NCBI GenBank assembly: GCA_030522415.1
Contig: CM060104.1
Location: forward strand, 26,822,825 to 26,886,824
Direction: 5' to 3'
DNA: 64,000 nucleotides
DNA from: Channallabes apus
Taxonomy: Eukaryota > Chordata > Actinopteri > Siluriformes > Clariidae
Positions 1 to 64,000 of the stretch are shown one piece after another. The position numbers were made by a program, and so were the translations under genes. Numbering within the stretch: the first letter of the stretch is position 1; the number at the start of each line of letters is the position of its first letter. The notes under the pieces were generated by a model. That model was given only the letters and a program-made list of their open reading frames with translations. It did no database searches and had not been told where the DNA came from.

Positions 1-700
1 GTAGAAATGTATAATAAACTCTCTATACATTTCGGGTCTCAGGCCTCAATGTGTTCCATGAGCCGCCCTAGGAAGATTCAGAGTCTGAGGAACTGAGAAA
101 CTAACATGCAACCGCTTCTTTTCTGACTGCATACTTGTACAGATGTTAATTAGAACACACAGTAATGAGTATTCTCCAGTCCCTCGTCTTTTCCTGTGTT
201 AAAGCAAACAAACCTGGACAAGAATTTAGACAAACACAACAGGCACAACCAAAAACAAGTTCCAGTCCTAGTCACAACCCAGGAGAAGATTTTTGACTAG
301 TCCCAAACCCAGACTCAGTCACATTCGAAATAAACCCACACTCGGACCAAATCCCAGTACTAAGACCAAATCTGAGCTTGAATCTGTGGCCCAAATCTCT
401 TGACCAGACCAAAATCTGTTCCATAATTTAGACCCTGCAAAGCCCAGTCTAAAAACAAACCCTGGTACTAGTCTCAAACTTGTCTAGAATTAAGATAATC
501 TAATGGAAAGTCCTAAACCAAAATCCAAATCAGAATTTATAAATTCATCATGAAAAAGAGAAAATCAGATGTTATAGTGACATCACCAAGAACATGATGT
601 TGTGCCAAAATTGACAAAAAGAAAAGAAGAAAATTTATTAAGGAGACCTTAATGCCATGAGACCTACAGTGATCTTAAAGGAGCATCCATTATGTCCTGT
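1..700. other. No gene seen; degenerate G-poor repeat in part
   Basis: I see no gene here. From about 240 to 500 the plus strand is a loose, G-poor run of related phrases built around CCAGTC, CCAAATC and CCAAAACC, which looks like an old, strongly diverged tandem repeat. The rest is AT-rich and unremarkable. Confidence 0.35.
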
Positions 701-1150
701 TCACTGCCTGCACTCTTTCATATTGTTTGCATGACCTGAGGAGGCTGTGGGGTATAACAGAAAAAGAAGCCCTTTCTCACACTATAATCATGTTTTTGGT
801 CATAATTCTAAAATATCTGTTTGGTGACAAAAACAAGGCATTTCATCACCCGAAGAACACCACACCCAGGATGAAGCATGGTGGTGTGAGCATCATACTA
901 TGGAGCTGCGTCTCTTCAGCTGGGACTGGGGCTTAAGTTAAGATAGAGGGGAATCATGGATATCATCTCCAAATACCAATCTATTTTGATATAAAGCCTG
1001 CAGGCTTCTGTTAGACAGCTGGAGAAAATTTCACCTTCCTGTACGATAACGACCCAAAGCACAAATCCAAGTGAACAAAGGAACGGCAGATCACTGGTTT
1101 GGAATGGCTTAGTCTGAAATCTGATCTTAATCTCTTTGAAAACCTGTGAA
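700..1150 (+). pseudogene. Decayed Tc1-like transposase
   Basis: This is the remnant of a Tc1-like cut-and-paste transposase, which would bind the terminal inverted repeats and move the element between TA sites. The plus-strand frame at 727-936 carries [20 protein letters not shown], matching the family segment that normally reads like KNTxPxxKHGGGSxMxWGC and lies between the first and second catalytic aspartates. Downstream, about 1040-1110, an out-of-frame stretch reads like DNDPKHKSK, the region of the second catalytic aspartate. The frames are broken by stops and shifts. The N-terminal DNA-binding part and the third acidic residue are not recognisable and no clear inverted repeats were found. 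It is inactive and old. The subfamily is unknown. Confidence 0.7.
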
Positions 1151-1430
1151 ATTTAAACAACCAGGATGTGGGCTCATTTCCAAAAAACTATGAGTGTTTT
1201 ATTATAACACACTCACACGCAGTGTGCTTTAGTTTTCTATATTGGATTCTTCTCCACTGGTAAGGTAGGTTTTTAACTTTTGTACTGTTTTTGAAACACA
1301 ATTGGTTCTTACTGTATACTGTACCTAGTTTTTGCTGTTTGGTAGTGTTGATTACAGTGTGATTGAAGTAGGTCTAAAGCAAATTGTTCTCAGGTAATTA
1401 ATCAACAGTAGTTTCAGGCTTCCTTAAGGT
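1151..1430. other. AT-rich spacer, no feature
   Basis: No coding or RNA feature is seen. It holds two adjacent TACTGTA heptamers at 1310 and 1317, treated with the scar set. Confidence 0.3.
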
Positions 1431-4400
1431 GTGAATTGTGGGCAGGGCTTAGCTACTTATATTGAAGGTGTCTCCGCTACAGACACAAGTGTCTGTAGCG
1501 GTTAATAAGCATATACTACAACAAAGTTAGTTAGCAATCTAGATAGCAAGTGCAGAGAATTGACTCAAACTCTTGTTCACCAAGTTTTATAGACAATTAC
1601 TTCAGTCTACAGTAGCATGTGTCTTCAAACTATCTCTGTCAGTGCTCACAGACCAAGATGCTTTTACTCACACAGCAGAGGCAGATCCTCCAGAAACCTC
1701 ATCTACCCTCCAATTCTGTCTCATTGCCCTGCACTGGTGGTAGGTGGGCTCTGGAACTGCCAATCTGCTGTAAAGAAAGCAGATTTTATCTCTGCAATAG
1801 CTACCCATTACTCTTTTGACTTTCTGGCACTAACTGAGACCTGGATATCTCCTCAGAACTCTGCTACACCTGCTGCCCTATCCTCTGCCTATGTATTCTC
1901 TCATACTCCACGAGAAACTGGTAGAGGTGGTGGTACAGGTCTCCTGTTGTCCAAGAGATGGTCCTTCTCGCCAATCCCCCTGTCTCATCTCAGTTTTTCA
2001 TCATTTGAATTTCATGCAGTTAAGGTAACCTCTCCAATTAACCTCCACATCTTAGTTATTTACCGTCCTCCTGGCTCTCTAGGAAACTTTCTAGATGAAA
2101 TGGACATTCTTCTTAGTCTTTTTCCTTCTGTTAACACTCCTCTCACTGTTCTAGGAGATTTCAACCTTCCATCTGACAAACTCCAATCCTCTTTCCTTCT
2201 CCCTCTACTTAACTCCTTCTCTTTAACTCTAAACAGCTGCCCTCCCACACACAAGGCAGGGAATTCTCTCGATCTCGTTTTCTGCCGTCCTTGCCCAGTC
2301 ACGGATGTCATTACTATTCCTCTTCATAAATCTGATCATTACCTGGTATCCTTCACCATAACCCTTCCTATTCTATGTAAACATAATGACCAAAATTTCT
2401 CTTTTTCTCGCAGAAACCTTCACTCTGTCTCCCCCGCCTCTGTGTCTTCATGCACCCTATCATCCCTCCCAGACCCAACCTCCTTCTCCTCTCTACCACT
2501 AGAGACTGCGACTGAAACTTTCCTCTCCTCTCTCTCCTCATCCATAGATCTCCTTTGCCCGCTGTCATCTAAACCAAGGAAGACGTCTTGTCCTGCTCCT
2601 TGGCTATCAGATGTACTACGCAACAACAGGAGAGAATTAAGAACTGCAGAGAGAAGATGGAAGAAATCGCAACTTGATGCAGATCTCATCTCTTACCAGA
2701 CTCTTCTCTCCAAATTCTCATGTGCTGTGACTTCTGCCAAAACTACCTTCTTCAGAGACAAGCTGGAAGCCGCTGCACATGATCCTGGCAAACTCCACAA
2801 CATCTTCTCCTCACTACTCAACCCACCAACTCCTCCTGCCCCTTCCTCTCTGACTGCTGACGATTTTGCCACATTCTACGATGGGAAAATTGCAGCAATC
2901 CGCCAGTCCTTCGCTCCCAACCAAACTCCTACAGCAGAACCTCAGGACCTTCCCTTCCCTCCTTTAGCAGAATTCTCCAACTTGTCATCTGATGAGATTC
3001 AGCAGATCATCTCGTCATCTAACCCCACCACCTGTTCATTAGACCCAATCCCCTCCACAATGCTCCAGGCAATCTCACAAGACCTCCTTCCCTTCACCAC
3101 AACCATCATCAACCATTCCATATCATCTGGTCATGTTCCTGCTGCTTTTAAGAAGGCAAGGGTTATTCCCATCCTCAAGAAACCCTGCCTGGACCCATCA
3201 GAAGTTAACAACTATCGCCCGGTATCACTTCTCTCTTTTATTTCCAAAATTCTTGAAAGAACTGTTTATAACCAAATGTCTCTTTATCTCTCACAGAACA
3301 ACCTTAATGATCCCAACCAATCTGGATTCAAAGTGGCACATTCCACAGAGACTGCCCTTCTGTCAGTCACTGAGAAGCTCCATGCTGCTAGATCTGCTAA
3401 ACTGTCATCTGTTCTCATCCTCCTGGACCTGTCAGCTGCATTTGACACGGTGAACCACAAGATTCTATTATCTATTCTTACAAGCCTTGGAATTTGTGGA
3501 ACAGCGTGGCAATGGTTTGCTTCTTACCTAGAAGATAGGTCATATGAGGTAACATGGAGGGGATCTACATCTGCTCCACATAGACTATCTACTGGTGTCC
3601 CACAGGGCTCAGTACTTGGTCCTCTTCTGTTCTCCCTCTATACCCAGTCTCTTGGTAAAGTCATATCATCGCATGGATTTTCATACCATTGTTATGCAGA
3701 TGACACCCAACTTACTCTCTCCTTTCCTCCCTCTGACACTCAGGTTTCCACCCGGATCTCAGCATGTCTGGCAGACATCTCATCCTGGATGACTGTACAT
3801 CAGCTAAAGCTCAATCTGAGTAAAACTGAACTGTTGTTCATCCCTTGTGACTCATCCCCAGGTCAAGACCTTGTGATATCCCTGGACAACAACCAAATCA
3901 CTCCTTCAGCCACTGCCCGCAATCTTGGGGTAACCGTGGACAACCATCTGTCATTTTCCCCACACATCGCTAACCTTACTCGCTCTTGTAGATTTCTTCT
4001 TTACAATATCAGAAGAATTCGCCCATTTCTTTCTTCACAGGCTACTCAGGTGCTTGTTCAGTCCCTTGTTATTTCAAGACTGGACTACTGCAACTCACTT
4101 CTGGCAGGTCTGCCTCTGTCCACGATTCGTCCTCTGCAACTGATCCAGAATGCAGCAGCACGTCTCGTTTTTAACCTCCCCAAGTTCTCCCACACCACCC
4201 CACTCCTCCGCTCCCTGCACTGGCTTCCTGTAGCTGCCCGCATCAAATTCAAAACGCTGATGCTTGCCTACAAAGCTAAAAATGGCCCTGCACCCACTTA
4301 CCTCTCTGCTCTAATCACACCACGCACTGCACCACGTTCCCTCCGATCCTCCAGCACTGCTCGCCTCATCCCACCATCTCTCAGGGATCGAGGGCGACAT

Positions 4401-4735
4401 TCATCCAGGCTCTTTTCTGTTCTGGCACCTAGGTGGTGGAACGAACTTCCTCTAGATGTCCGTACAGCAGAGACTTTGACTATCTTTAAACGACGACTCA
4501 AGACGCATCTGTTTCTCCAGTACTTGGACTAACCCCCCCCCCCCCCCCCAAAAAAAATAAAAATAAAAAAAAACTCTCTTCCCAGTTGTGTTCGACTAAT
4601 GGCACTTAGTTATAAACCTAGTTAACCCAGTGTAAGTATGTATCCAGTGATGTTAACTTTAAAGCACTTTTTTGTAAGTCGCTCTGGATAAGAGCGTCTG
4701 CCAAATGCCTAAATGTAAATGTAAATGTAAATTAT
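1430..4735 (+). mobile_element. L2-clade LINE, near full length
   Basis: A non-LTR retrotransposon that would copy itself by target-primed reverse transcription. It contains one long open frame (1617-4532) with endonuclease and reverse transcriptase. The stop codon is followed by a C-run, an A-rich stretch and a 3' tail at about 4674-4732 reading GTAAGTCGCTCTGGATAAG then GCGTCTGCCAAATGC, ending in short AAATGT repeats. That tail with a short tandem end is typical of fish L2 elements. The 5' boundary is uncertain: a leader-like segment with an inverted CTACAGACAC/GTGTCTGTAG motif lies near 1476-1500. No separate ORF1 was seen. Target duplications were not resolved. The uninterrupted frame makes it the youngest-looking LINE in the window. 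Confidence 0.85.
1617..4532 (+). CDS. L2 endonuclease/reverse transcriptase polyprotein, 971 aa
   Basis: The protein nicks target DNA and reverse-transcribes the element RNA at the nick. The N-terminal third is an apurinic-like endonuclease: WNCQS with N48, LTETW with E74, GDFN at 180-183 and SDH at 239-241. The reverse transcriptase follows: NNYRPVSLLS near 530, catalytic D610 in [17 protein letters not shown] at 660-668, and YADD at 693-696 giving D695 and D696. The C-terminus has the LINE-typical region with RPLQLIQNAAARL and FKRRLKTHLF, just before the stop. All expected catalytic residues are present and there is no frameshift or internal stop. The first ATG of the frame was taken as start; it lies three bases after a TACAGTA heptamer, so the true start could lie elsewhere. 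The element may be active, though this cannot be judged from sequence alone. Confidence 0.88.
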   Translation: MCLQTISVSAHRPRCFYSHSRGRSSRNLIYPPILSHCPALVVGGLWNCQSAVKKADFISAIATHYSFDFLALTETWISPQNSATPAALSSAYVFSHTPRETGRGGGTGLLLSKRWSFSPIPLSHLSFSSFEFHAVKVTSPINLHILVIYRPPGSLGNFLDEMDILLSLFPSVNTPLTVLGDFNLPSDKLQSSFLLPLLNSFSLTLNSCPPTHKAGNSLDLVFCRPCPVTDVITIPLHKSDHYLVSFTITLPILCKHNDQNFSFSRRNLHSVSPASVSSCTLSSLPDPTSFSSLPLETATETFLSSLSSSIDLLCPLSSKPRKTSCPAPWLSDVLRNNRRELRTAERRWKKSQLDADLISYQTLLSKFSCAVTSAKTTFFRDKLEAAAHDPGKLHNIFSSLLNPPTPPAPSSLTADDFATFYDGKIAAIRQSFAPNQTPTAEPQDLPFPPLAEFSNLSSDEIQQIISSSNPTTCSLDPIPSTMLQAISQDLLPFTTTIINHSISSGHVPAAFKKARVIPILKKPCLDPSEVNNYRPVSLLSFISKILERTVYNQMSLYLSQNNLNDPNQSGFKVAHSTETALLSVTEKLHAARSAKLSSVLILLDLSAAFDTVNHKILLSILTSLGICGTAWQWFASYLEDRSYEVTWRGSTSAPHRLSTGVPQGSVLGPLLFSLYTQSLGKVISSHGFSYHCYADDTQLTLSFPPSDTQVSTRISACLADISSWMTVHQLKLNLSKTELLFIPCDSSPGQDLVISLDNNQITPSATARNLGVTVDNHLSFSPHIANLTRSCRFLLYNIRRIRPFLSSQATQVLVQSLVISRLDYCNSLLAGLPLSTIRPLQLIQNAAARLVFNLPKFSHTTPLLRSLHWLPVAARIKFKTLMLAYKAKNGPAPTYLSALITPRTAPRSLRSSSTARLIPPSLRDRGRHSSRLFSVLAPRWWNELPLDVRTAETLTIFKRRLKTHLFLQYLD

Positions 4736-4989
4736 AAGCAAAATGTTGCTCTTTAAGAGGTGTGCAATGGTTTTGGTTGACATATTACATTAAAGGTTGA
4801 AAAAAGGTCAGAGTGAGTTATTTATTTATTTATTTATTTGGTTGTTTGTTTGTTGTTTTTAAGTCAAAAAATGTCTAGCTATGCAAAGGGTGTGTACTCG
4901 ACACTCGAGCTGAGTGAAAAAGCTTAAACTCAGCTTACCATGTGTAAATTGCATACTGCTTTAATTAAAAAGGCAACAACAACAACAAC

Positions 4990-5028
<39 letters not shown>

Positions 5029-5830
5029 TATAATAATAATAATAATATGAATGAATATACAACAACCAGTAACAATGACTTTGCCTCATGAGATTTGAAC
5101 TCATGTACAACTCTTGCAATACACTGTAATCTAAATACACCGTTCAAACACACACACAAGCAAGTACTGTATAGTACACCAAAACAAATAACCTTACAAA
5201 TTGCCTATTAGATAGACAGTAATGAATAAAAAGCAGTTTATATGTTACCGTTCTTTATATAGCCTAGTAACCAATAAAAAATGCTTGAAACATTTCAAAA
5301 TCAATGCAGACACTCCAGAGTCTGGTGATGTGACTTACACACAGAACAGCAGTCGCTGTTGCTGTAAACAGGTTAGTTTGCTCTGCTATGCACCTTCTTT
5401 AAGTAAGAAATGTAGTAGAGACAGTGACGATAATGAGTGGTGACAGCGCTCAACAGTTAATAAAAGACATGGCCAGGCTGGGACAATGCACAATGAGAAA
5501 AGAATGCATGACTGTACAATGATCAGTCATCCTACACAGGACACTCCCTCACCTCCAATGTGACCTGACATAGAGAAAATGCCATCAGCTATAGCAATAT
5601 GCTGAGATAAATAGCAGAGGCGGTGACGTGAAGACGCAGCACATGTCCCTAGTCACAGATCAGATTACATGGATTGACAGCACCGGTCACAATGCATTAT
5701 CTCACAATGCAGCATGATTTCTATAGTAACGTTTTAAAAATATTTTTTGTTAATTTAACTTAAGAGTACTGGGGAAGAAATGTTAAAGTCAAAGCGGGAC
5801 TTTTAATTGTGCAGAATAAAAGAACATACA
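4736..5830. other. AT-rich spacer with simple repeats
   Basis: No gene is seen. It holds a short TTTA run near 4820-4840, the AAC/AAT microsatellite listed separately, and a weak antisense tRNA-like box B (GATTTGAACTC near 5092) that may be a SINE relic. An open frame at 5222-5443 has no recognisable similarity. Confidence 0.3.
4973..5047. repeat. (AAC)n(AAT)n microsatellite
   Basis: Short AAC run followed by a long, nearly perfect AAT run. Confidence 0.95.
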
Positions 5831-6305
5831 GTAGTCTTGAGAGTAAACCTACCTTTATTTCTCGATATAATCCCCTGATACACTAATTCACTCATCCCAG
5901 TGTTTCACTAATGCTTGGACACCATCAACATAGAAAGGTTACACAGTACACCGGGGCCATGATCGGACTACCTGTCGAAACCCTGGCCTCCCAGGAACTC
6001 CTTTAAATGCCTGAAACATGTGGAAAAGAGTCAGGTCAGGACTGTAACTTGTGCCAATAACTCTCAGCCGAGTTCCTGTAATGTGCAAGTGGTGTTGGTG
6101 AATGATTGGGTGTACAGTTCCCACAGACAGATGTGTCTCTTCTGCAAGTCGGTGCTGTCGATTTTCAACGCGTCCCACTTGCGTTTTACTGCGAGTTTTA
6201 CTAAGAGTCTCGTCACAGTATTGTACTCCTGTCTTCTGTCTTTATGCCACTCGCTAGGGTCATTTATGAGAAATTTCATCTCAAGTCCTGATTTGACTTG
6301 AACAG
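5827..6305 (-). pseudogene. Decayed mariner transposase
   Basis: Remnant of a mariner-family transposase on the minus strand. Reading the complement, the C-terminal end at about 5850-5920 gives ALVKHWDE, a stop, then ISVSGDYIEK and a stop, which matches the usual mariner ending (LVKRWxKCIxxxGDYxEK). Further upstream in element sense, about 5940-6060, YSPDLTLFHMFQAFKG fits the SPDLxPxDYxLFPxLK segment, whose aspartate is the third catalytic residue. Around 6100-6170 LAEETHLSVGTVHPIIH resembles the helix-turn-helix region. The central catalytic part is missing and stops interrupt the frame, so it is inactive. The part beyond 6180 (KSGLEMKFLINDPSEWHK) is not clearly mariner. Confidence 0.72.
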
Positions 6306-6309
6306 CCAA

Positions 6310-7238
6310 GTGTAGAAAAGCATCTAAGTTGATTGTTAAGTTGATGTAGTATATTAGGAATGCAGTGTATTACTGTAGATGTACAGTTACTGTATATCTT
6401 AATAATAATCAGATTTGAGGTGTTAACAGTAACTGGTCCTTATCACATTCTGCTGTTGTTGATTTATTTCCACACACAGATCCACACACTGTGCATTATT
6501 ACTTTGCTTTATAATGATATTTAATGCTGTTAATCCAATACTGTGTAGAGGTCCGTCTGGTCCTTTTTAATCAAATAAAAGGAAATGAAAAAGAGTTATC
6601 AAATATATCTGTATGAATAAGTAAATGAATGAACAGATAATAGAAAAAGAGAAAATGTAAATCTAATCTGTGCTGTTCTGCGAGTAACATCGGTACCCAG
6701 GTTCTTTCCCAATCAACCTAAAACCTCTTCCACCTGGAGGTTATTTCCTGCAGAGAGTGCTCTGTGCCATGTCACACTCCTGCGTGGTTTAACCCAGTTT
6801 GGGGCAAGGCGCCCTGCCACGATATGACTTCAATTCCACTTTTCACTTCCATTATGGGGTCAAAACAACTGTGCAGGCAGAACGGAGGTGTGGAAATGAG
6901 CTGCTGCTGCTGCTGGAAAAATAACAACAGCCCTCCCACGAGTGAAAACCTGAGGAGAGCAGTGAGGCTGATGGAGCTAGTGAAAGAAAACTAATGACCT
7001 GAGGAAGTGAGCTTTAGGGGGTGGCACGAGAAGTCAGCAGGACAAACCACGAGTCAGCGAACACATAGACCAAACAAAAAGAAAAAGACTTGTTACTGTA
7101 GGAAAAGATGAGAGTGAATTATAGAAAAGGAGGGCAGGACTATCACGCAGCCGTGAGGACAGAGGTCAGAAGATATCAACCGCTTATCTTCACCAAAACC
7201 TTTTTCAGGCAGGAGACACCTTGAACAGAGTCGAAGCC
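6310..7238. other. No feature recognised
   Basis: AT-rich to about 6660, then more balanced sequence. An open frame at 6764-6994 on the plus strand has no recognisable motif, and I do not call it a gene. Confidence 0.3.
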
Positions 7239-7239
7239 T

Positions 7240-7412
7240 ATAACAGGGCATGAGCACACACATGCACACACACCAATCCACACACACCAATCAGCTTACA
7301 CTGCTGGAGGAAACCGGAGTAACCTCCACACACAGAGCAGAGTCGAGATTTAAACCCTCAACCCTATACTGTAGGTGTAAGGTGACTATGCTAATCCCTA
7401 AACCACCATGTC
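7240..7412 (-). mobile_element. Degraded Mermaid/DANA-like SINE
   Basis: Antisense copy of the window's commonest SINE. GGAGGAAACCGGAGTAAC and the antisense head with GATTTAAACCCTCAACCCT (decayed box B) and CTAATCCCTAAACCACCATG are recognisable; the body is diverged and shortened. It holds a TACTGTA heptamer at 7367. Confidence 0.65.
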
Positions 7413-8439
7413 AAAATACTACATACACAGGTGACACTGACAACAAGCTGAACGCACAAAGTCAACGAACCAACGAAATTAATTCCACTGTGATGGGAAC
7501 CACAACACACGCTGAGAGAAGGATTTTGAACACAAAATGTGACCAAACACAGATTGAACAACTTCTTTGAGTAAATTATTCTAAGTATCAACCTATAGAA
7601 GCTGGCTGTATACAGGAAACTCTCCACTGTGACTATCCTCATAACTCAGATTGCTGTATGTTGTCCATTGTATTTCTTATTTAGAGCTTTAGAGAATCCA
7701 GAAGACCCTCTGAGAACAGCGTTTATGTCCAGTCTGGACTCAGTAGACGTAAATCAGTGTGTAGTAGGACCCACTCATAAAGCAGGTCACACTTTAGATT
7801 TAATATTATCCTTCGGATTAAGTATATCTATATAGATATAAGTATATATTCTTATCTATTACAGTATAAGTATATCTACAGTCTAAAGTTATCTCAGATC
7901 ACTATCTTGTCTCAATTAAAGTGTGTCACAGTAATAATGTACGCACAGCACCGCGCTACAACTTTAAACGTACATTCACATCAAATACCACACAGAGTTT
8001 TATCAGTAATCTCCCAGAGTTACCAACTTTGATTGGATTTCTGTCTGACTCCACAGAACTCGATCAGGCGACTGGATATTTAGAGTCGACATTTCGTTAT
8101 ACCTTAGATAATGTAGCTCCAGTTAAAAGGAAAATGATTGTAGATAAGAAACTCGCTCCCTGGTATAACGACCACACGCGCACATTAAAACAGACCGCTC
8201 AGAAATTAGAACGTAAATGGCGTCAAACTAAATTGTTAGTATTTCAAATAGCATCCTGAACTATAGGAAAGCTCTTATAGAAAATAAGAAAAAGAATTCT
8301 ATATTTTTATTTCATACCATAGTCAAATTAACTAGAAATAAGACCACTACAGAAATCTCCACAACAACATATAGTAGTGAGGATTCCAAAATCTGAAATA
8401 TTAGGCCTGGGCACATAAATGGAAACACTTCTGTGAAAA

Positions 8440-8685
8440 TCTGTCGGGATTTGTTTTTACTTTTTTTAAGGTAAAGTGCAGGTTAATTTGTCTTATTTTT
8501 ATTTTATATTTTGTGTTAATTATTTTTATGTATTCATTTGTTGGGGCTGTGGAGTGAATAATTAGAATTTCCATTATTTCTTATGGGGAAAAAAATTTGC
8601 TTTGATTTACGAGTGTTTTGGAATACAAGCCCACTTCCGGAATTAATTATGCTCGTAATCCAAGGTTCCACTGTATTAGTTTTCA
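8440..8685. mobile_element. Non-autonomous DNA repeat, pogo/Tigger-like end, copy 1
   Basis: This segment interrupts the decayed L2. It shares a block with 11385-11585: TTATGGGG, AAATTTGCTTTGAT, then GTAATCCAAGGTTCCACTGT at the right end. The end motif resembles terminal repeats of pogo/Tigger-type elements as I recall them. The class is uncertain; the pairwise repeat relationship is directly visible. Confidence 0.5.
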
Positions 8686-9197
8686 TTGTTATGCTGATGA
8701 CACACAGTTATAACAGATAGTACCAGTAATAACAGAACCGCTGTTGAGAATAATTAATTCCTCACTCAGCATTGGTTATGTTCCAAAATCTTTTAAATTA
8801 GCAGTTAACAAAACCAATAATTACGAAACCTGACCTTGACTCCTGTCAGCTGTCCAATTACAGGCCAATATCAAACCCCCCCTTTATCTCTAAGATTCTG
8901 GAAAAGATACTAGCGGAGCAGCTATGCTCATATCTACATAGAAATGGCATCAGTCAGGATTTAGGCCTCATCACAGCACAGAAACAGCACATTGTTAAAG
9001 AAGTAAATGACCTCCTATTGGCCTCTGATCAGGGTTGTGTAACTATGCTTGTATTCCTCAACCTCAGTGCAGCTTTTGACACCATTGATCATGCTATTCT
9101 TCTTAGTATTCTTCACCATTGATATTTTCTATTCTTCTATAGATAATATCCATATCAGTATGTAGACTTAAATGGTGATTATTCTGCATGGTCTCTA

Positions 9198-10151
9198 GTG
9201 GAGTTTGGAATTCCGCAAGGTTCAGTTTTAGGCCCACTGCTTTTTTCCCTTTACAGGCTTCCTCTGGGCAACATAATCCGTAAGCATGGTATTAGTTTTC
9301 ATTGTTATGCTGACGACACACAGTTATATGTCTCAGCAAAACCAGATGAGAAAATCCAGCTCACTAAAGTTGAGAAATGTGTGCAGGACATAAGAAATTG
9401 GATGCTAATTAACTTCCTTCTGCTTAATCCGGATAAGACAGACGTTCTAGTCATAGGACCGCATACAGCTACAGTCGGAGTAAAATCTTAGATCACATCG
9501 TAACTTTAGATGGCCTTTCTGTTCCATCAAGTGCAACAGTAAAAGACCTCGGCGTGATTATAGATTCCAGCCTTTCATTTGAAGCTCATGTAGATAATAT
9601 CACCAGGATAGCATTCTTTCACCTCAGAAATATTGCCAAGATAAGAAATATATTGTCGCTAAACGATGCAGAAAAACTAGTTCATGCTTTTATCACCTCT
9701 AGGTTGAACAATTGTAATGCCTTACTGTCTGGTTGTTCAGTTAGGTGCATAAACAAGCTTCAGCTAGTCCAGAATGCAGCAGCGAGAGTCCTCACTAGAA
9801 CCAGAAGATAAGCACATCACCCCTATCCTATCTTCACTACATTGGCTCCCTGTGAAATTTCGCATTGATTTTAAAATACTACTCTTGACATATAAGGCAT
9901 TAAATGGTCTCGCGCCGCAGTATCTGAGCGAACTGCTAGTGTCTTACGATCCGCCACGCCTACTTCGATCAAAGGATGCAGGCTGCTTATCAGTACCGCG
10001 TATTATGAAAACTACAGCTGGGGGCGGAGCTTTTTCTTACAAAGCCCCAAAATTATGGAATAGTCTTCCAAATAGTGTTCGGGACTCAGACACAGTCTCA
10101 GTGTTTAAGTCTAGGCTCAAAACCTATTTATTTAGCCAAGCATTTTTATAA
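9198..10151 (+). pseudogene. L2 reverse transcriptase C-terminal half, frameshifted
   Basis: Three overlapping open pieces, 9198-9491, 9554-9811 and 9774-10151, in different frames together cover the catalytic YADD block, the KDLGVIIDSSLSFEAHV segment, the QLVQNAAARVLTRTRR segment and the C-terminal PKLWNSLPNSVRDSD region. Family knowledge places these in one protein, so at least two frame changes separate them. The catalytic aspartate pair survives, but the protein could not be made as one chain. It belongs to the decayed L2 above. Confidence 0.8.
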
Positions 10152-10629
10152 ATAGATTTGTCTTAGGTAAAGGAGCAGATCTTGGGGACTCATGGACGTA
10201 GAGTATTATGGTGAACTGGTATGTTTAGATGCCGTCTTCCTCACTCTCATTTGATCACTCAGGTTTGTTGACGTAAATATACATTCACATTATCCATTAT
10301 GTGACTGTGACCATACCTAACTGCCATCTCTCCTCTTCTTCTCTTTCCCCCCTTCTTTCTCCCTTGTGTCCCCCTTTCACTCTTTCTCTCTCTCTCTCTC
10401 TCTGTCGAGCTACATTACTCCCTATTACCATCTCAGGGAGTGTTTCCTTGCCACTGTCGCCGTCGTCCTCGGCTTGCTCATCAGGGACAATCTTATCATT
10501 TTAATTCATACACGTTCACATCTCATACAAACTTAAATAATTATTTTAATTATGTAAAACTGCTTTGCGACAATGTCAATTGTTCAAAGTGCTATACAAA
10601 TAAAATTTAATTGAATTGAATTCGATTAT

Positions 10630-11136
10630 TATTAATGAATGATGTCCTGTGGTATCAGTATTATGCCTCCATATTGCTCAGGAATCTCTTATTGTCTGAG
10701 CTAAAGTGCATCTCTGGTCAGTAACGATTCAGAGTTAGAATTCCTTTATGAATTCTTTATGAAGAATTATCGAACATTTTTTAAGATGTAGTGTTGACAT
10801 TTGATATTGACTTCATACCTTTGAAAATGAAAAAAAAAAAATCATTTAAGAGTGGACTTTGGGAAATAATGAATGTCGGGATAAGTGAAATTTGAAAATA
10901 TTTTTTTGGTATTATCCGGTCAAAAAAATCTAACAACTATGTGGTAAAAAACATCAATCAATCAATGAATCAATCAATCAATTACTATATAAACTTTTTG
11001 TAAAAAACAATAGAATGTTATTGATGGAGGACTTTTGGAGGTTGGCAGTTAGTGTTCATATTCGTGTACTGGACACTCGAGGGTGATTAGAGATATACTG
11101 TACCTTGTTACGTATCCCAATAAAGCAGTGTTTCTG

Positions 11137-11138
<2 letters not shown>
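10630..11138. other. No gene; AT-rich spacer
   Basis: AT-rich, with a short run of AATC repeats near 10955-10980. No gene or element is recognised. Confidence 0.3.
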
Positions 11139-11202
<64 letters not shown>

Positions 11203-11282
11203 TCATCCCACACAGTAGCCCTCTCTAATAAGAGAGGAGGGAGGGCTACTCTGTAAGATGAGAGGAGTCATTCACACACTCT

Positions 11283-11340
<58 letters not shown>
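11139..11340. repeat. (TG)n and (AC)n flanking an inner inverted repeat
   Basis: A TG run at 11139-11200 and an AC run at about 11287-11340 face each other. Between them, AGTAGCCCTCTCT (11214-11226) pairs with AGAGAGG...AGGGCTACT (11231-11250). The whole 200 bp could fold back on itself. Confidence 0.85.
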
Positions 11341-11341
<1 letters not shown>

Positions 11342-11384
11342 ACATTAATAAATACATTAAGAAAAAACACGTAATTTAGGATTT

Positions 11385-11585
11385 ATTTTTACTTTTTTCA
11401 GAGGTAAACTGCATGTTAAGTTGGTTTACTTTTACTTTATATTTTGTATTCATTGTTTTTAATAATAATCTGAGTTTTCATTTTTTCTTATGGGGGAAAT
11501 TTGCTTTGATATACAAGTATTTCAATATACAGTACAAGCATGCTTTTGGAATGAATTGTGTTTGCAATCCAAGGTTCCACTGTGT
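11385..11585. mobile_element. Non-autonomous DNA repeat, pogo/Tigger-like end, copy 2
   Basis: Second copy of the repeat at 8440-8685, with the same block order and the same end (GCAATCCAAGGTTCCACTGT). It carries a TACAGTA heptamer at 11528 that is absent from copy 1. Class is uncertain. Confidence 0.5.
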
Positions 11586-11631
11586 ATATGTGAGTTTGTC
11601 AATTTTTATCAAGTTTGTGATACTAAAGAAC

Positions 11632-12623
11632 TGTGAGGGTTGCCCACTAGAGGGCAGTGTTTTAATTTGTAGTTTTTGTTGTAGACCCAGTTTCCCAGAA
11701 GGCACCTCGGTCAGCTGACGCAGATGCCCAGCTGAACCGAGGAGGCAATTAGTATAAGCATAAATACCTGTTTGTTCTGGGAAGCTGGGTCGAGCATTGA
11801 TTTCTGTTATGTGGGTTTTGTTTTGTTCTTTTCTGTTTTAGTTTAAACAGTATGGTTGGCCTTTTTGTTTCAGGAGCATTTTAAGTTAAGTTTGTATTTG
11901 CTTTGATTTAGTTTATGTCTCTTTGTCTCTGTGTCTCCTAGCAGGATTAGCCTCTAGGAGAATTAGCCTTTTGTGTTTACCCTTTTGTGTAAGTAACCCC
12001 CATTGCATGTTTAGCTGGTAGTCTGTTTCAATACTAATGAGGGTGATACTAACATGTCTAGATCTTAGTCTGTCTAGTCTTCGTGTCTGTCTAGTCTCAT
12101 TGTCTGCTTAGCTCTTAGTCTGTTTAGGTACTAACATCTTTAGCCACTAACCTTTAGAGTTCTTAGTCTGTTTCATACCTAGTCTGCTGTGTACCTTGTC
12201 TGTTCATTCCCTTGTGTCTCAGGCTACTGGCTGGTGTAGCCATTAGTCTGATTAGCTATGAGCTAGCTTAGCAGCTAATGTGCAGCTCAGCCAATAGACC
12301 TAGCCAAGCCTGTCTTGTGTTTGTTTATCCCTTGCATGCATAGTCCCTTGTGTTTAGTCCTCTAGGCTGTTTAGTATGTCTTGTCTCGTCCAGTTAGTAT
12401 CCCCATGTCTGTACTGTATTAGATCATGTCATCCTGAGTCTGTTTGTATTTTGAGTTCTTGTTTGTTAGCATGCTCCATGTTTTTAGCCAACCTCCGTGG
12501 TTCATGTTCATGTTTGCTTTTTGTTTGTTTGATTATTAAAGACTCTTTGCGTTTCACTGCATCCCCTCTGCATCTATGCCTCCACACCAAGCCCACAGTC
12601 CAACATCATAGCAGAACGTGACA
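11632..12623 (+). repeat. 5' LTR
   Basis: This 992-bp LTR has a TATA-like TATAAGCATAAATACC near 11753, the likely promoter, and ATTAAA at 12535-12540, the likely polyadenylation signal. The middle (about 11990-12370) is a loose series of TTAGTCTG/TAGCC phrases. The open frame at 12376-12621 is repeated identically in the other LTR and is not a gene I recognise. Confidence 0.9.
11750..11770 (+). promoter_or_regulatory. Putative LTR TATA box
   Basis: TATAAGCATAAATACC lies about 120 bp into the LTR, a plausible U3 promoter position. The same sequence recurs in the 3' LTR near 14004. Confidence 0.45.
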
Positions 12624-12765
12624 GAATGCTCGACCCAACAAGAGGCATAGCAGAGGGGCCCCCCCGGGAGAAAATTTTGGGGGGGGGGCTGGGACTATAA
12701 CACCTGGGCAAGCTGACCAGGAATAATCAGCTTGCCCCACGTCAAAACAGGGGACTGAACTGGAG

Positions 12766-13887
12766 GTGAGGGGGCCTCAGTGGAGGCTCCAGTTTCGCCA
12801 GCGGGCCTCAGTGGAGGCTCCAGTTTCGCCAGCGGGCCTCAGTGGAGGCTCCAGTTTCGCCAGCGGGCCTCAGTGGAGGCTCCAGTTTCGCCAGCGGGCC
12901 TCAGTGGAGGCTCCAGTTTCGCCAGCGGGCCTCAGTGGAGGCTCCAGTTTCGCCAGCGGGCCTCAGTGGAGGCTCCAGTTTCGCCAGCGGGCCTCAGTGG
13001 AGGCTCCAGTTTCGCCAGCGGGCCTCAGTGGAGGCTCCAGTTTCGCCAGCGGGCCTCAGTGGAGGCTCCAGTTTCGCCAGCGGGCCTCAGTGGAGGCTCC
13101 AGTTTCGCCAGCGGGCCTCAGTGGAGGCTCCAGTTTCGCCAGCGGGCCTCAGTGGAGGCTCCAGTTTCGCCAGCGGGCCTCAGTGGAGGCTCCAGTTTCG
13201 CCAGCGGGCCTCAGTGGAGGCTCCAGTTTCGCCAGCGGGCCTCAGTGGAGGCTCCAGTTCCGCCAGCGCGCCGCAGGGGCGTCTTCATGTCCCCAGAGCC
13301 CAGCCAGGACCTCGCCAGGGAAAACCCTCACCACGCTCTCTAGCTTCGTTCACAGCGGTGACAGCGACCCTCCACCGCCAGACTTCGAGAGCGTGCTTCC
13401 ATCGCCACCCGGTGTCAAAGGAGGCCACAGTACTGCAGAGGCCGCCCGGCGTGAGGACAACACAGTGCTGCATCGGCCGCCCGACTTGGAGGGCGACTCA
13501 GTGCTGCAGGCAGCGCTCCACCGGCAAGAGCGACTCAGCACTGCCTCCAACGCCCGGCCTACACCAGCGATCCGGCACTGCCTCCGCCGCCCGGCCTGCG
13601 GCATCGGCCCAGTGCTGCCTCCGCCACCCGACGACGTCATGAGCTCACCGCCGCTCAGCCCCGAGGACGAGCCGTTGCTGCCTCCGCCACCCAGCCTCGG
13701 GTGCAGGCCGCTGCTGCACCCGGTGCCTGGCTTTGGCGGCGGTTCAAGCTCGCCCACCCTCCCACCCACCTTGGGGGGCCTGCTCGTCGGCGTCGCAGTC
13801 GGGTGGAATGACCCGGGACATGGGGAAGGGTACCCAGGACCTCCGTTAGCGCTCCGGAGGAGCGTTTTTAAGGGGGGGGTACTGTGA
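12766..13887 (+). CDS. Open frame across the LTR-element interior, 373 codons, doubtful
   Basis: This frame runs through the 31-bp minisatellite, giving a 31-residue repeat (segments such as GPQWRLQFRQRASVEAP), then a proline-rich tail with LPPPPDDV and LLPPPPS. Because 31 is not a multiple of three and the unit has no stop in any frame, all three frames are open and cycle through the same peptide. The length is therefore not evidence of a protein. The proline-rich tail from about 13260 resembles GC-rich DNA upstream of the polypurine tract in some fish Gypsy elements, from memory. No gag, protease or polymerase motif is present. It runs four codons into the 3' LTR. I regard translation as unlikely. 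Confidence 0.25.
   Translation: MRGPQWRLQFRQRASVEAPVSPAGLSGGSSFASGPQWRLQFRQRASVEAPVSPAGLSGGSSFASGPQWRLQFRQRASVEAPVSPAGLSGGSSFASGPQWRLQFRQRASVEAPVSPAGLSGGSSFASGPQWRLQFRQRASVEAPVSPAGLSGGSSFASGPQWRLQFRQRAAGASSCPQSPARTSPGKTLTTLSSFVHSGDSDPPPPDFESVLPSPPGVKGGHSTAEAARREDNTVLHRPPDLEGDSVLQAALHRQERLSTASNARPTPAIRHCLRRPACGIGPVLPPPPDDVMSSPPLSPEDEPLLPPPPSLGCRPLLHPVPGFGGGSSSPTLPPTLGGLLVGVAVGWNDPGHGEGYPGPPLALRRSVFKGGVL
12773..13268 (+). repeat. 31-bp minisatellite, 16 copies
   Basis: Unit begins GGCCTCAGTGGAGGCTCCAG and ends TTTCGCCAGCG. Sixteen head-to-tail copies fit exactly 496 bp, nearly perfect, with a changed base in the last copy. It lies inside the LTR element. The unit contains CCTCAGTGGAGG, an imperfect palindrome. 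Confidence 0.97.
13869..13882 (+). promoter_or_regulatory. Polypurine tract of the LTR element
   Basis: AAGGGGGGGGT lies immediately before the 3' LTR, where plus-strand DNA synthesis of LTR elements is primed. Confidence 0.75.
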
Positions 13888-14874
13888 GGGTTGCCCACTA
13901 GAGGGCAGTGTTTTAATTTGTAGTTTTTGTTGTAGACCCAGTTTCCCAGAAGGCACCTCGGTCAGCTGACGCAGATGCCCAGCTGAACCGAGGAGGCAAT
14001 TAGTATAAGCATAAATACCTGTTTGTTCTGGGAAGCTGGGTCGAGCATTGATTTCTGTTATGTGGGTTTTGTTTTGTTCTTTTCTGTTTTAGTTTAAACA
14101 GTATGGTTGGCCTTTTTGTTTCAGGAGCATTTTAAGTTAAGTTTGTATTTGCTTTGATTTAGTTTATGTCTCTTTGTCTCTGTGTCTCCTAGCAGGATTA
14201 GCCTCTAGGAGAATTAGCCTTTTGTGTTTACCCTTTTGTGTAAGTAACCCCCATTGCATGTTTAGCTGGTAGTCTGTTTCAATACTAATGAGGGTGATAC
14301 TAACATGTCTAGATCTTAGTCTGTCTAGTCTTCGTGTCTGTCTAGTCTCATTGTCTGCTTAGCTCTTAGTCTGTTTAGGTACTAACATCTTTAGCCACTA
14401 ACCTTTAGAGTTCTTAGTCTGTTTCATACCTAGTCTGCTGTGTACCTTGTCTGTTCATTCCCTTGTGTCTCAGGCTACTGGCTGGTGTAGCCATTAGTCT
14501 GATTAGCTATGAGCTAGCTTAGCAGCTAATGTGCAGCTCAGCCAATAGACCTAGCCAAGCCTGTCTTGTGTTTGTTTATCCCTTGCATGCATAGTCCCTT
14601 GTGTTTAGTCCTCTAGGCTGTTTAGTATGTCTTGTCTCGTCCAGTTAGTATCCCCATGTCTGTACTGTATTAGATCATGTCATCCTGAGTCTGTTTGTAT
14701 TTTGAGTTCTTGTTTGTTAGCATGCTCCATGTTTTTAGCCAACCTCCGTGGTTCATGTTCATGTTTGCTTTTTGTTTGTTTGATTATTAAAGACTCTTTG
14801 CGTTTCACTGCATCCCCTCTGCATCTATGCCTCCACACCAAGCCCACAGTCCAACATCATAGCAGAACGTGACA
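13883..14874 (+). repeat. 3' LTR
   Basis: This 992-bp copy shows no difference from the 5' LTR by eye, including the TATA-like motif and ATTAAA at 14786-14791. It is followed by the AGAAC target duplication. Confidence 0.9.
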
Positions 14875-14879
14875 AGAAC

Positions 14880-15305
14880 ATGTAAAACAGAAATGTATTT
14901 AATGACAGCACTAACACAACCATACAGGGGTAATTGTTACTAAGTTTGCCCTGGCTACACTAATTTTCATGTACAGTATGTTGCCTCACAGGTTCCTGCA
15001 GCTCGGATGTACATTTACATTCCAATAAAGGTTACTGATGACACGCCTCTGAAGTTGGACTTTTTGCACCATTAAAATACTTATAGGCAACTAGTTATCA
15101 TATCTTCTTCTCCATAAAACATGTTAATGCTCAGTAGTACACATACATGGTTCTTTAATGTATTTGCATTGTACTAAAATGCATTATTTTTCCCAAATCA
15201 CTATGGCCGTTAAATACAACAAAACAAAAACACATTTTTTTTTTGTGGTGTTAGTGTACAGTAGTATACAGGCCCGTGGCACAGCCTAAGCTTTTATCCT
15301 TAATG
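14880..15305. other. No feature recognised
   Basis: Unremarkable AT-rich sequence with two TACAGTA heptamers (14972, 15257). Confidence 0.3.
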
Positions 15306-15309
15306 CTTT

Positions 15310-15476
15310 TTCCCCCTCACGTTACTTTTACTTTTATACTTTAAGTAGTTTTGAAACCAGTACTTTTACACTTTTACTTGAGTTGATACTTCAACTTCTA
15401 AAGAAGTCTTTTTAAACCCTAGTATCTATACTTCTACTCAAGTAATGAATGTGAATACTTTTGACACCACTGGTAG
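15310..15476 (-). mobile_element. hAT-like non-autonomous fragment
   Basis: The series ACTTTTACTTTTATACTTTAAG, CTTTTACTTGAGT, CTTCTACTCAAGTAATG and the end ACTTTTGACACCACTGG is a familiar fish repeat. Read antisense it starts CCAGTGGTGTCAAAAGT. It is hAT-like by recall. One end is missing. Confidence 0.55.
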
Positions 15477-16483
15477 ACAGTGAACCTTTTTGACCCTGGT
15501 CAAAGGGATTATTGTGTTTTTGTTATTTACAAAGTCTGTTCTTCGTAGCAGGTCATGAAGGGACGTCATAGCAGTTGGTCGGACTAAAGAATGACTCAAT
15601 GTGTCAAAAAGACTCGCTCAATATCAGGATGTGAATGAAGCGGGAGGTGGATTCGGTGCCGTACCCGACGCCTCATACTCTGCATTCATACAGGAAGAGG
15701 CAGAGGAACAGGGACGAATCAGAAGCAGCAGTGAGGGAAACACCAGGGCGCTCGAGGTGACTCGGTTCTCATAATGATTAGGAGGTCATAAGTTGGTGGC
15801 TCAGGATGGCCAAACTGCCTGGGGTGTGTCCTCGAGCAAAACCCTTAAAAAATTTCACAGACTTTTATATTTCATCTTGAATAAATGCGTCTACTAGCCG
15901 AGCAAATATACAGTAAATAAAACAAAATGCAGAGGCACTTGGCACGGCGTGAGGTAACATTATAGGAATTTGGAGCAGGCGCTTCACAAAGTGATAGCTT
16001 TACACGGACAAGCAGAAAACATGTTGGAGGAGACGGGGCAAGGGCAGAAGATAAACGTACTGTAAGGTGATGGATTGATGGATATAATCTGTATTCAGAC
16101 TGTGTTTTAGTGCCGTGTTCAGGCTGCAGGATGGTCCGTGCTGTCTTTTTCAGCATGTCTGCTTCAGGGCATATCGAACAATCCGCCAGCGCTTTTTCTT
16201 CCCTCTTGATTTGAAATGTCACAGCTGACCTTAACCAAAATTTATACCATGATATTTCCCCAGTTCGGGATGATATTGGTGTAAATCATCCATGACAGGG
16301 TGGTGTGATGCTGCAACCATGGAGAAGAGGATTATTCTCCTGTAAGAGCATATCATCAAGGGTTTTATTCCCTTTTATAGCACAACAGCTGGACTTTTAT
16401 GAATGAAATAATGGCATCATGCGGTACTTTATATTAGTTTGTAATTGCATTTGATGTGTTTTATTTCTCTATATAATGATATA
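15477..16483. other. No gene recognised
   Basis: Mixed composition. The open frame at 15872-16222 on the minus strand has no recognisable domain. Text near 15775-15850 (GGTCATAAGTTGGTGGCTC, then CGAGCAAAACCCTTAA) may be a very old SINE trace. Confidence 0.3.
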
Positions 16484-16523
<40 letters not shown>

Positions 16524-16530
16524 GTCTATC
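16484..16530. repeat. (TATC)n microsatellite
   Basis: Perfect tetranucleotide run ending in a CTGTCTATC variant. Confidence 0.95.
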
Positions 16531-16984
16531 ATAGGTATAATTGATATTGAGTGAAATTCGAATCTCTTATGTTTTAGCAACTAGAAATTGTAGTTCCCTC
16601 ACCAGAATCTGTTTTTTTTTTTTTTCAGAGTTAATGAGACAAAAAAGGTGAACTTTTAAAGATGAACTTAATAAAATGTCAGAAAACTTGTTTATTCATT
16701 CACATCATAGCTGGAGGCAACTTTCCAAGCCATGTGGTTATACAGGAATAATGCACAACTAGATCTAGATCTAATCTTAACTTTCCAGTCTTTACTGAAC
16801 AGCCACTGTGATCATAAGGACTCTTCTGTTGCTTTTACCTAGACTCATACTGAACATCCTGAGCTCTTAGACCTCACTCTGTACAATCCAGTGCAGGATA
16901 GAACCGCTCACCGAGTCTACTGGCCACTAGGTGGCTCTCTATATTTTAAATACAACAGTGAATGTAAAATCAGCATTCTGTCTT

Positions 16985-17165
16985 ACTCATTCTCTACAGT
17001 GCTTATCCTATACAGGCTCGCAGGAGGGACCTGGTGCCTTTCTCAGGGGACAGAAGGTTTGTCAATTTGAAATTTCCAATTATCTGCATGTCTTTGGACT
17101 GTGAGAGGAAATCAGAGTAACTGGAGGAATCCCACCAAGCACCTGGAGAACATGCACATACTGTA
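16985..17165 (-). mobile_element. Diverged Mermaid/DANA-like SINE
   Basis: Antisense body with GTGCTTATCCTATACAGG, GACCTGGTGCCTTTCTCAGG, CATGTCTTTGGACTGTGAGA and CCCACCAAGCACCTGGAGAA. It lacks the tRNA-like head and ends at a TACTGTA heptamer (17159). Confidence 0.65.
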
Positions 17166-18480
17166 CTATACTATGTAACTATGTACATACACTATGCGAG
17201 GCCACGCATGCTGAACAAACACGTCACAGTGGCGCCAGTGGCGCAACTACTGATGCTGTCTGTGTGTGCAAGATGTTAACTATAAACCTATGGAAAGTAT
17301 ATCTCTCAAAGTGATAACCATCAAAAAAGAACAAGTAGTGTTTGATGTTTTAAAAAAGTAATACTTTCCTGACTCAAAGTTTTTCTCTCCTCTGATGTTG
17401 AACCACCAATGAACTAATGACTCATCGTCCCTTTTATAATGGACACAATCTATCCCCTATTTCCTCCACAGGATCCAAGCTCAACCCTGCATCCAGTGTC
17501 TCCACCCAAGTTCACTCCGAGCTTGGTCAGGTTTAGTTACAGTAATGAACCACGGTACAGCAATGAATTCAAAACGATCCTACACTAGTGTTAGAGATCA
17601 ATAACATTCTCAGGGCCGAGTGATTAACATCTCTAAAGCATGATGTGACGGCTAGTAATAGTAAATAATTTGACTGATCATGCTAATCCATGGTGCTTTG
17701 ATTCAAATAAAGAAAACAAAGCACCACAATGTGAAAGCGACTTACCCTAAAGAGCCTTTTGACCGTTTCTGCCGTAGACCGGCGCCGATGCCGCTGGCAT
17801 TTTGAAATAGGCACGGTCGCAGAAGAGGAGTGCTCGAAAAACATCCTGAGGCTGACTCGCCAGTACAAAGACTGACCCCGCCGAGCTCATACGCACAAAA
17901 CACACACTCACACACAACTCAAACTATTATCAAGCACTCAGGACATCATCACTTTTTCAGCATCTCCAATTACACCCTAATGGATGATGGAGAGACAGCA
18001 GGAGGAACTAGAGAGCTGATACAGAGGCTGGTATCGTCTTCCTCCTGCAGATTCTGAATTACTGTAGAGGGTTGAGTGATAAACCTGCTTATCACATTAA
18101 TGAGTTTAGAGCTCTGCTTAATACGCTTAGAGATCAAGGTCTCCTCAGAACGGAGCCTCGTGCCGTGATTAGCCTCGAGCTCTTTTGCAACTCGATAGCA
18201 CCATGAAGGAGCCAGGGCTTTAAGAGGCAGAGCAAATACATTCATGGCTCCCAAGTGGCACAACTGTAAAGCATCTGTCCTGTCACTGGGAGACTTAAAG
18301 ATCAGATCAGTGAAGCAAAGAACCTCCACTCTAACCTGCTAATTACAGTAGGACTAGCCATGAAAACCAGAGACCACATTATAGTTCTGTTTTACTCATA
18401 GCTAGAACACACTTTCAACACTTTTTACAGTTTTATTCAGTTAATTTATTTTGGAAGAAGAATAAGGCAACAACAGTGTA
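17166..18480. other. No gene recognised
   Basis: No coding motif is seen in the open frames here. CTCCCAAGTGGCACAACTG at 18247 looks weakly like a tRNA-type box A, possibly an old SINE head. The sequence is otherwise unremarkable. Confidence 0.3.
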
Positions 18481-18484
18481 TTTA

Positions 18485-18715
18485 AATTCTGACTAAGTTT
18501 TGACTTTATACCTCGAATTCTGACATTTTCCATAAAATTCCGACTTCAATCTCGGAATTCTAACTTTATACTCAGAATCTTGATTTTATTCTTGGAATTC
18601 TAAGCTCATTCTTGGAATTTAAAAATTTTTACTAATAATTTTATCTTAAAAGGTGAGATTAAAGTCAGAAATCAGAGAAAAAAAAATATTTCAAAAAAAG
18701 GTCAGAATTTTAATT
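18485..18715. repeat. Degenerate AATTCTGACTTTAT repeat with inverted part
   Basis: About 18485-18615 repeats phrases like AATTCTGACTTTATACTCG roughly every 20-25 bp. From 18650 to 18710 the complement appears (AAAGTCAGAA, AAGGTCAGAATTTT), so the two halves could pair. Confidence 0.6.
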
Positions 18716-18864
18716 AATTGTTCATGGTGGCCCTAATCCTATTCTGTACTTCTGTTTTTTTTTTTACTTTCTCTTTCTTTATATTCATTTCTGTGCTATT
18801 TTTCTTTTCTTGTTTTTATATTATTATTATATGTTATGTTATATTATTAATTCCTCTTTTATAG

Positions 18865-19119
18865 AGCTTATCCTGGGTCACGAGGGGCCTGGAGCCTATC
18901 CCAGGAGACTTTGGGCACAAGGCAGGGTACACCCTGGACAGCGTGCCAATCCATCACAGAACACACACAAAATGGGCAATGTGACTGTGTGAGGAAACCG
19001 GAGTACCCTGAGAAAACCTACTATGTACGGAGAGAACATGCGAACTCCACACACAGACCCAGAGGTAGGAATTGAACCCTTTAGGCGACAGTGCGAACCA
19101 CTAAGCCATCGTGCCGCCC
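18865..19119 (-). mobile_element. Mermaid/DANA-like SINE
   Basis: Nearly full-length antisense copy. It runs from GAGCTTATCCTGGGTCACG through GGAGCCTATCCCAGGAGACT and GGGTACACCCTGGACAGCG to the tRNA-like head (GGAATTGAACCCT, CTAAGCCATCGTGCCGCC). The middle is shortened near 18965. Confidence 0.85.
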
Positions 19120-19288
19120 ATTGTATTATATTATATTACTACCTTTTAATACTTTATGTTCATCTTAATGTTCTCATATATTGTTTTTATAATTAGATTA
19201 TGTATAAAGATCCACTCCAAGCTCACCAACATTATCTCTTGAGGTTGGAGATTGGTGAGGTCACATCTCTCTTGCTCTCTCTCTTTCG

Positions 19289-19290
<2 letters not shown>

Positions 19291-19355
<65 letters not shown>

Positions 19356-19378
19356 ACACACACACTCACACACACACA
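19291..19378. repeat. (CA)n microsatellite
   Basis: Long CA run with two interruptions, preceded by a short CT-rich stretch. Confidence 0.95.
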
Positions 19379-19810
19379 GCAAATAGGATATCCCACGCAA
19401 CCTCTCTTGTGTATGCAGGATTAGCATTAGCCACCCACGCTAGCAGCCCTCCAGCACTCATCAGCTAATAAGAGCCGCACAGAAGGATCATTCAGGAGCG
19501 AGTGTGGATGAGCACAAGGGTCGTTTACTCTCTCTGTCACACACACACACGCACGCACATGTAGGTGTATAATTAAAATCTTTATTGTCAAAGCAAAAAT
19601 ATGTGAAAGCTATCTTGACATGTTCCCTAAAAGTAAAGTGAACCTCCTCTATGTCATCTTGCTCTTAAACTCTTCAAGTCGAGTACGTGAACATGTGAAT
19701 ACTGTATGTAAATATGTTATTTTCATGGTTATACTGTAGATGTGTGTTGTATTTGAACATCTATAAGGAATTAATTCTAAACCCGTGGCTGTGGCAGTGT
19801 GGCGGGAGGA

Positions 19811-19815
<5 letters not shown>

Positions 19816-19844
<29 letters not shown>
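19816..19844. repeat. (CT)n microsatellite
   Basis: Perfect CT run. Around it, 19380-20110 holds no recognised gene. Confidence 0.95.
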
Positions 19845-19846
<2 letters not shown>

Positions 19847-20117
19847 TCTTCTCCTTTTCTCTTTTATGTGGCTGACACCATGACCAGAGAGACTCGGCTG
19901 CGACATGCTGGGAATATGTGCCTTATTAAACCCCAATCAAGTCGGAACCATCACTTACACACTCACGTCCCACTACCACATGCTTGCATGGGGAATTCTT
20001 CTTCTTCTCTACAGAGTCGTGCTCTTCAAGGTTCTTTATGCCACTCTATGACGAAAATACAGCATTTTCTTCACCTTACTTATCATGACTTGGATGAATA
20101 GGGAATTTATAATTACG

Positions 20118-20295
20118 TCTATGGCATTTGGCAGACGCCCTTATCTGACATTTCTCCCATAATGCATCTGAGTAGTTGAGGGTCTTGCACAAGTGACAGC
20201 TTGATGGTGCTGGGATTGGGAGTGTGTTTTGCATTTGTTATACCTGTGACCTTCCGATCAGTAGTCGGACATCTTAACCTCTGAGCGAACTCTGA
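20118..20295 (-). mobile_element. tRNA-derived SINE with L2-type 3' tail
   Basis: Starts with the antisense L2 tail GGCATTTGGCAGACGCCC, then TGAGTAGTTGAGGGTCTTGC, CAGCTTGATGGTGCTGGGAT and the antisense tRNA-like head with GACCTTCCGATCAGTAGTCG and CTTAACCTCTGAGC. Diverged, but all parts are present. Confidence 0.75.
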
Positions 20296-20499
20296 TCTCG
20301 GTCCTGATGTGCTGTGTTGTCATTTGGTTTCCTTGGTTTCATTCACCCCATTTAGTGCGTGTGTGTGTATGTGTGTGTGTATGTGTGCATGTTTCTTCTT
20401 TCCTCAACATTTTTGTAACTTTTTGATTCCTGGTGGACCTTCCTGCTGTTTTGACCTAGCACGTCACCTCTTTTGAAAGCACTTTGATTCAAAGGCGTT

Positions 20500-20900
20500 A
20501 ACAGGAGTTCTCTTGATGGGACACCAGAAAAGCTTTTGTCCTATCATCAGGAGACAATGCCACACAAACCAGGCTATGGCTGGAAGCAGCATCCTCCGTA
20601 CCCTGTCAATCACACTGACATTCACCACTTGTGGGTGTCTTGAAGTTTATGTGAGCTCTACCTTCAATACTGTTATTCCTGCAAGCTCAACCAGCTGACA
20701 ACATCTGTCAGTGAATCAGTAGTTTTCTGACAGGAAGGAAGCAAACTGAGCTGGTACATCTCAGACTCCATGAGCATCAGCGGAGGATTACCACACCAAC
20801 CCTTCATGTGTTCTCTCATCAATCTGGTGCTTCCTTTATACACATAATTGCACTACTACAGAAAGCTAAAATAAAGTTTGCAGATGACACAACTCTGCTT
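20500..20900 (+). pseudogene. Decayed Rex1/CR1-type reverse transcriptase fragment
   Basis: The plus strand carries eroded reverse transcriptase text. STFNTVIPAS near 20661-20690 matches the SSAFNTIxPxxL block that holds the first catalytic aspartate region, and KFADDTTLL near 20875-20900 matches the FADD block holding the catalytic aspartate pair. Between them, the frame is interrupted by stops and the segments for the PQGCVLSPLLF motif are barely recognisable. Compared with the nearly intact Rex1 downstream, only a central piece is left. It breaks off where an antisense L2 3' end begins. Confidence 0.6.
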
Positions 20901-21305
20901 TAATTCAATTCAATCCACTTTTATTTGTACAGCACTTTTAACAATTGTCTGTCACAAAGCAACTTTACAGAATCAAAACAAAATTATAGAAATGTGTATG
21001 ATATGTGAGAAAATGTATATCAATCAAAACGATCAGATTGTCCCTGATGAGCAAGCTGGGGGCAATAGTGCTGCGGGAAAAACTCCCTGTGATGGAAGAA
21101 GCCTTGAGACTCAGCAGGGAACCCATCCTCACTTGATGCTGGTGATAACGGATAGCAGTGATTGATCTGTAGTCACACTGCATGTGAGGCTTCAGTTAAT
21201 GTCTAAGTTAATATGGAGTCCAGTTCGTTATTGGAGGCTCAGGTAGACTGTAAGAAATTCCAGTCCTACATTATCGAGAGACTGCAGTCCTCAAACCTAC
21301 AGTAA
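20900..21305 (-). mobile_element. L2 3' untranslated fragment, (AATTG) tail family
   Basis: Antisense L2 3' end: AATTCAATTCAATCCACTT, TGTACAGCACTTTTAACAAT, TGTCACAAAGCAACTTTACA, CCCTGATGAGCAAGCTGGGG and AGGAAGCC-type text up to GGCTTCAGTTAATG. It parallels the 3' ends at 10420-10620 and 26640-26905. Confidence 0.75.
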
Positions 21306-21545
21306 TGTCTTTAATGAGACTACAATACCTAGAGAAGTGAAATAGATGGGCTTACAGCTGGTTGTGCTCATAGCAACCTTAAGCTTATTGGTCCCAAAAT
21401 GGTAGAAGTGCTGATGACATCTGCAAGTATTCCAATGCATACTAAACAAAAATCAGTGACTCAGACACGTCCAAGGTCAAGTTTTTTTTTTTTTTATTCT
21501 TATGGACAACCATCCTAAAGAATGCAAAGCAAGTAGTGTTCTGTT

Positions 21546-21734
21546 TACATTTAGGCATTTGGTAGATGGTCTTATCCAGAGCGACTTACATTTTTATCTC
21601 ATTACACATCTGAGCAGTTGAGGGTTAAGGGCCTTGCTCAAGGACCCAACGGTGGCAACTTGGTGGTTGTGGGGTTTGAACCTGGGATCTTCCGAACCAT
21701 ACAGTAGTCCAATGCCTTAACCACTGAGCCAGGG
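21546..21734 (-). mobile_element. tRNA-derived SINE with L2-type 3' tail
   Basis: Well-preserved antisense copy. It has the tail TTTAGGCATTTGGTAGATGG and TTATCCAGAGCGACTTACAT, the body GAGCAGTTGAGGGTTAAGGG and CTTGCTCAAGGACCCAACGG, and the head GGGTTTGAACCTGGGATCT (box B) and CCTTAACCACTGAGCC. A TACAGTA heptamer at 21700 is an exact 5-bp excess over the copy at 20250. Confidence 0.9.
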
Positions 21735-21802
21735 CCAGGAATTGAACCATGTTCCCTGGATTTGTGAGGCTACAGTGCTAACCACTAAGCCATCGTGCCG
21801 CC
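21735..21802 (-). mobile_element. Mermaid/DANA-like SINE head fragment
   Basis: GGAATTGAACCATGTTCCCT then GTGCTAACCACTAAGCCATC and GTGCCGCC is the antisense tRNA-like head only. It abuts the previous SINE. Confidence 0.75.
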
Positions 21803-22230
21803 AAAATACATCAGCGTTATCTTATAAAATAAATAGGTTTATCAGCCCTTGGGTGCCCCCTGCAGGCCTGGACCTCAAGCAACACCAGGGAGTGGTTTCC
21901 TTGAACTCACCAAAATTAACACCTTTACACCACCAGAGCAAAAAGGAGAAACGTAATCAAGGAATCACCTCTTTAGCAAATGCCACTAGTACAACTTCTT
22001 TCCAAACCTTTTTTATTGAGTTACTCAACTACCCAAATCCTTAACAACTCTTAACCAATGAACTTAACGTACAGCATTATTTTTAATACCACAGTCTACT
22101 TTTATAGTGCAGTTAAGATAACATTAAATAACTTCTTGGAATTCCCAAGCTTGTGGTCTAGTAGATGGTTGAAATCAAATGGTTAGAACTTGTTTGAATC
22201 CTCCTCTGACATCTCTGATATCTAAAGTAC
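21803..22230. other. No feature recognised
   Basis: No gene or element is recognised. Confidence 0.3.
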
Positions 22231-22400
22231 AGTGAAATTTTTTCTTCACATATCCACGCTTGTTAGGAAATTGGGGTCAGTGTGCAAGGTCAGGCATGAT
22301 GTGGAGTCTCGGGAGCAGAGAGGATTAACGGCCTTGCTTAAGGTTCCACACTGACAGCTTGAATTTGTGACCTTCTGCTCTGCAGCCGACTGAGCTGTTA
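22231..22400 (-). mobile_element. tRNA-derived SINE, AATTTCACTGTGCT-tail family
   Basis: Antisense relative of the copy at 53922-54152. Shared parts are AGTGAAATTTTTTCTTC, GGGGTCAGTGTGCAAGGTC, GGAGCAGAGAGGATTAACGG and the head with GACCTTCTGCTCTGCAG and GAGCTGTTACTC. Confidence 0.75.
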
Positions 22401-22721
22401 CTCATTATTTAAGCCTGTGTTTTGGATGTGGATGGATGGACTTGTACAAGTGTCAAGGATCTAGCTACTGGGGGAAAAAATAAAAACATTTTAGTGCACA
22501 AAATGAATCGCAGCAGATTTTTGCAACTTTTACGGTCATGGGTTATTTTGTTTTTCTTTTTAGAAAAATTCTGCACACGACACCATATTGTATGTCTGCC
22601 AAGGGATATAGAAATTATATCTCATAGTCCTACTTACAATGCCAATTGCACTTTCAGCAAGAACACACAACTGATAGCAACAACAATTTGTCTCTGTAGT
22701 AACTTAGGGCATTTTCATATT

Positions 22722-22782
22722 TAGCTCCAAAGCTTTGGAATAGCCTTCCAGACAGTGTTCGGGGAGCAGACACGGTTTCTCA
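22722..22782 (+). mobile_element. L2 fragment left of the Rex1 insertion
   Basis: Encodes the L2 C-terminal PKLWNSLPDSVRGADTVSQ-like segment, which continues after the Rex1 insertion at 26186 (FKSRLKTHLFNL). The upstream part of this L2 is missing. The stretch before it (22400-22720) holds nothing recognised. Confidence 0.85.
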
Positions 22783-23163
22783 AATTCAAATTCAAATTTT
22801 ATTAGTCACATACACAATCATACACAGTATAATATGCAGTGAAATGCTTTTATACGACCGCCAGTGACCTTAAAAAAAAAAAAGAAAATAAGAAAATAAA
22901 ATCTTGTACGTAAAATAAATAATCAATAAAAAGGAAATACTAAAGAAATAATTTTAACTAGTAAAATTTGTAAAATTAACTGTGCATAAGGGCATAATAA
23001 AATATTGCAAAAATATAGAAATATGGTATTAAAGTGTCAGTGGTTGTGCAAATATGCATGAAAGGTGACATGTGCAATTGTCCAGATGTATGAGTATTTA
23101 GTGCAAGTGTGTATGAATGTGTCCATGATTGTCCAGTCAGTGTTGTGAGCTTAACAGATGTTA

Positions 23164-24975
23164 TTAGTCCTGTGTGGAGGTGTGATTGAGAGACCTTATC
23201 GCCTGCGGGAAGAAGCTCCTCCTCAGCCTCTCTGTGTTGGCCTTTAGGGAGCGGAATCTCTTCCCAGACTGCAACAAAGAGAACAGTCCATTACTGGGGT
23301 GACTGAGGTCCTTCATGATCTTCCTGGCCTTAGTCCAGCACCGCTTGCTGTAGATGGAGTGCAGGTCAGGGAGCTCAGTGCGGATGATGCGTTCGGCTGA
23401 TCGCACCACCCTCTGTAGAGCTCGTCTGTCCTGCATGGTGCTGTTCCCGAACCAGGTCGTGATGTTTCCCATCAGGATGCTCTCTATGGTGCAGGAGTAG
23501 AAGTTCCTGAGCACCTTGGAGGGCAGTCTAAAGTCTCTCAAGCGTCTGAGGTGGTAGAGACGCTGCCGGGCTTTTTTCACCACGGTGTTGATGTGACAGG
23601 ACCATGATAGGTCCTGCGTGATGTGAACACCGAGGTATCTGAAGCTGTCCACTCTCTCCACTGGGCTCCTGTTGATGACGGAGGTCTGGTAGTTCCGCTC
23701 CTGCTTTGTACTAAAGTCCACTATCAGCTCCTTTGTCTTACTGACGTTCAGGAGGAGATTGTTCCTCTGGCACCAGTTCTCCAGATTTCCAATCTCCTCT
23801 AGGTAGTCCGACTCATCATTGTTGGTGATCAGTCCGACCACGACGGTGTCGTCAGCAAACTTGATGATGGAGGTGGAGTTGGTAGTGGCCACGCAGTCGT
23901 GGGTGTACAAAGAGTACAGCAGGGGGCTCAGAACACAACCCTGGGGGGCTCCAGTGCTGAGAGTGAGTGTAGCTGAGACATGTCCGCCCATCCTTACTGC
24001 CTGTGGTCTGCCAGTCAGAAAATTGGAGATCCACTGACATATAGATGAGCTCAGTCCCAGGTGCTCCAGCTTGGTGGTGAGTGTGGAAGGAATTATTGAG
24101 TTAAAAGCAGAGCTGTAGTCGATGAAGAGCATTTTAACATAATTCCCTTTCCTAGTGTCCAGGTGAGTGAGTGGTGTGTGGAGGAGATGAGAGATTGCAT
24201 CGTCTGTGGAGCGGTTCTGACGGTATGCAGACTGTAGTGGGTCCAGTGAGTCGGGTAGTGAAGAAATGATGAAGTCTCTGATAAGGCGTTCAAAGCACTT
24301 CATCACTACTGAGGTGAGAGCTACAGGGCGATAGTCATTGAGAGAAGCAGGATGTGGTTTCTTTGGAACAGGAACAATAATGGACTCTTTGAAGCATGTG
24401 GGGATCACCGACTGAGATAAAGAGATGTTGAATATCTCAGTGAACACAGGTGCTAGCTGGTCTGCGCAGGCTCTGAGAATACGACCTGAGATGCCGTCTG
24501 GTCCTGCTGCTTTCCTGGTGTTCACTCTCTTGAAGGCTCTCCTCACGTCGTGCTCGGAGATGATGAGCGCGTTCCCGGTGCTGACTGTGTCTTCCAGTCT
24601 GCAGCCGTTAGCGCCGCTAGCATTAGCGCCGTTAGCATTAGCGCCGTTAGCATTAGCATTGCTAGCGTCTTTAGCTGCAGCCTCGAAGCGAGCGTAAAAT
24701 GTGTTCAGCTCGTCTGCCAGAGTCGCGTCCGCGTTCGTCATACCGGATGTTGGTGCTTTGTAGTCCGTTATTGTTCTCAGTCCCTGCCACAGGCTCCTAG
24801 AGTCACTCTGTTGAAGCTGTGACTCTAGTTTTCTCCCGTAGCGCTGCTTCGCCTCTTTCACCGCCTTCCGGACGTTATATGACGCAGCCTTGTACGGTTC
24901 CATGTCCCCCGACGCAAGTCCCGTGTTGTAGGCAGCTGTGCGAGATCTCAGAGCGTCGCGGATGGTTTTATCCAC
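23164..24975 (-). CDS. Rex1 reverse transcriptase part, 603 codons
   Basis: Reverse transcriptase that would copy Rex1 RNA at the nicked target. Motifs by residue: NDYRPVALTS at 213-222, catalytic D286 in LFIDYSSAFN, GAPQGCVLSPLLYSLYTHD from 342, and FADD at 373-376 giving D375 and D376. The C-terminal block has SFRYLGVHI, the CTIESIL segment, RALQRVVRSAERI and the ending FRSLKANTERLRRSFFPQAI, all typical of Rex1. Residues about 106-124 are a small NANGANANGANA-like run encoded by a 15-bp micro-repeat (24597-24663). The ATG taken here is internal to the true polyprotein, because the frame continues upstream into the endonuclease only through a frameshift. Otherwise it has no internal stop. 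Confidence 0.88.
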   Translation of the reverse strand: MDKTIRDALRSRTAAYNTGLASGDMEPYKAASYNVRKAVKEAKQRYGRKLESQLQQSDSRSLWQGLRTITDYKAPTSGMTNADATLADELNTFYARFEAAAKDASNANANGANANGANASGANGCRLEDTVSTGNALIISEHDVRRAFKRVNTRKAAGPDGISGRILRACADQLAPVFTEIFNISLSQSVIPTCFKESIIVPVPKKPHPASLNDYRPVALTSVVMKCFERLIRDFIISSLPDSLDPLQSAYRQNRSTDDAISHLLHTPLTHLDTRKGNYVKMLFIDYSSAFNSIIPSTLTTKLEHLGLSSSICQWISNFLTGRPQAVRMGGHVSATLTLSTGAPQGCVLSPLLYSLYTHDCVATTNSTSIIKFADDTVVVGLITNNDESDYLEEIGNLENWCQRNNLLLNVSKTKELIVDFSTKQERNYQTSVINRSPVERVDSFRYLGVHITQDLSWSCHINTVVKKARQRLYHLRRLRDFRLPSKVLRNFYSCTIESILMGNITTWFGNSTMQDRRALQRVVRSAERIIRTELPDLHSIYSKRCWTKARKIMKDLSHPSNGLFSLLQSGKRFRSLKANTERLRRSFFPQAIRSLNHTSTQD

Positions 24976-25910
24976 CCACGCTTCTGGTTGGGAAACGTTC
25001 TGATAGTCTTTTTCTCTACCGTATCGTCTGCCAGCTTTTCAATAAATCCCACAACCGCTTCCGTAAACACGCTGACGTCATCATCGGAGCTGTTTCTAAA
25101 CATGTCCCAGTCTGCGTCATCGAGTGCGTCCTGTAACGCGGCCACCGATTGGTCCGTCCAGCGCGCGACCTCCCTCAGGACCGGAACTTCCTGTTTCAGC
25201 CTTTGTTTATATTTTGGCATGAGGAAAATGGCGGCGTGGTCGGATTTACCAAACGCTGGACGAGATTGTGCCTTGTAACCGTCTTTGACCGTGGTATAAC
25301 AATGGTCCAGTGTCCTTTCGCCCCTGGTGGGGCAGGTGATGTGCTGATAAAAGTTCGGCGCTGCGCGTTTGAGGTTGGCACTATTAAAATCCCCCGCCAC
25401 AATGAGCGCAGCGTCCCGGTGTTGTGTCTGGTGCTGTGTGAGCACCTCATGCAGCTCGCATAAGGCAGTTTCAGTGTCCGCTTGTGGAGGAATGTAAACG
25501 GCGCTGATTATGACCGATGTGAACTCCCGTGGAAGATAAAATGGACGACACATGATGGACAGTAGTTCCAGGTTTGGTGTGCAGGAGCGTGTAAGAGGAA
25601 CAACGCTCGCGCTGTTGCACCAGCTGTTGTTCACCATTAAGCACACGCCGCCTCCCCTTGACTTCCCCGAGTCCCGCGTCCTATCCATGCGGTGAACCGA
25701 GAAGAACTCGGCCGGCTGTATGGCGTGGTCTGGCACCGCTGGGTTCAGCCATGTCTCGGTGAAGCAGAGGAGATTGCAGTCCCGAATGTCTCTCTGGAAC
25801 TTTATCCTGGCCCTGAGGTCATCCAGTTTGTTGTCCAGTGACTGGACGTTGGCGAGCAGGATGCTAGGCAGAGGTGTGCGGTGTGCACGGGCTCGGAGCC
25901 GGTTCCTCAC
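24948..25910 (-). CDS. Rex1 endonuclease part, 320 codons, ends by frameshift
   Basis: Apurinic-type endonuclease domain that would nick the target site. Motifs by residue: LLANVQSLDNK with N21, FTETW with E52 at 50-54, SAVYIPP at 136-142, GDFN at 173-176, LDH at 201-203 and SDH at 223-225. All catalytic positions expected for the family are present. The last 13 or so residues are out-of-frame sequence after a slip at the five-base A/T run at 25009-25013; the reverse transcriptase frame continues in a different phase and overlaps this one by 28 bases. The start ATG lies 5' of a basic arginine-rich stretch (RNRLRARAHR). The upstream GC-rich DNA to 26185 is the leader. Confidence 0.88.
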   Translation of the reverse strand: MRNRLRARAHRTPLPSILLANVQSLDNKLDDLRARIKFQRDIRDCNLLCFTETWLNPAVPDHAIQPAEFFSVHRMDRTRDSGKSRGGGVCLMVNNSWCNSASVVPLTRSCTPNLELLSIMCRPFYLPREFTSVIISAVYIPPQADTETALCELHEVLTQHQTQHRDAALIVAGDFNSANLKRAAPNFYQHITCPTRGERTLDHCYTTVKDGYKAQSRPAFGKSDHAAIFLMPKYKQRLKQEVPVLREVARWTDQSVAALQDALDDADWDMFRNSSDDDVSVFTEAVVGFIEKLADDTVEKKTIRTFPNQKRGWIKPSATL

Positions 25911-26185
25911 GCCAGCTCGTTTCCCTCGGGTCCGTCGCTTCGCGTCGCGTCCATTGTTCTCCCTCAGGATCTCACTCGGCCAGCTCGGATCCGGAGTTAA
26001 AACCGTCGAATTGTGAGTACATTGTATACCAATAGAAACAAGAGTGTCTCTATCATACCTAATGTACTCAATGGTGGTGATTTTGCCGATTTTAAAACGC
26101 TGAAAACTAACTTAAAAAACAAAAACAAAGAAAAGGTGGTCGGAGCAGTCGTGACGGCAGCCGACCTCACCGGCGCCATCTTGTA

Positions 26186-26908
26186 TTCTCAGTTCAAAAG
26201 TAGACTCAAGACGCATCTTTTTAATCTGGCATACACATAACTCATCCCATAATCTCATACTCCAGTACATCTATCCTGAATGGCAACTACGCTAATTCTC
26301 TCCATCTGTTCTGTATTTCTCTACCCATCCCGAGGCATCAGGAGATTTTGCCAGCTTCAGTAGACAAAGGCCGACCCTGCGAGGTTCCTGAGGCGTCCAG
26401 AGAAGGAGCAGCTCCAGCTGGATTCAGCTTTATGATGGTTGGAGCTACACATGCTGCTCCTGTGCTTCCAGTGATCCAGACCTCATCTGCCGTCTGCACC
26501 TACTGACTCGTCCCTATGCTGAACTGGTCTTCATGTCAATTTAAATAATTTTCTGTCATATTGCATTTTCACCTGCACAACACACATGACATTATCATTT
26601 CTATCTGTTATCACCCAGATGAGGATGGGTTCCCTGTTGAGTCTGGTTCCTCTCAAGGTTTCTTCCTAATGCCATCTCAGGGAGTTTTTCCTTGCCACCA
26701 TCGCCGTCACCCTTGGCTTGCTCATCAGAGAAATTTCATTCATCATTCATTCATCTCATTATTAACTAAACACATTTTTCTCACACATACACACTTCCAA
26801 TTATTTTCTTTTCTAACAAAATCTTTTTCATTTTTTGTGAAGCTGCTTTGAGACAATGACCATTGTTAAAAGCGCTATATAAATAAAATTTAATTGAATT
26901 TAATTGAA
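26186..26908 (+). mobile_element. L2 3' end right of the Rex1 insertion
   Basis: Continues the L2 C-terminus (FKSRLKTHLFNLAYT then stop near 26240). The 3' untranslated region has GGATGGGTTCCCTGTTGAGT, GGTTCCTCTCAAGGTTTCTT, GCCATCTCAGGGAGTTTTTC and the end AAAAGCGCTATATAAATAAA followed by TTTAATTGAATT repeats. It is the same 3' family as at 10420-10620. Confidence 0.88.
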
Positions 26909-26945
26909 TTAACTGCTTTTACAGTAAGTTGTGCTTCAAACATAA

Positions 26946-27070
26946 GGCTGTATCCCAAATCCCTCTCTAACCCCTGATCAAGGGCACTACTTAGTGTTTG
27001 GAATGAGGGATTCTAACCTACACCCTAAATAGTGCACTAGCTTTTCATTTAGCATTATTTGGGATTCAAC
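26946..27070. mobile_element. MITE-like element with ATCCCAAAT inverted ends
   Basis: ATCCCAAAT at 26952-26960 and ATTTGGGAT at 27057-27065 form inverted ends. The interior (GGGCACTACTTAG, TAGTGCACTAGC) also resembles a common fish MITE by recall. Confidence 0.6.
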
Positions 27071-28830
27071 CCCAAAACAGTTAGTTATCTATTAATTTAA
27101 ACACTTGAATTGTCAGTGTTAGTTAACATCACCTGCACACCATTATATAAAGCTACATTTATAGTAGCCTAATTTCAGGTATCAGTGTTTCTCCCATGGG
27201 CTTTTGTAACTGATGGCAACTCACAGAAACAGATTAGTTCTTAAACAAAATAGTTGCATTGGATTGAGAAATCTATACTTGTTTAGTCCTGTATAGTTTT
27301 TCACTGGATCAGCCTCTTCTGTAAGTGCGCAATTAGACATGCTGCCATACACAGTAACCCATAATCAGGAAATTTTTCGATGGCAAATTGTTCTGGATGT
27401 GATGTACTGCCTAATCGACTCGGTGAGAACAGTGGCAATGTACAGCACTTAGTGATGGATCTGGTACTAAGTGGTGAGAATCCATGCTTGGAGTGCTGTA
27501 CTGTAGCTTCCCCTGGGTAAACACGGTGACAAATTGTTTGCTCTGCAGTTGGGACTCAGGGGAGTAGTCTGGAAACACCGGGACAACCATGCCAAGCAGC
27601 AGCATGACTAGTGTGGCATTCAAGGTACAAGACTCTGAATGGGTTAAGTCTTTTTTTTTTCTGGAATTGACCTCAGGATCTGGGGAATCGACAGGATAAG
27701 AGCTTTCTAAAGAAGACCTGATTAAGATCTTGTTCCACCTGGACCTAATTATCCTACAGTGTACTCGATGTCCTTCTGCCTGATTAGTGAGCTACAAGTA
27801 AAGAATAAACACAATGTTTGTGATGCAACAAAGTTACTCTTACGACCCCAAGGTTGATTATTTTCATTATCAACTGAAGGACATGCTTATTTTACAGCTT
27901 ATCCCTCAGTGATTGTTTCCTCACAGACAAGTACCATTTTCTTTTATGTTTATAAAGGTCCCATATTTTCATATTTCTGTAACAAGTTAATACAAGTCGC
28001 AGAGCTTCACTAAAGTGTGTGTTTTAAATCTCCAGCTTAAGGATTTTATCTCAGATCCCCATTTAGTTAATTTTCCCTCCTTCACAGTGTTTATGTACCC
28101 GAGCTACTGCTGAGCCATGCTCTACTAGACAACAGCAGACGTACGCAACAAGCCAACAGAGGGACTCTTGTGATGTCACATCGAATCAGTTAAAAACACA
28201 AATAAAAAAAGAACAAAAATGAAGATTGTTTTTCTCTTAATATTTTTTGTTTGTACACACACATGCATCAAGCCTGAGATCCCAGGCCTGTACCTTTACA
28301 TACCAGCATAAGGTTGTGCCGCCTACATACTGTAGGGAGCCTACGGAATGAGCGAGGAGCGATAATAGATTTGGGTGGACACCCATCACAGACGCACGCC
28401 GTGACAGTCATGTTATCGAAAAACTGCAAACAAAAAAAGAAAAAATATTACAGGTTTAATTCTGACTGTTACAAAGCACTGAAACTGGAGACTCCTTCCT
28501 TAAATGTTAATGTTATATTGATGCCCCTTTATTTTTCATATTTTGGTTCCAAAGAGAAAACAAACAAAAAAAACATCTAACTTAAGGCCTGACTCGGTGA
28601 GAAACAGGTACTGTACAGATGATGACAGATGATCAGGCGGTGATCAGTTTACTGCTGATGCTGAATGCTGAGTGGTTGAAATAAACGAGAGGGGAAATGA
28701 GGTCGCTGCTGAGGTTCTTACATAAACAACCAGTTTTTAAATTGTATCTTTAGGCAGTTTACAACCTGTCACAGTAAAACATTAGTTTGGATTTCTTTCA
28801 TTTAATTCAGATCATTTAATTTAATTGAAT
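27071..28830. other. No gene recognised
   Basis: Low-repeat, AT-rich sequence. Open frames here (27411-27623, 28314-28580) show no known motif. Three TACTGTA heptamers occur (27499, 28328, 28609). Confidence 0.3.
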
Positions 28831-28842
28831 GTGAAGAAATTA

Positions 28843-29167
28843 GGGCAGCACAGTGGTGTAGTGGTTAGCACTGTCACCTTGCACCTCCAGGGTCTGGGTT
28901 CGATTCCCAGCCAGGCTCGATGTTCTCCCTGCGCTTGGCGTGTTTCCTCCAGATACTTCCGTTTCCTCCCACAGTCCAAAGATATGCAGGTTAGCCTAAT
29001 TGGCGTCCTCAAATTGCCCGTAGTGTGTGAATGAGTGTGTGTGTGCCCTGCGATAGATTGGCACCCTATCCAGGGTGTACCCTGCCTCGTGCTCTAAGCC
29101 TCCTGGGATAGGCTCCACATACCGCGCAACCCTGAATACAGGATCCAGCGGTATAGAAGATGAGTGA
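28843..29167 (+). mobile_element. Full-length Mermaid/DANA-like SINE with 12-bp target duplication
   Basis: Sense copy. The head GGGCAGCACAGTGGTGTAGT and GGTTAGCAC is box A-like; GGGTTCGATTCCC is a clear box B, so RNA polymerase III could initiate here. The body has CCTCCCACAGTCCAAAGATA and GATAGATTGGCACCCTATCC; the tail is AGCGGTATAGAAGATGAGTG. GTGAAGAAATTA occurs on both sides (28831-28842 and 29168-29179) as a perfect target duplication. Confidence 0.93.
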
Positions 29168-29179
29168 GTGAAGAAATTA

Positions 29180-29927
29180 CATGGTGGAGGTCACAGGATG
29201 GTCAAGGCGTTTGCACAGGACTGTACAATAAGTTATTTAATTGAAGCTTGTGACCTGTCGCTGGTATAACACTAATAAAATACCTAGATGGCTTGATATA
29301 ATTGGATTGGAGAGGTACAGTATAGCAGTGTAGGATGCAGTCTCAATGAGGTGACTCTTCTTCCTCTTCAGGTCATGTACAATTAATGTGACAGAAGCAA
29401 CCTGTAGGCATTTAGAGGCTTTTTCTATCAAATGCACAAACTGAAAAGGAATGTTTACTGCAGAAAAAAAAAACGTTAACATGTGACCTTGTTTTTAAGA
29501 ATGTAATATCATGGTTAATAGTAAGTTGTAGCAATTAAACCGAAGCCGAAGCCTTTTCATGTATAATTACACTTCATGTTCGCTAGCAGCAGCTTCAAAC
29601 TTCACTCTGACCTCGTCTCTCTTACTCTCCGCTAAAACTCATTACCTTGGAATTGTTGAAAATGGAGATCATTGTCTCCGGTGGAGCGCGCTAAAGTCGC
29701 GGCCTGCACCAGGCCTTCCCTCTAACACGTGGTTCTGTGACCTCATCTAAAGCAAGAACGTAATCAAGGGCCGAGAGACGAGAGGTCAATGCAATTAAAA
29801 TATTTCTTCTGCAACAGAGACAAGTTCAAAACTCAAATTCCTCATGAATTCAATACAATTAGGAAAAGCGTCAGGTTTAGTGTGTGAGACATCCGGAGAA
29901 AAACATTAGGACAGGGGAAAGAGTGTT

Positions 29928-29958
<31 letters not shown>

Positions 29959-30080
29959 GGCATAAAAAGGTGAGTCCAATTAGAGCAGAAAATACTGAGT
30001 GATTCTGACAAGATGATTCCATCTCAGTCTGAGAAGCCAATTATAGCATCCAGCACCACACCCTGCACGTGAGGACTGAG

Positions 30081-30127
<47 letters not shown>

Positions 30128-30184
30128 CCATGTCTTCTGTCTGAAGTTCTGTTAGATAAATCTTCTCTTTCATATCACCCTTAG

Positions 30185-30219
<35 letters not shown>

Positions 30220-30324
30220 CTTTTCAGGCCTCACTGACATGAATGTTTGCATTGTTACCAAAGCAATTATAAAATATTGATTATAATATACAGTATATAA
30301 CTATTTAAATTTATAAATATACAG
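29180..30324. other. No gene; simple repeats
   Basis: No gene is recognised. It contains GA (29929-29955), GT (30082-30125) and TC (30190-30214) microsatellites. The 29570-29760 stretch is GC-richer and repeat-free. Confidence 0.4.
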
Positions 30325-30335
30325 GATATAAACAT

Positions 30336-30693
30336 TCATTCATTAATTCATCTTCTATACCACTTTATCCTGTGTTCAGGGTCGTGGGGACCTGGAGCCT
30401 ATCCCAGGAGACTCTGGGCACTAGGCAGGGTACACCCTGGACAGTGTGCCAATCCATCGCAGAGCACACACACACACTCATTCACACACAATGGTCAATT
30501 TGGGAACGCCAATTAGCCTAATCCTCATGTCTTTGGGAGGAAACCGGAGTACCCGGAGGAAACCCACCAAGCACGGGGAGAACATGCAAACTCCATGCAC
30601 ACAGAGACGGGAATCAAACCTGGCCGGGGAATCGAACCCGGACCCTGGAGGTGCAAGGCAACAGTGCTAACCACTACACCACCGCGCCGCCCT
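30336..30693 (-). mobile_element. Full-length Mermaid/DANA-like SINE with 11-bp target duplication
   Basis: Antisense copy from the ATTCATTAATTCATCTTCTA tail to the head (GGGGAATCGAACCCGGACC, CTAACCACTACACCACCGCG). GATATAAACAT is found at 30325-30335 and 30694-30704, a perfect target duplication. A box B-like TCGAACC is well preserved; a second GGGAATCAAACCTGG sits beside it. Confidence 0.94.
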
Positions 30694-30704
30694 GATATAA
30701 ACAT

Positions 30705-31066
30705 GATAACATTAAATATAAACAACAAAATAAACCACCAACAACAACTATTAGGTATAAGTATCTGAACAATGGTGATGTTAAATTGTAGTTAGTTGGG
30801 GTGAGAGACATTCAGGGTTTGTGCATGCTGTCTCACACCGTGTCTCATGTTGTGTCTCACTGTCTTTCTTTCTCACACACTCTGTAGTGGAACCTTCTCC
30901 TAAAATTATTCAGATTTTTCCACCTTCTGTTTTATTTGGGATGATTTGGGATTTTGTGTGTGATGATTTCAGTGACGGTGTTCCTTATATTTAGATTTTT
31001 TTGACAGTGGAGGAAGAAGAGCAGCTCCGTCTCAACCTCACCGCTTGTATACCGAGCAGCAGAGGT
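30705..31066. other. No feature recognised
   Basis: No gene or element is recognised. Confidence 0.3.
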
Positions 31067-31441
31067 GGAAAGAGTCATACAATTTCGTACTTAAGTAAAA
31101 GTACTGTTACTTTAGTGAATTTTTACTGAAGTACAAGTAAAGTTTGTTGTGCTTGAAATCAAAGTGTTCGCTTAAATATGACCAGGGGTTTGATCATAAG
31201 AATTTGTTGGCGTTTCACTTCCAGCTGTGTCTGTATCACTGGCATCTGATCTGTCCGTCTCCATCGTTCCTGTGAATTTAACACGTTATTTTTCATTTTC
31301 ATTCATTTATTTTTTACTCAGTAGCGAATATGAATTAAAATGTAGTGAAGTACAAAACTTTAAACAAAACATACTTAAGTTAAAGTAAAATTACTGATTT
31401 TAAAAACTACTTTAAAAAGTAGAAATACGCAAAAGTTCTGC
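31067..31441 (+). mobile_element. hAT-like MITE
   Basis: Begins CAGAGGTGGAAAGAGTCATA followed by CGTACTTAAGTAAAAGTACT, and ends with AAGTACAAAACTTTAAAC... and TACGCAAAAGTTCTGCC. This opening with repeated AAGTA/TACTT words is a familiar fish hAT-type repeat, by recall. The right terminus is eroded. Confidence 0.6.
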
Positions 31442-31577
31442 CATTTACCTTTTTCGCTCTCTTCATTTTTTCTCTCTCTTTCTCTTAGTTTCTGTCCCTC
31501 TTTCTTTCTCCTTGTCTTTTACTTTTTCTTTTCTTGTGCTTCTCTGTCTACCATTTGCCCTCATTTTGTTCTTTACC

Positions 31578-31582
<5 letters not shown>

Positions 31583-31612
<30 letters not shown>
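31583..31612. repeat. (TC)n microsatellite
   Basis: Perfect TC run in a pyrimidine-rich region. Confidence 0.95.
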
Positions 31613-31615
<3 letters not shown>

Positions 31616-31819
31616 GCAGCAGTGCTTGTTAAACTCCTCAGCTCGCAGAGACCCTCACGCTGAGACTTTAGCAGCAGGTCTATCCTGTGCTCTTTGCTCA
31701 GTAATATGGCTGATGTCTAACAAGCTCCGAGCCCTGAGGATATCCCGCTGGTGCAAAGACCTGAGCAAGAAGCCAGAACAAAAGTCACGAGGCTTCAGCC
31801 ATCACACATACTGTATATA

Positions 31820-33243
31820 CATGTCGTGGCCAAAAGCTTTGAGAATTACATAAATATTGGAAATTGGAAAAGTTGCTGCTTAAGTTTTTATAATAGCAAC
31901 TTGCATACAGTATACTCCAGAATGTTATGACGAGTGATCAGATGAATTGCATAGTCCTTCTTTGCCATGAAAATTAACTTAATCCCCCCCCAAAAAAAAC
32001 CTTTCCACTGCATTTCATTGCTGTGATTAAAGGACCTGCTGAGATCATTTCAGTAATCGTCTTGATAACTCAGGTGAGAATGTTGACGAGCACAAGGCTG
32101 GAGATCATTATGTCAGGCTGATTGGGTTAGAATGGCAGACTGGACATGTTAAAAGGAGGGTGATGCTTGAAATCATTGTTCTTCCATTGGTAACCATGGT
32201 GACCTGCAAAGAAACACGTGCAGCCATCATTGCGTCGCATAAAAATGGCTTCACAGGCAAGAATATTGTGGCTACTAAGATTCACCTAAATCAACAGTTT
32301 TTTCAATTTTTTTAATTTTATGAAAGAACTTCAAGGAAAGAGGTTCAATTCTTGTTAAGAGGCTTCAGGGCGTCCAAGAAAGTCCAGCAAGCATCAGGAT
32401 CGTCTCCTAAAGAGGATTCAGCTGCGGGATTGGAGCGACACCAGTGCAGAGCTGCTCAGGAATGGCAGCAGGCAGGTGTGAGCGCATCTGCACGCACAGT
32501 GAGGCGAAGACTTTTGGAAGATGGCCTAGTGTCAAGATGGGCAGCAAAGAAGCCACTTCTCTCCAAAAAAACATCAGGGACAGATTGATCTTCTGCAGAA
32601 AGTATGGTGAATGGACTGCTGAGGACTGGGGCAAAGTCATATTCTCAGATGAAGCCGCTTTCCGATTGTTTGGGACATCTGGAAAAAGGCTTGTCTGGAG
32701 AAGAAAAGGTGACGCTACCATCAGTCCTGTGTCATGCCAACAGTAAAGCATCCTGAGACCATTCATGTGTGGGATTGCTTCTCATCCAAGGGAGTGGGAT
32801 CACTCACGATTCTGCCCAAAACACAGCCATGAATAAAGAATGGAACCAAAACACCCTCCAACAGCAACTTCTTCCAACAATCCAACAGCAGTTTGGTGAA
32901 GAACAATGCATTTTCCAGCACGATGGAGGTCCGTGCCATAAGGCAAAAGTGATAACTAAGTGGCTCGGGTAACAAAACGTTGAAATTTTGGGTCCATGGC
33001 CTGGAAGATTGAGATTGAGATACCAGTCGAATTGCAGAGGTCCTGAAAAAGAAGCTCCAACACTGCAAATACTGACTCTCTGCATAAATGTCATGTAATT
33101 GTCGATAAAAGCCTTTGAAACGTATGAAGTGCTTGTAGTTATATTTCAGTACATCACAGGAAACAAAGATCTAAAAGCAGTTTAGCAGCAAACTTTGTAA
33201 AAACTAATATTTGTGTCATTCTCAAAACTTTTGGCCACGACTG
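31820..33243 (+). mobile_element. Tc1-like DNA transposon, internally deleted
   Basis: Inverted ends GTCGTGGCCAAAAGCTTTG (from 31823) and, on the complement, GTCGTGGCCAAAAGTTTTG (to about 33241) bound a 1424-bp element. TA at 31818-31819 and TA at 33244-33245 are the expected target duplication. The ends start CA(G)T, the type that leaves CAG/CTG footprints on excision. The transposase inside is broken. Just outside the right end sit TACAGTA and TACTGTA back to back (33244, 33251); TACTGTA also sits just before the left end (31809). The element could be mobilised only if another copy supplied enzyme. Confidence 0.92.
32200..33080 (+). pseudogene. Tc1-like transposase pseudogene
   Basis: Cut-and-paste transposase in at least three broken frames. 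The DNA-binding half is near 32200-32560 (ETRAAIIASHKNGF near 32212; QEWQQAGVSASARTVRRRL near 32457-32513). A frame change then leads to 32560-32746, with VIFSDEAAFRLFG holding the first catalytic aspartate. After a stop, the piece 32769-32972 holds FQHDGGPCHKAK with the second. The region that should carry SPDLNPIENLW and the third catalytic glutamate is missing: GPWPG near 32991 jumps directly to the C-terminal SRIAEVLKKK segment near 33028. A functional enzyme cannot be made. The start is not definable because the N-terminal frame is interrupted. Confidence 0.88.
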
Positions 33244-33258
33244 TACAGTATACTGTAT

Positions 33259-33339
33259 ATATACACACTATATATAATATATATTATATATATATATATA
33301 TATACACTATATATATATTGCTCCATTGAAGGAGCAAGT

Positions 33340-33399
<60 letters not shown>

Positions 33400-33417
33400 A
33401 CTTGCTCCTTCAATGGA
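33259..33417. repeat. (TA)n tracts with a 96-bp perfect palindrome
   Basis: After TA-rich sequence, 33322-33417 is a perfect inverted repeat: TCCATTGAAGGAGCAAGTAA at 33322-33341 returns as its complement at 33398-33417, joined by an uninterrupted TA run. It can extrude as a cruciform. Confidence 0.93.
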
Positions 33418-33419
33418 AC

Positions 33420-34133
33420 CTTCATGTTTCATACATTGGAGGACTTGATACCAGTGTCAGAATTTTAATTAATTAGTTAATTTATTTATTCTTTTTTTTG
33501 TTACAACATCACACAAAACTGGCTGGACAGAATTTGATGAAACTTTGCCAGTCCTTCTGTCCTGCCTGAAGGTTAATCTTCATAAATGAAATCTAAATGT
33601 TGAGTAGAAGTGAAGTTAAGAACAGTTTTGTGCCAAATTATGAACCACAAGTTTCGACAGCGTACTGCGCACCCCTCAAACTGTGGGCGTGTCTTAAATC
33701 ACTTGGACAGAATTTCCTGAATCTCCTGCAGTCCTTTGATCTCTGCCTGAAGTTTAATCTGCACCATCAGTTTAAATCTACAGTAAAAGTGATGTTATGA
33801 ACAGTTATGTGCTGGATTTAATAATCTACTGTATAATAATCTACTAATGCGCTACTGTCTCAATGTAAACAAACACCTGCACCAATAGATATTAATTAGA
33901 AAAGATAAAGTGAATATTTTGACTGGGATTAGTTCATATTTTCACTTTGTCTGAAATAACAGCGCTGAAGTGGTATAAGTGAATTTTAACACGCTGGAGT
34001 CGTTTTAAGACAAAACTTCATCTTTATCTGATCTACTTTTTCTATTTCTCATCTGTGATTCTTTCTCCGATTACCGAACAGGGAGTGTATTTGTCTGAGC
34101 ACCAAAGAAGGACAACGTAGTGTAAACAAGGCG
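33420..34133 (+). repeat. Unclassified dispersed repeat, copy 1
   Basis: Shares CATACATTGGAGGAC at the left and a nearly identical block of about 390 bp (33745-34133) with 58975-59511, both in the same orientation. This copy also holds an internal diverged duplication: the phrase around 33520-33640 (GGACAGAATTTGATG, CCTGCCTGAAG) returns around 33700-33800. No coding motif or terminal repeat was identified. Confidence 0.85.
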
Positions 34134-35620
34134 TCAGATACTCAACCTTACAGAACGTCATTTCTGTCTATTAATAAGTTAGACAGATTAATCAGTTAAT
34201 CATCAGATTATTTTTAGCTTTAACCTTTTAACTCTTTCTACAAACTCTTCCTGTACTTACACTAATGTGTACTGTATGTGTATATATACACACACACACT
34301 CTGTATAGAGAGAGAGGTCAAGCTGCTGAGGAGAGTGGAAGGATGAAGTTTTGGATTCATATTTCATCTGGTTTTAAAATGATCTCCTCAGCATTGTGCT
34401 GCGTAATTAAACGGAGCAGTGAGGTTCTGCACTCTATTGACAGCTGTGTACAGGACAGCGCTCATTAATCATGCATTGCATTGCTCCATCAATCGATGCT
34501 CGGCATCATCCGCTTCACAATTAAGCAGCACCTGAGGGAGAGAGAGCCGGCATCCTGACTCAACACCTCGCTGGAAAGCCTGCGCTGAAAAATCTACTCT
34601 GTTCAACATCGTGATTGATGTCTCGACATAAGACTAATTTATAATCGTTAAGTACAGCAGACGTTGTTGTTTTTGCTTTTTTGTTTTTTTTCCCCCCACA
34701 AAGGACAAAATCAGGATCCTCGCCAACAAGAAAGTGATAAATATTAGCAGCGTGCCTGAGCTTTCTAACTCTCCTCATACATCCTCGCTTAACTGTCAGG
34801 TTACAGTATTCCCAGCTGTGGCTTCAGGTATAGGGTGGAGTGCCTCTAGTGGTCACAAGCAGGAAGTGCAGGGTGAAGCAAGCTGGATGTACAGATTATT
34901 CTAAAGAAATCGATAATTCTTGTATATTCATGACTAGATGTCGATTATGAGACGATGGCGGTGGCATTCGATTTTATACATTAATTGTATCTGTAAGCCG
35001 TTCAAGCATCTGATTACCAAATACAAATTAAACATTACATTTCATTTTTTTAAACAAATTGACATAGAGGACTTCAACTTGTGTGTAATGATGTTCCATT
35101 TGAAATAAAACTCGGGTCATTCATTTTGGCCTAATGACTGAATTTCTGTTTCACTCCTTTTCCAAATGGTTCAGTGTCTGTAACTTTAAATGCAAATAAG
35201 CGACTCCTCCTCATCTGACTCAGATGAAGCCTCAGTGTTGGATGGCATTTCACATCTTTCCTGATTTCTGCCATCTGGTCTCACACATTTGCTCATTGTT
35301 ATCTATTATTTATGCCACACCTCTAGTTACAGTAGCTAAGTGCTGATTGGCTAAGCACTGTTTAGGTTGGTTTCAGCACTATAAACATATAAAACAGAAG
35401 GTTTATCAGGCAGAAGAGAGACGCGACAGCCGCTGTCCAGTTATTAGTGTATTAGAGCAAGACTGATGTCCTGCAGGCTCGCCGTGGAAACAACGGCTGA
35501 AGATCGAGACGAGTTTGTTTCCCATAAAAAAGTGTTATTAATGATCACCATCTGTCGCTTCGCTGACAGGATAATCGCACAATCGTTCCCTAATGCTGGA
35601 TTACACATGCTGATATTCAC
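34134..35620. other. No gene recognised
   Basis: Low-repeat sequence. Open frames at 34265-34468 and 34560-34778 show no motif. A TATA-like ACTATAAACATATAAAAC near 35377 exists but no gene follows that I can recognise. Confidence 0.3.
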
Positions 35621-35624
35621 CAGA

Positions 35625-35664
35625 GACAGACGGAGAGAGACAGAGAGAGAGAAAAGGGAGAAAC

Positions 35665-35721
<57 letters not shown>

Positions 35722-36262
35722 GAGAGAGAGGAAGAAAGAAAGACAGAATTAGCGAGATGGTGAAAGAGACAGTCTAAATCAGAGACAGAGATATTAAAAA
35801 TAAGAGAGAGAGAGAGAAAATGTCTGAGAGATACAGTCTAGCAGATAGAGACAGTCTAAGTCTGAAAGAGAGAAAGAGATCGCGAAAAATAAGCTGAAAA
35901 AAAGACCCACTGTGAGAACAGCAGTGCAATAAGGTAGAGAGAGACAGACAGAGGGAGACGATCTTGAATCTTCACAGAGAGAGAGAGAGAGAGACTGTGG
36001 GAGGGAGACAGTCTAAGAGAAAGACTCAGAGAGATGACAAGAGACAGAATGAGAGAGAAAAGGCGAGAGAGATTCTAAGAGAGACAAAAAATGAGACTAA
36101 GAATGAGAGAAGGAGAACAAGACAGAGAAAAAAGTCTAGAGGAAATTTTTAGTGTAAATGATAAGATTTAAAGAGAGAGACTGAGTGTAAAAAAGAGAGA
36201 GAATAATAGAGAGAGAGACAGAGGGAGACGAGGAAGAGAGAGAGAGAGAGAGAGAGACTAAT
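35625..36262. repeat. Purine-rich (GA) tract with (GATA)n
   Basis: About 630 bp with a strong A+G bias on the plus strand, built of GAGA, AGACAG and GAAAG words, including a clean GATA run at 35667-35721. Open frames across it are composition effects. Confidence 0.85.
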
Positions 36263-36350
36263 TAGGCGGCAGTCTGTTATTGCAGTTAAACATGCCTTAA
36301 AGAAAAAATTATAATAATTTTGACTAGTGTAAGGTGAACATACCACCGAG

Positions 36351-36351
<1 letters not shown>

Positions 36352-36417
<66 letters not shown>
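36352..36417. repeat. (GT)n microsatellite
   Basis: Perfect GT run of about 33 units. Confidence 0.95.
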
Positions 36418-36418
<1 letters not shown>

Positions 36419-37415
36419 TTGGGGTGGTGTCTTTTAAATCCGATCCAAGAAAAATACAAAATCTACTGAGTATCTCTGTTAGACTTCAGTTGTGTATCGC
36501 TCCGTCTCACGTCTCCATCTGCGGCGTATAAAGCAGCCGGCAGTTCACCATGAGCTGTTTAGATGAGGTGACCTGCTCACTCTTCCACATCAGCTCTAAT
36601 ATCATCAGGGAGTTGTAACAAAAACCTAATTTCTCTGCCTGCTTATTTTCTCTAGCATGCATCAATGTGTTGGCGATGGCTGGCTAATTCCAGCGTTATG
36701 GCTAAACGCAGCAGCATGCCAAGCCAGCTGCTGCTCATTTACCTCTGTCCTGTCTCTCACGTTCATTGTGCCTGATCAGCCACATCCTTTCAGTGGCAGC
36801 TGTTCCAGATCACATGGAAACACACACGATGCCAGGATACTCATGTTTCTGTTATGCACTTTATCTCAAGCATATGTGCTGAGACATGTTTTAGCACATA
36901 TAACGGAATAATTGCTGTAAAGTAAAAATAAAACTAATTAACCTGCACTTTACCTTTGAAAAGAATCGTGACAGAGCAGTGTTTCTGTGTAGAGCAGAGA
37001 AAAAGAGTGTGTGTGTGTCTGTGTGTGTCTGAGAAGGCAAAAGTAGGAGGGGTCTGTGTGCGGGCGCATGTGTGTGTGTGCAGGGGAGATGATTACCCAC
37101 AATTCTGCAGAGAGAGAGAGTCAAAAACCGTTGAATCAGTTGTGATCATGTGAAGCTCGACGTCAAAACAAGAAGTGCATGCGTGATACATGATACTCGG
37201 TACTCATAAACCAAGAAAATGCTTGAATTTTCAAGTTAAAATGTATTCAAAATCTTTGCTTGTCTTGCAGAACACTCATTTGGTAGTTTTCTAACTAATT
37301 TGGTACCTTTGGTTGTACTTGTCTACTTGACTCATTACAATTTTCTTGAATTAGCATAAGCAATAATTTACCTTTATACAGTATGATGGGTTAATGTTCT
37401 GGATTGGTAAATATA
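36418..37415. other. No gene recognised
   Basis: Low-repeat sequence. No coding or RNA feature is recognised. Confidence 0.3.
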
Positions 37416-37419
37416 GTCA

Positions 37420-37790
37420 TAACATTAACACCATCACATTGATCACAAACTATACAACAGTAAACTGATGACCGGTTTGTGGGCACCCAATGTTCACCCA
37501 TGCCTGTGGTGACCTAAAGCTCGACCGTCAGGTCTGATCTCAAAGAAAAGCCAATAAATCTCCAAAAAAGTCACTACTGGCCACAATAAAAAGGCATCAG
37601 AACACCGAGTGTACAGTACCATAGCCCACTGTGTGCCAGGATCAGCCAGACACCACAGCACCCCCCCAGAGGCCCTGAAATCCACAGCTGGAACCAGGGG
37701 CCAGACCTGCCTCAGCTGCACAAGGGGAGTCCAAAGGCTAGGTGGTTTTAATGTTAAAGTTTTTAATGTTGCAGCTGATCAACGTCTGCT
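37420..37790. mobile_element. Decayed Tc1-derived remnant
   Basis: Ends look like the inverted repeat GTCATAACATTAACACC (37411-37427) and GGTTTTAATGTTAAAG (37743-37758). The inside near 37590-37620 (AAAAAGGCATCAGAACACC, AGTGTACAGTACC) resembles the Tc1 helix-turn-helix coding text for KVSEYTVHR, by recall. The TACAGTA at 37612 sits inside it. Heavily decayed. Confidence 0.5.
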
Positions 37791-38271
37791 ATACTAGTAA
37801 TTCATTTTACTGTATGTTTTTCTTTGTGTTTTTGAATGCAACAGGTGAAACCTATTGCATTCAGGTTCTGAGTGATACATGTCCAACTCTTTCTGATAAG
37901 GCTAGCCAGCCGAGTACTAAAGAGGATACATGGAGAAAGGAAGAATGGTGCAATGTAATGGCATGACTGCACCTGGAGGAACTGGAGACCAGCACATGTA
38001 CCTGGTCCAGAAGATAACAAAGCACTCTGGAGACCTGAAGAGAGAATAGAAAAGCCGGCCACACTGCATGGCAGGAACTGGAGAAAGGGATTGCACACAG
38101 CCGTATTATAAAAGGAATAACCCCTGCAAAGTGAATTCAGCAGTGACATTCTACAAGAGCCAAGATACACTCAGAAGGATCACAAAGAAAGTGACCTACA
38201 CAAGGTGCTTCATGCGCCCAAACTTTTAAATGTCATACATTTGTAGGAAAAGTGTGTACCCTCACCAAACT

Positions 38272-39028
38272 TCAGCTGAGCCAAAGCAAGTCAAAATCCT
38301 TGATTAAGTCTCTACCATCTATAAAGACTAAAATACAGGTGGATCTTTCTTTCTTTTTTTGAATTCCTTCAGACTTGCTATGTCCTTGTAGATGTAAGAG
38401 AGGCACAATCCAGGGCTTGATGGCATAATTTTTTGGCCGCTCTGCACTTGGATACATTTTGGTGAAGGTATGCATTTTAGTAGCATGGTACTGTAGCAGG
38501 TATGCAGCAAAACACATCTCACTACACTCAAATCTGAATGCAATGGGCGCGTTGCTTTCTTTGTTGCCAAGCTGTACAGTTGAGCAGCTGAGAAAGAATA
38601 AGGATGGAAAAAGGGTATTGACTGCCCAACTGCACACTCTGCTGAAGAATAGCCTTGAATGATGTGAAGAAATATAAGCATGAGGTATGCCAAGTTGAGT
38701 CTGGCCTGAAGTCTCATGACCTGGCTGTTCTTTTGGCACAGTCATAAAATCATGCCACGGGAGTGCGCTTAATCCAGCACTGGCAGGGTAACAAACCTGA
38801 GGGGCAGTTATGAGGAATCTGTGGCCCACATTGCTTCAGACCCTCAACAATATCTTTGTAGTCTGCACTTGTAACTAATGTACTGGTGATGGTAGTGACA
38901 CTGCCGCCAAGTTGCAGAAAATGCTGCAGTGGTGCACCAGGATGTTGAACACATTTGGTCAACTGCATAGCATCACAACACCTTACATGGACAACACACT
39001 GATCTAATGCTGGGATAACCTCACGCAC
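38272..39028 (-). pseudogene. Unidentified decayed coding-like region
   Basis: The minus strand holds three overlapping open pieces (38750-39028, 38272-38829 and 38328-38717) in different frames, longer and with more balanced amino-acid use than chance frames nearby. Readable text includes EVIPALDQCVVHVRCCDAMQ, LHDFMTVP-like words, and PSAERPKNYAIKPW. I do not recognise a family. There is no clear motif, no repeat ends were seen, and no exon signals were identified. It may be a relic of a host gene or of an unfamiliar transposon. It could also be chance, so I give it low confidence and no function. Confidence 0.3.
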
Positions 39029-39029
39029 A

Positions 39030-39933
39030 AATTATACTTGAATCAAACGCATGTTATTTGGAAACAAGAATAAACAAGTCCAAATGAATATGAGAGCAGT
39101 GAGAAGAAAGAAGTGTTCATTCCACCGTTGGTTGATCACAGAGATATACCGTCTGAGTTTCAAAGCAGAAATTAAAGAAGAGTTAGAATCTAAAACACTG
39201 CAAGTGCCATTATTGTACAGAGAACTAGTCTAATATAAAGACACAGGCTTGCAGGGACTGAGATAAAATACATGCATATGAAAGTAATAAAACGCAGTGT
39301 GTGTTGCAATAGTAACAGAGATGCTCTTACCACCACATCTTCTAGCATTTTATTCTACTTACTCTATACTACAGCGTTTTACAGCGCTAACACCTTATAA
39401 TCATATTTCTATGACAATACAACCTCAAGTATTTAGAAAATCCATAAGATCTCCGCAGCACATGCATACAGTAGTGCTTCAGTATATTACAGTGATTGCA
39501 CTAAAGTGAGAATTTTAAGGTTTTGTTAAGATGATGCTCTCCAGCGGTGAAGCGCAAAGCCAGGCCTGATCACGGGAGAGGAATTCAAGAGCCACAGGGA
39601 GGCTGGATGTTCCTTCGCAGCTTTGTAGCAGTGATTCAACCATCTGTTCCATTCTCCAAGCTCCACTGGGAGAGAGAGAAACCCAGGGGAGCGGAGAGAA
39701 AAACTCTACCTTACTCACTTCCAGGGAGCGCTGTCACAATCTGAAATCAGAGGAAGGATCTCTACAGGCAGCCTTAAGTGCACGGGGGGAGGGGGGGGGG
39801 GTGGCAGGACTGCACAGCGAGGGGTAAATGCTTCTGACACAGGGTGAACTTGGAGCTGTGATCTTAGGTGGCAGGGGGATAAACAGGGCAAGATAGGAGT
39901 GTCACGTCTGGTCAATACAGCAGTATGTGTACA

Positions 39934-39971
<38 letters not shown>

Positions 39972-40333
39972 AATGCAAATAGATTACCTTTACAGGAGGA
40001 ATTAATAAAATAAAACTATTACATGGTATAGGTTTACAAAGTAGAGGTTTTATATAATAATATTTTATATTTATGCAATTCTTTTTGTCATTTGAGACAT
40101 TCAGATCTGTCTACAGTTAGTTTGTGCACGTTTTTCCATTTTTGCATTTGGAACCAAAGTAATGCCCCCCCCCCCCCCCCCCATTTTTTTCTGCTCAATC
40201 CTGTTTTTGGGTGTGGCTGAGCAATAGCTCATTTACATAGACACAGAAACAACACATTTGAAGGGAGAGTAAAACAGAGCAAGTTTAATCTATTTAAAAA
40301 ATCATTATCTGAGAGGCATTTCAGCTAGAACAT

Positions 40334-40375
<42 letters not shown>

Positions 40376-41337
40376 TTTGAAGGAGTTCTTTTTGAATCTG
40401 TTAAAGAAAGAGTGAAAAATAAGACCCTTAATGTTTAAGTGGTAAGAGTAACGTTTACTATGATAGGACCGGACTGAGGGAGTTTTGCACAGCGGTAGTC
40501 TTGGCTCCAACCTCGTAAAGATGTAATGAGTCGATGTAAGTGCACTGCGTTTAAGGAAAAAAAAAAAAACCACAACTTTTTTAATTCCCCAACACGAGCC
40601 ACTAACATCCAATGCCATTAATCAATACACTTCCATTAGCCCTGAATAGACATTTCGTCCGGTGCTTTAGAGCCACGTTGGCTGAACTAAAGGCCAAAGA
40701 TATGAAAAGGCACAATTAGTCGATACGTTCATCATAACCGGAACATTTTCTCTGCATTATTTCACTCGTTGTATTTTCATCCACTTGTGTTAAATGTCAC
40801 CACATTCAGCCCGAAGTGCTGCGCCAGCTAATTATGGTCAGATTATCTGATTCTGGCTGTGAGAATTAAGGAGCGGTTTTAGTGAAAGAAAATCTCCTGT
40901 GAAAGCTGAACCGCAGGTTATTCAATCAGTACTGTGATCAATACTGGATTAACTGTGCAGTCCAATTTTACCAAGACTCAAATAAACCAAAATGAAGAAG
41001 AATTCCATAAAAGTCCACGATGACATTGTGAGTGATTTTTAAAAGGGCATTTTCAAACTAAACTTTTTTTTTCCCATGAAGGATTTCAAAGGCTAATGTT
41101 TTGGCTTTAATGCAATCTTTATTTTACCGTTTCTATAGAAACAGCGCATCCAAAGCAGCACATACAGAGTAAACAGATTAAAAACTGAGAAACCATTAAT
41201 GTGGTGCAGTTTTCTTTAAGGAGATGATTATTTGTGGAAGGAGTCTCCAGTGTCAGCCCGAGGTCAGGCTGAAACTTTAATTTAGCATTTTATAGAGATG
41301 ATGTGTTAAATGTTATAGCAGCTACAGTATAAACAGT
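39030..41337. other. No gene; scattered simple repeats
   Basis: AC microsatellites at 39938-39971 and 40337-40371, a G run at 39785-39801 and a C run at 40166-40182. 40620-40930 is repeat-free with homeodomain-like TAATTA sites. No gene is recognised. Confidence 0.35.
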
Positions 41338-41389
41338 GGTTTCCTCACCAGCCTTTGTAAGAGAATAAGAAGAGGCTGGTGAGGAAACC
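41338..41389. repeat. 17-bp perfect hairpin
   Basis: GGTTTCCTCACCAGCCT at 41338-41354 and its exact complement at 41373-41389, with an 18-base loop. Confidence 0.9.
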
Positions 41390-41419
41390 ATCATCTTGAT
41401 ATGATGAGCCAAAAAACAT

Positions 41420-41546
41420 TAATTCATTCATCTTCTATACCGCTTTATCCTGTATTTAGGGTCGCGGGGACCTGGAGCCTATCCCAGGAGACTCAGGGCA
41501 CGAGGCAGGGTACACCCTGGACAGCGTGCCAATCCATCACAGAGCA
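41420..41546 (-). mobile_element. 5'-truncated Mermaid/DANA-like SINE with 13-bp target duplication
   Basis: Only the 3' 127 bp of the SINE is present, antisense (TAATTCATTCATCTTCTATA to GTGCCAATCCATCACAGAGC). AGCCAAAAAACAT flanks it perfectly at 41407-41419 and 41547-41559. This shows truncation happened during insertion, as in LINE-driven target-primed copying. Confidence 0.95.
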
Positions 41547-41596
41547 AGCCAAAAAACATGGTTTGCCACATTTTTGAGAAACTAGAAAGGACCATA

Positions 41597-41800
41597 GAGC
41601 CTCACTATGTGGTACAGTTGTAGCTCATCATGTTGAGGCTCTGGGTTCCTGATCAACAGGTCAGTGGTTCAAGCCCCAGCTTCACCAAGCTTCCGCTATT
41701 GGGCCCTTGAGCAAGGCCCTTAACCCTGTCTGCTCCAGGGGTGTTGTACAGTATCACAGCCGACCCTGTGCTCTGAGCCCAGCTTCCTAACACTCACATT
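41597..41800 (+). mobile_element. tRNA-derived SINE, sense copy
   Basis: Has a decayed tRNA-like head (GTTCAAGCCCC box B), then GGGCCCTTGAGCAAGGCCCT, TTAACCCTGTCTGCTCCAGG and GCCGACCCTGTGCTCTGAGC, like 53922-54152. TACAGTA at 41747 is an exact 5-bp excess over that copy. Confidence 0.82.
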
Positions 41801-41815
41801 GTGCGGTAAGGTATT

Positions 41816-44814
41816 TACATATACCTTACAGGCTTCTTTAAAGTTACCCAATCCTGAAATCACACCAGTTTGGGATCAAAATAAAGCCTTAATATAATTA
41901 ATTAAAGACTTATGCTAAAGTCCTGAAGATTTAAAAATGAAAAAAACAAAAATGTTGATGGAAATCAGCATTAAAATATGAAGAGATTAATCAGGACATT
42001 CCTAAAAGACAAGAGTAAACAAGAATGCTCTAATAATATAAAGTAATAATATGACTCCATTTATTAACATTTATTTTTTTTTACATTAAATGAAGTAAAG
42101 CTCTTAGCCTTAAAATAAGAGCTTTTACCTTCCTTAAAATCTCTTTAAGGATAAGTGTATGAATTATCCTTAAAGAGATTTAAACACTTTATACCTAAAC
42201 AGAGTAATATTACAGTACAAATCTAGCTGCAAGGAGCGATTAATGTGTCCAAGCACGGGTAGTGTAGCAGAGTCTAGCTAATTATTATACTGCATCACTG
42301 AATGTGCACGCGAACTTCATCACACTTTAATGTCATATATGATGCTTTCCACATCAGGCAGGATGTTAGTTTGATAGAAAACAAATCAACTCCTTCTGAC
42401 CAATCAGAATCCAGAATTCAACTGTTGTATAGAATCATTATACACTAACTGACCATCTCTGTTACTTGATACTGTATGCTACACATTTGGTTACTTAATA
42501 TAGTAATAAATGAATATGGAGTGTGTTCTGAGTAGAAAACATGTCCCACTGTAATTATACCCATACATACTGTACACCAGCTTTAAGAGTACCTCTGAAC
42601 AACGAATCAACACTGGCATCTAGTGGAAGTGGAAGTGCAAGGCCAGTATAAACACACTACTTCTAAGAACTTCCAGAGCTTTCTTTTTTTAGTTTGAATG
42701 AGGAAACATACATCAGGAGACGAGTGAGCATGATTGTGTTTGTGTTCAGGGCTTCGCTCTGGTCTGATGCTTCACACATCTCAACAGCCTGAACAGTCAG
42801 GACACTGATTCTCTGATTTCCCTCAGCACTGTGTGATGGATGTTTCCTCATCGCATGAAAAGTCCTGCCTTCCTCATGACAGGCTGCAAGAAATGATGTC
42901 TGGGATGTCTTCATGCACAAAAGCACTGCATTCCAGTTTCCTACTGACACCCAGTGATTCCTTCTGAAATACTGAATGTATACAGTATAATGTGCCAAAT
43001 AGGCTTATGTCCTAAAATACTGTACATTGACAAGCTTTTAAACTCCACCACTGTTCAATGACTGTTCAATTAAAGTCCACCCTGAGAACCAGTAAGTATC
43101 TTTAGACTGAAATATTTGTCATGTTTGTAGCAGTTTCGCTATGAATTTCTCATATTTCTCATTGTTGAAGTAATGTTGTTATTCCCATCAGACATCAGTG
43201 GTTGTGCATAAAACATTCTTATTGCTAACACAGTTGAAAAGCTTAATAGGAGAAAATAATTTATATATTCCTGGTCCAAAACAGAAGTGATAATGATAGC
43301 ATTTAACGTCACATTAGAGAGAACCTCGTTTTGGCTAGCTCGAGATGATGGTGTTGACGCCAGTATTAGCATGTAAGGTTTTGGAGGCCGATGGCAGGTA
43401 GACGGCATTCTGGGTAAATGTAAGAATTGGTCATTAGCCGAAGTTATAGGCAAATGGACAACAGGTTAATGGGAAAAAACAAGATAAAACATATCACAGA
43501 CAGTGTTGAAAATCGATTCATTAGGATGATATTAATTGTAATAAGATTATAATAATACTAATGTAATTCCGCTGGTTTTGTTCAAACCCAAGTCAGATAA
43601 ACAGCACATCAGTGCACACCTGTGTCTTTACAGTTCAGTGTTCAGGATGTGGATTGGGAATGCAGCCTAGAATTCTTTCTGATTGTGTGTTGATGTATCT
43701 CTATCACAGCTGTGAGATTAGTGACAGATGCAGTTTTTCCTCACCTTTTCCTCACCAAATGCTCTAATAGAAATAGATCTCTGCACCAGATGTTCACCTC
43801 AATGTTACATCCCTTTTGAGTTAATTAATACTTTCAGTGCCCGAGACAGCAACCAGATCAAGCAAGAGTGCAAGCTGAAGCTCATGGACGGATGCTTGTG
43901 AGGGTTGCTTCCAGCTGATGAGAAAAGAGAAGACAGCAGTGCTGACAGGAGGAGACAGGAACGAGACACCAGGAGCACGAAAACTGCAGGAAGCAATTAA
44001 AGTTCAATCAGTCGCTATAGAATCGCTAGAATCGCAAATGTTGCACATCTTCACTTTGCACAGACGTTTACCCTCCACCCATACCTTCCAGTTAGTACAC
44101 ATTATCTTACCCTTTTCCAGTGGACACTATGCTCCTTTATTCTATTAATTACCCATGAATCAGCTGCCACTTCTACATTAAAGCCAAGGCCAGCTGAGGA
44201 CATGCCTATCAGTGAAGAGAACAGGAAATTAAAGTCGCCTTCTTAACCTCTCCATCAAGAAGTTTAATGTGAGAAGCAGCAGGCACACGGAGGCTGGTCT
44301 TGTCTCCGTAAAAAAGAGAAATGAACAAATTCTTCCTCATAAAATGAAAAGACACAGCGAGAGAAATTCCATAACTGTATTCTCATTCCTCATCGGTTTG
44401 TCAGACTCATCCCTCACTCTGAGCGCTGCCCTGCCTCCACGTTAATTCCAAACTTTCACTCACACAGCCTGGATTAATACTGACACTACAAAAGCATATT
44501 TCACACCCTGTACACAAACTGTACTGTATCATGCACATTTAATCAGTGCAGCAATATGGGCTAGCAGCAGAGCCTTCTGGGAATAGAAGAGAAGGGAAGA
44601 GGAGTGAAGAGAAAAGAACAGAACAGAAGAAAGGCCTACTACTGTCAGCTGATCAGGGTTGTGTCTCTTCACTTGTGTTACTTCACTTTTGTGCAACAGT
44701 GATCATATTCTTCTTCTTCATAGAATAGAAAATGCAGTATGAGTTAAGGGAACGGCTCTCTCCTGACTCTGGTATTACTGTACAGTACTGTATTTGATTG
44801 ATTGGTATTAGTTT
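41816..44814. other. No gene; long low-repeat stretch
   Basis: No gene is recognised. 42395-42423 (GACCAATCAGAATCCAGAAT) recurs at 46170-46198 and looks like an end of a dispersed DNA repeat. An 18-bp hairpin is at 42137-42181. Open frames here carry no known motif. Confidence 0.3.
42137..42181. repeat. 18-bp perfect hairpin
   Basis: AAATCTCTTTAAGGATAA at 42137-42154 and its exact complement at 42164-42181, loop of 9 bases. Confidence 0.9.
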
Positions 44815-44968
44815 GTAGATGTACAGTACAATAAATGGTGATTATTCTATGGGTACTAAAGTAAATTCTGGTGTTCCACAGGGTTCTGTTTTAGGCTCAG
44901 TGCTATTTTCTCTTTACATGCTTACTCTGGGTAACATAATTCGTACAGTAAATATGGCATTAGTGTGA
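44815..44968 (+). mobile_element. L2 reverse transcriptase fragment
   Basis: A short piece of the decayed L2 family at 7655-10623, matching about 9165-9310. ATAAATGGTGATTATTC, then a frame reading [18 protein letters not shown], and GGGTAACATAATTCGTA. Truncated on both sides and directly followed by the 14-bp minisatellite. It contains a TACAGTA at 44944 that is an exact 5-bp excess over the parent copy. Confidence 0.85.
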
Positions 44969-44974
44969 GAACCT

Positions 44975-45482
44975 CAGGAGGTAAGGAAGCAGACATGAGG
45001 AACTGGCCATGACGTCACTGGTATATACTGTAGAGAACATGATATGAGGAAACAGACATGCGGAAGTAGCTAAGCAAAATCTGATATGAGGAAGATGATT
45101 TAAGAAAGTACATGTGAGGAAGTGGATATGAGGAAGCAGATGTGAGGAAGTGGATGTGAGGGAGTGGATATGAGGAAGTGGATATGAGGAAGCAGATGTG
45201 AGGAAGCAGATGTGAGGGAGTGGATGTGAGGAAGTGGATATGAGGGAGTGGATATGTGGAAGCAGATGTGAGTGAGTGGATATGAGGAAGTGGATATGAG
45301 GGAGTGGATATGAGGAAGCAGATGTGAGGAAGCAGATGTGAGGGAGTGGATGTGAGGAAGTGGATATGAGGGAGTGGATATGTGGAAGCAGATGTGAGTG
45401 AGTGGATATGAGGAAGTGGATATGAGGAAGCAGATGTGAGGGAGTGGATGTGAGGAAGTGGATATGAGGGAGTGGATATGAG
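44975..45482. repeat. 14-bp minisatellite with 126-bp higher-order period
   Basis: Units such as GAGGAAGTGGATAT, GAGGAAGCAGATGT and GAGGGAGTGGATGT run head to tail from about 45116 to 45482. Nine units of 14 bp form a 126-bp block that recurs (45186 and 45312). 44975-45115 holds degenerate units. The long minus-strand frames here are array artefacts. Confidence 0.92.
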
Positions 45483-46387
45483 AACATGGCAGTAGAGTAC
45501 CCAGGCCTGATGTGTGTATTGACTGTGGCAGTATAATAATCAGAGGCTGAGCTGAATCAGTGCTCATGATAAACGAGCATGCGGAGAATCCCATATTTCT
45601 TATTTCCCCTCATAAAAATCATTATTTCTCACAATGCATATCACGCCATCTGTCATTTCCACTGGGTGAAATATGAGGAAATCAATGCTGTAACTGATTT
45701 GTTTGCGTGAGCAGTTTTTCATTTTTGTGGTTATGATTTTTTATCAATATAGAATACGCATACACGACAAGCTGGCAAGCAGGAAATGATAGAGGTGAAA
45801 TCTCTAAACTTTTAGCTTTTAAAACTTTTTGTTTTTTATTACTTTAGTCAACGGAGAGATGAGTTACACTGAGGAGAAGACGTTTACTTCTACTGTATCA
45901 CAATGAAACATGATGTAGGTCACATTGATAAAGTCATGAATCTAATATTAAACTTAAAGTTGCAACTTTACCTTAGACTGTTACAACACACCTACACTGG
46001 AGACTGGAGTGTGTTGTACATCTCCATATAAATGAGCTGTTTCTACGGAAACCATAAGATATTAGGAAAAAGCGCATTAATATAAACCACTGCACTACTG
46101 CACTACTACTACTGTTACTAATATGCACTACTGTAAGAGCTGCTGTTATAGAAAACAGATGAACACAAAATCAGACCAATCAGAATCCAGAATTCAACAA
46201 GGCCTTGGTGTGAAGGAATCCATTAGATCTGAGGGTCTGAGCCGGGCAGAATGAGCAGCAGGAACAGGAAGTGTGTCAGATCAACACACAGACCCTTAAA
46301 AACACTAATTTGCCTCTAGGCGAGATCAGCGACAGTGGAAGCTGACATTGTGCTTAGCTTTGCTTTTCTGCCCCTGTTCACCTGCTG

Positions 46388-46389
<2 letters not shown>
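45483..46389. other. No gene recognised
   Basis: Mostly AT-rich. The GACCAATCAGAATCCAGAAT block near 46170 matches 42395. Confidence 0.3.

Positions 46390-46472
<83 letters not shown>
46390..46472. repeat. (CA)n microsatellite
   Basis: Perfect CA run of about 41 units. A shorter, interrupted run follows at 46523-46543. Confidence 0.95.
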
Positions 46473-46477
<5 letters not shown>

Positions 46478-46919
46478 AAACCCATAATGCTGACATAAGC
46501 ACCCTGACAGCACTCACAGTACACACACACACAAACACACACAAAGTAAAAACAAAAAAACAATAAAAGCGTAGCAATGAGTAATTTACGCAGCAGCCGC
46601 ATGCCATCATTTAACACCAGGAGCAGATAAAAACTCCAGGTCTAACAGGAGTCCATCATGACACACCACAATATCACACAGACGTAATACGGAAATCTAT
46701 ATGTGAGTTCACCAGTAAGGAAGAATAGTGATGAACAACAAACACATTATTACCTTAAACAATGCACACAGTATGAGATCAGTAAATAATTTATAAACAC
46801 TATTGAACTTTAAGACTGAGCTGCAATAACGCACACTGTACAATGCACATTTTTTTTTGTGTTCTTTACAGTGTTTTCGTCATTATCACTTCATTATCCA
46901 TCATATAGGGAGAATAAAC

Positions 46920-47400
46920 ACCAAATGGCCATTCGCTTCAACCAATCAACCAACCATCTGACCAAACCAACAGTCACCCAATAGCCAACCGATACAGATA
47001 TTATTCTACCCAATCAATTAACCAACTAATCAACCATCCAACCTGCCAACACTAAACATTTGGGCATTTACAGTACTTTCTGTCATTGGATGGATCCTTA
47101 CACTGGATTACTAGATAACTACTATGTAGATAACTAAACAAACCAATAAAGAAATGAATCAACCAACCCATCAATCAGTGAAACACCCAACTAATGAAGC
47201 AATCATCCAATCTTGCAACAAAAAGATTAATCAACCAAGCAACTGATCAATCACCCAATCAACAAATAAACCAACCATCTAATCAATCACTCATCCAGAC
47301 AATCAACCAATAAAGAAATTGTCCAACCAAGAATTAAATAACCAATTAACAAATTAACCAATTAACCAATTACCTAATTATTTAATCAATTAATTCATTC
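46920..47400. repeat. Degenerate AACC/AATC array, very G-poor
   Basis: About 480 bp of words such as CCAATCAACCAACC, CCAACTAATCAACC and AACCAATTAACC, with hardly any G on the plus strand. It looks like an old tetranucleotide-based array with no fixed period. Confidence 0.75.
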
Positions 47401-48031
47401 AATCTGTTCCATGATTGCTGGAGTAATAAAACAGTGTTCACTGGTTATTTATATAAGTGACTTTTCTCTGTATGTGCACACACACACACACACACACACA
47501 CACTGTTTTGACTATCTCTTTATGAAATCATGCCACAGTGAAGGTGTGGAGAAGAAGTTGAAAGGTTGGCAGAGAGTTCAGAGCTCGTGTGGCGGAAATG
47601 TAATAAAGAATCTCCACTCAACAGGAAAAGTAGAAAAGAAAAGACAAACACTGGAGCTAACACTCACACTCGTTCATTATGTTCCGTTGTCAGGAATAAT
47701 CATTGTGGCGTGGAAAAAGAATCCGTGTTGTTGTGTTGCAGAGGCGCTGTTACAGCCTGGTGCTGATGAGTTTCCTACAGCAGCGCGTTCCTGAGTGGTT
47801 TCATTCTGCAGCCACTTTCTAAAGATTACTTTTACTTTCATTAAACAACACTACAGGATACTTTTATCCATTTACACTTACATTTAGTATTCATGTGCAA
47901 CAAGTCCTGCTCTGTTTTACTGTACTCACTTTACTTTTCCTTCTTGTATCCCTTCCTCCTGTTAGTGTCTCTTTCTTTTTTATTTCTTCACTTGTTTGCA
48001 TCATCTTATTGCCTTAAATTTTTTTACTCGT
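47401..48031. other. No gene recognised
   Basis: A short CA run is at 47478-47503. The open frame at 47411-47794 has no known motif. Confidence 0.3.
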
Positions 48032-48150
48032 TAACTTTAATTCAATTTTATTCTATTTTATTTGTATATCGTTTTTAAAAATGTACAGTCACAAAGCAGC
48101 GTTACACAATCAAAAGAATTATTTAAGTTTGTATAAAATGTGAATGTGTA
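48032..48150 (-). mobile_element. L2 3' end fragment
   Basis: TTTAATTCAATTTTATTC, TATTTGTATATCGTTTTTAA and CAGTCACAAAGCAGCGTTAC match the antisense L2 3' end at 20900-20970. Only the extreme 3' end is present. Confidence 0.7.
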
Positions 48151-48796
48151 TTGATGAAAATGATAAGATTTAAACCTTTTCTATTTCTTTCATCTCCTTA
48201 CTTTTTTCTTGATTCTCCTCTCCTCTTCACTCCTTTCATTTCTTCATCTATTCTCCTCTCCTCCTCTCCTCCTCTTTCCTTCTCTTCACTCCTGCAGCTA
48301 CTCACACTGTACATCAGAAAGAATAAAGCATTTCCCCAGTGTTTAATCACCTGCTGATCCCGCCCACCAGCCAGCTCTCCCTCACCGTGATTCGCTACTA
48401 ACACTGTGATTGACAGCAAACACATCTACTCTGACAGGATGAAAGAGTTCCTTTGATTTTTTTTTCTCCCCTTAAATGCACAAATATTTTACTCCCCCCG
48501 CTGAACACCCTGCAGCAGGTGCACCCCAGCACCTCCACGCTCCTGTGATAAATACAGAGGCTGGATTTTTGGACCACATGAAGGCCTGAGGGTGAAGATA
48601 ACACGAGTCCTTTAGGACTGAGCAGGATAATCGACACACTGCATTCCTCTTGCTGCTTTGGTGAGCACAGAGGATTCTGTACTGTACTGAACTGATGTTC
48701 CAGATGTGTACAGTGCATACACACCAAAAGGCCAGGTGATGAAAAAAACGCTAGGTGAGATGCAGCCTGTAAATTTAAGGTATGAAGCTATATATA
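48151..48796. other. No gene; CT-rich stretch
   Basis: Pyrimidine-rich from 48180 to 48295, then unremarkable. Confidence 0.35.
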
Positions 48797-49060
48797 TGAA
48801 TGCACGATAGCTTAGTGGTTAGCACGGTCGCCTCGCACCTCCAGGGTCAAGAGTCTGTGTGCATGTTCTCCCCGTACTTGGTGGCTTTCATCCAGGTATG
48901 TCGGTTTCTTGTTTAGCAAATTAGGCCAATTGGTGTTGCAATGTTGACTGGGGGTCCCGCCCTGGTCGTAAAAAATGGGAATAAATACAGTGGTCATCAC
49001 TGGCCCTCACAATCCCTGGTTGGACCACAGAGATTCCTAGATGGATAGATGGATGAGGGA
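48797..49060 (+). mobile_element. SINE with Mermaid-like head and different tail
   Basis: Head GATAGCTTAGTGGTTAGCAC and GGTCGCCTCGCACCTCCAGG, body GTGTGCATGTTCTCCCCGT. After about 48930 it departs from the other copies and ends with CCCTCACAATCCCTGGTTGG and ATGGATAGATGGATG. The box B region is deleted. Confidence 0.65.
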
Positions 49061-49682
49061 TAAAGCTATATAATATAATACAGTAAGTTTGCGGAGTCTA
49101 AGATCAAACAGAAATCTAAAAAATTCTGTTAATACTGTATAAGAAAAATGCTAAAAACAATTATGATGCATACTGTATATATCGTAATTGTAAAAAATAT
49201 TACACGTACTCCATCTGCATGATTTATTCCTTCAATAGATAATTGCCACGTTCTGCATCCATCATTTACTCTCTGTTCAGTCTCATGACCAAGTTTTAAA
49301 AACACCAATGAAGGTGAGGTTTTCATGTTAAAGGAAACAGAGAAGAAGTAAAGCAAGAAAGAGGAGGATAAATGAAAAAGGACATGAAGCATCAAGCCAA
49401 GCATGCCTGATTTCCCTGCAGAGCATGATGCCCAAATCTTTCTCTCAGCTGATTGGATCCTAAGAGGGATGAAGCGGAGAGACAGCACCTTCTCACGCTG
49501 CTCAGTGGCTCCTCACACACAGATGAGCTCGACAGAGAGGAGGAAAATTGTAAGAGACATCTTTCTCCTGAATAAAAACCCAGTTCAGCCTCAGCGGTCT
49601 CCGAGCGGACATGGACAGGGTTCAGACACAGCTGCTCGGAGATTACTTCAGCTCATCTTCAGCCCTCTGACAGTGTGCTCTG

Positions 49683-49758
<76 letters not shown>

Positions 49759-50679
49759 AGGGAGTAGTGCTTCATTTTCAAACACAAAACTGCAGTGATG
49801 CAGCTGATATCCTGCTTTGTTGGGTTTTAATGAAGTGTGAACTCCACTGGAGGACTACAGTCTTTGATTTCCAGTACGATAGAAACGACTTGGGATTTTT
49901 TTTTCTCCACAAAGTGTATTTGTGTAACCTACTGTAACTGTCCAGAACAGTGTGTTACACATGATGTCAATTATAGGTTCCACCAGAGGAGGTACTTTGA
50001 AATTGTAACATTGGGAATTACACACTGGTCACTTTAACTATCGGAATCAAATCCAAATCTGAATCTGAGGAAGTTTCCCCAAGCGGATATCGGACTTCAT
50101 GATAAACACACGTTTGTAAGAAATATGATGACCTGAATGACCTCTTGTCATGATATTAATTCTAATTTCCATTTCTAGTAACACTTAAAAAAACAGGATC
50201 TTCCTTTGAAGAAGAATAAAATAAGCTGTTCCACTCCACAGAGACTAGTACTGAGTGTCTTACTGGACATGAGGGGGGACAGGAAACACAAAAGCCACAT
50301 AACAGAAGAAAATATACAGTATACATACTGTACTGTAGACAAACGATGGCCTGTTTTGATGAGAGATATGGTGTGGGTCAGTGTAAGAAGAGTCAGTGCC
50401 AGACATGGTTGTTTTTTGTTTGTTTATTTCTTTGTGAAGTAAATGACAAAATAATTAAACTAAAACTAATTTTTGCAAAACTTAGAATGGATTTCTGTGA
50501 TGTTAAGTACTCCAGACGACTGTTTGCAAGAATCCACTTAAATCTTTGTGCTTTTATATAATTTATTTTTACATCTCACTCTGAACCACATTCATGTAGA
50601 AGTAAGTGATTTACAAAAAAAAAGCAATGATTATTATGATAAATAAACAATAATAAGAATGATTGTAATATGTTAGCAT
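49061..50679. other. No gene; one long GT microsatellite
   Basis: A GT run lies at 49685-49756. Nothing else is recognised. A cluster of TACAGTA/TACTGTA heptamers lies at 50315-50337. Confidence 0.4.
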
Positions 50680-50815
50680 GCATGTGTAAAGTTAGGAAAC
50701 CCCATCCTCTATGTAATAATTGTTTACAAGAATTCTGCTTCATCTATGATTGGTTAGAAGCCTACAGCATGAGGTCAGGACTAATCTGGAAAAATATTAG
50801 TTAATCAAAAATCTA
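50680..50815 (+). repeat. Left diverged direct repeat flanking a minisatellite
   Basis: GCATGTGTAAAGTTAGG, then TTCATCTATGATTGGTTAGA and CCTACAGCATGAG match 51770-51905 at clearly less than full identity. Confidence 0.75.
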
Positions 50816-50866
50816 CAGCATGAATGTGGAAATTACAGCACAGGATTGTGCCCAGTTATAAAATAA

Positions 50867-51703
50867 TTGAATAATTGTAAAATAACAATATTTGTTAATT
50901 ATTTAATCTCAGTGTCAATCAAAACCATACTTGATTCCCAGCCAGTGCCCAAACCCAAACCCCAGCCAGTGACCAAACCCCAGCCAGTGCCCAAACCCAA
51001 ACCCCAGCCAGTGCCCAAACCCCAGCCAGTGCCCAAACCCCAGCCAGTGCCCAAACCCCAGCCAGTGCCCAAACCCAAACCCCAGCCAGTGGCCAAACCC
51101 CAGCCAGTGCCCAAACCCCAGTCAGTGCCCAAACCCAAACCCCAGTCAATGCCCAAACCCCAGCCAGTGCCCAAACCCAAACCCCAGTCAATGCCCAAAC
51201 CCCAGCCAGTGCCCAAACCCAAACCCCAGCCAGTGCCCAAACCCAAACCCCAGCCAGTGCCCAAACCCAAACCCCAGTCAGTGCCCAAACCCAAACCCCA
51301 GTCAGTGCCCAAACCCCAGCCAGTGCCCAAACCCCAGCCAGTGCCCAAACCCAAACCCCAGTCAGTGCCCAAACCCAAACCCCAGCCAGTGCCCAAACCC
51401 AAACCCCAGTCAGTGCCCAAACCCAAACCCCAGCCAGTGCCCAAACCCCAGCCAGTGCCCAAACCCCAGCCAGTGCCCAAACCCCAGTCAGTGCCCAAAC
51501 CCCAGCCAGTGCCCAAACCCCAGTCAGTGCCCAAACCCCAGTCAGTGCCCAAACCCCAGCCAGTGCCCAAACCCAGACCTCAGTCAGTGCCCAAACTGTT
51601 GGCAGTGCCAGTCCCAAGGAGGGTTGGGTCAGAATTGACATTCGTTGTTAAACTTGTGCCAAGTTGTGTGCTCATTGAGTGGTCAGCTGTGGCAACCCCA
51701 TGA
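50867..51703 (+). CDS. Open frame across a minisatellite, 278 codons, doubtful
   Basis: The frame encodes a monotonous chain of PKPQPV and PKPKPQPV modules between a short hydrophobic start (NCKITIFVNYLISV) and a non-repetitive end (SELTFVVKLVPSCVLIEWS). Module lengths are multiples of six bases, so once one frame is open it stays open, and the minus strand is open too (GLGTGWGL-type repeats). There is no domain, no evident splice context and no TATA-like signal tied to it. A proline/lysine-rich repeat protein is possible, but the array explanation is simpler. The flanking direct repeats suggest the array sits inside an older duplicated or mobile unit. Confidence 0.25.
   Translation: MNNCKITIFVNYLISVSIKTILDSQPVPKPKPQPVTKPQPVPKPKPQPVPKPQPVPKPQPVPKPQPVPKPKPQPVAKPQPVPKPQSVPKPKPQSMPKPQPVPKPKPQSMPKPQPVPKPKPQPVPKPKPQPVPKPKPQSVPKPKPQSVPKPQPVPKPQPVPKPKPQSVPKPKPQPVPKPKPQSVPKPKPQPVPKPQPVPKPQPVPKPQSVPKPQPVPKPQSVPKPQSVPKPQPVPKPRPQSVPKLLAVPVPRRVGSELTFVVKLVPSCVLIEWSAVATP
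50939..51601 (+). repeat. 18/24-bp minisatellite
   Basis: Modules CCCAAACCCCAGCCAGTG (18 bp) and the same with an added CCCAAA (24 bp), about 30 in all, mixed in irregular order with GCC/GTC variants. C-rich on the plus strand. Confidence 0.96.
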
Positions 51704-51769
51704 GAGAAACTGCTGAGGGACCAATAAGAATATTTAAAAATATAGAAAATAATATATAATCTGTTAGTA

Positions 51770-51905
51770 AGCATGTGTGAGGTTAATACATGCCACCCTC
51801 TGCATTATGATTGGTTGCAAGAATACTGCCTCATCTATGATTAGTTAGAAACCTACAGCATGAGAACTTTGCGCAGTTTCATAGACCAAAGAAGCATATT
51901 AGTTA
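51770..51905 (+). repeat. Right diverged direct repeat flanking a minisatellite
   Basis: AAGCATGTGTGAGGTTAAT, then TCATCTATGATTAGTTAGAA and CCTACAGCATGAG match 50680-50815. Confidence 0.75.
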
Positions 51906-52269
51906 CTCAAGTTTACAAAATCTTTCAATAAAAGAACTTTTGTTTTCTTTCTACATATTTTCATATTGTTAAGGAGATTTTTTTTCCTTCATGTCCCTTT
52001 AGGGGTGCCTTTCAATGGTGGCATCTGGTGGTGACAATTCCCAGGACAGATAAATGGCAGTGAAGAACAGCCAGGTAGCCAGAGAACATCTGAGAGAGAG
52101 AGAGAGAGAGAGAGTGAGAGAGAGAGAGAGTGCTCCTCCAAGCTAATTTGTAACAAAGCCAGTTTTCATTGCTGCCACATGTTCCATTAGATATGTTCAA
52201 ACTAGAGCTTATGTTTCATTCTGGCTTAAAGTCATTACATTGAAGCACCAACACACACAGACACACACT

Positions 52270-52307
<38 letters not shown>

Positions 52308-52325
52308 TACACACACACACACTGT

Positions 52326-52360
<35 letters not shown>

Positions 52361-53921
52361 CACACGCACGCACACACACACGCACGCACACACACACACA
52401 CACATATTCACACCAGCATGGATTAAATGTAAAAGTGTCAGTGATCTCACAGTGGATCTCACACCGTCAGAAATATAGATGTGCCTGAATGCTCAAGTTA
52501 TGGGTATCTGATTTAAAAGTATTGGTCTAGACGGTGGAGAAGATCACTGTCTCGGACACGTCTACTCAAGAAAAATTGTCAGACCCCAGAAACGTGTCTT
52601 ACATGCAAATGATTAAAATCATCTAAATGAGGAGTTTGGAAAGTTAGTTCAACAACGTGCGTAATCTGATTCTGAATACGAGGAATTTTCATAATAACAT
52701 AACTTTTGGACTTAATTTGGGTTTCTGTTTGGTCATTTCATAGTCCATTCAAAATGTGTCAATATCTTTAGCTTAGATGCCTTCTGTCTGAGAATTGTTT
52801 TCCAAAACTTCCTTTTTGGTATTCTGTCCATATCCAGGTTTAATAAATGAACCAAACAAGCACACCTTCTGTTTCGAGAAGAGTAATAACCTGCGAGGCT
52901 CGAGAGCGCTCTGTGCAAACGTTTCATCATCAGGTACGGCAATACAGAAGCCATAAAACCTTTAGAGCGCAATTCAGGAGCTCTATTATTCTCCACCGTG
53001 AGTCGTGTTTCTCTGCCTGCCATTTCATTTGAATTCATAGCAAGCAGTCAGACCACTACATTAGCTCTGCATTAGAGATCACCATTAGCCAAACTAATTT
53101 GCCATCGAAGAAATAGTGGCACTCCACAATATAGCCTACAAAACGAGCTAATGAGCCTTATCAAACTCTATTAGCCTTAATGGTCATGTCTCAGTGTGTT
53201 GTGTCTGGCTTTAAAGCAGAGATGTCCACTTTATAAACATCGAGCACATACACAAACTAGACCTCGAAAAAAAAAACACACACGCCGTTCCTCTCGGTAA
53301 AATTTATAAACGTACGTTTGAGTGATGTGGCATGACTTCGTTCAGGACGCGTGCTAGTGACAAACTTCACTTGTGTGGAATACAACCTTATCAGAAATTT
53401 AAAAGTTCTCAAAATGGGGTGTTTGTATCAGACCGGGGTTGTGTAACATTTCTAGCTAACTTACTCTACCTAGATTTAACTAGCAATAACTGGTTAGCTC
53501 GCTGCTAAACAAAACTTTCTTGGATAAGTTCCATTAAAGTGAGGTTGCTATCAAAGCTGTTAAAGAAACTAGCCTAGTTAAATTACCGCAGATTACTGAT
53601 ATATACATATCTTTCCAGTCACATACATGGACTTCCAGATGTTTGCTTTTCTATTTTCCTTTTGTTGTGTTAGCATTGTGCAAGACTCATGCAAGACTCG
53701 CAACATGTCTGGCTCAAGCTTAGCTAAGGTGTATTTGCTGCTTTGTTTCAGTTCATGTATTTGTGTTGATCCATGCATTTTTTTGTCTCCTCTGTATTTC
53801 AGCTAATACAATATGTTGTTGGACTACCTGGTCATGTGTTCATTAGGTGCAAAATGGCAGCTAAAAACAAAACATTGACCCAAGGGTTAATGAATGACCC
53901 CAGCACAATGTTCCAAATTGT
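51906..53921. other. No gene; CA-rich microsatellite region
   Basis: GA run near 52091-52130; compound CA microsatellite with CTGTACACAC interruptions at 52251-52405. 53030-53200 is repeat-free and rich in ATTAG/TAAT words. No gene is recognised. Confidence 0.4.
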
Positions 53922-54152
53922 GCAGTGGTGGTTCAGAGGGCTAAGGCACTGAGTTACCGACCGGAAGATCGGCGGTTCGATCCCCAGCTCCACCAGGTTG
54001 CCACTGTTGGGCCCTTGAGCGAGGCCCTTAACCCTATCTGCTCCAGGGATGCTGTATCATGGCTGACCCTGCGCTCTGACCCCAATTACGCTGGGATATG
54101 CGAAGAAGGAATTTCACTGTGCTGTAATGTATATGTGACAAATAAAGGCTTA
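53922..54152 (+). mobile_element. tRNA-derived SINE, AATTTCACTGTGCT-tail family, full length
   Basis: Head GTGGTGGTTCAGAGGGCTAA (box A-like) and GGTTCGATCCCC (box B), then GGGCCCTTGAGCGAGGCCCT and CTGACCCTGCGCTCTGACCC. The tail is GGAATTTCACTGTGCTGTAA then GTGACAAATAAAGGC. A well-preserved copy that serves as reference for 41597-41800 and 22231-22400. Confidence 0.92.
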
Positions 54153-54382
54153 ACAAATACCACCTCCAAACACCAAACTATCAACCTTGTTTACTGATTT
54201 AATGGGTGGGTAAATTGTAGTTGTCCAAAACGTATTGACTTGCTGGAGTCAGTTTGACTTATTTGACAAAGAAAAACATGTGTGTTTACCAGCAGATGGG
54301 GAAATACCGCAATGGACCAGTAGGTATTGTTCAGCACTTTCACCTCTGAGCTTGGAGTACCACAAAAGGGATTTGAAAAAAA

Positions 54383-54520
54383 AAAAATACAGATCAGAAG
54401 GTTGTAGGTTCAAATCCCCACCCCCTGTTTGACACTTGACCCTCAACTGCTGAGATGTACAGTATAGTGAGATAAATGTACAGTAAGTCTGTCTGGATAA
54501 GGCTTAGGCCAATTGCCTTG
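54383..54520 (+). mobile_element. SINE with L2-type 3' tail, 5'-truncated
   Basis: ATCAGAAGGTTGTAGGTTCAA (box B), CTTGACCCTCAACTGCTGAG and the L2-type tail GTCTGTCTGGATAAGGCTTA. Two TACAGTA heptamers (54458, 54479) are each an exact 5-bp excess over the copy at 21546-21734. Confidence 0.85.
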
Positions 54521-54524
54521 ACTG

Positions 54525-55458
54525 TGTGTGCTAATGCTGGGGTTTCATGTTGTATCTACAGTTGCAGATTTGCCTTTGGTTAACGTTGTTACTGAAACTA
54601 GCTGCATTTGTGGTTTTGCTTTTACAGTGCTGAGCTTTCTTAAATGTTGGTTTTGGTTTACTTTCTCTCTGGTTCAGAGGACAGTCAATCAAATTATAAA
54701 CATATTGTCAGATGTTCGCAGGCTGTGACTTGGTGACTTGGTGCAGCCGTTGGAGCCAGTGTCTGGTGGACTGTGTTTCCATCCATTAACGTTTAGTCTT
54801 AGATTCCTGATCTTCTTTCCTGTACTTTTGCATCAGGTTATTTTTAATGGGGTCGGTTTTTACCCGTTTTATTAATTTGACCTATTCTTGGTTACCTGTG
54901 TCCACCTGTTCTCTAAGCTCTTCTACAGATGTTCCTGCTTTCAATAACAATGTGTTACAGCAAGGACATTCACTTCACATCAACATAATTGGCACCCGTC
55001 AAAAAAGAGCAGCAGTGAGTGAATGGTCTGGTTTGAACGTGGAACAGAGGGGGAGGTAAGGTGAGACGGGGCGCGCTCGGGAGCCAGTTAGTGGTGAACT
55101 TTTGAGCACAGCTGGAACAGAGGTCAGGGAGAGCTCTGTTGTTTGATGAAGTGGCACGCTGACCTTTCAAAGGCATCTGCCTATAGAGACAACCTGAAAT
55201 AAGTCTTCGCTCCACAAGTGCATCGACAAACCTTTTATTTATTTATTTTAAAACATCTAGATTGTATCCATCAATCAGAAGCGCTTCAGCGTCACTCAAG
55301 TGAGGAATAAAATGTCAGGTTGTGTTTCGGCTACATAAGCAATTTGATTTGGGTGAAGATGTTGTCCTACTGAATCATCTGAGGACATATTTGATTTGTG
55401 GATGTTTGTGAAAAGAGGGAAATATTACAGACAGAAAGGTAAATCAGTGACCTCCCAT

Positions 55459-55492
<34 letters not shown>

Positions 55493-56362
55493 AGCAGGTG
55501 TGTCCTTTACATAAAACCCATCCTATAAAAAGATTCCCTGTAAGTGTGTAATAAATTGTGTGTGTCAGCAGTTATTCCACTTCACTACAGGTGGCCAATT
55601 CGACCCCTGGGCTCACATTTATTACGTCCCAGACCAAGGATTAGCTTCCTGTTCGTATGATTATAGCCTAGAGGACAGGAAATGCAGCATGCCAGACTTT
55701 TCTTTTTACTTTGATAAATTTGATGAATTCACCTCCTGGAGAATTTCCTCCCTCCTGCAGACTCCAGTTCATTCAATTATCCAGCGCAATTGGCTCAAAT
55801 ATCTAGACGAGTCTTTGGATTAGCTACACGCTGTGCTTTAGATTAGCCAACGAGATGAACACAAGGCCATAAGAGCAAGTATTTAACTTTTCTTAAATTG
55901 TACTTTTATTATGCTAAACAAAACAAATGCTGAACAGCAGGGTGGTCTGATCAAGCAGAGTTACTCTAACAACCCAAAAAGCTGATTGTTTTCCCTATAA
56001 CAACATTCCTCCATGTGTTTTATATAAAACAACACAGCGTTCTTTTAAATGTAACTATAATCTCACTCTTCCTCAGCCAGACATCTGATGTCGTTCTTCA
56101 TCACTACAGCTGTTCTTCAGCACAAACCTGGATAAAGTGTCTTCCAAAGTACAAGAGGAAATATGATGGACTTGTGATCCTGACACACACACACCCACAC
56201 CCACACACCCACACACACACACACCCACACACACAAACACACACACACACACACACACCTCACAGCTCCACCAAACACTTCCACTCTAGAGAGAACAGTG
56301 GAGTGGAGATGGATGTACAGTATAAGCAGGGTTGCCAGATCAGGAATATACATACAATCATC
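54525..56362. other. No gene; CA microsatellites
   Basis: CA runs at 55461-55491 and 56184-56258 (with CCCACA variants). The open frame at 55560-55823 has no known motif. No gene is recognised. Confidence 0.35.
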
Positions 56363-56660
56363 CATAACATTAAAACCACTGAGTGTTGAAGTGAATAACA
56401 CTGACCATCTTATTACACTGGTACCGTCATGATATATTAAATAGCAAATCAACAAAGCAGTTCTCATAGTTGATGTGTTTGATGCAGGAAAAATGGGAAA
56501 GAGAAAACGATTTGAGTGACTTTAACAAGGGTCAGAGCAACAGCCAAAACTGCAGCTCTTGTGGGACGTTCCTGGTCTTCATTGGTCAGGACATTCCAGA
56601 AGAGCTCCATGGAAGGAATATTGCTGTAGGTTTTAATGTTATGGCTGTTTGGTGTATCAA
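56363..56660 (+). mobile_element. Tc1-derived MITE
   Basis: Inverted ends ATAACATTAAAACCACTG (56366) and AGGTTTTAATGTTATGGCTG (to about 56648) enclose the start of a Tc1-type transposase: GAAAAATGGGAAAGAGAAAA, GGTCAGAGCAACAGCCAAAA and ACTGCAGCTCTTGTGGGACG, by recall the HTH-coding region. The rest of the transposase is deleted. Confidence 0.75.
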
Positions 56661-56664
56661 TAAA

Positions 56665-58970
56665 CAAACATACGGACAGTCAAAACTACCGCATTGGGTG
56701 TGGGAGAGCCTCATACACGGCCACACTGCCTACAGGTGGGATATATACGTATAGTGTATCGACGTTTAGAGAAGTTTAGAGCCTGCATTTTTACAAATAG
56801 ACAATGAAGGATAGAAATGACTACAAGATTTACTGTTAAATACATAAATAATAAATATATTAAAGACTACAAACTTTAATTACAATCTATTTCTCCTAAA
56901 AGTCTAAACGAACCCTTTCTTCTTCATGCAACATAGTTTAATATGTAAATTATCATGATGGATCACTTAATATGCAAATTGTTTGATGACATCATCTGGT
57001 GACTTCTAATGCATTCATGTACTGTAGCATGTAAGAGTCAGACAGTGTCGGATGTAAAACCAGCCCCATTATATAATCACTTGTCAGGTCTCTATCCTGT
57101 GTTGTGCTGTGTGATGTAAGCATACACGGTGTGATTTCACTCTGTTACCATTTTCATTGATAATACACAAGTGTTTCATGCAGAGAAATGGTCTAATTGT
57201 GCTAAAAAAAAAAAAAGGGCATTTTAAGTCTGTGTTTTTGCACCTGAGGGAAAGATGATGTCAGAAGTCGTACAATGAGTTGTGTGAGAATTGCTGCGCA
57301 CTCAGGAGCGTAAGAAAAGTGAAAAGGAGCTGTACATCATGGTGAAATGAGATGGAGTTTCTCCTCATCACTCCGCCTAACAAAGAATGGAGTCAGAATA
57401 AAAAGGGGAAAAAAATCTGACACATTTAATGTGAAGTGAATCCGACTGAGCCTTTTTCTCCTGAGACCTTTCTCTATTCTTTAGTTCTTTATTTTCTTTC
57501 TTTTTTTTTAAGACTTTGATTCATTTCTTATTTTCTCCAAAAAAAAAACCAAACAACATACTGCAGGACAGCAAGTGTCTCTTTTACTTCCTGTACCACA
57601 TTATGTAAGGAGTCTCCAGTGCCAGAGGTGAAGCTTTAACTAAAGTAACTATTAAAGGCTGATTTAAATGAGAACAAGAAATAACTTTTCATTCCGCAGA
57701 CTTTCCAGCCCATTACACACACGCCTCGGAATGGATCGAAAGTAAATTCCTGATATTTAAACTCTCTAAAGATTGCATTTATGGCTCTTTAAAGCTTTAA
57801 TTTTCATGTCATAAATTCCATACTTTATTCTTCACGCTTTATAAACACTCCTAGGACACTTAAAGTAACTTTATAAAAGCACAGCTGGGACTCGGTCCTG
57901 GATCTCTGAGCCACGATGTACCGCAACATTTCCTTTTACGCCATCAGTCTGTGTGAGTAAACTCAGAGTTCCTCATCAAAAGTCCATACAGATACGGAAC
58001 TCCCCGGTGAGATGGGGCTGAGACGTAGCACGGCTCCTGAAGGATGTGGTTTTAGAGAGAGAAGAAAAGAGGAAATGAACGCGACGGAAATGAAGATGAG
58101 TGCAAAGGAAAGCTCGATAAATATGGCAGATCCCTGGGTGCGCCGCTATCAGGACTAAAAAAACACACACACAGATGGGTAATCAAGGTCTCGGGATGGG
58201 AACGGCGGAATCTGAATGCCAGCTGAAGGTTAACGAGAGATTGCAAAATGCCAAGAAAAGCCCGAGATGAATATCAAACGATCTGAATGCGTTATAAAGA
58301 CAAAGGTTACAACCAAGTTAATACAGCATTCCCATCATAACTAAGCGCTTTCTCTACTCTAAAAGAAAAGGAAAAGAAAATGCAGTGTTTCTCTTCCCTT
58401 TTCTCCAGGTGAAAAACAAGAGTCTGGCCTTTGAGACTAATTTAATCAACAGTGTGCCCTTTCGTAGTCAATAAATAGGAGAATATAAATCTAAGCTTGT
58501 ATTTTGAATTCTTTATGTGTGACATTTAAGGTTGTACGATGTCTAAGCAGGCTTATAGTGTACTGTAGGTGCTGGAGTCATGCTCTCATCATGTTGAGTG
58601 TGTTCAGGTTGACTGACACCTTGGTATGGTCATGTGACACCTCGTGTCACTTTGAACTGCACTGAAAACATACTGTAAAACCCAAAAGAGCACCAGAGCA
58701 TCTTATATTCAGTATCATCTCAGGGGTCAGCATTGCTTTGAAGGATGTGATCTACATTGTCTTATTTGGGTTGTGGCCTTCACTGATTACGTAGACTGTC
58801 AAGGAACAGAAATGAGAATCTGGTCTACGGAGGATTTCCATCTTACGTCAACGTCTGTTTACCCCCCCACCCCCAACCCCCCGCCATGTTAGTGTAATAT
58901 GAGGTACACATCTATACGAGTAAGTAAAAAGCGTTTGTCTGTACATGGGTCAGAACTCACTCTTTTGATG
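56665..58970. other. No gene; long repeat-poor stretch
   Basis: Low-repeat DNA. 57640-58460 is free of recognised repeats and has even composition, so it is a candidate for conserved non-coding sequence. A C-rich run is at 58861-58885. Confidence 0.3.
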
Positions 58971-58974
58971 ATAA

Positions 58975-59511
58975 ATATATGTTTTATACATTGGAGGACG
59001 TGAAACCATTCTGTCTGTATGTCTGTATCTCTGTCCAGGCAGATTTTGTCACAGCATTACGAAAAACGATCCGAACAGAATTGAACGAATCTTTATCAGT
59101 CCTTTGATCTTCAGTCTGTAGTTTAATCTGCAGCATCAGTTTAAATCTAAATGTGGAGTAAAAGTGATGTTATGAACAGTTATGTGCTGGATTTAATAAT
59201 CTACTGTATAATAATCTACTAATGCGCTACTCTCTCAATGTAAACAAACACCTGCACCAATAGATATTAATTAGAAAAGATAAAGTGAATATTTTGACTG
59301 GGATTAGTTCATATTTTCACTTTGTCTGAAATAACAGCGCTGAAGTGGTATAAGTGAATTTTAACACGCTGGAGTCGTTTTAAGACAAAACTTCATCTTT
59401 ATCTTTGATCTACTTTTTCCATTTCTCATCTGTGATTCTCTCTCCGATTACCGAACAGGGAGTGTATTTGTCTGAGCACCAAAGAAGGACAACTTAGTGT
59501 AAACAAGGCGT
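58975..59511 (+). repeat. Unclassified dispersed repeat, copy 2
   Basis: Same left motif (TATACATTGGAGGACGTG) and a block at 59095-59511 almost identical to 33730-34133. It lacks part of the internal duplication seen in copy 1 and does not have the TA palindrome at its left. Confidence 0.85.
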
Positions 59512-60685
59512 AAACAATGAACTAGGATTTTTTTTCCTTTACTTTAGTAGTTTAGAATAATTTTTTTAATATATTTAGCCACCAACCCAGTGGAAACCAA
59601 TACCATATAATGTTGACACACAACAAAATTTTACAGTTCATCGTTGTTGCAGGCTGAAATAACAATAACATCACTGAGAGCCAACGTCCTGTTGGTTTAA
59701 GTCGTGTAACAACCATTTTTAATGAAAACCTCTCTTCAGGTCCACCATCACCTCTTCTGGTCTCCTCCCTGTCTTGCAGAGAATCTCGACATACAGTAGG
59801 TTGGGTATGAAGTATACTCAGTTGCATCCTTTGTTTCCAGTGGAAAGAAGGCTGAATGTGAAGAAGATATTAAAATTGGACAGCCTCAGTCACGATGCTC
59901 TGATGTACTATAATCAATCTTCAAATGCGTCCTTCCAACCATGTGGCCCCTGAATTGAGACACATCCCCAGACTGTGCTTAGGTCTAGTGTAGTGATGGC
60001 ACCATGAAGCACTGAGGCTTCCCAGCTCATTGATTTGTCAAAAGGTTCATTACCCGAAACTTCATTTGGCACACGGTTGACTAGCGACCCCTAGTGCTGA
60101 AAAATGTATCACTGCAAAATCAACCATGGTCCAAGATTTACTATGTATAATATAGCAGTCATTCTTTACAAACAATAAAGAAATGTTGTAATCACACACA
60201 CACACACACACACGCACACACACACACACACACTATTTTGCTTGTACTTATTGGTATTCAATTAAGTATTTTCGTGTCAGAGAGAACAATATAAATGTCA
60301 TTGTAAAAAATAAAGGAGGAACAGAAGCGTAAATAAATGGCTGTGGGATTTGTGTTCGGTGTTCGGAGTCTGTGTGATGCGACTTATTACCGCAGCAGCG
60401 CTGCATATGATACAAGAGGGAGAGAAGATAAAAAATAATTTATTTTTATTCCTTTTAAATAATCCTCACTGCTGTGTTTGGGGAGAGGCAGTTTTATTTT
60501 CTTAAACACACTAGCGCACCCTCACACACAGAAGTCAGCATCCAGGTATACCAGTACCAACTGGTGTAGGTGAGGATACAGACGTCTGCTCCTGTAGACT
60601 TTGATCATCCGTTTTTGGATTGATTGTCTCAGCTGAGTAACGATCCACTTAATGCAATTTCAATTTCACAACACGTCTTTCTGGC
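59512..60685. other. No gene; minor repeats
   Basis: 59985-60095 (ATGAAGCACTGAGGCTTCC to CTAGCGACCCCTAGTGCTG) resembles a common fish dispersed repeat by recall. A CA run is at 60194-60232. No gene is recognised. Confidence 0.35.
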
Positions 60686-60697
60686 ACAAGTGACGCA

Positions 60698-61067
60698 TTC
60701 ATTCATTCATTCATTCATTCATCTTCTATACCGCTTTATCCTGTATTTAGGGTCGCGGGGACCTGGAGCCTATCCCAGGAGACTCAGGGCACGAGGCGGG
60801 GTACACCCTGGACAGCGTGCCAATCCATCGCAGAGCACACACACACACACACACATTCACGCACTATGGTCAATTTAGGAACGCCAATTAGTCTAATCCT
60901 CATATCTTTGGACTGTGAGAGGAAACCGGAGTACCCGGAGGAAACCCACCAAGCACGGGGAGAACATGCAAACTCCATGCACACAGAGACGGGAATCGAG
61001 CCTGGCCGGGGAATCGAACCCGGACCCTGGAGGTGCAAGGCGACAGTGCTAACCACTACACCACCAT
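60698..61067 (-). mobile_element. Full-length Mermaid/DANA-like SINE with 12-bp target duplication
   Basis: Antisense copy starting with ATTC repeats (tail) and ending with the head GTGCTAACCACTACACCACC. ACAAGTGACGCA (60686-60697) and ACAAGCGACGCA (61068-61079) form a target duplication with one difference. It closely matches 30336-30693. Confidence 0.94.
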
Positions 61068-61079
61068 ACAAGCGACGCA

Positions 61080-61762
61080 GTTCACTTTTAATTAAATTAA
61101 AAGAATGTGAAATATGAAGTAATAATATTTATTGTAATGTAATTGACAACCATGAAACCAATAATTAAACCAACCAATCCAATTTGGAGGAAGCACTTTT
61201 AAAGGATAATAGTTCTGACTAGCTGTACCTGTGACTTTGTTGGTGTGGAATTGAATTTCACACTCATAAGCACTTAAAAAATATATTGAACAATGCCATC
61301 TGTTGAATTTTAGAATGAAATAAAATGTTTACGTTACATGTTATGAAGGTGTGAGATCGTATTTATTAAGTAATTTGGAAAGCTTATTTTTGATTTGTCT
61401 AGTCTTGATTTGTGACTGTAATTTCCTCTGTTCGCTTCACTGTTACTGTATATCTGCCCTTGTTGTTGTTAGTGTTCTCAATAAACAGCATTAGCTTTTA
61501 ACTCTAGTTCCTGGCCATAGCCACAGACTCCATGCTAATACAGCCAGGGAAGGTCATGATCCAATGCACACACTCTGATGAAGACACACAATGATCAGAG
61601 AATGCAATGGGGCTAAAATGGGAAACAAAGGCATTTACAGTATCGAGTTTACACTAATACCTAGAAACATCCGTCTCAGGATCTCAATGTGCCATTCATT
61701 CAGTCACACAAACGATCACACACTCACCAGATCAATTAAGATTGAACCGAGTTATTACTAGG
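61080..61762. other. No gene recognised
   Basis: AT-rich. CAATAAACAGC near 61479 looks like a polyadenylation-type word but no gene or LTR could be supported. Confidence 0.3.
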
Positions 61763-62276
61763 AGGAGGTTTTCAAAAAGTTTTGAGATTTGTGACAGGGT
61801 ATAACCCTGAGACGGACTGGTTTCATCAGCAGTAATGATCCTCGACATGAAGGGTCATCCATGGCACACTGCCAGAGTTCTTGGCAGACTTTGATGAGAT
61901 GTTCGTTCTGCTTCTGCGTCAGCAGCCTGAGGACAAACTTGCCAATTTGACATTTTCAGAGTTTAAGCTTGTTGAAGGTCTTCTTTATCTCTCTTGGTCT
62001 TCCACTGATGTTCTTCTAACTCTGCAGCATGCAGTCCACTCAAAACACCTCAAACACCTCACTGCAGGATCATCATAAACTTGCCAAAACTTATCAAACA
62101 TCTCAGTGTGAGATTTGCACAGATGTGGAACTGCACATTGTGAGAATATCCACAGTTACACCGCTCCCAGTGTACACAGTCAGCGCTTCCTGTGTGTGCA
62201 TCCTGTACATGCAACCATGTGTTACCATCTGGTGGCGTCTTACAAAACTAGGCTCAAAACTTTTTGATAGCACCTC
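61763..62276 (-). mobile_element. Mariner with large internal deletion
   Basis: Inverted ends TTTTCAAAAAGTTTTGAG (61769-61786) and its partner CTCAAAACTTTTTGATAG (62253-62270) bound about 510 bp. On the minus strand, about 61800-61940, the text reads like a mariner segment leading to the first catalytic aspartate: LRLLTQKQNEHLIKVCQELW, then in another frame ITADETSPSQGY. The rest of the transposase, with the second and third catalytic residues, is missing. Frames are broken, so it is inactive. Confidence 0.7.
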
Positions 62277-62715
62277 AGATTGCACTGCGCTCTTACCAGG
62301 CACTTAGCAGGTGCTTACAATGTTGTCGTTGCATGTGAGGGGAGTGGGTATAAATACAGTATCATATGCAATGCTTTTCATCAAGAAGAAACTTAATGCA
62401 GTCCTGTAAAATATGGCATTGACCCTCTATTGTCATAGCATGTACAGTAGCAACAACACAGTGACATCATAATGACAACTTAGTTGGAACACCATACAAA
62501 CTCTTCCATCTGCGTTGAGCTTGTAGTATGTCAGTGAAGTCCCTAAGTGGTGTTAGTTACACCATCAGCTAGTCAATACTGTCAATACTTAATCCTTATT
62601 AAGTCTTGCTTTGACCGTGTCCTCACCAGGCTTTTATTTTAACATGTCCATTAAAGCCATAAAGGCAGCTCCACGTCAAGGGAGACAAAACTCTGTTCTT
62701 ACTAATTTTGACTGT
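62277..62715. other. No gene recognised
   Basis: Unremarkable sequence with two TACAGTA heptamers (62355, 62443). Confidence 0.3.
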
Positions 62716-62723
62716 GTTCTTGC

Positions 62724-63509
62724 CAGTGGCGGCTGCTCTAAGACTACAAGGGAAGCTCCGCCTCCTCTACTATGTCAGAAAATAAATGCTCATATATGCA
62801 CTGTCGTATTTATACTGGTTTTAATAAAAGTGCGCTGGAACGCGTTCAACTTCATGAATAGCTCGTTCAGAATCAGGTATTTATTGTAGATTGTTTGAGG
62901 CGATTTTCTTGTCATACATTTTCGTGCAGCACAGCGCGTTAAACCCTCCTGAAGCCCAGCTTCACTGGAGCTCTATGGGCAGGACAGAGGAGGTTTTTAC
63001 ACTGCAGAAAAGCTGGACGGTAATTGGATAAATGCACCAAAATCGTCATTTCCAGGGAAGCCCAGCTTCTCTGGGAGTGAATGGAGCAGTGGGCGGGACA
63101 GGACGTTGGGCTGCTGCATGATGATTGGAGGAGCTGTTTAAACGACGGAACCCCTTTTTGATTGACAGCATGTCTTAAGTATACATCAGCGCTACAGAGA
63201 TTCGAGTTCAGTCCCATGTGGATTTGCAGGTGAAGTGGTACGACGAGCTGCTGCACTCTGTATTGTTTGCTGGTGATAAAAACCATTTTTGTTTGTACAA
63301 ATCATTCTTTAAATAATAAAAAAAAAACATATTATAGCGTTCTTGACTTTGCTCCTTGTTTCAGCATTGTAAAGTTAGTTCGTTCATATAATTAAAGTAG
63401 CTCGTGGAAGGGGAAACTAGCCAGAATTTATGTACAAATAACATAATGAATTTCATGATGAAGGTCTAATATGAGCTTCACCTGTTTCAAAAGCTAGCAG
63501 CCGCCGCTG
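62724..63509 (+). mobile_element. hAT-type non-autonomous transposon, 786 bp
   Basis: Ends CAGTGGCGGCTGCT (62724-62737) and AGCAGCCGCCGCTG (63496-63509) are inverted, with one mismatch. GTTCTTGC at 62716-62723 and GTTCCTGC at 63510-63517 form an 8-bp target duplication with one difference, the size typical of hAT elements. No transposase is encoded. The interior has two related phrases (GAAGCCCAGCTTCACTGGAG, GAAGCCCAGCTTCTCTGGGA) and no TACAGTA/TACTGTA. Confidence 0.85.
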
Positions 63510-63517
63510 GTTCCTGC

Positions 63518-64000
63518 CAATGTGGTACAAGTTCTTGCATTTTGAACTCATCCGAGTTTATGCATTTTTTTGTGTGAGTGTGGTCCACGTTTGGGAAACG
63601 GTGGCTTAAGCCTATGTTCATTCATTTAAATTTATGTATAACCAATAGTTAACCTCAAGTCTCCATGTCACAGTAATTTGTCTACCAAGTTCTATGTCAA
63701 AAAAGTAACGATTTATTTCTAGTTTATGATGCAAAAGTAGGAGATGCAGCATCAAGTCCTTATTTTCTATCTTCTGATTTTTATTTCTAGCTTATGCCAA
63801 GTCAGGTGTTATACATTTTAAAGCGAATGCTGTTTCTTCAGGACAATGGACACAAACACTCAGGGCAGCGAACACCTACTGTACAGTACAGTACTGTAAG
63901 AGACAGGACAAACAGAACACTGCTGTGAACTGTAGAGGAAATCGGTAGTGTGTAAACCCTGACTTTAACCATACAATGATTGTTGTAATAAATCAGCAAT
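63518..64000. other. No gene recognised
   Basis: AT-rich, ending in the strongest TACTGTA/TACAGTA cluster of the window at 63877-63898. Confidence 0.35.

Follow-up and report, generated by a model that had tools for sequence, protein, structure and literature searches.

Transposon excision normally leaves nothing visible to annotation, and its cutting and joining steps are established for Sleeping Beauty (SB). The engineered SB element is described as leaving the footprint TAC(A/T)GTA (PMC3432063). In the mouse genome, TACAGTA and TACTGTA together are reported at more than 300,000 sites, which corresponds to about 110 per Mb (PMC4378557). For ZB, a native Tc1/mariner element of zebrafish with an SB-like structure, the published account gives a ATATATAT target preference, said to resemble those of SB and Bari, and describes footprints that range from none to three base pairs in length (PMC7913693). 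In a comparison of Asian with African rice, where natural excision traces were sought genome-wide as they are here, 94 putative DNA-transposon excisions were reported, of which only 8 were "perfect", the rest carrying deletions or filler, and insertions outnumbered excisions (PMC4423477). In the C. elegans germline, Tc1 likewise illustrates Tc1/mariner excision followed by host repair, described there as homologous recombination, which masks the excision (PMC13148408).

The window analysed here, a stretch of 64,000 nucleotides, shares with SB excision in vertebrate cells the identical seven bases, the TA target and the net gain of 5 bp (PMC3432063, PMC4378557). Whereas those SB studies are reported to have remobilised the element experimentally, in HeLa cells and in tumours of mice, the words described here are natural, occur about once per kilobase and show signs of decay. 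Similarly, the ZB footprints came from donor plasmids in cultured cells (PMC7913693), whereas those considered here lie naturally in a genome.

Excess of TACAGTA and TACTGTA

Between positions 1310 and 63898, the window contains 88 heptamers (41 TACAGTA and 47 TACTGTA, the last at 63892-63898), against 11.1 expected under an order-2 Markov model (Poisson P(>=88) = 9e-48). The first-pass annotation had counted about 87 copies where about a dozen were expected and had put the GC content near 40%, in line with this recount and with the measured 41.7%. No comparable enrichment was found in the window for any other TA-NNN-TA word. The second-commonest, TAAAATA, occurs 30 times, and the control pairs TAGACTA/TAGTCTA and TACACTA/TAGTGTA occur 3 and 19 times, the latter being twofold above its expectation of 9.2. 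The centre base is balanced between A and T (41:47, P = 0.59), as predicted by random mismatch repair. Apart from chains, the heptamers are only slightly clustered, and no conservation of their flanks was found in the window beyond about 3 bases; hence they do not belong to one dispersed repeat. Most of the window heptamers are read as TA-C(A/T)G-TA excision footprints.

This excess extends beyond the window. Twenty 10-kb stretches (200 kb) of this 1.16-Gb genome were sampled, and there the control-word comparison proposed by the first-pass annotation showed the heptamer to be enriched over related words, with 192 copies (960 per Mb) against 35.6 expected. All 20 stretches were in excess, the lowest having 3 copies against about 1.8 expected. 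A second set, made up of 93.5 kb from 29 loci centred on SINE copies, gave 87 heptamers, or 930 per Mb. Over 264 kb, TACWGTA was the sole strongly enriched TA-NNN-TA word (280 copies against 46.7 expected, 6.0-fold), so that about 47 of the 280 are attributable to chance; TACCGTA ranked next at 2.4-fold. Among TA-N{1,2,4}-TA words in the same 264 kb, only simple repeats (TATATA, TATATATA and TAATAATA) exceeded 3-fold. One-mismatch neighbours of the heptamer were in excess in the sample, chiefly through transitions, as expected from decaying scars. Extrapolation to the genome gives 0.7-1.2 million excess heptamers. A selected regulatory or structural motif, to which such abundance might point, is scarcely conceivable for a word that occurs about once per kilobase, is inserted in SINE and L2 copies and is accompanied by an excess of transition-type neighbours.

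TACCGTA/TACGGTA was also above expectation in the sample (20 against 7.2). This may reflect a separate element starting CCGTAAAAAATACGGTA (L035:8689-9526), or A-to-G decay.

Target-site signature and chains

The flanks of 242 isolated copies bear a palindromic, AT-rich ATATATAT target preference around TA, limited to 3 bases per side. Positions +1, +2 and +3 are significant (p = 1e-11, 2e-6 and 1e-10, respectively), whereas positions +4 to +8 are not (p = 0.06-0.20). This is illustrated by the flank triplet TAT, found 51 times against 18.8 expected, and agrees with the preference published for ZB. The triplet GGT had the top ratio, ahead of TAT, with a small count (12 against 4.0) that carries little weight.

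Some heptamers overlap in a 5-bp register. Four of them form TA-CTG-TA-CAG-TA-CAG-TA-CTG-TA at 63877..63898, a chain length reached in none of 190 simulations; a chain of three (CTG, CAG, CTG) lies at 44776..44792 and a chain of two at 50326..50337 on the minus strand. The window holds 6 adjacent pairs against a simulated mean of 1.3. Such an excess would be produced by microsatellite-like slippage of a 5-bp unit (CAGTA/CTGTA), or by another sequence-biased mutation, acting without a transposon. This explanation is nevertheless highly improbable, as 72 of the 88 window heptamers are isolated (chains and two duplicates dropped), CAG and CTG units are mixed within the chains, and the flanks carry the ATATATAT signature.

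Comparison with repeat paralogs

A total of 361 heptamers was queried for repeat paralogs, which were available for 54, the other 307 having none in the DNA compared. Alignment was gap-free only once 5 bp had been removed for 18 of the 54, and only as they stand for 17, while a further 16 gave no information and 3 were compatible with either state. Control words with paralogs (n = 371) behaved very differently, 8 being gap-free only when emptied and 220 only when left as they stand (Fisher 1.3e-12). Some of the insertion-type heptamers were faced by 17 to 34 empty copies. In the indel spectrum of the repeats, the heptamer marked 9 of 10 well-supported 5-bp insertions, against 1 of 116 events of other lengths; two of the nine (L038:3876 and L048:7954) occupy an identical place in the SINE and may go back to a single event.

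Several scars of the window could be followed individually. The heptamers at 21700..21706 and 41747..41753 (both plus strand) each interrupt a SINE-like repeat copy and match 34 and 30 paralogs, respectively, without gaps only when emptied. The same holds for 28609..28615 (minus strand) in a repeat with 2 paralogs, and for 54479..54485 (plus strand) in a SINE tail with 4. At 11528..11534 (plus strand), removal of 5 bp is required for gap-free alignment with the copy at 8557-8674, the related repeat having a tip (at 8673) CAGTGGAACC beside TA. The scar at 44944..44950 (plus strand) shifts the frame of an L2 reverse-transcriptase relic by 5 bp; once these are removed, positions 9211-9296 align over 86 gap-free columns, within a frame (9147-9488) that has an RVT_1 match. 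The second heptamer of the 54479 SINE tail, at 54458..54464 (plus strand), is gap-free when emptied against 6 paralogs and intact against 2, and L048:7954 and L038:3876 carry the word at the equivalent SINE position. Judging from these alignments, it may have been present already in a SINE subfamily that carried the scar. A young SINE of sequence GCTGTAATGTA...TATGTGACAAATAAAG was also observed.

Other sites have a different history. Twelve of the 17 intact-matching heptamers fall in four families that have the word in common, and are therefore copies, not separate events. The other five (L017:1926, L019:1809, L027:2506, L040:3724 and L044:1009) align gap-free with a copy bearing a different word, and so does the word-sharing family made up of 33827, 59202 and L034:348; these alignments point to an origin by substitution. 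Some cases of this type are expected, since chance alone should account for about 47 of the 280 heptamers. In the window, the heptamer at 33779..33785 (plus strand) shows no 5-bp insertion relative to its paralogs, and the one at 33827..33833 (minus strand), with its copy at 59202, is a probable second counter-example, L039:9063 reading TTCTTTA there with no gap. An exact 5-bp gain at TA relative to unoccupied sites thus characterises the class, 33779 and the substitution-type cases being exceptions.

In view of these exceptions, the words could simply belong to repeat families and have been multiplied with them by retrotransposition or transposition, or could be substitutions, with few excisions needed. 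Besides the 12 of 54 sites that share the word, the five single sites and the substitution-like family, the SINE subfamily that may carry the heptamer (54458) fits this account. However, it fails for the 18 insertions absent from paralogs, 307 of the 361 heptamers queried have no paralog in the DNA compared, and substitution does not explain why a single word, flanked by a target-site signature, is 6-fold in excess. The account covers a minority of heptamers and is unlikely as a general explanation. Among informative sites, 18 of insertion type stand against five single sites and one family that are substitution-like. Hence the outcome that would have contradicted the first-pass annotation, substitution or slippage at these sites, was not what most informative repeat copies showed; they display 5-bp presence/absence at TA. 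Its description of a dense record of cut-and-paste events, each a 5-bp insertion, holds for the record itself, and not for every heptamer as a separate excision (33779, and probably 33827/59202): some heptamers were passed on as part of repeat families, and a minority resemble substitutions or changes of another kind.

The first-pass annotation had also described heptamers as absent from a young L2 frame, a Rex1 and a hAT element, as would be expected if scars accumulate with age. The L2 reading frame and Rex1 are indeed empty (2.5, from the TA count, and 1.9 expected), the heptamer at 1608 lying in the stop-to-stop L2 frame directly before the first ATG, while neither a few motif searches nor Pfam scans covering 21 distinct frames of the window showed a hAT element. 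An older broken L2 (7870-10148) is likewise empty, against 3.75 expected; a lack of heptamers does not, therefore, set young DNA apart, and the argument that scars avoid it is weak.

Candidate source elements

A young CAG-tipped Tc1 element, termed F1, was found outside the window in two copies with 97% identity (L035:1210-2831 and L039:6283-7897). All 8 F1 tips in the genome sample are preceded by TA. In L035, the inverted repeats on both sides begin with GTGTGAAAAACTATTTGCC as the tip and have TGTGTGAAAAAGTAATTGCC some 183 bp further in, and the inner copies of the tip motif are near-identical in L039; inverted repeats with inner and outer direct repeats are an SB-like arrangement. The transposase contains PF25787 HTH_SB, PF01498 and PF13358 DDE_3 domains, and SB transposases were the only solved relatives found (5cr4, E = 5e-55), the reading frames being interrupted in both copies examined. 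By its tips, repeats and predicted transposase, F1 is classed as a Sleeping Beauty-like Tc1 element of the right type, and it may belong to the contributing families. In the sample there are about 30 excess heptamers for every F1 copy.

No F1 tip was found in the window, which holds a decayed Tc1 at 31820..33243 (plus strand) with right tip CAGTCGTGGCCAAAAG, left tip CATGTCGTGGCC and an HTH_Tnp_Tc3_2 fragment. Heptamers adjoin it at 31809, 33244 and 33251, and one lies inside at 31906. No copy of its tip was found in the 200-kb sample, and this relic is therefore not likely to be the main source.

As CAG-tipped, TA-flanked elements are present in the genome, and as the window has one weak inverted-repeat pair (48103-49139, 22/30 bases, one arm starting TACAGTATT), the heptamers could be termini of MITE families with inverted repeats starting CAGTA, i.e., element ends and not excisions. 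This is very unlikely: no conservation was found inward of the heptamer, TACAG-tipped inverted-repeat pairs number 5 in 264 kb (2 in the reversed control) and CAGTA-tipped pairs 0, and paralogs differ by a bare 5 bp, not by an element.

Probable origin and significance of the heptamers

We consider it very probable that CAG-tipped Tc1 transposons of the Sleeping Beauty type left most of the heptamers behind as canonical excision footprints. The excess, the exact 5-bp insertions at TA relative to paralogs, the ATATATAT signature and the young resident element of this type support the excision reading already given in the first-pass annotation. The element would insert at TA, which is duplicated. 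At excision, the transposase would cut within each end, 3 bases from its border, so that the flanks keep 3' overhangs of CAG and CTG; cellular end joining would then pair these overhangs round one mismatch, whose repair would yield TA-C(A/T)G-TA and a net insertion of 5 bp. Such events would have arisen in the germline and become fixed. Each scar shifts the reading frame, so a gene disrupted by an insertion is not repaired when the element departs.

Unlike the reported rice excisions (PMC4423477), the canonical footprint is abundant here and more numerous than the single young CAG-tipped element whose copies were counted. Unlike the repair described in the worm (PMC13148408), the scars imply that overhang-preserving end joining was common in the germline of this animal. 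The excision mechanism is already known, and the scale of the record looks new: searches of an open-access library listed no natural footprint census of this kind in a fish.

We lean, by a modest measure, towards the view that SB-type excision has been a leading contributor of short insertions to this lineage. Some one million fixed footprints would then record departures far in excess of the surviving elements, and overhang-preserving end joining of germline breaks would therefore be routine; revisited scars would grow into mixed CAG/CTG 5-bp arrays, transposon-made microsatellite-like tracts. Dense and exact scars make it possible to count, from sequence, insertions that were later lost, to time them through scar decay and to follow germline break repair. 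Their presence or absence offers many potential phylogenetic markers, and the chains suggest repeated hits at some sites. With a 5-bp scar roughly every kilobase, the genome keeps a readable record of transposon departures.

Abundance of the heptamer in the window and the genome

The words TACAGTA and TACTGTA (hereafter, the heptamer) occur 41 and 47 times, respectively, in the window, spread from 1310 (start of the first copy) to 63898 (end of the last), vs. 11.1 copies expected from an order-2 Markov model on both strands. The hand count of the first-pass annotation (about 87 against about a dozen expected) is thereby confirmed. Among TA-NNN-TA words of the window, the heptamer (88) ranks far ahead of TAAAATA (30) and TAAATTA (24), and the control pair TAGACTA/TAGTCTA totals 3. 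A single dispersed repeat as the origin of the heptamers was ruled out by the diversity of their flanks in the window.

The same annotation had proposed a genome-scale comparison, and the excess held in a sample of the genome. The assembly comprises 1,164,683,209 bases in 93 contigs, and 20 stretches of 10 kb, hand-chosen at round coordinates on contigs C1–C12 and not formally random, contained 192 heptamers vs. 35.6 expected (5.4-fold), with 3–27 per stretch and all 20 exceeding the ~1.8 expected. A second set of 29 loci near SINE copies held 87 heptamers in 93.5 kb. Extrapolation gives a genome-wide excess of 0.91 million (bootstrap 0.66–1.22 million), a number of heptamer copies and not of excision events. 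The mouse genome measures about 2.7 Gb. At this size, the more than 300,000 sites of both words reported in mouse (PMC4378557) correspond to about one-ninth of the density in our sample and one-twelfth of that in the window.

Target-site signature in the flanks

For the 242 isolated heptamers of the window plus sample (264 kb), both sides were read outward from the TA and compared with all TA dinucleotides. T was enriched at +1 (0.41 vs. 0.31 background; chi-square p = 1e-11) and at +3 (0.46 vs. 0.32; p = 1e-10), and depleted at +2 in favor of A and G (p = 2e-6); positions +4 to +8 gave p = 0.06–0.20. The consensus across both sides is ATA-TA-TAT, and the 72 window sites alone carry the same signature. 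It equals the palindromic target published for ZB, a native zebrafish Tc1/mariner element, and likened there to those of Sleeping Beauty (SB) and Bari (PMC7913693). Such flanks speak against a motif unrelated to insertion, which would not predict them.

Repeat copies with and without the 5 bp

Emptied of 5 bp, 7 of 12 window heptamers aligned better to a repeat copy (11528, 21700, 41323, where the match spans 37 columns, 41747, 44944, 54458, and 54479; not 33779, 12412, 14663, 33827, or 59202), vs. 5 of 37 controls, one of these five sitting 12 bp from a scar. Fetched loci outside the window (L numbers) brought the set to 367 heptamers, 361 of them far enough from the ends to be queried. Paralogs were found for 54, pairing gap-free only when emptied in 18 cases, only as-is in 17, both ways in 3, and neither way in 16; the corresponding counts among 371 paralog-bearing control words were 8, 220, 43, and 100 (only-emptied vs. 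only-as-is, Fisher 1.3e-12, members of one repeat family counting as separate cases). Paralogs empty at the site numbered 34 for 21700, 30 for 41747, and 17 for L009:2652.

Inspected one by one, 12 of the 17 as-is heptamers have their word in common with a copy, in four families: L033 and L049; L034 with window 33827 and 59202; L037 (within an inverted-repeat element, 5035–6614), L039, L043, and L044:9452; and L050 with window 12412 and 14663. The other five (L017:1926, L019:1809, L027:2506, L040:3724, and L044:1009) pair gap-free with copies reading another word, as does the 33827 family with L039:9063. Judging from these alignments, the five sites and this family look like substitution or partner decay and not insertion; 33779, where other gaps distinguish the copies, is an additional non-insertion case. 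This minority fits in size the chance background of ~47 of 280 heptamers in 264 kb. Exact presence or absence of 5 bp at TA, proposed earlier as a scar test and run here on repeat paralogs, yielded 18 insertion-type cases vs. substitution-type ones at five sites and in one family.

Insertions were also collected from repeat alignments with clean flanks, blind to the heptamer. When absence from at least two partners was required, 9 of 10 5-bp insertions lay at or beside a heptamer vs. 1 of the 116 whose length differed (maximum 15 bp; p = 6e-12), although two of the nine (L038:3876 and L048:7954) occupy the same place in the SINE and possibly record a single event. In the laxer list, for which a single partner sufficed and which includes much alignment noise, the heptamer accompanied 16 of 56 5-bp insertions and at most one in every other length class. 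Window 54458, L038:3876, and L048:7954 carry the heptamer at the identical TA of three SINE tails, reflecting either one amplified scarred master or a hot target hit repeatedly. The young SINE copy at 53930–54154 has at least 39 other genomic places at 95–98% identity (40 scored of 3,771 first-look candidates).

Two 100% identical 994-bp copies (11630–12623 and 13881–14874) flank a 16-copy, 31-bp minisatellite (12772–13276) and may stem from very recent duplication, belong to a young repeat, or be artefacts of assembly; a stretch within L050 is 99.4% identical to part of the copy. Inverted-repeat arms over ~3 kb at L045:4132–7116 (30/30 bases per listed pair) form a large palindrome or an inverted duplication, and a proline-rich tandem array (CCCAGCCAGTGCCCAAAC...) occupies 50937–51596 within a 278-codon open frame.

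Chains and age of the scars

Within the window, six pairs of neighboring heptamers keep a 5-bp register and another two a 7-bp register. When scars were simulated in the window (150 runs ignoring target preference, 40 applying it), 5-bp pairs averaged 1.3, with maxima of 7 and 5, respectively, and no run reached the chain of four at 63877–63898. In the 200-kb sample, six pairs were observed in the 5-bp register and one in the 7-bp register. The mixture of CAG and CTG units within chains speaks against slippage alone; hot targets, repeat visits, and slippage may jointly lie behind them.

One-mismatch neighbors of the heptamer exceed expectation in the sample and are mostly transition-derived (TATAGTA, 44 vs. 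23.5; TACAATA, 58 vs. 43.5; TACAGTG, 61 vs. 45.7). A hand estimate from the neighbor excess relative to that of the intact heptamer, with TACCGTA/TACGGTA included twice in the one-mismatch total, suggests a mean scar divergence of very roughly 5–8%. The first-pass annotation had also argued from the absence of heptamers in recent DNA: the L2 frame and Rex1 do lack them, but this shortage is not specific and is hence a weak argument for age. The L2-type retrotransposon frame (1593–4529) stays open over all of its 979 codons and encodes endonuclease and reverse-transcriptase domains; nearby, the stretch around 4685–4706 is similar to the tails of SINEs at other places in the window.

Candidate source elements

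A candidate source of the scars is F1, a young CAG-tipped, SB-like Tc1 element outside the window, with copies at L035:1210–2831 (1,622 bp) and L039:6283–7897 (1,615 bp, 97% identical to the former) and a derivative at L031:665–1546 (882 bp). Its tips, CAGTGGTGTGAAAAACTATTTGCC, adjoin TA and the motif is repeated ~183 bp inward, an arrangement known from SB. Two reading-frame pieces of the L035 copy match HTH_SB, HTH_Tnp_Tc3_2, and DDE_3, and the solved structures matching them are all SB transposase (4/4; best 5cr4, SB100X, E = 5e-55); the frames are interrupted in both copies examined. This L035 copy directly adjoins a heptamer. The 200 kb hold 8 F1 tips (~5 elements), which the excess of ~156 heptamers outnumbers by a factor of roughly 30 per element. 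Further CAG-tipped families exist, namely the CAGTGGAACC... family and the window's own Tc1 relic (31820–33243), so that the excess per CAG-tipped element overall is below 30; since they are incompletely counted, F1 remains a candidate and not necessarily the sole source. An inverted-repeat element at L035:8689–9526 begins CCGTAAAAAATACGGTA and adjoins TA, and is possibly behind the TACCGTA/TACGGTA excess in the genome sample.

Probable excision mechanism and proposed germline repair

According to a review, SB cuts 3 nt inside the element and the 3′ overhangs are end-joined into the footprint (PMC7827188); engineered SB excision in HeLa cells is described as leaving TAC[A/T]GTA (PMC3432063). 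SB-type excision of this kind would yield the heptamer, a net gain of 5 bp at TA, and the features measured here fit such a cut-and-join mechanism. A channel catfish paper uses “transposon footprints” loosely, for Tc1 sequence abundance (PMC5953449). Perfect footprints are reported as rare in rice (8/94; PMC4423477). In C. elegans, the germline is reported to mend its breaks through homologous recombination, which conceals excision (PMC13148408), whereas the dense scars here would imply end joining. So dense a record would need frequent end joining in the germline that keeps the overhangs, and from the density of scars we infer that such overhang-preserving repair was frequent.
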